From: Pseudomonadota bacterium
GTDB lineage: Bacteria; Desulfobacterota; Desulfovibrionia; Desulfovibrionales; Desulfovibrionaceae
Length of the DNA stretch: 37,365 nucleotides
Reading direction: 5' to 3'
Assembly (NCBI GenBank): GCA_018817515.1
Contig: JAHIUD010000103.1
Span: forward strand, 1 to 37,365
A program made the translations under genes and the position numbers. Of this stretch, positions 1 to 37,365 are shown one piece after another (position 1 is the stretch's first letter; every line of letters starts with the position of its first letter). The notes beneath the pieces were generated by a model that was not told where the DNA came from, ran no database searches, and saw only the letters and a list, made by a program, of their open reading frames with translations.

Positions 1-1
1 C

Positions 2-1489
2 AAGGGCCCGCTCATCGCCTGGATCATCGCATTGTTCACCGGAATTTTCGGCAACACAGAGCTCGGCGTACGCATGGGCTCCATCGTTGGCGCAGCGCTG
101 TTCCCCCTGCTCTTGTGGTGGCTCCTAGCCGGGTTGTGGAAGCGCCCTGTGCTGGCCGTGCTTGCCGTGTTTCTGGCTGCCGTGTCCCCGCTTTTCCAGG
201 CGCTGGGCATTCTCATGACCACGGACAATTCCTTTGTGCTCTGCTGGACCCTCTCCATGATCGCCCTTTACGCTGCAGCCACCCCGGACGATTCCGGGCG
301 GGAACGCACGGTTTGGCCGTACCTTCTCCTGGCTTTGGCTTATGCAGTGGGCATTCTGGCCAAGTACACCATGCTCGGCATGGCTGGTCTGGCTCTGGGC
401 TACGGCCTTGTTTTGCAGCGCGGCGGCGTTCTTCCTGCTCGTTTCTGGCCAAAGCTCATCCTGGCTTTGGCCATTGGCGTCATTGTCGGCTTTTTGCCCA
501 CCTTCATCTGGAACATGCACAACGGCTTTGTGGGCTACAAGCATGTTTTCTACCTCATCGGCGTTTCCGGCGAGGGCGCCAAGACCATGTTCCGGCTGTC
601 CCGCGTGCCCGAATATTTGGGCGCACAGCTTGGCTTTGCCCTGCCGTGGTGGTTCTGGCTGATGCTCGTGGCTGGCCTGGCCACTGCCCGCCAGGTCTGG
701 TTTGCTGTGTCCAGGCAGGGAACTGTAACCGTCCACAACGAGGTCGGTTCCCCTCTCCACGGCTCTGACGCTGCGTTGAGCAGTGGCACAGGCGTCAGTC
801 TTGCCCAGTCGGCCTTGCTGGTGCTGTTCTTCTGGCCCATGACGCTGTTTTTCCTTGCCTGGAGCTTTCATACCAAGGTGCTTGCCAACTGGAACACCGT
901 GAGCTTCGTGGCCGGTAGCATTTTGGGTGCGCTTGAGCTGGAGCGCATCATGCGGGCAAGCCCCACGCGTCGCACCTCGCGTCTGGTGGTGTCCGGCGCG
1001 GTGGCCAGCGTGTTGCTCATGCTTCTGTTGCATCTGCACCAACTCTTGCCCATCCCGGCCTCCCTCAACCCAGCGCATCGGCTCAAGGGTTGGGAGGATA
1101 TGGGCGCACGCATGGGGCAGGTGGCGCAGCAGCGCTTCGATGACCCCAACCGCGTGTTTTTCATGAGCGATGTCTACGACATCACGGCCTCCTTGGCCTT
1201 TTATCTGCCCAGCCAGCCGCGCACTTATTGCCTCTGGTGGGACAACCGCCGCATGAACCAGTACGACCTCTGGGGCGGGCCTCAGGACAAGCTCGGCTGG
1301 AACGCGGTACTTGTGCTCAAGGGCGACGCCGCAGGCATGCCCCCTGTGCTTACGGACATGTTCTCCAGCGTGGCCGGTCCCTACCGCTATGTGGCGAGCT
1401 ACCGGGGTGAACCTGTGCGGCCCTTCTACTACTATCTCTGCTACGGTTACAGAGGCCTTTGGCCGCATCACGAGAGCGGCTCCTTCTAG
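2..1489 (+). CDS. Glycosyltransferase family 39 (ArnT/PMT-like) membrane protein, 5'-truncated
   Basis: The reading frame is open from the first bases of the window, so the start codon and N-terminus lie outside it. The first visible residues (KGPLIAWIIALFTGIFG) match the conserved loop and helix after the catalytic acidic residues of GT39/ArnT-type enzymes, so only the extreme N-terminus seems missing. About ten hydrophobic segments fill the first two thirds. A soluble C-terminal part contains YDITASLAFYLPSQP and RRMNQYDLW, which resemble the periplasmic region of bacterial GT39 proteins. These enzymes move a sugar from a polyprenyl-phosphate donor to lipid A, protein or glycan on the periplasmic face. 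The acceptor cannot be read from sequence. A TTG at 32 is an internal codon, not a start. The next gene begins about 130 bases downstream. Confidence 0.85.
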   Translation, partial: KGPLIAWIIALFTGIFGNTELGVRMGSIVGAALFPLLLWWLLAGLWKRPVLAVLAVFLAAVSPLFQALGILMTTDNSFVLCWTLSMIALYAAATPDDSGRERTVWPYLLLALAYAVGILAKYTMLGMAGLALGYGLVLQRGGVLPARFWPKLILALAIGVIVGFLPTFIWNMHNGFVGYKHVFYLIGVSGEGAKTMFRLSRVPEYLGAQLGFALPWWFWLMLVAGLATARQVWFAVSRQGTVTVHNEVGSPLHGSDAALSSGTGVSLAQSALLVLFFWPMTLFFLAWSFHTKVLANWNTVSFVAGSILGALELERIMRASPTRRTSRLVVSGAVASVLLMLLLHLHQLLPIPASLNPAHRLKGWEDMGARMGQVAQQRFDDPNRVFFMSDVYDITASLAFYLPSQPRTYCLWWDNRRMNQYDLWGGPQDKLGWNAVLVLKGDAAGMPPVLTDMFSSVAGPYRYVASYRGEPVRPFYYYLCYGYRGLWPHHESGSF

Positions 1490-1571
1490 GTCGCTTATCT
1501 CCGCCTTCATTTAAATTTGCAGAGAGTTTCGCCAAATTTTGGGGTGTTTCTCTGCTTTTTAATGACATCCG

Positions 1572-1600
1572 TTGACATTCTTTGACAACGAGTGCATAAA
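1572..1600 (+). promoter_or_regulatory. Candidate sigma-70 promoter for the HTH gene pair
   Basis: TTGACA at 1572-1577 is a perfect -35 match. A 17-base spacer leads to CATAAA at 1595-1600, a 4/6 match to the -10 box. A second TTGACA lies at 1582-1587 but has no good -10 at the right distance. Transcription would start near 1607, just ahead of the ATG at 1619. This is one reason to reject the GTG at 1592 as the start codon. Confidence 0.4.
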
Positions 1601-1618
1601 CGAATACATCGGTGTCAT

Positions 1619-1894
1619 ATGGTAGACAACGATGTTCACGCGCAAGATTCAGCCCCGGTGTTGCCACGACTTCTGACGTTGAAGGAGGTCGCCAACATCT
1701 TGCGCATCCACCCCAGAACAGCGTATAGGCTGGTCAAGGACAGCACGCTGGTCGCGATACGGGTGGGAACGCAGTGGCGCGTTACCGAGGAAGCGCTGCA
1801 CGAGTATGTTTCGCGCGGTTGGCGGCACTGGCGGCCAGAGCCATCCAGAGCCAAGACGCGGCAGTATGATCTGCCGTTTGGAGATGAGGAATGA
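1619..1894 (+). CDS. Small helix-turn-helix (excisionase/MerR-type HTH_17) DNA-binding protein
   Basis: This 91-residue protein has the classic excisionase-family HTH in residues about 15-62: LTLKEVANILRIHPRTAYRLV, then a wing ending WRVTEEALHEYV. Such domains bind DNA as small regulators or recombination directionality factors. The C-terminus is short and basic. ATG 1619 is preferred; a GTG at 1592 in frame would add nine residues but falls inside the likely promoter. Neither has a strong Shine-Dalgarno. The stop overlaps the next start (ATGA), so the two genes are probably translated together. No integrase or other phage gene is visible here, so a chromosomal regulator is as likely as a mobile-element remnant. 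Confidence 0.75.
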   Translation: MVDNDVHAQDSAPVLPRLLTLKEVANILRIHPRTAYRLVKDSTLVAIRVGTQWRVTEEALHEYVSRGWRHWRPEPSRAKTRQYDLPFGDEE

Positions 1895-2298
1895 GCATGA
1901 ACCAGACGCCCGTGGGATTCACCGGACTGCCGACCTCGGCCCGCCCAGTCTCGCTGCCCAACGACTTCGGAAACCCCATCGCCCTGACGGCGAGCCTGGT
2001 GGCCGAGGACATTCATTTCAGCACCTCCACGGGCCTGCTTACGGTGGAGAAGCTCTATCGGACGGCGCAGGGCCGCGTGGGCTACGGCATCATCGCCGCC
2101 TCGGGCGAGTCGCGCGAGCGTCGGGCCTACACGCTGGATGAGCAGGGCGAAACGGTTGTGTGCGACAATGGCGCCTACGCAGTCGAGTTGCCGGTGAGCG
2201 ATCTGCACGAGCTTCTGTGCATGGCGCTGCAGGCCGAGGATGCCCTCAAGACCGTGGGTGAACATGCCCAGTTTTCAGCGGCCGTCAACGAAGACTAG
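1891..2298 (+). CDS. Conserved hypothetical protein coupled to the HTH regulator
   Basis: This 135-residue soluble protein has no domain I recognise. It has no signal peptide or membrane segment. The middle (residues about 38-75) reads as alternating strands, and the C-terminal third is helical and acidic (VSDLHELLCMALQAEDALKTV). The start ATG overlaps the upstream stop by four bases and follows GAGATGAGGA, an acceptable ribosome site. Codon use matches its neighbours. It ends 24 bases before a strong intrinsic terminator, so it closes the two-gene unit with the HTH protein. A role as partner or target of that regulator is only a guess from context. Confidence 0.7.
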   Translation: MSMNQTPVGFTGLPTSARPVSLPNDFGNPIALTASLVAEDIHFSTSTGLLTVEKLYRTAQGRVGYGIIAASGESRERRAYTLDEQGETVVCDNGAYAVELPVSDLHELLCMALQAEDALKTVGEHAQFSAAVNED

Positions 2299-2322
2299 CT
2301 CTGGCCTTTTCCTGCAAATGTT

Positions 2323-2350
2323 AAGCGCCCGGTTTTCCGGGCGCTTTTTT
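2323..2350 (+). terminator. Intrinsic terminator after the HTH gene pair
   Basis: A perfect 10-bp stem (AAGCGCCCGG / CCGGGCGCTT) with a TTTT loop is followed by further T residues to 2350. This is a textbook Rho-independent terminator for the plus-strand unit. It also lies beyond the stop of the minus-strand phosphofructokinase gene and may act from both sides, though the minus-side U-tract is poor. Confidence 0.9.
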
Positions 2351-2381
2351 GTTGCTGAGCTTTTGTGATGAAGGCGTCGAC

Positions 2382-3728
2382 TTAATCTTCCTTATTATCG
2401 CAATACTGCACGGCATGCGCCCCGAAGTCTTCCTGGCCTGTGGATTCCACAACCGCGCGCCAGTAGTCGGAGTCGATGTTGAGCATTTTGCGCTTGCTGG
2501 TGACGAGCTCCAGCGGCACGTGAACGTAGCGCGATTGCAGTCGGCTCACCACCATGCCAGTCTTGCCGGCCATGGCCGCATGTACGGCGTTCTGGCCCAG
2601 GAAGCCGGAGTACACGCGATCATTGGCGTTGGCCGGAACCGAGCGGATGATGTAGCTCGGGTCGATGAACTTGATGGTGGCCTCCATCCCGCGGGCCTTG
2701 AAGTATTCCTTGATGCGCGTGATGAGGATGGAGCAGATGTCGCAGAGCACAGGATTGCCGGAGGCATCGGTCCTGCCGCTGGCTTCGCAGAGGTGCTGCC
2801 CGGCGCCCTCGGCCACGACGATGACTGCGTGGCGGCGCTTGCGCAGGCGCTGCTCCAGCTGGATCAGCAGCCCGTCCGGGCCATCCAGGCTGAAACGGCT
2901 CTCCGGCACCAGCACAAAGTTCACTTCCTTCAGCGCCAGGGTGGCCTGCGCGGCGATGAAACCGGACTCGCGGCCCATGAGCTTGACGATGCCGATGCCG
3001 TTGTATGCCCCCACAGCCTCGACATGGGCGCAGGCGATGGCCTCGGTGGCCTTTTCCACGGCCGTGTCGAAGCCGAAAGACTTGCCCACGAAGTTAATGT
3101 CGTTGTCGATGGTCTTAGGGATGCCGATGATGCTGATGCGCGAGTTGCGCGCCTTGATTTCCTTCACGATGTTGGCGGCGGCCTTCATGGTTCCGTCGCC
3201 GCCGATCATGAACAGCACGTTGATGTTCATACGCTCCAGCGCATCCACGATCTCGTCCGCTGCCTGGGGCCCCCGCGAGGAACCGAGCTCCGTGCCGCCG
3301 AACACGTGGAAGCTGCTAACCTTGTCCGGCGTGAGCTCCATGATGTCGTGTCCGTACTTGGGGATGAAGCCCTGCAACCCGTAGCGGATGCCTATGACCG
3401 AGGCCACGTGGTAGTGGTGGTAGGCGTCCATGACGATGGCCCTGATGACGTCGTTGATGCCTGGGCACAAGCCTCCACAGGTGACGATGGCGCATTTGAC
3501 CTTGGATGAATCGAAGTACAGTTTGCCTCGCGGTCCGGCCTTTTCGAAGCGCATGGGCCCGCGCACAGCGCCCAGGAGGTCTGCCTCCTCCTCGGTCAGG
3601 CTCAGCTCGAGCTCCTCTTCCTGGCCGATGTAGCGGCAGTAGTGCAGTGGCGTGGGGATCTTGGGCACGCCAAGCACCTGTATGGTGGTGTTCAGGCCAG
3701 ATTTCTTGGAGCCAGCGCTCTTGGTCAT
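2382..3728 (-). CDS. pfkA: 6-phosphofructokinase, PPi-PFK-like clade with ATP-type glycine
   Basis: This 448-residue cytoplasmic enzyme phosphorylates fructose 6-phosphate to fructose 1,6-bisphosphate in glycolysis. Visible landmarks are the nucleotide loop CGGLCPGINDVIR (residues about 84-96), the phosphoryl-donor motif GGDGT (176-180) and the catalytic PKTIDNDI with Asp208 as general base, followed by MGRESGFIA. Gly rather than Asp at the fourth position of GGDGT is the accepted sign of ATP rather than pyrophosphate use. The length and N-terminal extension of about 75 residues place it in the long clade related to PPi enzymes, so donor choice needs an assay. The start has a strong site (AGGAGG, spacing 5). 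It is the last gene of the minus-strand cluster after the propeller protein. Confidence 0.92.
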   Translation of the reverse strand: MTKSAGSKKSGLNTTIQVLGVPKIPTPLHYCRYIGQEEELELSLTEEEADLLGAVRGPMRFEKAGPRGKLYFDSSKVKCAIVTCGGLCPGINDVIRAIVMDAYHHYHVASVIGIRYGLQGFIPKYGHDIMELTPDKVSSFHVFGGTELGSSRGPQAADEIVDALERMNINVLFMIGGDGTMKAAANIVKEIKARNSRISIIGIPKTIDNDINFVGKSFGFDTAVEKATEAIACAHVEAVGAYNGIGIVKLMGRESGFIAAQATLALKEVNFVLVPESRFSLDGPDGLLIQLEQRLRKRRHAVIVVAEGAGQHLCEASGRTDASGNPVLCDICSILITRIKEYFKARGMEATIKFIDPSYIIRSVPANANDRVYSGFLGQNAVHAAMAGKTGMVVSRLQSRYVHVPLELVTSKRKMLNIDSDYWRAVVESTGQEDFGAHAVQYCDNKED

Positions 3729-3821
3729 GGGGACCTCCTGTGGCCGGATGCGGCATATATACTATTTCTCTATCCAATACTCGCCGTGTCGTAAACTCCC
3801 GTCATGCGGAATCCTAGGATA

Positions 3822-5351
3822 TCATTGCAATGGCAGAAGCTGAACCGTGGCGTCGGCTGCGATGCCTTGCCGCAACGGCACGGATATCGGCTTCATTGTG
3901 GGAGCAAACGGACTTTCCACAATCTGCAACAATGATTTGCCTGTGGACCCCGGCGCTGCCTCAATGCTCAAATCAAGACGCGGCGCGTTGTCGGTCCACA
4001 GCACAACATGGCTATCGGAAATGGCCCGCACGTTGACTTTGCTGTCGCTGCCGGTACCGGTAAGGTGGTCAAAGATGCGCAGGCGGAGCCCTGCCACCTG
4101 GGCAGTGCCATCGTCCTGTATGGCTATGGAGGTCCAATCATCCGCAAAGCACTGCGAATGCACCTGCCCGGTGTGCGCGTTGAAATAGCGCACCACACCG
4201 TCCACATCAGAGAGGCGCAGGCAGTCGGCCTGCCTTGAATGGCTGAGTAACGGGAGCTGCGGCTCGTAGACAGGAACAGGAAGCCAGGTCAGCCCTGGGC
4301 GCGTGTAATAGAGGTTTGTGCCACGCAGCTCCAGCCATCCGTCTTTGTGCGCTGAGAGGGCCTCTACAGGCTCTTTTAGGGGTCCAGCGGCGCGGTCATG
4401 CAGCACGTCCCACCGCACAAGCCGTCCGTCCCTGGTCCAAAGGCGGGCCTCAGCGCCTTGAAAGTCCCCATCGACAAAGGGGCCTCCTGGGACATTCAGG
4501 CCGTGCAGCAGCTTGCCATTGCGAGGGTTCCAGGATCCCCCGCGGCCGTGGGCGTCTATTGCCAGCAGCACCCCCTCCCCATCCGAGAAGCCAAGGGCCA
4601 CAGCCGGGCCGGACAGCGTCGTCACCACTCGCAGTCCACTCCCGCGCGGTCCGACCCAGAGACGTCCGCCTTCATCCTGGGCCGCCAAAAACGCTCCAGA
4701 GATGCTGAGGCTCAGGCTTAACTGCCCACGCATGGCGGACTCGCTTGACGTCGCCGGACACCCTTGCGCAGCGAGGTCGAAGAACACCAGCCGGTTGACG
4801 CCCTGAGCCCAGGCCGCAAGGCCCGCGCCATCACGTGCCAGGGCAAGTGCGTAGGCCGGGTCGCCTCCCGGCATGGAGACACTGGTGCAGTTCCCGACCC
4901 CGAACAACTGTATGCTCCCATCGGTGTGGCTTGCTGCGGCCCTGGAATCACCGGCGCTGGCGATGACGTTGGTGCTCAACAGTACGCTGGCCCGCTCAAG
5001 GCGCAGGCTCAAACCCTGTGCGCCTGCCCAGATCTTGGTGGATGGGTCCAGTACCCCGTTGAGTCTCGGGAGAAACTGGCCTTGGCGCATTTGTAGCGCC
5101 TTGGCTGCTTCATGCCGCAATTTTTCCTCTGCAACTTGGTTGAGGATGTAGGCTTCTCCAACGCTGGCGTGCAGGGCCTCAGCAGCAATGGCCCAAGCTG
5201 CTCCAAACAGGAGCAAAGTGCAGGCAAGGGCCGTATACAGCACACTGCGGAGCGTCGTATGCCTGTTGCCGAGGCCCCGGTCAGCCCGCCTTGATGCTGC
5301 TCCGAGCGGATTACAGAGCGTTGCGGACTGCTTACGGATGAGATTGCGCAT
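3822..5351 (-). CDS. Exported or membrane-anchored beta-propeller-like protein of unknown function
   Basis: This 509-residue protein has a basic N-terminus and one hydrophobic segment (residues about 37-56, LYTALACTLLLFGAAWAIAA) followed by Ala-rich sequence. That is consistent with an uncleaved anchor or a signal peptide. The rest is a run of weak repeats with strand patterns typical of WD40/PQQ-like propellers, such as AAASHTDGSIQLFGV, LAAWAQGVNRLVFFD and GVLLAIDAHGRGGSW. No catalytic motif is visible. It lies 30 bases after rfaE1 on the same strand, so the two are probably co-transcribed, hinting at an envelope role. The start ATG has only a weak ribosome site, so a different start within the first 40 codons is possible. 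Confidence 0.7.
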   Translation of the reverse strand: MRNLIRKQSATLCNPLGAASRRADRGLGNRHTTLRSVLYTALACTLLLFGAAWAIAAEALHASVGEAYILNQVAEEKLRHEAAKALQMRQGQFLPRLNGVLDPSTKIWAGAQGLSLRLERASVLLSTNVIASAGDSRAAASHTDGSIQLFGVGNCTSVSMPGGDPAYALALARDGAGLAAWAQGVNRLVFFDLAAQGCPATSSESAMRGQLSLSLSISGAFLAAQDEGGRLWVGPRGSGLRVVTTLSGPAVALGFSDGEGVLLAIDAHGRGGSWNPRNGKLLHGLNVPGGPFVDGDFQGAEARLWTRDGRLVRWDVLHDRAAGPLKEPVEALSAHKDGWLELRGTNLYYTRPGLTWLPVPVYEPQLPLLSHSRQADCLRLSDVDGVVRYFNAHTGQVHSQCFADDWTSIAIQDDGTAQVAGLRLRIFDHLTGTGSDSKVNVRAISDSHVVLWTDNAPRLDLSIEAAPGSTGKSLLQIVESPFAPTMKPISVPLRQGIAADATVQLLPLQ

Positions 5352-5381
5352 GGCGGCGTGGTATCTGCTTCCCGTGGCGAG

Positions 5382-6401
5382 TCAGCCAAGGGCCGGAAGA
5401 GCCTCGATGTCCAGCTCGGGATGGTCGGCGATGGCCTCGCGCAGGCCCTCGGGTGAGGCGGTTGCTGCACCGACCTGGGCCACGACGATGCCTGCGGCGT
5501 GATTGGCCAGCACGGCAGAAGAGAGCAGATCGCCACCAGCGGCCAGGCTCAGTGCCAGGGTGGCGATAACCGTGTCCCCCGCGCCGGTGACGTCAAAGAC
5601 CTTGCGCGCAAAGGTAGGAATTCGCTGACCATTCTCTGGACCTTGGAACAGCGCCATGCCTTGCGCCCCCAGGGTGATGAGCAGCTGACCGCAGCCCAGG
5701 CGTTCGAACAGGGCCTTTGCAACTGCCGTGGGGCCCCCCGGTCCGGTGACAGGCAGGCCAGCGCCTTCAGAGGCTTCCTTGGCGTTGGGGGTCAGGAGGT
5801 CCACACCGTTGTAGAGGTCGTAGTTGCAGGGCTTTGGATCAACGAGGATGCGCGGCCGCGCGCCTGATTGGCCCGTGAGCGTCTGCAATCCATCCATGAG
5901 CGCCCTGGTGACGACGCCTTTCCCGTAGTCAGAAACAATAATTATGTCATGGCGTTGTGCGTGATCAGCGAGTTTCTCCAGCAGGGCACCAACCACAGTC
6001 TTGGAGAGCTCGCCGGTATGCTCGCGGTCGACCCTGACGATCTGCTGATTTTGGGCGATGATCCTGGTCTTTCTCGTTGTGCGGCGGCGATCATCGTGAA
6101 CCAGGTCCGTCTGGACGCCTGCCTCTGCCAAGAGGGTGGTGAGCGTCTGGCCATCCTGATCGGTCCCGATCACTCCGATCATCAGCGACTGACCACCAAG
6201 GGCCACGATGTTTCGAGCGACGTTCCCAGCCCCGCCAAGCCGGTACTGCTCGTCAGACACTTGCAGGACGGGCACTGGCGCCTCTGGTGATATTCTCGTG
6301 ACCGAGCCGAAGGTGTAGTGATCAAGCATGACATCGCCAACGATCATCACGCGCCGACCCGCCAAGCGATCAATCAATGAGAGCATGTCCGTTGTGATCA
6401 T
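5382..6401 (-). CDS. rfaE1: D-glycero-beta-D-manno-heptose-7-phosphate kinase
   Basis: This 339-residue PfkB/ribokinase-family kinase phosphorylates heptose 7-phosphate at O-1 in the ADP-heptose pathway for lipopolysaccharide inner core. Family marks are VMLDHYTFGSVTRISPEAPVPV near residue 25, LGGAGNVARN near 57, and the PfkB signature DVTGAGDTV near 269 with the catalytic Asp. The protein stops at the kinase domain, so the adenylyltransferase half found in fused HldE is absent and must be a separate gene elsewhere. The start has AGAGGTC seven bases upstream. It lies about 107 bases after parB; the intervening AT-rich stretch may hold its own promoter, but I see no clear boxes. Confidence 0.92.
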   Translation of the reverse strand: MITTDMLSLIDRLAGRRVMIVGDVMLDHYTFGSVTRISPEAPVPVLQVSDEQYRLGGAGNVARNIVALGGQSLMIGVIGTDQDGQTLTTLLAEAGVQTDLVHDDRRRTTRKTRIIAQNQQIVRVDREHTGELSKTVVGALLEKLADHAQRHDIIIVSDYGKGVVTRALMDGLQTLTGQSGARPRILVDPKPCNYDLYNGVDLLTPNAKEASEGAGLPVTGPGGPTAVAKALFERLGCGQLLITLGAQGMALFQGPENGQRIPTFARKVFDVTGAGDTVIATLALSLAAGGDLLSSAVLANHAAGIVVAQVGAATASPEGLREAIADHPELDIEALPALG

Positions 6402-6508
6402 CAGACCTCTGCAAAGCGGTTGAAACCCGCCTGTTGTTCACGAAATGTTCTGGTTATTTAATGTGTTACCTGTGATGATGATCTGGTGATTACCGTAATC
6501 GAAGAGGG

Positions 6509-7435
6509 CTAGACGCCAAGCTTTTGCGCCAGATCCATAAGCTGCTCAAGGGACGTATAGGTAAGAGCCAGGACGCCTTTTTCTTGCGAGCCCGTGATCT
6601 TTGCTGTGATTCCAAGGGCTTCAGACAGCCGTGACTGGACGTCGCGCAAGGTCTCATCCGCCTTCTCGGCAGCTTTCTGTACACTACGTGAGCCGCGCAC
6701 AGCCTTGCCCCGAGGCTTCACGCTGCCGTATAGTTCCTCGGGCTCGGCCAAGCGGCCATGCTCCTTGAAGAAGCTGGCCTCGGCCTCGGCCTGGCGCACG
6801 GAGAGGTTGAATTCCTTGATGCGCTCAAACAACCCGTGAGCAGAATCGCCATCAACGGCCATGATTGCGCGGCCATGTCCGGCAGTGAGCACACCGGATT
6901 GAATGTCGTTTTGGATCACTTCAGGAAGGTTGAGCAGACGCAGTGAGTTGGCCAGAGCAGAGCGGCTCTTGCCGACCTGGCGGGCGAGCTCTTCCTGGTT
7001 CAGGCCGAAATCTTTGAGCAGCTGCTGAAAGCCGCGAGCCTCTTCAATGGCGTTCAGGTCCTCGCGCTGCAAGTTTTCGATGAGCGCGATGGCCAGGGTT
7101 TCCATGTCCGTAAGCGTACGGACCAGCGCCGGAATCTCTTTCAGACCCGCCATCTTGGAGGCTCTGGTGCGGCGCTCGCCAGCCACCAGCTCGTAACCTT
7201 CCTTGCCGTCGGGCAGGGGGCGCACCAGGATGGGCGAGAGCACGCCCTGCACCTTGATTGAGGCCGACAGGTCCTCCAGCGCCTGGGGGTCGAACTCCTT
7301 GCGCGGCTGATGCGGGTTCGGCACGATGGAGGAGATGGGGATGAGCCGCACCTCCGCAGTGTTCACCGATTCGGGGCGGATGCTCCCGAGCAGTGCGTCC
7401 AGTCCGCGTCCAAGTCCTCTTTGCCCTATGGCCAT
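6509..7435 (-). CDS. parB: Chromosome partitioning protein ParB
   Basis: This 308-residue ParB/Spo0J CTPase clamp loads at parS and spreads on DNA for chromosome segregation. The order is canonical: N-terminal ParA-contact segment (GLGRGLDALLG), CTP-binding ParB/Srx fold with GERRTRASKMAG (about residues 86-97) and ENLQREDLN, then the parS-reading HTH (LNQEELARQVGKSRSALANSLRLLNL). A variable linker and a C-terminal dimerisation domain follow. The start follows GGAGAGGGC. Unlike most parAB operons, it is separated from parA by a gene on the opposite strand, so it must have its own promoter within 7436-7569 or depend on read-through. Confidence 0.95.
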   Translation of the reverse strand: MAIGQRGLGRGLDALLGSIRPESVNTAEVRLIPISSIVPNPHQPRKEFDPQALEDLSASIKVQGVLSPILVRPLPDGKEGYELVAGERRTRASKMAGLKEIPALVRTLTDMETLAIALIENLQREDLNAIEEARGFQQLLKDFGLNQEELARQVGKSRSALANSLRLLNLPEVIQNDIQSGVLTAGHGRAIMAVDGDSAHGLFERIKEFNLSVRQAEAEASFFKEHGRLAEPEELYGSVKPRGKAVRGSRSVQKAAEKADETLRDVQSRLSEALGITAKITGSQEKGVLALTYTSLEQLMDLAQKLGV

Positions 7436-7569
7436 GCCCTCTCCTCCGAGTAATCAGCCGCTGCGCCCTGCATTACATGCTGGCTGCGCAGCGTATTGTC
7501 GTTTGTTCCTTGCCATGTCCGCGCGCGACCTCTATAAGGTGCACACACCAACGCCAAGGAGTACCAGTC

Positions 7570-8007
7570 ATGAGCCAGACCCACGACATCCCCGGCTTCC
7601 AGGAAATTTTCGATGCCCAGGGCCAACCCCTCGGCGCAATTTTAGGCCCAGAGGCCTGGGCCAGTGTCCGCGATGTCGTCTTGCAGCATTTCTCCGCACC
7701 CGCGCCTGAACCCGAGATCTTCGAACCTCTGGATGACTGGAGGACGCTGGTCAAGAACTGGGACTTCAAGTACCCGGTGGACCTCGATGTTGCCTGCCCG
7801 CTCTGCGGCAACGAGTCCGCTGACTGGGAGCGCGACACCCCACGCAAGTTCATGCTCAACGCCGCGAACATGGGCGGCCTTGTCTCCTTCCGCTGCCTGT
7901 CCTGCCAAGCCCGCATCATCAAGCGCCACTTCTACGACAAGATCAAGGTCGATGCCACGCCCTACATGCCCGAGAAGAGCATCCGCAACAAAGGCCGCGC
8001 TTCGTAA
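7570..8007 (+). CDS. Small zinc-ribbon-like hypothetical protein lodged between parA and parB
   Basis: This 145-residue soluble protein is of unknown function. Its C-terminal half has two Cys pairs, CPLCGN (about residue 76) and CLSC (about residue 109), about 30 residues apart, which looks like a treble-clef or zinc-ribbon site. The N-terminal half is acidic with a WRTLVKNWDFKYPV segment. ATG 7570 is chosen because AAGGAG at 7556-7561 sits eight bases upstream; the longer open frame from 7393 has no such site. It is divergent from parB and convergent with parA, with only 15 bases between the two stop codons. Partition genes are usually adjacent, so this is an insertion into that operon. Confidence 0.75.
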   Translation: MSQTHDIPGFQEIFDAQGQPLGAILGPEAWASVRDVVLQHFSAPAPEPEIFEPLDDWRTLVKNWDFKYPVDLDVACPLCGNESADWERDTPRKFMLNAANMGGLVSFRCLSCQARIIKRHFYDKIKVDATPYMPEKSIRNKGRAS

Positions 8008-8022
8008 ACCAGCCTTTTTCCG

Positions 8023-8793
8023 CTAATCCCGAACCTTGCTGCGCGCGACCTCCTGGGCCAGCGCCATGTAGGCTTCAGCGCCGCTGGAGCGGATGTCGTA
8101 GGTGATCACGGGCTTGCCGAAGCTCGGAGCCTCGCTCAGGCGAACGTTACGCGGGATGATGACCTCGAACAGGTGCTGGGGCAGGGCCTTGCGCACCTCG
8201 TTCTTGACCTGCCAGGAGAGCTTATTGCGCTGATCGTACATGGTCAGCACAACCCCAAGCACCCGTAGGTCCGGGTTCAGGCGCTTCTTCACCAGCTCAA
8301 AGGTCATGAGCAGCTGCGAAAGACCTTCCAGCGCGTAGTACTCGCACTGCAGCGGCACCAGCAACTCACGCGCGGCGCACAGGGCGTTCACGGTGAGGAT
8401 GCCCAGCGACGGCGGGCAGTCTATGATGATGTAATCGTATTCATCTTCCACCGGGTCAAGCAGGTCGCGCACGTAGTATTCGCGTCCGAGTTTGTCCGCC
8501 AACTCGATTTCCGCCCCCACCAGGTCCTGTGTGCCAGGCACGAGGGATAGGAACGGAATGGCCGTCTGCACAATGGAGGCCCGTATTTTTTCCGGCTCAA
8601 ACAGCGCTGTGTAGATGTTCGCTCGGTCGTCCCCAGGGTAGAAGCCCAGGCCGCTGGAGGCGTTGCCCTGAGGGTCGCAATCCACCAGCAGCACCTTCTT
8701 CTCCATGACCGCCAGAGAAGCGCTGAGATTCACGGCGGTGGTGGTTTTGCCAACGCCGCCCTTCTGATTCGCCACAACAATTCTACGTGCCAC
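8023..8793 (-). CDS. parA: Chromosome partitioning ATPase ParA (Soj)
   Basis: This 256-residue Walker-type ATPase binds DNA non-specifically and moves ParB-parS complexes. The deviant Walker [10 protein letters not shown] starts at about residue 11, the switch region is [13 protein letters not shown], and the Walker B region is [13 protein letters not shown] place the start at GTG 8793: it has CGGAGG five bases upstream and yields [16 protein letters not shown], the usual family N-terminus. An in-frame ATG at 8859 would add 22 residues that encode VFHVKH, which is simply the translated parS palindrome. The epimerase gene lies upstream on the same strand with about 150 bases between. Confidence 0.93.
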
Positions 8794-8818
8794 TTTGGCC
8801 TCCGGGGGTGTCTCTGTG

Positions 8819-8834
8819 TGTTTCACGTGAAACA
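8819..8834. promoter_or_regulatory. parS: parS centromere site
   Basis: The 16-bp palindrome TGTTTCACGTGAAACA matches the consensus bacterial chromosomal parS at every position. It lies 25 bases upstream of the parA start. ParB would load here and spread, which also offers a route for ParB to repress parA. Chromosomal parS sites cluster near the replication origin, so this window is probably origin-proximal; no DnaA-box cluster or dnaA gene is visible in it. Confidence 0.95.
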
Positions 8835-8947
8835 CCAGGCGCCAGCCCGGTGTTGTCATGTCGGTGGAACGACTGAAAGCAGAGCCTACGTCCCGCTGAC
8901 GGGAAAATCAAGGCGCGAGTGTGGATGGCGGCAAGAAAAAGCGCGTA

Positions 8948-9955
8948 TTAGGCGGTGAAGTACGAGCGGTACCACTCGACGAAGCGGGCGATGCCATCCT
9001 CGATGCGTGTTCCGGGCTTGAAACCGACGTCGCGAACAAGGTCGTCGACGTCGGCGATGGTGGCGGGAACATCGCCCATCTGCATGGGCAGGTATTCCTT
9101 GATGGCCTTCTTGCCCAGACATTCCTCGAGGACTTCGATGTAGTGGGAGAGCTCGACAACGCTGTTGTTGCCGATGTTGTAGATGCGGAATGGGCCGTTG
9201 CTGGTGGCCGGGTCAGGCTTGGCTCCGGTCCAGTCGGGATTGGGTTCGGCCGTGTGCATAGTCACGCGAACGACGCCCTCGACGATGTCGTCGATGTAGG
9301 TGAAGTCGCGCTTCATCTTGCCGTGGTTGAAGACCTTGATGGGCTCGCCTGCGAGGATGGCCTTGGTGAACAGGAACAGCGCCATGTCCGGTCGGCCCCA
9401 GGGGCCGTAGACCGTGAAGAAGCGCAGGCCCGTGGTGGGCAGGCCGTAAAGGTGGCTGTACGTGTGGGCCATGAGTTCGTTGGACTTCTTCGTGGCGGCA
9501 TAGAGGCTCATGGGGTGGTCGACGTTGTCGTGGACGCTGAGCGGCATGGTGGTATTCATGCCATACACCGACGAGGACGAGGCGTAGGCCAGGTGGCTCA
9601 CCTTGTTGTGGCGGCAGCCTTCAAGGATGTTCAGGAAGCCGACGATGTTGGAGTCGATGTACGCGCGAGGGTTCTCGATGGAGTAGCGCACACCGGCCTG
9701 GGCTGCCAGGTTCACCACGTGGGTGAATCCGTGATCCTTGAACAGCTTGGCCATGGCGTCCGCGTCGGCCAGGTCGAGCTTGGCGAAAGTAAACTTCGGG
9801 TCCGGCGTCAGCATGGCCAGACGTGCGTGCTTGATCTCAACGGAATAATAGTCGTTGATGCAGTCCAGGCCGACAACCTCATGGCCCATGGAGAGCAGGC
9901 GACGAGAAAGGTGAAATCCGATGAATCCTGCGGCGCCGGTGACAAGAATCTTCAT
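8948..9955 (-). CDS. NAD-dependent epimerase, probably UDP-glucuronate 4-epimerase
   Basis: This 335-residue extended short-chain dehydrogenase opens with the NAD loop [12 protein letters not shown]. It has the catalytic Ser region ASSSSVYG, the YAATKKSNE Tyr-Lys pair, and [18 protein letters not shown], which is typical of UDP-glucuronate 4-epimerases that make UDP-galacturonate for surface polysaccharide. UDP-glucose 4-epimerase activity is the main alternative. The start is ATG 9955, with AGGA eight bases upstream and a family-typical MKILVTG; the open frame to 10033 is an untranslated extension. It lies upstream of parA on the same strand. It fits with the surface-sugar genes rfaE1 and the GT39 transferase nearby. 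Confidence 0.88.
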
Positions 9956-10029
9956 GGTGTGCATCCTGTGTGTCGTTAATTTTGATTTGAAGGGGCAGAT
10001 GTACCCGGAGCAGTGAGCAAAGGCAAGGC

Positions 10030-10692
10030 TCACTCGAACGGCAAGGCCTTGAGAACCGCCACGGCGCGGTGCATCTCGTGTGGTAACAAACCAAGGAGCT
10101 CCTCCGGCGCGGGCAGGGTCAAAACCCGGACCTCAGGGTCGCCTGAGCCTGGAGGGAACAAGGCCGCGCCGATGTGCGCCGCCTCTGCACCGAAACAGGC
10201 GATGTGCGAGACGCCGAAGCTGAGCGTGCCGTTGAGAAAGACGTTGCGAGCCAGGCCAGGTGAGGTCGAGGTCTCCGGCACGTCCGTGCAGGGCCAGAAC
10301 AGGCTCGTGCCCTGGGGCCAACCCATGTAGGCCAGGATGGACTGGAAGAGCTTGCGCCGGGCCGGGTCGGCCTTGCCCGTGACATCGGCCATGAGCGATG
10401 CATAGGTGATGATGATCTGAGGCTTGGTGCGCACGCGCGCGGCGATGGCGCGCCAAGGCTCAGGCCAGTCAAGGTCCGGCGCGGCAGTAAGAGATTCAGG
10501 CGAAGCGCAATGAACAGCGTGGTCTTGCGGTGCCGTCAGGGCGTGAGCGTCGGCCTCTCGCACGGGCGTGGTGCCAGCCGCGGGCTCTGGCAGTCCGCCA
10601 GGCAAGAACAGGGCGTCCAGGCCGGCCGCGCGCCAGGGGCGCAGATGATCGGGCAGGTCTACAGGTGCCGCAAAAGATCCCAGACGCGCCAC
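10030..10692 (-). CDS. Conserved hypothetical protein overlapping the coaBC 3' end
   Basis: This soluble protein of about 220 residues has no recognised domain, signal peptide or membrane segment. A Pro/Ala-rich first 80 residues is followed by better ordered sequence ([46 protein letters not shown]) and a C-terminal [15 protein letters not shown] helix. I prefer GTG 10692, which has GGAGG four bases upstream; ATG 10722 is the alternative and would overlap coaBC by 64 bases instead of 34. Either way it is translationally coupled to coaBC. The overlap and normal codon use support a real gene. Function is unknown. Confidence 0.7.
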
Positions 10693-11897
10693 GCGACCTC
10701 CGTCTTGGGCAGTTCCGGCCATTGCTCCATGCGCCCAGTGCGGTCGAGAACCGTCACAGTGTTGGTGTCGGAGTCAAAGCCGCTGCCAGGAACGCCCACC
10801 AGGTTGGCCACGATGAGGTCCAGGTTCTTTTCGGCAAGCTTGAGACGGGCCTGACCTGCAAGATCCTCGGTCTCGGCGGCGAAGCCTATGAGCACCTGGT
10901 CGGCGCGCTTCTGCTCGCCCAGGGTGCGCAGGATGTCCGGGTTCTCTGTAAGGCGCAGCAGGAGTTCGCCGGTGGCCATGTCGCGTTTCTTGAGCTTGCG
11001 TGCGGGATCAACGCTCTCGGGCAGATGCGGGCGGAAATCACACACCGCGGCGGTGCAGCAGGCCAGATCGGTATCGGACCAGAGGTCCTGGCAGGCGTCG
11101 AGCATTTCCCTCGCGCTGGTGACGGGGATGACCTCAATGCCCGGCGGGAAGTCGAGTTCCGTCGGCCCGGCCACAACGCGAACACGCGCCCCGCGCATCC
11201 AGGCCGCAGTGGCCAGGCACGCACCCATAAGGCCGCTGGAGGGGTTGGAGATGTAGCGCACCGCGTCCCATTTCTCGCGGGTGGGGCCAAGGGTGACCAG
11301 CACGGTCTTGCCGTCCAGATCTTTGGGGGAGAGCGCGCGCAGCACATTGGCGAATATATGCTCCACCGGCGAGAGCTTGCCCTGTCCGGTGTCACCGCAG
11401 GCAACCCCGCCCACTGCAGGGCCGATGCCGATGGCGCCGCGTTTGAGAAGGGTCTGCCAGTTGGCTTGGGTGGCCGGGGCATTCCACATGGCGGGATTCA
11501 TGGCCGGTGCGAGCAGGAGCGGGCCGCCAAAGGCCAAAGCCTGGGTGGAAAGCAGATCGTCGGCAAGGCCATGTGCGAGCTTGGCCAGGATGCTGGCCGT
11601 TGCCGGGGCGATGACCAAAGCGCTGGCGCTTTGCCCAGGCGCGAGGTGCGCAAAGGGAGTATCGCCCGCGCCCGCGCCGAACATGCTTGTGGTTACCGGG
11701 TCGGCCCCCAGGGCACGGAAGCTCTCGGCACCCACAAAGTGTTGAGCCGAGTCGGTGAGAGTGGCGCTGACAGCGACCTGGCACTGGCGCAGCAAACGAA
11801 GCAATTCAAGGCTTTTGTATGCGGCAATGCTGCCGGTCACGCCCAGGTGGACGCGCCTGCCCAGGAAGCAGGAGAACTGCAGGTGCGTTGTGGTCAA
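10659..11897 (-). CDS. coaBC: Bifunctional phosphopantothenoylcysteine decarboxylase / phosphopantothenate-cysteine ligase
   Basis: This 412-residue flavoprotein carries two steps of coenzyme A synthesis: CoaB joins cysteine to 4'-phosphopantothenate using CTP, and CoaC decarboxylates the product. The N-terminal CoaC half shows GVTGSIAAYKS (residues about 19-29), the active-site region TPFAHL and the APAMNPAMW substrate loop. The CoaB half shows VTLGPTREKWDAVRYISNPSSGLMG and KLKKRD. The start is a TTG at 11897 whose codon overlaps the preceding lipoprotein's TGA, with AAGGA nine bases upstream. This start is unusual but well supported by coupling and by alignment of the first motif. The next gene overlaps its 3' end. 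Confidence 0.93.
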   Translation of the reverse strand: MTTTHLQFSCFLGRRVHLGVTGSIAAYKSLELLRLLRQCQVAVSATLTDSAQHFVGAESFRALGADPVTTSMFGAGAGDTPFAHLAPGQSASALVIAPATASILAKLAHGLADDLLSTQALAFGGPLLLAPAMNPAMWNAPATQANWQTLLKRGAIGIGPAVGGVACGDTGQGKLSPVEHIFANVLRALSPKDLDGKTVLVTLGPTREKWDAVRYISNPSSGLMGACLATAAWMRGARVRVVAGPTELDFPPGIEVIPVTSAREMLDACQDLWSDTDLACCTAAVCDFRPHLPESVDPARKLKKRDMATGELLLRLTENPDILRTLGEQKRADQVLIGFAAETEDLAGQARLKLAEKNLDLIVANLVGVPGSGFDSDTNTVTVLDRTGRMEQWPELPKTEVAWRVWDLLRHL

Positions 11898-12463
11898 TTG
11901 CTGATGTCCTTCTCGTTGAAGGAGCCGCCCTGCGAAGCTGAGGAGCTGGTGGAGCCTGCTGGCGCCTTGGCCGTGCCGGGGCGGTTGCGCGTGTTGCTGC
12001 GTGTGGAATAGGCACCACCCTTATATTCGAAGGCGAAGACCGTGGCCTTGGCCTTGTACCCGTCGTTCAGTTCGATGATGGCCGCCTTGTTGGCCTTCTC
12101 AAAGATGAGGATGCTCTTCTTGGAGCGTACGGCCGAGACCTTCTTCCAGCCGTCCTTCACCATGTTGTTCAGGAAAAAATTGATGAGGTCGTCGTAGACC
12201 ACGCGGCCCTGGAAGATCTGGATGCCAGCCTTGAACTGCTGCGTGTCGAAGGAGAAGTCGTCGTCAGCGGTGTGCTCCATGCCGTTGGGAATCAGGATGT
12301 CGTCAAAGAGATAATAGTAGTTGGGATTGTCGTAGGTTTCCGCCTGGGAGCCGTTGCCTGCGGGCACCGTGTCCGCAGAGGATTTGGTGGTCAGCCCGGT
12401 GCAGGCGCTCATAACCAGGACAAGGGTGAGGCAGAGCAGTGATTTTGAAAAATATGAGTGCAT
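11894..12463 (-). CDS. Putative lipoprotein of unknown function
   Basis: This 189-residue protein has a lipoprotein signal peptide: basic start, hydrophobic LLCLTLVLV, and lipobox VMSAC with Cys21 as the lipidation site. The mature part holds NPNYYYLFDDILIPNGM and a C-terminal FEYKGG segment, then a Ser/Thr/Asn-rich tail. The body (FKAGIQIFQGRVVYDDLINFFLNNMVKDGWKKVSAVRSKKSILIFEKANKAA) looks like a compact alpha/beta domain with its two ends meeting. ATG 12463 is chosen because GGAGGT precedes it by seven bases; a TTG at 12478 is the open-frame end only. It is coupled to coaBC by a stop/start overlap. Likely periplasmic and outer-membrane-tethered; role unknown. Confidence 0.82.
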   Translation of the reverse strand: MHSYFSKSLLCLTLVLVMSACTGLTTKSSADTVPAGNGSQAETYDNPNYYYLFDDILIPNGMEHTADDDFSFDTQQFKAGIQIFQGRVVYDDLINFFLNNMVKDGWKKVSAVRSKKSILIFEKANKAAIIELNDGYKAKATVFAFEYKGGAYSTRSNTRNRPGTAKAPAGSTSSSASQGGSFNEKDISN

Positions 12464-12607
12464 GGGGGTGACCTCCAATATTTCGACGTGCGGTTCACAG
12501 CGATATTCAGTGCGCTTATCAAGTCATCATGGACAGGCATATATGAAGATGTGGGGAATCTCAATGCGGCGCGGAACCACAAGGCGGCAAAAAATGGGGG
12601 CAAAAGA

Positions 12608-13333
12608 TCAGGACGGCAGGCCGCTGATGTTCTTGAGAATGTTCTCCAGGCGCTGGCGGTCTTCGCGCAGGCGCTGCAATTCCACTTCCTGGGCCGAAAG
12701 CCTGGCTTTGAGGTCTGCATTGTCGCTGGTCAGGGTCAGGGTTATCTCTTCCATCACCGCGAGCTTGGGCTCCAGGTTGCGCATGCGGTCCTGGATGCGG
12801 GTAATGGCCGACACGGTATCCGCCTGATCGCGCTTGGCCAGGCGCTTGAGGTTGCGCGCCAGCAGCACAAAGCCGTTTTTGAGCTTGGTGATGTCGGATT
12901 GCTGGATGTCCAGGCTGGATTTCTGGTCGGCCAAGGTCTCCAGGGTTTCGCCGAAGCGGTCCAGGGAAGCGGAAAGGGCCTCGGACAAGGCATCGGAAAG
13001 GGCCTCGCTCAATACCTCCGTGAGGTTGGCGGGCAGCATGGCCGCAACTTCAGGGGGCACAGCGGGCAGGGCCATCTGTTCCGAGGCGGGGCCCACCTCG
13101 ATGGTGCGGGGAAACTCGCGGCGCAGGATCTCTTCGATCTCGGCAGTGATGCGCCCCTGACCGTAAAGTTCGCTGACGCGTAAAAAAACCGGCACCGCTT
13201 CCTCGGGGTAGCGCGTCATGCGCCCGAGGCGACGGCCTTGGAAAAAGTCCTTGAACAGGGCTGCATAGCGGCGGGCAGTGGGAGCTGGTATGCCGGTGCG
13301 TCGCGCAATGTCACTTAATGCCATGAGTTCCAT
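12608..13333 (-). CDS. MerR-like HTH protein with a long coiled coil
   Basis: The 241 residues begin with a MerR-type winged helix (LSDIARRTGIPAPTARRYAALFKDFFQGRR, residues about 6-35, then RMTRYPEEAVPVFLRVSELY). A Glu/Ala/Leu heptad region follows (LTEVLSEALSDALSEALSASLDRFGETLETL) and then a coiled coil to the C-terminus (LKARLSAQEVELQRLREDRQRLENIL). That layout resembles DNA-binding, self-associating regulators and organisers, with no small-ligand domain. Two start codons are close (13333 and 13324, giving MALSDIARRTG); the ribosome signal GAGGGT suits neither perfectly. It is transcribed away from queA. A Leu-rich amphipathic helix makes oligomerisation likely; the target is unknown. Confidence 0.8.
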   Translation of the reverse strand: MELMALSDIARRTGIPAPTARRYAALFKDFFQGRRLGRMTRYPEEAVPVFLRVSELYGQGRITAEIEEILRREFPRTIEVGPASEQMALPAVPPEVAAMLPANLTEVLSEALSDALSEALSASLDRFGETLETLADQKSSLDIQQSDITKLKNGFVLLARNLKRLAKRDQADTVSAITRIQDRMRNLEPKLAVMEEITLTLTSDNADLKARLSAQEVELQRLREDRQRLENILKNISGLPS

Positions 13334-13593
13334 ACCCTCGACATACCAGGATTGATGCCAAGATCAAGGGAAAATTACCGCAGGCTGCCGATCCGCCATC
13401 CAGTGATCACGCAACCGGGAAGATCATCGATGCATGACGCGCAGTGAGCGGGTGATGAGCCTGTGATGCGCGGAACAGGCGGGAAGGGGGGCGTTGGCGT
13501 GTTGGGGATGGGCGTATACGACGAAATATGGCTGTCAAAATGAGAGCGCGCGAAAGTGAGGGGAGCTTGCATTGACCGGATGATTACGTAAGA

Positions 13594-14727
13594 ATGATTG
13601 CAGCCATGATGACACCCCCCAAGGACATTCCACCTGATTTTGCGCTCAGCAGCTATGTCTATGAGCTGCCGCCCGAGCGCATCGCCCGCAGACCGGCGGA
13701 CGCCCGCGACGCCTCAAGGTTGCTGGTGCTCGACCGCAGCGCCGGACCTGCGCAGACGGGCCTGCACTTTACCGATCTGCCCGAGCTCTTGGCCCGGAGA
13801 TTCCCGCAGGGGGCGCTCATTATCGCCAACAATTCCAGGGTGTTTCCGGCGCGCGTGTTCGGTCGGCGCAAGACCGGCGGGCGCGTGGAGCTGCTGCTGC
13901 TGACGCCGTTGCCGCTGCTCGATGTTACGCCCTGTGAGCACAGCCCTGGCTGGCTTTGTGCCGAGGCCGAGGGCCTGGTGCGCACAGCCAAGCGCATGAA
14001 GGAGGGCGAGGCGGCGGAGTTCGACGCGCCCTTGCGCGCTATTCTGCTGGAGCGCGGGGAATATGGCCGTTGCCGTCTGCGCTTGGAATGGCAAGGCGAA
14101 ATTGAAGAGATATTGAATGATATAGGGCATATGCCCTTGCCGCCTTATCTGGAGCGAGAGGACGACGCAGGGGACCGCGAGCGTTACCAGACCACCTACG
14201 CCGACAGCCACAAGGCGGGCAGCGTGGCCGCGCCCACAGCGGGCCTGCACTTCACGCCAGAGGTGCGCGGACAGCTCATGGCCAAGGGATTCGATTGGGC
14301 TGAGGTGACTCTCTACGTGGGCTATGGAACCTTCAGCCCGGTGCGTGCAGAGGACATCCGCGAGCACGTCATGCACGCCGAGCACGTGGAGGTTCCCGAC
14401 GAAACAGCACGCGCCATCCGCGAGGCCAAGGCGCAGGGCAGGGCGGTGGTCTGCGTGGGCACCACCAGCGCGCGCAGCCTGGAGGGCATGCACCAGGCCC
14501 TGGGCAAGGTTGCGGCCTTTGCCGGAGACACGTCGATTTATATCACTCCTGGCTACGAATTTCAGGTTGTCGACGCGCTGATCACCAATTTTCATTTGCC
14601 AGAATCAAGTCTGCTGATTATGGTCTCGGCCCTAGCGGGCCGTGAATTAATCATGGCTGCATACGCCGATGCGCTGGCCCGGGAGTACCGGTTCTTCTCC
14701 TACGGCGACGCCATGCTCATTGTCTGA
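13594..14727 (+). CDS. queA: S-adenosylmethionine:tRNA ribosyltransferase-isomerase (queuosine synthesis)
   Basis: This 377-residue enzyme transfers and isomerises the ribose of S-adenosylmethionine onto preQ1 in tRNA to give epoxyqueuosine. Visible family motifs are YELPPERIARRPADARDASRLLVL near the N-terminus, the strictly conserved GSVAAPTAGLHFT in the middle, YGTFSPVR, and TNFHLPESSLLIMVSAL near the end. The start is uncertain: ATG codons occur at 13594, 13606 and 13609 with no strong ribosome site, and all precede conserved sequence. A queD gene at 33911 in the same window serves the same pathway. A 46-base gap separates it from the oxidoreductase operon, so read-through is likely. Confidence 0.94.
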   Translation: MIAAMMTPPKDIPPDFALSSYVYELPPERIARRPADARDASRLLVLDRSAGPAQTGLHFTDLPELLARRFPQGALIIANNSRVFPARVFGRRKTGGRVELLLLTPLPLLDVTPCEHSPGWLCAEAEGLVRTAKRMKEGEAAEFDAPLRAILLERGEYGRCRLRLEWQGEIEEILNDIGHMPLPPYLEREDDAGDRERYQTTYADSHKAGSVAAPTAGLHFTPEVRGQLMAKGFDWAEVTLYVGYGTFSPVRAEDIREHVMHAEHVEVPDETARAIREAKAQGRAVVCVGTTSARSLEGMHQALGKVAAFAGDTSIYITPGYEFQVVDALITNFHLPESSLLIMVSALAGRELIMAAYADALAREYRFFSYGDAMLIV

Positions 14728-14773
14728 TAAAGCAGGACTGGCGCGGGTTTCCCGCCAGCGAAGGGGTCTTACG

Positions 14774-15007
14774 ATGTCCCGCATTTTGGTCACGGAAGAG
14801 CGCTGCAAGGGCTGCCTGCTCTGCACCACGGTTTGCCCGGTTTCCATCATCAGGCAGAGCGAGCGCATCAACCAGCAAGGGTACAAGGTCGCCGAGGTGG
14901 GCGCGGACGACATGGGCAAGTGCACCGGATGCACCTCCTGCGCCACCATCTGCCCGGACATGGCCATCGAAGTCTGGCGCAGCAAAAAGCAAAAGAAGGT
15001 GGCGTAA
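14774..15007 (+). CDS. korD: 2-oxoacid:ferredoxin oxidoreductase, ferredoxin-like delta subunit
   Basis: This 77-residue protein has two [4Fe-4S] motifs, CKGCLLCTTVCP (near residue 11) and CTGCTSCATICP (near residue 45). They relay electrons from the thiamine-diphosphate subunit to soluble ferredoxin. ATG 14774 has AAGGGG seven bases upstream and gives MSRILVTEERCKGC; the longer open frame from 14669 lies in the 3' end of queA. It is the first gene of a four-subunit operon with a one-base gap to the next gene. 2-oxoglutarate and branched-chain 2-oxoacid enzymes share this subunit set, so the substrate is not settled. Confidence 0.9.
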   Translation: MSRILVTEERCKGCLLCTTVCPVSIIRQSERINQQGYKVAEVGADDMGKCTGCTSCATICPDMAIEVWRSKKQKKVA

Positions 15008-15008
15008 C

Positions 15009-16100
15009 ATGGCAGGCAAGAACGAACGCATCTTCGTCAAGGGCAACGAGGCCATCGCCATGGGCGCCATGGACGCGGGCTGCCGCTGCTTCTTTGGCTA
15101 TCCCATCACCCCGCAGAACGACATCCCGGAGTTCATGTCCAAGGCCATGCCCGCCTCCGGTGGAGAGTTCGTGCAGGCCGAGAGCGAGGTGGCCGCAGCC
15201 AACATGCTGCTCGGCGCCGGGGCCTGCGGCGTGCGCGCCATGACCTCCTCCTCGTCCCCGGGCATGAGCCTGAAGCAGGAGGCCATCAGCTACATGGCCG
15301 GCAGCGACATCCCGGCGGTCATCGTGAACATGAACCGCGGCGGCCCAGGCCTGGGCGACATCGGCCCCAGCCAGGGAGACTACTACCAGTCCACGCGCGG
15401 CGGCGGCCATGGCGACTACCGCCTGCTGGTGCTGGCGCCCTCAAGCGCCCAGGAAGCCTACGACATGACCCACCAGGCCTTTGACCTGGCCTTCGCCTAC
15501 CGCAGCCCGGTGCTCATCCTGGGCGACGCCATCATCGGCCAGATGAAGGAGCCCATCGTCCGCTGCGCGCCCACCCTGGCCGATCCGGCCGAGGGCAAGG
15601 AGTGGCGGCTTGAGGGCACCGCGGCAGGGCTGAAGGCCAAGCAGAAGCCCCGCGCCCACCGCATCATCAAGTCGCTGTTCCTCATGGACGGCGAGCTGGC
15701 CGGGCAGAACATGAAGCTGCAGGCCAAGTACAATCACTGGAAGAACCTGGTGGAGTTCGAGACCTTCGAGGTCAAGGACGCCGAGCTGGTGGTGGTGGCC
15801 TTCGGGTCCATCGGCCGCATCGCCAAGAACGCCGTGCGCCAACTGCGCAAGCAGGGCAAAAAGGTCGGCCTGTTCCGGCCCAAGACGCTGTACCCCTTCC
15901 CGGAAAAGGCCCTGGCCAAGCTGGCGAAAGAGGGCAAGCGCTTTTTGACCATCGAGCACAACCTGGGCCAGATGGTGGACGACGTGCGCCTGGCCGTGCG
16001 TCGCGACGCCGACTCTGACCTGTTCTGCGTCTACCCCGGCAACATGCCCAGCCCAGACGACTTTGTGGCGCCCATCCTGCGCGCGCTGGGGAGGAAATAA
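15009..16100 (+). CDS. korA: 2-oxoacid:ferredoxin oxidoreductase, alpha subunit (KorA/VorB type)
   Basis: This 363-residue subunit carries the pyrimidine-binding and domain-II folds of the enzyme that oxidatively decarboxylates 2-oxoacids to acyl-CoA. Key stretches are FFGYPITPQNDIPEFM (residues about 29-44), FVQAESEVAAANMLLGA with the cofactor-activating Glu, RAMTSSSSPGMSLKQE, and NRGGPGLGDIGPSQGDYYQ. These match the KorA/VorB group rather than the single-chain pyruvate enzyme. AAGGTGG precedes the start. Substrate (2-oxoglutarate or 2-oxoisovalerate) cannot be told from motifs alone. In a strict anaerobe it could work in the reductive or oxidative direction. Confidence 0.92.
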   Translation: MAGKNERIFVKGNEAIAMGAMDAGCRCFFGYPITPQNDIPEFMSKAMPASGGEFVQAESEVAAANMLLGAGACGVRAMTSSSSPGMSLKQEAISYMAGSDIPAVIVNMNRGGPGLGDIGPSQGDYYQSTRGGGHGDYRLLVLAPSSAQEAYDMTHQAFDLAFAYRSPVLILGDAIIGQMKEPIVRCAPTLADPAEGKEWRLEGTAAGLKAKQKPRAHRIIKSLFLMDGELAGQNMKLQAKYNHWKNLVEFETFEVKDAELVVVAFGSIGRIAKNAVRQLRKQGKKVGLFRPKTLYPFPEKALAKLAKEGKRFLTIEHNLGQMVDDVRLAVRRDADSDLFCVYPGNMPSPDDFVAPILRALGRK

Positions 16101-16102
16101 CC

Positions 16103-17049
<947 letters not shown>

Positions 17050-17053
<4 letters not shown>

Positions 17054-18045
17054 GCAGATATCTCGACGTGATCATGGCCGGTTTCGGCGGCCAGGGCGTG
17101 CTTTTGATCGGCAACCTGCTGGCCTACGCGGGCATGCGCGAGAAGCTGCACGTGACCTACATCCCGGTCTACGGGGTGGAGATGCGCGGCGGCACGGCCA
17201 ACTGCACCGTTGTGCTCTCCGACGAGGAGATCGGCTCGCCCATCATCAACTTCCCCAAAAGTCTCATCATCATGAACCGCCCCAGCCTGGACAAGTTCCA
17301 GCCCAGGCTCGCGGACGGCGGCATCCAGATCGTCAACTCCTCCCTTGTGGACAAGGGGCTGGTGGAGAGCGGCGGTCGCATCAAGAGTGTGCTTGTTCCG
17401 GCCAATGAACTGGCCGACAAGGTCGGCAATCCGCGTGCGGTGAATACGATTATGCTCGGGGCGTTTGTGGCCGCCACGGGCATGGTACGTCTGTCAACCG
17501 TGGAGGCTTGTCTGGCAGAGGTGATGGCAGCCAAGATCGTTGCAATCAACGTCACAGCACTGCGCACTGGCGCGGAGTACGCGATGAAGCAGCTCGAAAA
17601 GGCCAAGAAGACCGCACCAGCCAAGAAAGCTCCGGCCAAGGCTCCTGCCAAGGCTCCTGCCAAGGCACCCGCCAAGGCACCCGCCAAGGCACCCGCCAAG
17701 GCACCCGCCAAGGCTCCTGCCAAGGCACCCGCCAAGGCTCCTGCCAAGGCACCCGCCAAGGCCCCGGCCAAGGCTCCGGCCAAGGCTCCGGCCAAGGCTC
17801 CGGCCAAAGCTCCGGCCAAGGCTCCGGCCAAAGCTCCGGCCAAAGCTCCGGCCAAAGCACCCGCCAAGGCACCGGTGAAGAAAGCTCCTGCCAAGGCTCC
17901 GGCGAAGGCCCCTGCAAAGGCACCCGCCAAGGCTCCGGCCAAGGCACCTGCCAAGGCTCCGGCGAAGGCACCCGCCAAGGCTCCGGCCAAGCCCGCCGCC
18001 AAGAAGCCTGCTGCCAAGAAGCCCGCAGCGCCCAAGAAGAAGTAG
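17050..18045 (+). CDS. korC: 2-oxoacid:ferredoxin oxidoreductase, gamma subunit with long APAK-repeat tail
   Basis: Residues 1 to about 183 form a normal gamma subunit: VIMAGFGGQGVLLIGNLLAYAG, TYIPVYGVEMRGGTANCTVVLSDEEIGSPI and NTIMLGAFVAATG. A usual gamma subunit ends about there. Instead it continues for about 148 residues in tandem tetrapeptides of Ala-Pro-Ala-Lys, 30 units by my count, with one APVK and one extra Lys between blocks, ending in KKPAAKKPAAPKKK. The tail is basic, disordered in appearance and like a histone H1 tail. The ATG overlaps the korB stop by four bases. The repeat DNA uses several synonymous codons, so the protein sequence, not only the DNA, seems to be kept. Confidence 0.92.
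17629..17988 (+). repeat. 12-bp tandem repeat encoding the APAK tail of KorC
   Basis: Thirty 12-bp units of the form GC(T/A/C)-CC(T/C/G)-GC(C/G/A)-AA(G/A) run in frame, broken once by an extra AAA codon at 17881-17883. Third positions vary while Ala-Pro-Ala-Lys is kept. Such arrays expand and contract by slippage, so copy number probably differs between strains. The mirror open frame on the minus strand (17169-18065) is a shadow of this repeat. Confidence 0.95.
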
Positions 18046-18052
18046 AGGTTTC

Positions 18053-18871
18053 GTGCCTGCATCATACGGGATCATCGGCTGGCCCCTGGGCCACAGCAAG
18101 AGTCCTCTCTTGCACAACTGGGGGCTGCGTACGAGCGGGTTGCCGGGCAAGTACGAGGCCTGGCCGACCGAACCCAAGAAGCTCAAGGCCTTTATGGCCG
18201 AGGTTCGCGCGCGCCGCATCAAGGGCGTGAGCGTCACCATCCCGCACAAGCAGGCTGTCATGCCCTACCTGGACGGACTCACCGAACGCGCCACACGCGT
18301 GGGCGCGGTGAACACACTGTTCTGGGCCGAGGGCAAGCTCATGGGTGACAACACCGACGTTGCAGGCATTGTGGCCCCGCTCGCGCCTTACAAGGAGCGC
18401 CTCCAAAGCGCCCTGGTGCTGGGGGCGGGCGGGGCTGCGCGAGCTGCCTGCGCCGCGTTGCAGGAGCTCGGCGTGGCCGAGATCTGCGTGGCCAACCGCA
18501 CCGAGGCCAAGGCCCAAGCCCTGGCCAAGGACTTCGGACTTGCGTCCGTTTCGTGGGAGGGGCGCGCCGCACGCCCCTGGTCGCTCATCGTGAACACCAC
18601 GCCGCTGGGCATGAAGGGCGAGCACCAGGGCACGTCTCCCTGGCCCGCCAACGGTTTCGAGGGCGTGGGCCTGGTCTTTGACCTGGTCTACAACCCCGTG
18701 CGCACGGTGCTCCTGGGCGATGCCAAGAAGGCCGGCGTCGAGGTGCTCTCGGGCCTGCAGATGTTTTTGCAGCAGGGCCTGGCTCAGTTCGAGATCTGGA
18801 CGGGCGTTGCGCTCGAAGAAAAGGGCGCGCGCCAGCTTTTGATGATGGACCTGCTGGCCACGGGCGGGTAA
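18053..18871 (+). CDS. aroE: Shikimate dehydrogenase
   Basis: This 272-residue NADPH enzyme reduces 3-dehydroshikimate to shikimate in aromatic amino-acid synthesis. It shows the substrate site GWPLGHSKSPLLHN (residues about 8-21), the catalytic Lys in VSVTIPHKQ, NTLFW followed by GDNTDVAG with the paired Asp, the nucleotide loop VLGAGGAARA and ANRTEAKA, and the C-terminal GLQMFLQQGLAQFEIWTG. The start is GTG 18053, with AGAGG six bases upstream, seven bases after the korC stop. It therefore forms the last gene of the queA-kor-aroE run. A perfect hairpin follows the stop. Confidence 0.94.
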   Translation: MPASYGIIGWPLGHSKSPLLHNWGLRTSGLPGKYEAWPTEPKKLKAFMAEVRARRIKGVSVTIPHKQAVMPYLDGLTERATRVGAVNTLFWAEGKLMGDNTDVAGIVAPLAPYKERLQSALVLGAGGAARAACAALQELGVAEICVANRTEAKAQALAKDFGLASVSWEGRAARPWSLIVNTTPLGMKGEHQGTSPWPANGFEGVGLVFDLVYNPVRTVLLGDAKKAGVEVLSGLQMFLQQGLAQFEIWTGVALEEKGARQLLMMDLLATGG

Positions 18872-18895
18872 GGGGCATCAGCCATATTTCATGAC

Positions 18896-18921
18896 CCAGG
18901 GGCAGGACTCTCTGCCCCTGG
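18896..18921 (+). terminator. Hairpin after aroE, possible terminator without U-tract
   Basis: A perfect 10-bp stem (CCAGGGGCAG / CTGCCCCTGG) with a six-base loop starts 24 bases after the aroE stop. No T-run follows, so intrinsic termination would be weak; it may instead mark the transcript 3' end. The rest of 18922-19134 holds a CCCAAAGG...CCTTTGGG inverted repeat (19046-19083) and no gene that I can support. Confidence 0.5.
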
Positions 18922-19134
18922 CATCACTTGTCCTCGCCCTTTCCCCAAATGGGAGGCGGCCGCTATCCCTGGGGTGCCTGTTTGGCGTATCCCTGTCGGC
19001 GATACAAAATAAGCGTTGCAAAACGAGCATGACCTGATATGCGCATCCCAAAGGGCCCCGCGTGGCGGAAGGAACCTTTGGGCGCGGCGCGTCCGCGCAA
19101 CCGTACGCCCAGGCAAGGGCGGCTGGGGGTGTGT

Positions 19135-19719
19135 ATGCGTCCTGTTGTGTTGCTGGCGTTGCTTGTAGCCTTGGCTGGGTGTTCAAAGAGCTACCTGGAA
19201 TACAAATACGGGACTGCAGAGCCGCAGGTGCTCATCAAGCAGGTGTCCGTGGCAGGGATGAAGGCTAAGGTCATCTATGCCTGGAGTCCCTACAACAGCA
19301 TCATGATCGGCAACCCGGACTCCGGCGAGGTTTGCCTGCTTCCGGCGGACGGGGCCAAGGTGGCCAAGAGCGACAGGAGCCTGAACCTTGGGATCACCGG
19401 GGCTGCGGGGTCCTTCGCTGGAGCGAGCGTAGGCGGATCATCCAAGCGTGAAGACAATTTTGAACCCATCGCCGTGGAGGACGCAAAGGCTGCAGCCGCG
19501 GAAAATTCACTTTCGGTATTGTGCCTGTTCCGTCTCAACAACTGGCTGGACCCCAAGGATCTCAAGGACATGTACCTGAAGACCCTGGAGACGACCCTGG
19601 CCACGGCAAAGCCCGAGGCGGCAAAGCCCGCACAAGCTGCGGCAACCGCGACGGAGACGACGGAAACCGATAAGACCATCAAGACCACCACCACGACCAA
19701 GACGAAAAAGGGCGGCTAG
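19135..19719 (+). CDS. Putative lipoprotein with Thr/Lys-rich C-terminus
   Basis: This 194-residue protein starts with a short lipoprotein signal, [16 protein letters not shown], where LAGC is the lipobox and Cys16 the lipidation site. The mature domain (residues about 17-150) has no recognised family; it contains [17 protein letters not shown] and [28 protein letters not shown]. The last 40 residues are Ala/Thr/Lys-rich low complexity ([20 protein letters not shown]). ATG 19135 is chosen because it follows a G-rich ribosome site and begins the signal peptide; an in-frame ATG at 19039 would bury the signal. It stands between aroE and prfC, with gaps on both sides, so it is probably its own unit. 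Confidence 0.8.
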
Positions 19720-19873
19720 GTTCCGCCCGCCCCTGCCTGCCGGGGACCGGCCCGCAGTCGGCCCCCGGCCCTCCCCGCCTCCCGCACTTGACCTTTGCCG
19801 CCATCTGGGGGATGGTTCCGCGATTTTTCGGCCACAACGCAGACCTCTGCGTCAGGCCATATCCGGAGCAAAC

Positions 19874-21494
<1,621 letters not shown>

Positions 21495-21502
<8 letters not shown>

Positions 21503-22268
21503 CACCGAATATACCCCTGAGAACGCGGCCGCAGCCGCCTCTGAAGGCGCAGCCGAAGCCGCCTCCGAGTGCAAGCCGGCCTCCAGGTCCGGCTCCAGGC
21601 CGAGCAGACGCACGCGCCAGCCAAAAACCCCCAAGCCTGTGGTCATCCCGCTGGCACCCGTGCGCGAAGGCGCGGAAATGCCAGAGGAATACCTGCGCAG
21701 CTTCACCACCGAGGAAATCGGCGTGATGCCGCTCACGGCCTTTGTGGGCAAGATCATCTTCGTGGAGTGCGACCGCCAACTGCACCAGGCCATGAAGGTG
21801 CTGCTCGACGAGGAACTCCTCGGCTTCGACACCGAGACCCGCCCCATCTTCCGCAAAGGTGCCATCCCGCCGCCCGCGCTGCTGCAGCTTTGCGGACACA
21901 AGAACGTCTACATCTTCCAGCTGGCCAAGCTCCAGGACAAGGCCGTGCTGGCCGAACTCCTGGCCGCCAAGCACATCATCAAGACCGGCGTCTCCGTGCG
22001 CGACGACCTCAAAGGTCTCAAAGAGCACTTCGAGTTCATCGAGCACGGGTTCGTGGACCTGGGCGACGTGGCCAAAAAAATGAACATGTTCACCCACGGC
22101 CTGCGCAACCTTACCGCCAACCTCATGGGCCTGCGCATCAGCAAAGGCGCGCAATGCTCCAACTGGGCGCGCGAAGCACTCAGCACCAAGCAGATCGTCT
22201 ACGCCGCCACCGATGCCTGGATCAGCCGCGAGCTGTACCTTAAGTTCGTGGACCTCGGCATACTGTAG
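21495..22268 (+). CDS. DEDDy 3'-5' exonuclease domain protein (RNase D-like)
   Basis: This 257-residue protein has an Ala/Ser/Arg-rich, probably disordered N-terminus of about 55 residues, then a DnaQ/RNase D-type exonuclease fold. Exo I is [10 protein letters not shown] (Asp and Glu), Exo II is [13 protein letters not shown], and Exo III is [12 protein letters not shown] with the Tyr-x3-Asp of the DEDDy class. It lacks the HRDC domains of full RNase D, so it is a single-domain 3'-5' exonuclease acting on RNA or DNA; which is unknown. The start overlaps prfC by eight bases. The first copy of the composite repeat begins 13 bases after its stop. Confidence 0.88.
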
Positions 22269-22281
22269 AGAACAGAGAGCT

Positions 22282-22552
22282 GCCTCCGGCGGCTGTGGGG
22301 CCTGAGGCCCCCCAGACCCCCCCCAGTACGCCGAAAGGGCTGTTTCAGGAGGAACCTGAAACAGCCCTTTCGGCTTGTGTGGGAATCACGGGAGAGCGAC
22401 TTTCTGCAGGTCTTCGGTCTCCCTCCCAAAAGGGGCCAACCGTGCGCAGGTATTTCGGCGTCTTCGCCGAAAACCTGCGCACATTGCCAGGGCCAAGCCC
22501 AGCCAATGCCTCTGCCCCAATCGCCCTGGCCCAAGCCATGCGGGGGGTCCGG
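22282..22552 (+). repeat. Composite hairpin repeat, copy 1
   Basis: In the order seen on this strand: left-end motif GCCTCCGGCGGCTG; hairpin L GGGGCC-TGA-GGCCCC at 22297-22311; hairpin A at 22330-22374 (arm GCCGAAAGGGCTGTTTCAGG, loop AGGAA, perfect 20-bp stem); a spacer ending AAAAGGGGCCAACC; hairpin B at 22442-22482 (10-bp outer arm GTGCGCAGGT, one bulged A, 8-bp inner arm TTTCGGCG, loop TCTT). It ends with a CTCTGCCC motif and a GGTCCGG end. It fills the space between two convergent genes. No coding potential is supported; open frames here are translations of the hairpins. Confidence 0.9.
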
Positions 22553-22594
22553 GGGGACTCGTTCCCCCGGCGGGGTGCAGGGGCGGAGCCCCTG
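22552..22594 (-). terminator. Paired GC hairpins at the permease 3' end
   Basis: Downstream of the permease stop on its own strand lie two short stems, CAGGGG/CCCCTG at 22578-22594 and GGGGGA/TCCCCC at 22552-22568. There is no long U-tract. They abut the right end of repeat copy 1 and probably close the permease transcript. Evidence is structural only. Confidence 0.4.
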
Positions 22595-22609
22595 GCGGGG
22601 ATGCTGAGT

Positions 22610-23827
22610 CTATGACGACAGCACGTCGAGGATTTCGATGCGTGCGGCTTGTCGGGCGGGGTAGGACCCGGCGGCGAGTCCGAGCAGCACGGACCCGGCA
22701 AGGGTGCCCAGGGTCAGCACGGGTTCAAAGACGTAGGGAAAGGACGCCAGTGCGCAGACGATCTGGACGAGTCCGATGCTAGCGGCGGCTCCCAGGGCTC
22801 CGCCGACTCCGGCCATGAGCCCGGCCTCCAGCAGGAACTGGCGCACGATGTCGCGTCGGCTGCCGCCCACGGCTCGGCGGATGCCGATTTCCATGCGTCG
22901 TGCCTGGACCATGAGCACCATGATGGACAGGATGCCCATGCCGCCCACGGCGAAGGAGATGGTGGAGGTGATGACGCCGAGGGTCTGCACCAGATCCAGG
23001 GCTTCGCGCCGCAGTTGCATGGAGTCTGCCGCGGTGAGCAGGCTGAAGTCGTCTTTTTTGCCGTCCAGGTGGTGCCGCTGGCGCAGGATGTCTGCCGAGG
23101 CGGCGCGCACCTGCTCCAAATCCACGCCATCGGCCAGGTGCAGGTAGACGCCGCTGATGAACGTCTGGTTGGCGGCCCGGCGCATGAAGGTGGACAGGGG
23201 CAGAAAGGTCTGCTCGTCCTGGTCTGCGCCGGTAAGGTCGCGGCCCTTGGCCTCCATGACCCCGACCACCTTGAACCGCGCCCGGAAGATGTGCACCTCC
23301 TGGCCCACAGCGGTCTCTGGCCTGCCGAACAGGCGCTCGGCGATCTTGCGGCCCAGCACCACCACCTTGTCCATGTCGTCCACGTCCTGTTGGGTGATGA
23401 AGCGGCCCAGGTCCGGCTTGAAGCTGCGGATGCCGACGTAGGCTGGCCAGGTGGCCAGGATCTGCGTGGTCACCGTGGTGGCCCCGAAACGGATGGGCAT
23501 GGTCCCGGTGTAGTAGGGGGCGAAGTCCAGCACGCCAGGCACGCCCCCGGCCAAGGCCTCGGCGTCGGGCACGGTGAAGTTGCGCACAAACCCGGAAAAC
23601 CGCGCCGAACCGCCGCCCTTGCTGAAGCGACCCTGCCCGGCCATGGCCGCGAACAGGTTTGGCCCGAGTTTTTCGGCCTCGGCCTCGGCGTTCTTGTACA
23701 TGGCCTCGGCCACGTGCTGCACGCCGTTGAAGGACAAGGCTCCCAGGAAAACGCCAAGCATGGCCAGCACCGCGCGCAGCTTGTGCGCGGACAGCGAGGC
23801 CAGGGCGATCTTCAGGTCGAGCAACAT
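22610..23827 (-). CDS. ABC transporter permease, FtsX/MacB family
   Basis: This 405-residue inner-membrane protein has the MacB layout: one N-terminal membrane helix (AHKLRAVLAMLGVFLGALSF), a large periplasmic domain (residues about 45-275) and three C-terminal helices (LGVITSTISFAVGGMGILSIMVLMVQ and two more) ending in the family's PARQAARIEILDVL. The cytoplasmic loop ARRMEIGIRRAVGGSRRDIVRQFLLEA is the ATPase-coupling segment. MacB-type systems extrude lipoproteins, peptides or toxins, often with a partner ATPase and adaptor. Neither partner is in this window. The ATG has no obvious strong ribosome site. Repeat copy 2 lies directly upstream, between it and the Sel1 gene. Confidence 0.88.
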   Translation of the reverse strand: MLLDLKIALASLSAHKLRAVLAMLGVFLGALSFNGVQHVAEAMYKNAEAEAEKLGPNLFAAMAGQGRFSKGGGSARFSGFVRNFTVPDAEALAGGVPGVLDFAPYYTGTMPIRFGATTVTTQILATWPAYVGIRSFKPDLGRFITQQDVDDMDKVVVLGRKIAERLFGRPETAVGQEVHIFRARFKVVGVMEAKGRDLTGADQDEQTFLPLSTFMRRAANQTFISGVYLHLADGVDLEQVRAASADILRQRHHLDGKKDDFSLLTAADSMQLRREALDLVQTLGVITSTISFAVGGMGILSIMVLMVQARRMEIGIRRAVGGSRRDIVRQFLLEAGLMAGVGGALGAAASIGLVQIVCALASFPYVFEPVLTLGTLAGSVLLGLAAGSYPARQAARIEILDVLSS

Positions 23828-23901
23828 GCGCCGACCCTAGCCCCGCTCGCCTGACGAGGCAAGAGATGGAAACAGAGGGGGAGTGTGGGGTACGGCTCGC
23901 G

Positions 23902-24120
23902 CCCCTCTCCATTGGCCTGGGCCGGGGTGGCTTGGGCGCATGCCTCGGCTTGGCGGGCCTGTTGTAGAGCCTTGGTGAAACAACTGAGATGTTTTTCTTC
24001 AACTCACACAAGCCGAAAGGGCTGTTTCAGGTTCCTCCTGAAACAGCCCTTTCGGCGCTCTGGGGAGTCCAGAGGGCCTCAGGCCCTTTGGCGGGGGTTC
24101 AAGGGGGCAACGCCCCCTTG
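23902..24120 (-). repeat. Composite hairpin repeat, copy 2 (lacks hairpin B)
   Basis: Read on the minus strand it begins right after the Sel1 gene stop with a 9-bp stem (24100-24120, CAAGGGGGC/GCCCCCTTG). Then come hairpin L (AGGGCC/GGCCCT, 24073-24087) and hairpin A (24012-24056), whose arms and loop are identical to copy 1. After TTGTGTGAGT and CCAAGGCTC the hairpin B palindrome is missing, but the right-hand CCACCCCGGCCCAGGCCAATG is kept. This copy lies between two genes of the same direction, unlike the others. The remaining 23828-23901 holds no feature I can support. Confidence 0.85.
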
Positions 24121-24122
24121 CG

Positions 24123-25298
24123 CTACCTCGTGCCTGGTTTTTTCGCTTTGAAGCTGACCACGCGGGCATTGAGGGTTTCGAGCTGGCTATGCGACAGTTC
24201 CTTGGCGGCCTGGTCGCGCAGGGCTGGTGCTTCGGGCTGGCCGTGGCGCGCGGCCAGTGCCAGCCAGTAGTAGGCCTGCTCAGGGTTTTTGGTCAGCTCA
24301 CGGCCATCGAGCAGCAGCACGCCCAGGTTGTATTGTGCCTTGGGGTCGCCCAGTTCCGCGGCTCGTGTGAGCAGGTGTTGGGCTTCGGTGGGGTCTTTGT
24401 GGTCGTTGTTGTTGTCGAGCATGATCAGGGCGAGGTTGCACATGGCCCCGGTGTGGTTTCTGCTGGCGGCCTCGCGGTACCAGTGCAGGGCGGCCTCGGG
24501 GTCCTGGGGGGTGCCTTTGCCTTGCTGGCAGTGCAGGGCGTAGGAGTATTGCGCTCTGGCGTGTCCGGCTTTGGCGGCTTTTTGCAGCCAGTGTGCGCTT
24601 TTGCTGGTGTCCTTGCGCACGCCAATTCCCTGGGCGTACATCTGGGCCATGAGGTATTCTGCGCGCGGGTGGCCTGCCTCGGCGGCCTTGAGCATCCAGT
24701 GTGCGGCCTTGGCGTCGTCGCGTTCGAGCCCTTGTCCGCGTGCGTGGGCCAGGGCGAGGTTGTACATGGACTTGACGTGGCCTTGGTTTGCGGCGTTTTC
24801 GTAGAGCTTGGCGGCCTGGGCCAGGTTCATGGGCACGGAGTGGCCGGAGCCCAGCAGTCCGGCCAGGTTGTACATGGCTGCGACGTTGCCGCTGTTGGCG
24901 GCCTTTTCGTACCAGGAGGCGGCCAGAGTGGCGTTTTGCGGCGCCAGTTTTCCCTGGTCGTAGGCCAAGCCGAGGTTGAACTGCGCTTCGGCGAGGCCCT
25001 TCTCGGCGGCCAGCGTCCACCAGCGCACGGCCTCACCCGGCGATTTGGGTGCGTCTTTGCCTATGGCCAGGGCCAAGGCCAGGGCGTTCTGGGCATGGGG
25101 GTCGCCTTTTTGGGCCTTGGTCTGCAGGTCGCGCATTTTCGGGGAGAGGGCGTTCTCGTCCGCCTCAAGCACTGAGGGCTGTGCTGGATTGGCCTTGCTG
25201 GCCTGAGCCGGAGCAGGGGAAAGGCTGGCAAGGGCAATGGCCAAGGCGATGCATGCCGCGCGTATTCTTCTATTTTTGGGGGGGGCGAAACGGGTCAC
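24123..25298 (-). CDS. Exported Sel1-like repeat (TPR-type) protein
   Basis: This 391-residue protein has a signal peptide (RRIRAACIALAIALASLSPAPAQA, cleavage near AQA). It then has about eight Sel1 repeats of 36 residues, each with the A-x2-W-x3-A-A-x2-G-x2-x-A-x-Y/F-x-L-G/A pattern, such as AVRWWTLAAEKGLAEAQFNLGLAYDQG and AAHWMLKAAEAGHPRAEYLMAQMYAQG. Sel1 solenoids act as protein-protein scaffolds in the envelope. GTG 25298 is chosen: AGGAGG lies ten bases upstream and the signal follows directly; the open frame to 25358 has no ribosome site. Promoter boxes lie at 25361-25389. No partner can be named. Confidence 0.88.
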   Translation of the reverse strand: MTRFAPPKNRRIRAACIALAIALASLSPAPAQASKANPAQPSVLEADENALSPKMRDLQTKAQKGDPHAQNALALALAIGKDAPKSPGEAVRWWTLAAEKGLAEAQFNLGLAYDQGKLAPQNATLAASWYEKAANSGNVAAMYNLAGLLGSGHSVPMNLAQAAKLYENAANQGHVKSMYNLALAHARGQGLERDDAKAAHWMLKAAEAGHPRAEYLMAQMYAQGIGVRKDTSKSAHWLQKAAKAGHARAQYSYALHCQQGKGTPQDPEAALHWYREAASRNHTGAMCNLALIMLDNNNDHKDPTEAQHLLTRAAELGDPKAQYNLGVLLLDGRELTKNPEQAYYWLALAARHGQPEAPALRDQAAKELSHSQLETLNARVVSFKAKKPGTR

Positions 25299-25360
25299 GT
25301 ACGGAGAACCTCCTGGAGAATGGGGAAGGCGGCGGCGGGTGGACGCCGGACAGCACACTC

Positions 25361-25389
25361 ATTGTAGGCTCGCCAGCAACGGATGTCCA
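25361..25389 (-). promoter_or_regulatory. Sigma-70 promoter for the Sel1 gene
   Basis: On the minus strand TGGACA (25389-25384, 5/6) and TACAAT (25366-25361, 5/6) are separated by exactly 17 bases. Transcription would start near 25354, leaving a leader of about 55 bases before GTG 25298. This is one of the two best promoter matches in the window. Confidence 0.6.
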
Positions 25390-25638
25390 CTCCCGGTGGT
25401 GCTGGCGGGAGAGTCTTGCTGGGAGGGGAAGCAATGGTGCTTGCAAGGTTGTCCATTGCATTATCAGCCTAAAGCGTAACCTTAAAAGGTAGAAATATTG
25501 AGCACAGAACGCAAATAGGCAATCCTATACATGTTAATTTGAAATAGTTCTGGACTCCGCAGCGCTAGTGGTAATAGATATGCCTCCAACTATTCCACAG
25601 GGACTGCTTTTGCAATCCCGAGAGCACGGAGGAGCGTC
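25390..25638. other. Intergenic, AT-rich, no gene supported
   Basis: With 25299-25389 this makes a 340-base gap. Bases about 25440-25600 are markedly richer in A and T than the rest of the window, as expected for divergent promoters of the Sel1 gene and the small plus-strand gene at 25639. No RNA gene, repeat copy or clear plus-strand -35/-10 pair is visible. Confidence 0.5.
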
Positions 25639-25884
25639 ATGCATTGCATTCTTTTGCTTCCTGATGCCGCAGGGCGGGTGCCCACGGCCAAGGAGTTGCG
25701 GCGGCGAGGGTTCGCGGTTTCAGAGGCTGTGGAGCGGCCTGGGGCACGTCTGACGAGCGGAGACGCACTGGCCGGAAAGGGGCGCTACGCAAAGTATGCC
25801 GAGGCCGAACGACAGGCGCCAGGCTTGGGCCAGGCCGCCGAGGAGCAGGCGTGTTATGGCGAGCCGCACGCGCAAAAGCCTTGA
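25639..25884 (+). CDS. Small hypothetical protein
   Basis: This 81-residue open frame starts at an ATG with GGAGGAG seven bases upstream, a strong site that is hard to dismiss. The protein begins MHCILLLPDAAGRVPTAKELRRRGFAVSEAVERPG, which looks like a folded alpha/beta start, and becomes Ala/Glu/Gln-rich. No family is recognised and no signal peptide is convincing. It is convergent with the Hsp20 gene. It may be real but small; the main support is the ribosome site and the AT-rich upstream region. Confidence 0.45.
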   Translation: MHCILLLPDAAGRVPTAKELRRRGFAVSEAVERPGARLTSGDALAGKGRYAKYAEAERQAPGLGQAAEEQACYGEPHAQKP

Positions 25885-25972
25885 CCCGGCCGGAGCCAAA
25901 GCGGGAGGGGCTCCCCCGGCACTTTCGTCCAGGGGAGCCCCTGCTCATGTCGCGTCCCCTGGGGCCGCGCGT

Positions 25973-26344
25973 CTAGGCTGTCTGCACCGGAATGCGGCGC
26001 GGGGCCAGCTTTTCCATGCGCGGCAGGTGCAGGGTGAGCACCCCGTCCTTCAGGCTGGCCTTGATGCGTTCGCGGTCCACCCGGTCGGAGAGGGACACGG
26101 CGCGCACGTACTCGCCGGGCCCGAATTGCACCTCAAGGAAGGATTCCTTGTCGGAGGCGCCTTGCAGCGCGCGACCGGTTACGGTGATCTCGTTCTCGTT
26201 GATGTCGATGCTCAGGTCCTCGCGGCGCACGCCGGGCAGGTCCATGAACACGTAGAAGCCGTCCTCGCGCTCCAGGATGTCCGTGGCCGGGCTGACGCGC
26301 GGCAGGGTCTTGGCCTCGTTGCTGTTTGCGGTGTTCTCGCTCAT
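25973..26344 (-). CDS. Small heat-shock protein, Hsp20/alpha-crystallin
   Basis: This 123-residue chaperone holds unfolding proteins in a soluble state. The alpha-crystallin domain runs from about residue 20 to 115: PATDILEREDGFYVFMDLPGVRREDLSIDINENEITVTGRA, then the signature ASLKDGVLTLHLPR (A-x-x-x-G-V-L). A C-terminal RRIPVQT supplies the I-x-I/V-like tail used in oligomers. ATG 26344 has AGGAGG upstream; the open frame to 26443 is extra. It sits 25 bases after a second Hsp20 gene on the same strand, so the two form a pair of the IbpA/IbpB kind. Confidence 0.93.
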   Translation of the reverse strand: MSENTANSNEAKTLPRVSPATDILEREDGFYVFMDLPGVRREDLSIDINENEITVTGRALQGASDKESFLEVQFGPGEYVRAVSLSDRVDRERIKASLKDGVLTLHLPRMEKLAPRRIPVQTA

Positions 26345-26369
26345 TTGCTGTCCTCCTGCTGGCGCGGCC

Positions 26370-26780
26370 TTAGGCCACGTCGATGCTGATCTTCCTGGGG
26401 ATGCAGCCCTCGCACTTGGGCAGAACCACGGTGAGCACGCCATCGGCCAGGGTGGCGCGCACCTTGTCGCGGTCCACGGGCACGTTCAGGGCCACCACGC
26501 GCTGGAAGAACCCTGCAGGGCGCTCCTGCCGGTAGTACTTGCCCTGCTCCGTGGGTCTCTCGCCCCGGATGACCAGGCTCTTTTCCGTCAGGGTCAGCTC
26601 CACGGCGTCCAGCGCCATGCCGGGCACCTCGGAGCGTATGTAATAGTTGGCCTCGTCCTCGCTCACGTTGAGCGGTGGAAAGGCCATTCTGCGTCCTTCT
26701 CCGGGCTGGGGCCTGAAGAAGTCCTCGATGAGCCGCTCAAAACGGCCGGGGTAGTAAATTGTGTTGAAGTCGAGCACCAT
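26370..26780 (-). CDS. Small heat-shock protein, Hsp20/alpha-crystallin, first of the pair
   Basis: This 136-residue chaperone has a longer N-terminal arm (FNTIYYPGRFERLIEDFFRP) and a crystallin domain with NVSEDEANYYIRSEVPGM and the signature ATLADGVLTVVLPK. It ends with the tail PRKISIDVA. It is clearly diverged from the gene downstream, so the two probably form mixed oligomers. The start has a good site (AAGGAGG, spacing 9). A sigma-70-like promoter lies just upstream; I see neither a CIRCE element nor a well-spaced sigma-32 promoter, so heat regulation is not shown by sequence. Confidence 0.93.
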   Translation of the reverse strand: MVLDFNTIYYPGRFERLIEDFFRPQPGEGRRMAFPPLNVSEDEANYYIRSEVPGMALDAVELTLTEKSLVIRGERPTEQGKYYRQERPAGFFQRVVALNVPVDRDKVRATLADGVLTVVLPKCEGCIPRKISIDVA

Positions 26781-26813
26781 GATGCCAGCCTCCTTATCTT
26801 GAATTGTGCCGAA

Positions 26814-26841
26814 AAAATAAATCGGGCGGAGCGGCAGTCAA
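26814..26841 (-). promoter_or_regulatory. Candidate promoter for the Hsp20 pair
   Basis: TTGACT (26841-26836, 5/6) and TATTTT (26819-26814, 4/6) on the minus strand are 16 bases apart. The overlapping CTTGAC...CCCGATTTA resembles a sigma-32 promoter, but its spacer of about 10 bases is too short for that class. The leader would be about 30 bases. Confidence 0.4.
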
Positions 26842-27349
26842 GAGGCTGCCACGCAAGTTCTTAACATGATGCGGCGACCTGTGGAGAAAAGCGGAAATCA
26901 GGGAGGGGGAAATGCTGCGGCTGTGGAGATCGCGGCTTTGACGGACGGCTTGTGGAGTGGCTTGGCGGGGCTGGGCCCAAAGTTGTGCGCCGCTTCCCGG
27001 TTCTCCCGGGTGGACCTAGACCCTCTTTTGTCCGGGCCTGCTGGTCACTCTTGCGGCGCGTGCGCTCTTTCTTGGCGTGGGGCGGCTCAATCCGCCATTC
27101 TGTCATAAGGTGCTGGGGGTCTATTCGTGCACACCCTCCGTTGCGGGTTCGCCCGAGAACCGATCCCTGGACCTTCCAGAGGAGTCCTTGGTTCAAATAC
27201 TAGCCATGAGCCGGGGAAAGTAAAGTGGTATTTTGCGCGCCAGCCAAGCCGGGCTGCCAACCCAGCCTCCGGGCGGCACATTTTTCTTGCAAGCCGTCGG
27301 CAGATGCGGGAGAAGTGGGCATGCAAAAGGCCCAGGAGGTCTGCCGTCC
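26842..27349. other. Intergenic region, no gene supported
   Basis: About 500 bases between the divergent Hsp20 pair and the Cys-rich gene. A minus-strand frame (26861-27196) encodes a very basic, Pro-rich protein without a ribosome site, and plus-strand frames lack one too. Bases near 27188 read TTGGTTCAAATAC, like a tRNA T-loop, but no acceptor stem, D-arm or anticodon arm can be fitted. A GGTTC/GAACC hairpin lies near 27146-27161. Function, if any, is unknown. Confidence 0.4.
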
Positions 27350-27709
27350 ATGCCGAGCCGTTCCATCTTCACCCGCAAGGGTCTGGCCCCTGCCGCGCTC
27401 TTTACCCTGGCGTTCACCCTGAGCCTGTTGTGTCTGCCGGGCCCGGCCTTGGCCGTGAGCGCCGACTGCCCGGCCCTGTTCGAGCTCTACCGCGCCTGCA
27501 ACGCCGAGGGGCAGCAAACCGACCACAGCAAGGCCTGCCTGGAGGCCAGCTCCGAGGCCATGGCCCGCGCCCTGGTCAAAACAGTCCGCAAAAGCCCCCA
27601 GACCGCCCGCGCCCTGGTGGAACTGGTCTGCAACACCGGCTGCGACGACGCCCTGACCCGCCAGCCGCCAGCCACCCGGCAGGAGTTCAGCGAGGCCTTC
27701 TGCGACTGA
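27350..27709 (+). CDS. Small exported Cys-rich protein
   Basis: This 119-residue protein has a signal peptide (FTRKGLAPAALFTLAFTLSLLCLPGPALA, cleavage near residue 35). The mature domain of about 84 residues has six Cys (ADCPAL, RACN, KACL, LVCNTGC, AFCD), spaced for disulfides or metal binding in the periplasm. No family is recognised. ATG 27350 has AGGAGG about ten bases upstream. The DUF362 ferredoxin-like gene follows after 32 bases on the same strand, so the two are probably one transcript. The longer open frame from 27233 carries no ribosome site and adds a Pro/Gly-rich leader. Confidence 0.75.
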   Translation: MPSRSIFTRKGLAPAALFTLAFTLSLLCLPGPALAVSADCPALFELYRACNAEGQQTDHSKACLEASSEAMARALVKTVRKSPQTARALVELVCNTGCDDALTRQPPATRQEFSEAFCD

Positions 27710-27741
27710 GCCTGTCCACCGCAAACATCAAGGAGTCCACC

Positions 27742-28866
27742 ATGGCCAGCAAAGTCTACTTCTGGAATCTGCGCGCCAGCATGAAGGCCCCCTACGACCA
27801 GCGCATCCATCGCCTGCTCGAGCGCACAGGCTTTGCCGGGCACGTGGCCAGCGGCGAGCTCGCGGCGGTAAAAATCCACTTCGGCGAGCGCGGGGTGACC
27901 GGCCACGTGCAGCCACTCATGGTCCGGCCCATCCTGGCGGAGCTCACCCGCGCCGGGGCCAGGCCCTTCTTGACCGACGCCAGCACCCTCTACGTGGGCC
28001 AGCGCGGCGAGGCCGTGAGCCACGCCATGCAGGCCGCCCTGCACGGCTACGACCCGCTGCTGATGGGCGCGCCGGTGATCATCGCCGACGGGCTCAAGGG
28101 CGCCTCCCAGGTGGCCCTGCCCGTGCACGGCGGCAAGCACTTCAAGGAAGCCTTCATCGCGGCGGATATCGCCGAGGCCGACCTGCTCGTGTCCATCAAC
28201 CACCTGAAGGGCCACGAACTGGCGGGCTTTGGCGGCGCGCTGAAAAACATCGGCATGGGCGCGGCCAGCAAGCAGGGCAAGATGCAGCAGCACGTCACCA
28301 CCGGCCCCCTGGTGGACGAGGCGGCCTGCAAGGGCTGCGGCGCCTGCGTCGGCATCTGCGCGGCCCAGGCCTTGGCTCTGCTGGATGGCCTGGACGGCAA
28401 ACCGCATGTGTTGCTGAACCTCGACGCCTGCCGTGGCTGCGGCGCCTGCTTCCTGGCCTGCAAGAACGGCGGGCTCACCATCAACTGGCAGACCGACGTG
28501 GCGGAATTCCTGGAGCGCATGATGGAGTACGCGGCGGCGGTCCTGCTCTCGCGCCCCAAGCCCAGCCTGCACATCTCCTTTGTCACCAACGTCACCCCGG
28601 ACTGCGACTGCATGGGCTTTTCCGACGCGCCCATCTGCCCGGACATCGGCGTCCTGGCCTCCCTTGACCCCGTGGCCATCGACCAGGCCGGTATCGACCT
28701 GGTGAACAAGGCCGAACCCCTGTGGCCCAGCCACCTGCCCAAGGGCCTCAAGGCCGGGCAGGACAAGTTTCTGGCGATGCGGCCCAACCTGCCCCCGGCC
28801 ATGGGGCTGGATTATGCCGAGGACCTGGGCCTGGGCAGCCGGGAATACGAACTGGTGGCCCTGTAA
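27742..28866 (+). CDS. DUF362 protein with two [4Fe-4S] ferredoxin motifs
   Basis: This 374-residue protein begins MASKVYFWNLRASMKAPYDQR and carries the DUF362 fold, with VKIHFGERGVTGHVQP (residues about 35-50), FLTDASTLYVGQR and LKGHELAGFGGALKNIGMGAASKQGK. It is followed by two clusters, CKGCGACVGIC (near 196) and CRGCGACFLAC (near 235). A final CDCMGFSDAPICPDIGVLAS segment adds Cys residues. The family's reaction is not established; electron transfer is clear from the motifs. The start has AAGGAG at good spacing. Any open-frame extension upstream of 27742 is not coding. It is likely co-transcribed with the Cys-rich gene before it. Confidence 0.88.
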   Translation: MASKVYFWNLRASMKAPYDQRIHRLLERTGFAGHVASGELAAVKIHFGERGVTGHVQPLMVRPILAELTRAGARPFLTDASTLYVGQRGEAVSHAMQAALHGYDPLLMGAPVIIADGLKGASQVALPVHGGKHFKEAFIAADIAEADLLVSINHLKGHELAGFGGALKNIGMGAASKQGKMQQHVTTGPLVDEAACKGCGACVGICAAQALALLDGLDGKPHVLLNLDACRGCGACFLACKNGGLTINWQTDVAEFLERMMEYAAAVLLSRPKPSLHISFVTNVTPDCDCMGFSDAPICPDIGVLASLDPVAIDQAGIDLVNKAEPLWPSHLPKGLKAGQDKFLAMRPNLPPAMGLDYAEDLGLGSREYELVAL

Positions 28867-28903
28867 CCACACCCGAGCGCCAAGCAAAGCCCGGGTCGGC
28901 CCC

Positions 28904-28932
28904 TTGACGCGTTTGGTCAGCGGGCGCACAAT
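28904..28932 (+). promoter_or_regulatory. Candidate promoter for the CBS-domain gene
   Basis: TTGACG (28904-28909, 5/6) and CACAAT (28927-28932, 4/6) are 17 bases apart. Transcription would begin near 28939, about 45 bases before the ATG at 28984. Confidence 0.5.
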
Positions 28933-28983
28933 AAACGCACAACCGCCTCCCCTGGCGCGGTCCCTAACCCTGGAGGTGCCGCC

Positions 28984-29517
28984 ATGCGTATCGAACAGAT
29001 CATGCGCCACGACCCCACCCGCGTCGGCCCGGACGAGCCCGTATCCCGGATCATCGAATGGTACGCCAACCCCGGCAACCGCTCACGCTACACCTACGTT
29101 GTCGACACGCAGGGCATGCTCGTCGGCGTTGTCACCATGCTGGAGCTGCTGGGGCTGTTCTTCACCCCGGAGATGGTGGACGGGCACGAGGGCGGCAAGA
29201 TCAGCGAGGTCGAGGTGGTGCGCAAGCTCCAACATTCCCTCAAGGCCAACAAGGACAAGCCCGTGCGCGAGATCATGCGCACCGACCTGCCTACCGTGCG
29301 CGCCTCGGACTTCATCCTGAACGCCCGCCAGCTCCTGCGCGAACGCAAGATCCGCGCACTGCCCGTTGTCGACGGCCAAGGCGTGCTCGTGGGCGAAGTG
29401 ACCCGGCGCGTGCTCGTGCGCCTGCTGGACAACCTCCTGCGCGACCCGGACCTGTTCAACATCAAGAAGGACAGCAAGAAGCTCTTCGAAACCACCAGCG
29501 AGTTCTTCATCGGGTAA
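28984..29517 (+). CDS. CBS-domain pair protein
   Basis: This 177-residue soluble protein is made almost only of a tandem CBS pair (Bateman module). CBS1 starts MRIEQIMRHDPTRVGPDEPVSRI and reads VVDTQGMLVGVVTMLELLGLF; CBS2 starts VREIMRTDLPTVRASDFI and reads ALPVVDGQGVLVGEVTRRVLVRLL. These modules bind adenine nucleotides or S-adenosylmethionine and act as sensors. No effector domain is attached, so it would act on a partner that cannot be named. GGAGG lies six bases before the ATG. Repeat copy 3 begins 21 bases after its stop. Confidence 0.9.
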   Translation: MRIEQIMRHDPTRVGPDEPVSRIIEWYANPGNRSRYTYVVDTQGMLVGVVTMLELLGLFFTPEMVDGHEGGKISEVEVVRKLQHSLKANKDKPVREIMRTDLPTVRASDFILNARQLLRERKIRALPVVDGQGVLVGEVTRRVLVRLLDNLLRDPDLFNIKKDSKKLFETTSEFFIG

Positions 29518-29538
29518 GCCACCAGTCAGGGGCGCTGC

Positions 29539-29802
29539 GCCTCCGGCGGCTGTGGGGCCTGAGGCCCCCCAGACCCCCCCATTAAGCCGAAAGGGCTGTT
29601 TCAGGAGGAACCTGAAACAGCCCTTTCGGCTTGTGTGAGTCATGGGAGAACTTTCTGGTGTCTTTGCCAAGGCTCAAAAAGGGGCCAACCGTGTTCGGAT
29701 TTCCGAGGGTCTCCCCTCGAAAATCCGAACACATTGTTTGCGGCCAGCCAAGTCTTGCCCTCTGCCCCGGCCACCCCTGGCCTAGGCCAATGGGGGGGCC
29801 GG
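29539..29802 (+). repeat. Composite hairpin repeat, copy 3
   Basis: Same order as copy 1: GCCTCCGGCGGCTG; hairpin L GGGGCC/GGCCCC at 29554-29568; hairpin A at 29586-29630, identical arms and loop, here extended to 22 bp by AA/TT; spacer with CATGGGAGA and AAAAGGGGCCAACC; hairpin B at 29691-29732, outer arms GTGTTCGGAT / ATCCGAACAC, inner 9 bp with one C-A mismatch, loop TCTC. Then come CCTCTGCCC, GGCCAATGG and the right end. It lies between the convergent CBS and CobQ-fusion genes. Confidence 0.9.
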
Positions 29803-29828
29803 GGGCAGCGCCCCTGGCGGCCAAAGGT

Positions 29829-32606
29829 CTAGCCCAGCAGGCTGCCGGGCCGTGTGAGGCCGAGGGTCTGGTACACGCGTTTCATGTCCAGGTGTTGGCG
29901 CAGGGCAGCGGCGAGGCGTTCCAGGGCGGGTTCCAGGCCGAAGCGGGTCTGCGGGTCGCGCAGGGGTTTGAGTCCTTTGGCTTGGCGCAGGTCGTCGAGG
30001 AAGGCGCGCCGGAAGGCGTCCTCGTCGAAGACGCCGTGCAGGTAGGTGCCCCATATTCGCGGCAGGGAGCGCGGCAAGCCGCTTGGGGCCTCGAGGCCGA
30101 AGGAGAGCGGCCGGCCTGTGGAGTCCTGGGCCAGGGGCAGGGCTTGCTGTCCGGGCGTGTCGACGATCTCGGTCTGGCCGTGGTGGATCTCGTAGCCGGT
30201 GAGGGTTTGGCTGGTGCGCAGGCAGGTGGCGCTCATGCGTGTGAGGGTCTTGTCGCGTTCGAGGGTGGTGACGAGCGGCAGCAGGCCGAATCCGTCGGCG
30301 CTTTTCTGGCTGGATTCGAGGCCGAGCGGGTCGTCCACGCGCAGGCCGAGCATTTGCAGGCCCGCGCAGATGCCGATGATGCTGGTGGAGTCCGGCAGCC
30401 CGCGCAGTGCGGCGGCAAAGCCAGCGCCGCGCAGGGCCCGCATGTCCTCGATGGTGTTTTTGCTGCCGGGCAGGATCACGGCGTCCGGGGTCTTTCCGTC
30501 GGGGGCGAGTTCGCGCACATCGTGGACGAGGCGCAGGCGCACGTCGGGTTCTGCGGCCAGGGGGTCCAGGTCGTTGAAGTTGGAGATGCGCTGCGGGACC
30601 ACAACCGCGATATCAAGTGAATCTGGATGCTTGCTGTTTTTGTCTGCAACGGTGTTGCGGATGCCGAGGGAGTCCTCCTCGGGCAGGGCCAGGTCGTGCA
30701 GGTAGGGCACCACGCCGAGCACGGGCCGCCCGGTGCGGCGGTAGAGGAAATCCAGGGCGGGCGTGAGGATGCTGGCGTCGCCCCGGAACTTGTTCAGCAC
30801 ATGGCCCACGACCAGGGCGCGCTCCTCGGGGTCCAGGATGTCGAAGGTGCCGGAGAGCGCGGCAAAGACCCCGCCCCGGTCGATGTCGCCCACGAGGAGC
30901 ACCTTGGCGCCCGCGTGCCGGGCCATGGCCATGTTCACGATGTCCTGGTGCTTCAGGTTGACCTCGGCGGGCGAGCCCGCGCCCTCCAGCACCATGAGCC
31001 CGTGCTCCGCCGCGAGGGAGTCGTAGGCGCTCGTGGCGGCGCGCCAGGCCTCGGGCTTGTAGGCGTGGTACTCTTGCACGTTCATCTGGCCCACGGGGCG
31101 GCCCAGGATGACCACCTGGGAGCCGGTGTCGCCGGTGGGCTTGAGAAGCACCGGGTTCATGCGCACGTCCGGGGTGAGGCGGCAGGCCTGGGCCTGGGTG
31201 GCCTGAGCCCGGCCTATCTCGCCTCCCCCTGCGCCCTTGTCAGGCGTTACGGCGGAGTTGTTGGACATGTTCTGGGCCTTGAAGGGCGCGACGTCGAAGC
31301 CGTCCTCCAGGAGGATGCGGCACAGGCCCGCGGCCAGCACGCTTTTCCCTGCGTTGGAGCAGGTGCCCTGGATCATCACCGCCGGGGTCCTTCGGACCTT
31401 TATGGGGGAGGGCGCCTTGATGACGCCGGAGAAGCGCCCCAGGGCGTCCACCAGCCGGACGTTTTCGTCCTTTGTGCGCACGGCGATGCGGAAATAGCTG
31501 TCGTCCAGGCCTTCGAAGTTGGCGCACAGGCGCAGGGCCAGGCCTTCGGAGAGCAGGCGCTCGAACAGGGGCTGAGCGGTCATGCCCACGCGGTCCAGGC
31601 GGCAGAGCAGGAAGTTGGCGTTGCCCGGGAACACCCGCAGGCCGGGAATCTCGCGCAGCTCCTTGGTGAGCGCCTCGCGCAGGGAGGCCACCTCGCGCAC
31701 GGTGCGCTGCTGGTAGTCCAGGTCGCGCAGGGCCCGCGCGCCCACGCGCTGGGCCAGGGTGCCGACGTTCCAGGCGGGCAGCCTGCGGCGCAGGCGGGCG
31801 ATGGTCTCCGGCGCGCCGAAGCACAGGCCCAGGCGCAGGCCCGGCAGGGCGTAGAATTTCGTCAGCGACGACAGCACGATGACGTTGTCCGGCCGCAGGC
31901 GCACCAGCCTGCCAGCCCCGACAGCAGCGCCGGGCTCGCGGCCCGTGCCCTCGTTTTCAATGCCCGGCACGAAATCGGCGAAGCTCTCGTCCACCACGAA
32001 CAGGCTGGCCGGAAAGGCCTTGGCCAGGTCGCGCACGTGGCGCGCGGGGATGACCACGCCCGTGGGGTTGTTGGGGCTGGTGAGCATGACCACTGCCGGG
32101 GCGGCGGGCGTGAGCATCCCGGCCAGGCGCTCCAGGTCCGGCGCGAAGAGGTCCTGGGCGCGGCAGGCCAGCGTCTCGACAGTCAGCCCGGCCAGGCGGC
32201 AGCAGCGGTCCACGTCCACGTAGGCGGGCACCGGAATGATGGCCCGCTTGAGACCCATGCGCGCGGCCAGGTTGCAGACCGCGGGCAGGAGTTCGGAGGC
32301 GCCGTTTCCGGCCAGGGCCTGGGTGGGCCAAACCTTGTAACGCTCGCAGGCGGCCAGGGTCAGGTCCGCGGCCTCGGGGTCCGGGTAGTGGACCACATCC
32401 GTCAGGGAGCTGGCGATCTCCTCGGCCAGCCAGGACGGCGGGCCAAGGGGGTTGATGCTGGCGGAGAAGTCCACCAGTTCGCCGGGCCGGACGCCTGCGC
32501 GTTCGGTGAGCTTGTGCACGTTGCCGCCGTGGGCGTAGCGGTCGGTCTCGGTCTGCTGGCGCTGGCCTGCGGAAGGGGCCAGGCCGCTCAGGGTATTCTG
32601 GCGCAT
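29829..32606 (-). CDS. cobQ: Fusion of CobD-like PLP decarboxylase and cobyric acid synthase (CobQ)
   Basis: One 925-residue protein holds two cobamide enzymes. Residues about 25-385 are a fold-type I PLP enzyme of the CobD/HisC group: HGGNVHKL at the start, SPNNPTG near 174, and SSLTKFYALPGLRLG with PLP-binding Lys250. CobD makes the aminopropanol phosphate linker from threonine phosphate. Residues about 410-925 are CobQ, which amidates adenosyl-cobyrinate a,c-diamide to cobyric acid. They show P-loop GTCSNAGKS (414-422), LVGDIDRGGVFA, the glutaminase nucleophile Cys747 in GICAGLQMLG, and His857 in YLHGVF. All key residues are present. ATG 32606 has AAGGAG upstream; the open frame to 32783 overlaps the neighbouring gene. 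No cobalamin riboswitch is visible upstream. Confidence 0.92.
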   Translation of the reverse strand: MRQNTLSGLAPSAGQRQQTETDRYAHGGNVHKLTERAGVRPGELVDFSASINPLGPPSWLAEEIASSLTDVVHYPDPEAADLTLAACERYKVWPTQALAGNGASELLPAVCNLAARMGLKRAIIPVPAYVDVDRCCRLAGLTVETLACRAQDLFAPDLERLAGMLTPAAPAVVMLTSPNNPTGVVIPARHVRDLAKAFPASLFVVDESFADFVPGIENEGTGREPGAAVGAGRLVRLRPDNVIVLSSLTKFYALPGLRLGLCFGAPETIARLRRRLPAWNVGTLAQRVGARALRDLDYQQRTVREVASLREALTKELREIPGLRVFPGNANFLLCRLDRVGMTAQPLFERLLSEGLALRLCANFEGLDDSYFRIAVRTKDENVRLVDALGRFSGVIKAPSPIKVRRTPAVMIQGTCSNAGKSVLAAGLCRILLEDGFDVAPFKAQNMSNNSAVTPDKGAGGGEIGRAQATQAQACRLTPDVRMNPVLLKPTGDTGSQVVILGRPVGQMNVQEYHAYKPEAWRAATSAYDSLAAEHGLMVLEGAGSPAEVNLKHQDIVNMAMARHAGAKVLLVGDIDRGGVFAALSGTFDILDPEERALVVGHVLNKFRGDASILTPALDFLYRRTGRPVLGVVPYLHDLALPEEDSLGIRNTVADKNSKHPDSLDIAVVVPQRISNFNDLDPLAAEPDVRLRLVHDVRELAPDGKTPDAVILPGSKNTIEDMRALRGAGFAAALRGLPDSTSIIGICAGLQMLGLRVDDPLGLESSQKSADGFGLLPLVTTLERDKTLTRMSATCLRTSQTLTGYEIHHGQTEIVDTPGQQALPLAQDSTGRPLSFGLEAPSGLPRSLPRIWGTYLHGVFDEDAFRRAFLDDLRQAKGLKPLRDPQTRFGLEPALERLAAALRQHLDMKRVYQTLGLTRPGSLLG

Positions 32607-32728
32607 GGGCGCTCCTTGGCGAAGTTGGTGGCAAAGGTGTGGACGCTGCCTGCATGATGTAGCCCGGATGCGGCGTGTGGGCAAGGCGGACGAAAACCGT
32701 GCGCCCGCAGGCGGCAAGTTGCAGGCGG

Positions 32729-33676
32729 CTACCCGAAGGCGGCCACAGGCTGCGGTGAGCAGGCGGGCTGCCTGCTCCCGCACCAGGTGGGGGGCGGGTC
32801 GCCTGCCAGGGCGGCGGCCATGCCCTGGCGCTGGGCGGCAAGGGCGCGCACCAGGGGCTCGTTGTCGCCGTCATGCTGGATGTCCGGCAACTGCGAGGGG
32901 TCAAGCTCCAGGGACACCGTCCCCGTGTATCGCGCCTGGCCAAGCCGGGCCAGGAACGGGCCCAGCGGAAGCACGCCCTGGCCGGGCGGCAGGTGCTCGG
33001 TGTAGCCCGAGGCGTCGGAAAAGTGCACATGCCTGAACAGCCCCGGCGGGACCTTGTCCAGGTCCGTCAGCACGTCTCGGTCGGACACCCCCAGGTGGCA
33101 GACGTCGAGCGTCAGGCCCAGGCCCTTGGCCCGACACTCCGCCAGGAGCTCGGCGAGGTTGTCCTTGGCGAACAGCCCGCCGCCCCCGAGGTTGGACGAC
33201 CAGGGCAGGTTCTCCAGGGAAAGGCTGACGCCCGGGGCCACATCCAGCAGGCGGGGCAGGTCCACGGCGCGGGAGAACCAGCGGGTCTGGATGGCGTCGC
33301 GGATGGTCCCGGCGGGCGGGTGCAGGGTCACATGGACGTTGTGGCCGTTCTCGGCGCAGACCAGCCCGCCCGCAAGATCAACGGCGGCGCGCCAGGCGTT
33401 CAGGTGCCCGCCCCAGGCGCTCCAGTTGCGAAAGGGCGCATGCACCACGCGCACCGGGCAGATGGCGTGGGCGGCCTCAACCTCCGCGCCGGGCGCGATC
33501 TTCGGCGAACCCATGACCAGGTCCAGCCCGGCAAAGCCCGCAGCGCGGGCAATGGCGGCAATCTGCGGCAGGGGCAGATGGAACAGGCAGCCCGTGGACA
33601 TGACGACCAGCGGGAGCGGCCTGTCCTGTGCTGGCCTGTCGTGAGAGGCTGCCTGGGTGTGCGCGGGCTCGTCCAT
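32729..33676 (-). CDS. TIM-barrel protein, sugar-phosphate isomerase/AP-endonuclease-2 family
   Basis: This 315-residue protein belongs to the xylose-isomerase-like TIM barrel family, with likely metal ligands spread as SLENLPW (Glu), LTLDVCHLGVSD (Asp, His), HVHFSDASG (His) and VSLELDPS (Glu). Members are sugar isomerases, epimerases or endonuclease IV; the specific reaction is not readable. The start is uncertain: ATG 33676 has GGAG too close, and ATG 33601 (MSTGCLFHLPLPQ) starts right at the barrel. The first 25 residues look like a loose leader. It lies upstream of the cobamide fusion on the same strand, about 120 bases away. That neighbourhood hints at cobamide metabolism, but this is only context. 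Confidence 0.78.
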   Translation of the reverse strand: MDEPAHTQAASHDRPAQDRPLPLVVMSTGCLFHLPLPQIAAIARAAGFAGLDLVMGSPKIAPGAEVEAAHAICPVRVVHAPFRNWSAWGGHLNAWRAAVDLAGGLVCAENGHNVHVTLHPPAGTIRDAIQTRWFSRAVDLPRLLDVAPGVSLSLENLPWSSNLGGGGLFAKDNLAELLAECRAKGLGLTLDVCHLGVSDRDVLTDLDKVPPGLFRHVHFSDASGYTEHLPPGQGVLPLGPFLARLGQARYTGTVSLELDPSQLPDIQHDGDNEPLVRALAAQRQGMAAALAGDPPPTWCGSRQPACSPQPVAAFG

Positions 33677-33833
33677 GCTCCGGTTTAGGCACCACGCGGG
33701 TCAAGTCTCAACGCAAATCCGGGGAACGGCGGACAGGCGTTGGTGAACGGCGGCCCGTTGCGGCGAGCGTTATCGGGCCGAGGCAAAGACCCTGGGCAGC
33801 GGCCACGCCCGGCACACTGCCCGGGCCTCCGGG

Positions 33834-33862
33834 TTGACAAAACCCGCAGGCACGCGAATATT
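33834..33862 (+). promoter_or_regulatory. Sigma-70 promoter for queD-dtd
   Basis: TTGACA (33834-33839, perfect) and AATATT (33857-33862, 4/6) are 17 bases apart. The start point would be near 33869, about 40 bases ahead of ATG 33911. No preQ1 riboswitch fold could be drawn in this short leader. Confidence 0.6.
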
Positions 33863-33910
33863 TCCAGAGTCAGCGCACACAGCGGCCCAAGCGGCCGGGG
33901 AGGTTACACA

Positions 33911-34300
33911 ATGGCCGGAAAATGGCGACTCACCGTGGACGAGGCCTTCTGCGCCTCGCACCAGCTGCGCAACTACAACGGCAAGTGCGAGCACCTGCAC
34001 GGGCACAACTTCGGCGTCACCGTCGAGGTGGAGGGCGGCGACCTCGATCCCGCCGTGGAGATCCTGGTGGACTTCGGCGAGCTCAAGCGTCTCACGCGGG
34101 AGGCCGTCGGCGCGCTGGACCACAGCCACCTGAACGACCTGCCCGCCTTTTCTGAGCGCAACCCCTCCAGCGAGAACCTGGCCCGGCATCTGTACCAGGA
34201 GATCAAGGACAGGCTGGTGGTGGCCGCGCCGCACGTGCGCCTCGCCAGCGTCAGCGTGTCCGAGAAGGGCACCTCGCGCGCGACGTACATGGAGGACTGA
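33911..34300 (+). CDS. queD: 6-carboxy-5,6,7,8-tetrahydropterin synthase (queuosine/archaeosine pathway)
   Basis: This 129-residue PTPS-family enzyme converts dihydroneopterin triphosphate to 6-carboxytetrahydropterin, the second step toward 7-deazaguanine. The signature FCASHQLRNYNGKCEHLHGHNFGV (residues about 12-35) holds the zinc-binding His residues and the catalytic Cys of the CxxxHGH motif that marks QueD. LDHSHLNDLPAFSERNPSSENLA and a C-terminal SVSEKGTSRATY complete the family pattern. ATG 33911 has GGGAGG eight bases upstream; the open frame from 33740 is a leader without such a site. The last base of the stop is the first base of dtd (TGATG). queA in this window works later in the same pathway. 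Confidence 0.92.
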   Translation: MAGKWRLTVDEAFCASHQLRNYNGKCEHLHGHNFGVTVEVEGGDLDPAVEILVDFGELKRLTREAVGALDHSHLNDLPAFSERNPSSENLARHLYQEIKDRLVVAAPHVRLASVSVSEKGTSRATYMED

Positions 34301-34782
34301 TGCGGCTCTTGCTCCAGCGCGTGAGCCGCGCCCGAGTGGATGTGGCAGGCGCCGCCGGGCCTGTGGCGGCGGGCGGGATAGGTCCCGGCCTGCTGGTGCT
34401 GGCCGGGTTCGGCAAGGCCGACACCCTGGACCTGCCCGGCACGCGTCTGTGGACCACCCTGTGCGCCAAGCTCCTCGACCTGCGCATCTTCCCCGATGAC
34501 GCGGACAAGCTGAACCTGAGCCTCAGGGACACGGGCGGCGGGCTGTTGCTGGTGTCGCAGTTCACGCTCTACGCCGACACGCGCCGGGGCCGCAGGCCGA
34601 GCTTCAGCGCTGCCGCAGCGCCGGAGTTGGCCCGCGCGCTCTATGACCGCCTGGCGGCGGACCTGGCCGCAAGCGCACCCGGAGACTTCGCCCAAGGCGT
34701 GTTCGCAGCCGAGATGTGGCTTGATTTCGTGAACTGGGGGCCGGTGAGCATCCTGCTCGACTCGGCTGACTACGCGGACTAG
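34300..34782 (+). CDS. dtd: D-aminoacyl-tRNA deacylase
   Basis: This 160-residue chiral proofreading enzyme removes D-amino acids, and glycine from tRNA-Ala, from mischarged tRNA. The family motif LLLVSQFTLYADTRRGRRPSF (residues about 84-104) and the C-terminal Gly-cis-Pro element, here NWGPVSI, form the active site. The Gly-Pro pair is intact. It begins MRLLLQRVSRARV, the family norm. It is coupled to queD by the TGATG overlap, so both respond to the promoter upstream. It is convergent with the cyclic-nucleotide-binding gene with 26 bases between the stops. Confidence 0.93.
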   Translation: MRLLLQRVSRARVDVAGAAGPVAAGGIGPGLLVLAGFGKADTLDLPGTRLWTTLCAKLLDLRIFPDDADKLNLSLRDTGGGLLLVSQFTLYADTRRGRRPSFSAAAAPELARALYDRLAADLAASAPGDFAQGVFAAEMWLDFVNWGPVSILLDSADYAD

Positions 34783-34808
34783 GCTGCCGACGAAAACGGG
34801 GCTTACAC

Positions 34809-35303
34809 TCAGCGGGCCAGGCGCACCGGGGGCCAGGGGGCGCTCTCCGCCACCCTCTTGTTCGCCTCGCGCAGGCGTTCGGCCATGTTCTCGGCGATGG
34901 TCTGGTTGAAGGCGTTCTTCAGGGCGACCCGGTTGGACTCTTCCATGCGGTTGAACAGCGACGCATCCAGGGCCAGGCAGAGGGACGGGGTGCGGGCCTT
35001 GACCGTGGCCGAACGTGGCCCGCCGTCGATGAGGCCCATCTCGCCGAACATGTCTCCGAAACGGTTCAGCCGGTGCACCGGGATGCCCTGGTGGTTCACC
35101 TCAAGTTCGCCATGCACCATAAAGTATATCCAGGGATCGCTGGAACCCTCCAGGATGATGATCTCATCCTTCTCATATTTACGGATTTTGGACATGCGCA
35201 CCACCTCGGCCAAGAGCTCGTCCGGCAAGTGGGCCATGGTCGGAATGCTGCGCATTTGTGCTATGATTTCAGCATTTGATGGATCGAATTTGATTTCCTT
35301 CAT
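34809..35303 (-). CDS. Cyclic-nucleotide-binding domain protein
   Basis: This 164-residue protein is essentially one CNMP-binding domain: IRKYEKDEIIILEGSSDPWIYFMVHGELEV followed by the phosphate-binding cassette FGDMFGEMGLIDGGPRSATVKA, with the Glu and Arg that hold the cyclic phosphate. The C-terminal helix (NRVALKNAFNQTIAENMAERLREANKR) contains no HTH, so this is not a Crp-type transcription factor; it probably regulates a partner by contact. ATG 35303 has GGGGAA five bases upstream and a very good promoter behind it. The longer open frame to 35462 runs past that promoter and is rejected. Confidence 0.88.
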   Translation of the reverse strand: MKEIKFDPSNAEIIAQMRSIPTMAHLPDELLAEVVRMSKIRKYEKDEIIILEGSSDPWIYFMVHGELEVNHQGIPVHRLNRFGDMFGEMGLIDGGPRSATVKARTPSLCLALDASLFNRMEESNRVALKNAFNQTIAENMAERLREANKRVAESAPWPPVRLAR

Positions 35304-35337
35304 GGCATTCCCCGCAAAAATATCTACACCACGATTT

Positions 35338-35366
35338 GTTATACATCGAGAAGTTGGCGCTGGCAA
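35338..35366 (-). promoter_or_regulatory. Strong sigma-70 promoter for the CNMP gene
   Basis: On the minus strand TTGCCA (35366-35361, 5/6) and TATAAC (35343-35338, 5/6) are separated by exactly 17 bases. This matches the Sel1 promoter as the best in the window. The start point would be near 35331, leaving a leader of about 28 bases. The thioredoxin gene begins on the other strand within 75 bases, so the two are divergently arranged. Confidence 0.65.
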
Positions 35367-35439
35367 GCCGCCCGGAAATAATCTCGGCCACGCCTCCTGA
35401 GGCCTTGCGCCCGGTCGCGCCATGCTTATCCTTTTGGCC

Positions 35440-35865
35440 ATGAAACACCTCATCTGTCCCACCTGTCATGCCGTGAACCGTGCTGATGAAACACGCCTCA
35501 ACCTGGCCGTGTGCGGCAAATGCGCCCGCCCCCTGGCCGGTGTGGAGGTGCTGCACCTGGACGCGCCCCTGCTGGACCGCCTGCTGGCCAAGGACGAGCT
35601 GCCGCTCCTGGTGGACTTCTGGGCGCCGTGGTGCGGCCCGTGCAAGATGATGGCTCCGGCCTTTGAGGAGGCGGCGCGGCTGCTCGGCCCGGGCGTGCGC
35701 CTGGGCAAGGTGGACACCCAGCAGCACCAGGCGCTGGGCGCGCGCTTCCAGGTCCAGTCCATCCCCACCCTGGCGCTGTTCCGGGGCGGGCGCGAGGTGG
35801 ACCGCATGTCCGGGGCCATGCCCGCCAAGGACATCGTGGCCTGGACGCGGGGTCGGCTGGGCTAG
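35440..35865 (+). CDS. trxC: Thioredoxin 2 (TrxC-like) with N-terminal zinc finger
   Basis: This 141-residue protein has the N-terminal zinc site of Trx2, CPTC (near residue 6) and CGKC (near 26), then a thioredoxin fold with the active site WAPWCGPCKMMAP (near 62) and the cis-Pro loop SIPTLALFRGG. It reduces disulfides in the cytoplasm and is often linked to oxidative stress. Two starts are possible, ATG 35440 (MKHLICPTCH, the family norm) and ATG 35422; neither has a good ribosome site. The 25-bp tandem repeats begin 36 bases after its stop. Confidence 0.9.
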   Translation: MKHLICPTCHAVNRADETRLNLAVCGKCARPLAGVEVLHLDAPLLDRLLAKDELPLLVDFWAPWCGPCKMMAPAFEEAARLLGPGVRLGKVDTQQHQALGARFQVQSIPTLALFRGGREVDRMSGAMPAKDIVAWTRGRLG

Positions 35866-35900
35866 GCGGGTTTTAGGCCCCAGGCGGCCAGGGGCGGAAC

Positions 35901-35975
35901 CTGGGATGCCTCCGGCGGCCTGAGCCTGGGATGCCTCCGGCGGCCTGAGCCTGGGATGCCTCCGGCGGCCTGGGG
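35901..35975 (+). repeat. Three tandem 25-bp units derived from the repeat's left-end motif
   Basis: Units at 35901-35925 and 35926-35950 are identical (CTGGGATGCCTCCGGCGGCC plus TGAGC). The third (35951-35975) matches for its first 22 bases and then runs into GGGGCCTGAGGCCC, a hairpin L sequence. Each unit contains GCCTCCGGCGGC, the left end of the composite repeat. The trx 3' end therefore seems to carry its own truncated, locally amplified left module. Bases 35986-36045 hold no further feature I can support. Confidence 0.85.
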
Positions 35976-36045
35976 CCTGAGGCCCATCTATGCTGTCGAC
36001 AGCCGTAAGATTCGCGGAAAGACCGCTCATCATAACGGCTGACGC

Positions 36046-36316
36046 CCGGACCCCCCATTGGCCTGGGCCGGGGTGGAGCGGGCAGAGGCGTTGGCCGGGC
36101 TGGCCCTGGCAATGTGTACGGATTTTCAAGGGGGGACCCTCGAAAATCCGTACACGGTTGGCCCCTTTTTGAAGCGAAACGAAGACCTACAGAAAGTCGC
36201 TCTCCCGTGACTTCCTCAAGGAAAGCCGAAAGGGCTGTTTCAGGTTCCTCCTGAAACAGCCCTTTCGGCGCAATGTGGGGGTCTGGGGGACTTCAAGTCC
36301 CCCAGCCGCCGGAGGC
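36046..36316 (-). repeat. Composite hairpin repeat, copy 4 (inverted)
   Basis: Read on the minus strand from the ilvD stop: GCCTCCGGCGGCTG; a hairpin L variant (36283-36305, CTGGGGGACTT/AAGTCCCCCAG); hairpin A at 36225-36269 identical to the other copies; TCACGGGAGAGCGACTTTCTG and AAAAGGGGCCAACC, shared with copy 1; hairpin B at 36114-36155 with outer arms GTGTACGGAT/ATCCGTACAC; then CCTCTGCCC, GGCCCAGGCCAATGG and GGTCCGG. It lies between the convergent trx and ilvD genes. Confidence 0.9.
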
Positions 36317-36323
36317 TCTGCTC

Positions 36324-37364
36324 TTATTCCAGCACCGCCCCTTGCGCCGCGCTGCTCACACGGGCGGCGTAGCGTTTGAGGAAGGGCGAGTTGATCTTCT
36401 TGCGCTTGGGCTTGAAGGCGGCCTTGCGCCGCGCCAGTTCGGCCTCGTCCACCAGCAGGTTCAGCTTGCGGTCCGGGATGTCGATCTCGATGATATCCCC
36501 GTCCTGCACCAGGCCGATGATGCCGCCGCTGGCCGCCTCGGGCGAGACGTGCCCGATGGCCGCCCCGCGCGAGCCGCCGGAGAAGCGCCCGTCGGTGATG
36601 AGGGCCACGCTTTCGCCCAGGCCCATGCCCATGATGGTGCTGGTGGGGGTGAGCATTTCGCGCATGCCGGGCCCGCCCTTGGGGCCTTCGTAGCGGATGA
36701 CCACGGCGTCGCCGGGCTTGATGGCCCCGGCCAGGATGGCCTGGCAGGCCTCCTCCTCGGAGTCGAAGGGCCGGGCGACGGCCTTGCGGCGCATCATCTC
36801 GGGCACCACGGCGGACTGCTTGACCACCGCACCCTGGGGCGCGAGGTTGCCCCGCAGCACGGCGATGCCGCCTTCGTGCGCGTAGGGCTCGCCCACGGGC
36901 CGGATGATTTCGTAGTCGCGCACGCGGGACTTGTTCTCGCTCAAGTTCTCGCCCACGGTCTTGCCGGTGCAGGTCATGGCCCCGGTCTCGATGCGCCCGG
37001 CGGATGCCAGCTCGGCCATGACGGCCTGGATGCCGCCTGCGGCGTGCAGGTCCTGGATGTAGTGCTGCCCTGCGGGAGACAGACGGCACAGGTTCGGCGT
37101 GTTGCGGCTGACCTCGTCGAAGATGGTCAGGTCGAGGCTTAAGCCCGCCTCGCGGAAGATGGCCGGCAGGTGCAGCACAGTGTTGGTGGAGCAGCCAAGG
37201 GCCATGTCGAGCGTCACGGCGTTCTTCACGCTCTTTTCGGTGACGATGTCGCGCGGACGGATGTCGCGCTTCAGGAGTTCCATGATCTGCATGCCGGCCT
37301 CTTTGGCCAGGCGCGTGCGCGCGGCGTGCACGGCGGGGATGGTGCCGTTGCCCGGCAGAGCCAG
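36324..37364 (-). CDS. ilvD: Dihydroxy-acid dehydratase, C-terminal part (window edge)
   Basis: The frame runs off the right edge, so the N-terminal part and start codon are missing; about 346 residues are visible of a family length near 555. IlvD dehydrates 2,3-dihydroxy acids to 2-keto acids in isoleucine and valine synthesis, using an Fe-S cluster. Visible motifs are [29 protein letters not shown] (with a cluster-ligand Cys), [24 protein letters not shown] and [26 protein letters not shown]. The enzyme is probably intact outside the window. An ATG-like position near 37331 in the open frame is internal. Its 3' end abuts repeat copy 4. Confidence 0.95.
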
Positions 37365-37365
37365 G

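What the first reader, a model, noticed from the sequence alone, without database searches (positions are those of the whole stretch)
22282..36316. A composite hairpin repeat occurs four times in 14 kb, always at gene 3' ends
Seen directly: copies at 22282-22552 (+), 23902-24120 (-), 29539-29802 (+) and 36046-36316 (-) share a fixed order of modules: left motif, hairpin L, 45-nt hairpin A, spacer with AAAAGGGGCCAACC, hairpin B, CTCTGCCC and an AATGG/GGTCCGG end. In every copy the end bearing hairpin L faces the stop codon of the adjacent gene. Four copies in 14 kb imply a great many in the genome. I recognise no named family. Inference: a REP/MITE-like palindromic element, or a 3'-UTR RNA structure that sets transcript ends or stability.
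Basis: partly seen in the sequence, partly recalled or inferred. Interest (0 to 1): 0.88.

Follow-up and report, generated by a model that had tools for sequence, protein, structure and literature searches.

The report
Repeated two-way transcription terminator cassette
A roughly 270-base sequence that recurs dozens of times in one genus of sulfate-reducing bacteria looks like a pair of opposed "stop transcription" hairpins placed between genes that run towards each other, and its parts differ between species at the same site while the layout is kept.

Summary
The repeat is real. Strong matches were seen only in the host's genus, which is Humidesulfovibrio by contig-length match. In 46 host loci two covariance models give, after mirror hits are dropped, 53 hairpin-A and 41 hairpin-B sites: 33 composites, 20 A-only, 8 B-only.

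Best reading: two opposed intrinsic terminators. Hairpin A has its T-rich tail mainly on the left-to-right side (30 of 31 host copies scored). Hairpin B has a T-run of 4 or more only right-to-left (23 of 37 against 0 of 37). Composites lie between convergent genes in 24 of 31 cases (background 39 of 199 gaps). A-only copies have a stop codon on the L side (17 of 19), B-only on the R side (7 of 7). Both stems covary. At copy 1's gene end four relatives carry a different, classic hairpin instead. At copy 3's site a relative keeps the layout with another hairpin A.

It is not RAYT-linked REP (no Y1 transposase in 15 genomes), and 12 clean-ended copies show no target duplication. No Rfam match in the window, and no described family in the searches made.

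Termination itself is untested, B is the weaker half, and several copies are decayed. Filed as a new variant of a known kind: repeated extragenic terminators.

The parts
22282..22323 (+). copy 1, left end module with hairpin L (GGGGCCTGAGGCCCC)
22330..22374 (+). copy 1, hairpin A: predicted terminator of the gene ending at 22268
22375..22381 (+). copy 1, T-rich tail of A (TTGTGTG)
22428..22431 (-). copy 1, T-run of B when read right to left (AAAA on +)
22442..22482 (-). copy 1, hairpin B: predicted terminator of the gene ending at 22610
22543..22605 (-). copy 1, right end module (inverted, different sequence from the left one)
   Evidence: read by eye
24012..24056 (-). copy 2, hairpin A
24057..24120 (-). 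copy 2, left end modules
23902..23956 (-). copy 2, right-end remnant; hairpin B missing
29539..29580 (+). copy 3, left end module
29586..29630 (+). copy 3, hairpin A
29691..29732 (-). copy 3, hairpin B (T-run on - at 29676-29680)
36277..36316 (-). copy 4, left end module
36225..36269 (-). copy 4, hairpin A with tail TTTCCTT at 36224-36218; also flagged by the generic terminator scan
36114..36155 (+). copy 4, hairpin B (T-run on + at 36166-36170)
35984..36045 (+). unit X, a separate 62-nt repeat lodged in copy 4's right end module

Best explanation
The composite is a two-way transcription-termination cassette. Hairpin A plus its T-rich tail ends the transcript of the gene on the hairpin-L side. 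Hairpin B, closed by a conserved GGC.CAA/TTG.CC base and followed by TTTT on the opposite strand, ends the transcript of the gene on the other side. Both predicted 3' ends fall in the spacer between the hairpins, so transcripts of convergent genes would stop before they overlap. The flanking end modules are a more general 3'-UTR repeat. The family is dispersed in part of the genus Humidesulfovibrio, and the contents of a site are replaced or homogenised while the layout stays. Shown here: structure, T-tail direction, gene context, covariation, different hairpins at orthologous sites. Inferred: that RNA polymerase stops there, and how copies spread.
For: Directional tails: T-tail score 2.71 after A left-to-right against 0.57 on the other side, higher in 30 of 31 host copies scored (of 39 elements) and 55 of 55 named-genome copies scored (of 69); a T-run of 4 or more after B right-to-left in 23 of 37, against 0 of 37 on the other side (37 of the 41 B sites scored). 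Context: composites between convergent genes 24 of 31, against 39 of 199 gaps of 30 nt or more in 426 kb of the same genome, window and element-bearing gaps included; A-only: stop on the L side 17 of 19, R side mixed (12 of 18); B-only: stop on the R side 7 of 7 (5 of 5 within 250 nt), L side mixed (4 of 8). Covariation: A, 6 of 20 pairs and 23 cells changed on both sides (2.7 in shuffles; 47 of 82 extracted copies, picked by hand to include variants); B, 16 of 24 pairs and 132 cells (36.8 in shuffles; 50 of 52). Stable hairpins, z -5.1 to -9.7 for seven window segments. Orthologous gene ends: at copy 1's gene G002, G003, G012 and G013 carry GGCAGGGGCCGG..CCGGCCCCTGCTG (then TTTT in three of the four), while G008 has end module + A; at copy 3's site G003 has the same layout with an unrelated hairpin A and a TTTG tail. 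Of eight A-slot hairpins listed outside the main class, six have stems of 17-22 pairs of clearly different sequence with T-containing tails.
Against: No RNA 3'-end data. Many A tails are imperfect (TTGTGTG, TTTGGTG). A broader count over all 53 A sites is less clean: T in 12 nt higher left-to-right in 46, lower in 5. 14 of 37 B copies lack a T-run of 4, and 5 carry a CCCTTCCGGG hairpin there instead. Copy 1's B, folded right-to-left, puts the T-run into another small stem. A generic terminator scan of 20000-37365 is not enriched over shuffles (10 against 12.4) and flags only copy 4's A among the copies. Only 13 of 33 orthologous gene ends without the family element score as terminator-like under a strict T threshold (38 of 660 shuffles), and one of the 13 (L190) is itself an A-type hairpin (4 of 37 rows with the element were left out beforehand). 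50 of 82 extracted A hairpins are identical, and double changes in palindromes can also come from templated repair (recalled), so covariation alone does not prove selection on RNA. Eight B sites have no A and three B sites have lost most of the hairpin. 7 of 31 composites are not between convergent genes by my gene caller.
Confidence: 0.7

Rival explanations
1. A mobile palindromic element (MITE or REP-like) that inserts downstream of stop codons; the hairpins serve transposition as single-strand DNA, and gene-end location reflects where insertion is harmless.
For: Dozens of dispersed copies, patchy among 15 genus genomes (B in 6; A in 12, five of them with 6 rows or fewer; no A in 3); inverted end modules; decayed copies; two host contigs end in copies.
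Against: No Y1 transposase in 15 genomes; no target duplication longer than 1 nt in 12 clean-ended copies; no match of copy 1 in the plasmid or phage collections, one match of the A core at the end of a viral-labelled contig beside a non-phage gene; T-tail direction and half-element contexts are not predicted by mobility alone; 14 of 61 host sites share both flanking genes with an element in a named genome, so many sites are old.
Confidence: 0.16
2. mRNA 3' stabilisers or RNase III processing sites: the long stems protect upstream mRNA from exonucleases or are cut, without terminating.
For: Long near-perfect stems (20 bp) near stop codons; stems kept by compensatory change.
Against: Does not explain T-tails on one side, nor the opposite polarity of A and B, nor a classic T-tailed hairpin in the same place in relatives.
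Confidence: 0.1
3. A protein-binding site or RNA sponge: the CAGGAGGAACCTG apex of hairpin A (with GGA motifs) binds a regulator such as CsrA (motif recalled, not from a call).
For: The apex is common to most A copies; but the named copies were fetched by an exact core match and the alignment copies by a pattern that fixes part of the apex, so its constancy is partly by construction.
Against: Host copies L064, L066 and L074 have changed apexes; A-slot hairpins of the other class lack it; 4 of 82 apexes are inverted. CsrA was not searched for.
Confidence: 0.03

Closest known systems
Inverted DNA uptake sequences used as terminators (Neisseria, Pasteurellaceae; PMC1852404, passages read)
   Same: A genome-wide repeated sequence forms terminator hairpins, enriched between convergent genes.
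   Different: There a short signal (9-11 nt, generally 1,000 copies or more) pairs with itself; here a ~270-nt composite with two different opposed hairpins, tens of copies, and several interchangeable stem sequences.
REP/BIME with RAYT
   Same: Dispersed extragenic palindromes at gene ends, mosaic of modules.
   Different: No Y1 transposase in 15 genomes; 45-nt hairpins with one-sided T-tails.
MITEs
   Same: Short, non-coding, inverted ends, dispersed.
   Different: No target duplication seen in 12 copies; end modules occur without the core.
Ordinary bidirectional intrinsic terminators
   Same: Stop both strands between convergent genes.
   Different: Described as one hairpin flanked by A's and T's (passages of PMC1852404, PMC1590033); here two separate one-way hairpins in a repeated cassette.
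Geobacter 'multicopy nucleotide sequences' (PMC2996986, passages read)
   Same: Intergenic repeat families, some palindromic.
   Different: The passages read name no terminator role or composite layout; sequences not compared.

Membership tests
Intrinsic (Rho-independent) terminator | Stable hairpin followed by a T-rich tract on the transcribed side | tested here: met
   A: 30 of 31 and 55 of 55 scored copies with the higher T-tail score on that side; 46 of 53 in a broader count. B: 23 of 37 with T>=4 against 0 of 37; so not met in 14 of 37 B copies.
Intrinsic (Rho-independent) terminator | Lies just 3' of the gene it ends | tested here: met
   composites 24 of 31 between convergent genes; A-only 17 of 19; B-only 7 of 7 (two of these over 1.4 kb away). 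Own gene caller.
Intrinsic (Rho-independent) terminator | RNA polymerase stops there | not testable with these tools
   No RNA data held.
REP (RAYT-associated) | Y1 transposase (PF01797) in the genome | tested here: not met
   0 of 15 genus genomes; the control rings in 5 of 14 known genomes.
MITE | Target-site duplication | tested here: not met
   0-1 nt in the 12 of 61 copies with both end motifs.
MITE | Terminal inverted repeats matching a transposase-bearing element | tested here: inconclusive
   Ends are often inverted copies of one module, but the module also stands alone; other transposase families not searched.
DNA uptake sequence terminators | Single short signal, about 1,000 or more copies per genome | not tested
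   Single arms were not counted; hairpin copies number in the tens.
Any Rfam 15 family | Score above gathering threshold | tested here: not met
   0 matches in the window; other loci not scanned.

The most novel reading that the evidence does not exclude
A shuffling pool of transcription terminators: within one bacterial genus, gene 3' ends exchange whole terminator hairpins through shared end modules (recombination or conversion), so a site keeps a two-way terminator while its sequence is replaced from elsewhere in the genome, spreading the cassette without a transposase.
Probability: 0.25. Interest if true: 0.72.

Novelty: new variant of a known kind. Interest (0 to 1): 0.52.

Why it matters
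Convergent genes must stop transcription on both strands, and how terminators arise and are replaced is poorly known. This family offers tens of natural replicates per genome, with orthologous sites where the terminator differs, so terminator turnover and transcript-collision control can be tested directly. The covariance models also give a marker for gene 3' ends in Humidesulfovibrio genomes.

Tried and rejected
Rfam scan of the window: nothing. Plasmid and phage collections with copy 1: nothing. RAYT/REP: rejected as membership. Target duplications: none in 12 copies. A clean insertion of the composite into an ancestral sequence was looked for at the window sites (whose output was cut in the middle): at copy 1 the whole 3' region differs and the relatives' hairpin is not seen in the host, so replacement rather than plain insertion. 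Orthologous copies as simple vertical descendants: in 11 of 13 compared pairs the host copy is more like some other copy than its orthologue (biased, a maximum over 24), and the orthologue exceeds the mean of own-genome paralogues in 8 of 13 (12 host copies, one used twice). A generic terminator scan did not help. Literature searches gave no description of this family; beyond listings I saw passages of four papers and the outline and abstract of one.

Rows dropped before counts: mirror-strand hits of the palindromes (47 of 100 A rows, 27 of 68 B rows); 35 of 82 extracted A copies left out of the A alignment, keeping variants; 2 of 52 B copies left out; 4 of 37 orthologous ends that carry the element left out.

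Full report
What is there. The window is contig C50 of a 3.6 Mb, 114-contig genome. A 25-nt core of hairpin A has exact matches in 58 stretches of the GTDB r220 contig set, in MAGs titled Desulfovibrionales, Deltaproteobacteria, delta proteobacterium, Proteobacteria, Humidesulfovibrio and, once, Bacillota. The host's genus is Humidesulfovibrio by inference: the same-genus genome G008 has contigs of 9,405 and 19,251 bases, the lengths of two records of Humidesulfovibrio sp. Ess09-03. Likewise G002 matches HGW-Deltaproteobacteria-8 (374,331) and G003 GWA2_65_9 (41,878). The four copies are as described, with two corrections: copy 2 has lost hairpin B, and the right end is usually the end module inverted.

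Anatomy. From left to right: end module (GCCTCCGGCGGC, hairpin L, GACCCCC); hairpin A (20 bp, 5-nt loop); T-rich tail; a spacer of about 50 nt; AAAAGGGGCCAACC; hairpin B (about 19 bp); CATTGCCAGGGCC; CTCTGCCC; AATGGGG; inverted end module. Read from the right, B is followed by GGTTGGCCCCTTTT.

Copy number and range. blastn with copy 1 gives 93 rows that merge to about 40 places. Covariance models of B (R1) and A (R2) give 70 rows (E 0.01) and 117 rows (E 0.0001) in the host, mirror hits of the palindromes included. In the 46 host loci then searched, 53 A and 41 B sites remain after mirror hits are dropped: 33 A+B, 20 A-only, 8 B-only. The listing was cut, so these are lower bounds. Across 15 genus genomes B is in 6 and A in 12, five of these with 6 rows or fewer; G013 has A without B. 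Outside the genus 5 of 44 genomes of the family or order give weak blastn matches (E 7e-4 to 6e-6), which I take to be the end module but did not check; the models were not run there.

Why terminators. Each hairpin has its T-tract mainly on one side, and the sides are opposite. The gene context of whole and half elements follows the same polarity: composites lie between convergent genes (24 of 31; background 39 of 199); A-only copies have a gene ending on the A side, with the other side mixed; B-only copies have one on the B side, with the other side mixed. Gene calls are from my own codon-usage caller, not an annotation. In 69 elements of the named loci the L side is a stop in 55 of 66 and the R side in 38 of 53. 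Stems keep pairing through double changes beyond shuffles. Compensatory change in terminator stems is a published pattern (PMC5381666, abstract read), and Desulfovibrio desulfuricans G20 is listed with a high-confidence terminator in 62% of 661 robust tail-to-tail regions (PMC1852404, passages read).

Different contents at the same site. At the gene ending at 22268 four relatives carry one shared classic hairpin, G008 has end module + A, and the host has the composite. At the copy 3 site G003 has the full layout with a different hairpin A; at copy 4's gene G012 shares AGCAGAGCCTCCGGCGGC and then has another hairpin, and G003 has a composite with different A and B contents (by eye). In the host itself six A-slot hairpins listed have clearly different stems of the same size and tail. 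Of 61 host elements, 31 share a flanking gene end with an element in a named genome and 14 share both, yet such orthologous elements are only 60-85% identical over 13 pairs, about as alike as paralogues. This argues for turnover of contents at stable sites.

Decay. Eight B sites have no A; six of these show a remnant of it by eye. Three B sites span only 32-33 nt, and copy 2 of the window has lost B. So single copies are dispensable.

What remains open. No transcript data exist here; B is the weaker half of the case. The mechanism of spread is not shown: no transposase of the Y1 type, no target duplications, other transposase families not searched. After rechecking, the weaker T-tail count and the hand-picked A alignment are stated, and the confidence is set at 0.70.

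Noticed in passing
window 35984-36045; G000:C85:17770-17838; L273-L292: Unit X: a 62-nt repeat (79-100% alike; 8 of 15 genus genomes, also G004 where the models found no A or B) that by eye mostly sits inside the apex or 3' half of an end-module hairpin, as if inserted there site-specifically; several G008 copies lie at contig ends.
   Followed up: partly
L089:5122-5149, L102:1756-1783, L268:6040-6067: A motif TTTTGGCCNGTAAAAGGACNANAATTCC stands shortly before an A copy in three records; in L268 a TTGACA follows it. Perhaps a promoter of a short RNA that ends at hairpin A.
   Followed up: no
window 17566-18051: Long 12-nt tandem array, about 25 units in register, within the ORF 17050-18045.
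   Followed up: no
window 35892-35985: Tandem 25-nt repeats containing GCCTCCGGCGG just outside copy 4; GCCTCCGGCGG occurs 16 times in 426 kb (2.2 expected), and 11 of its 12 intergenic places have a gene stop on its 5' side.
   Followed up: partly
L268 (IMGVR_UViG_3300029821_000025): A contig labelled viral ends in end module + hairpin A near an acyl-CoA dehydrogenase-like gene; perhaps host flank.
   Followed up: partly
B copies in L066, L068, L071, L072, L077: A CCCTTCCGGG hairpin replaces the T-run after B in 5 of 37 copies.
   Followed up: no
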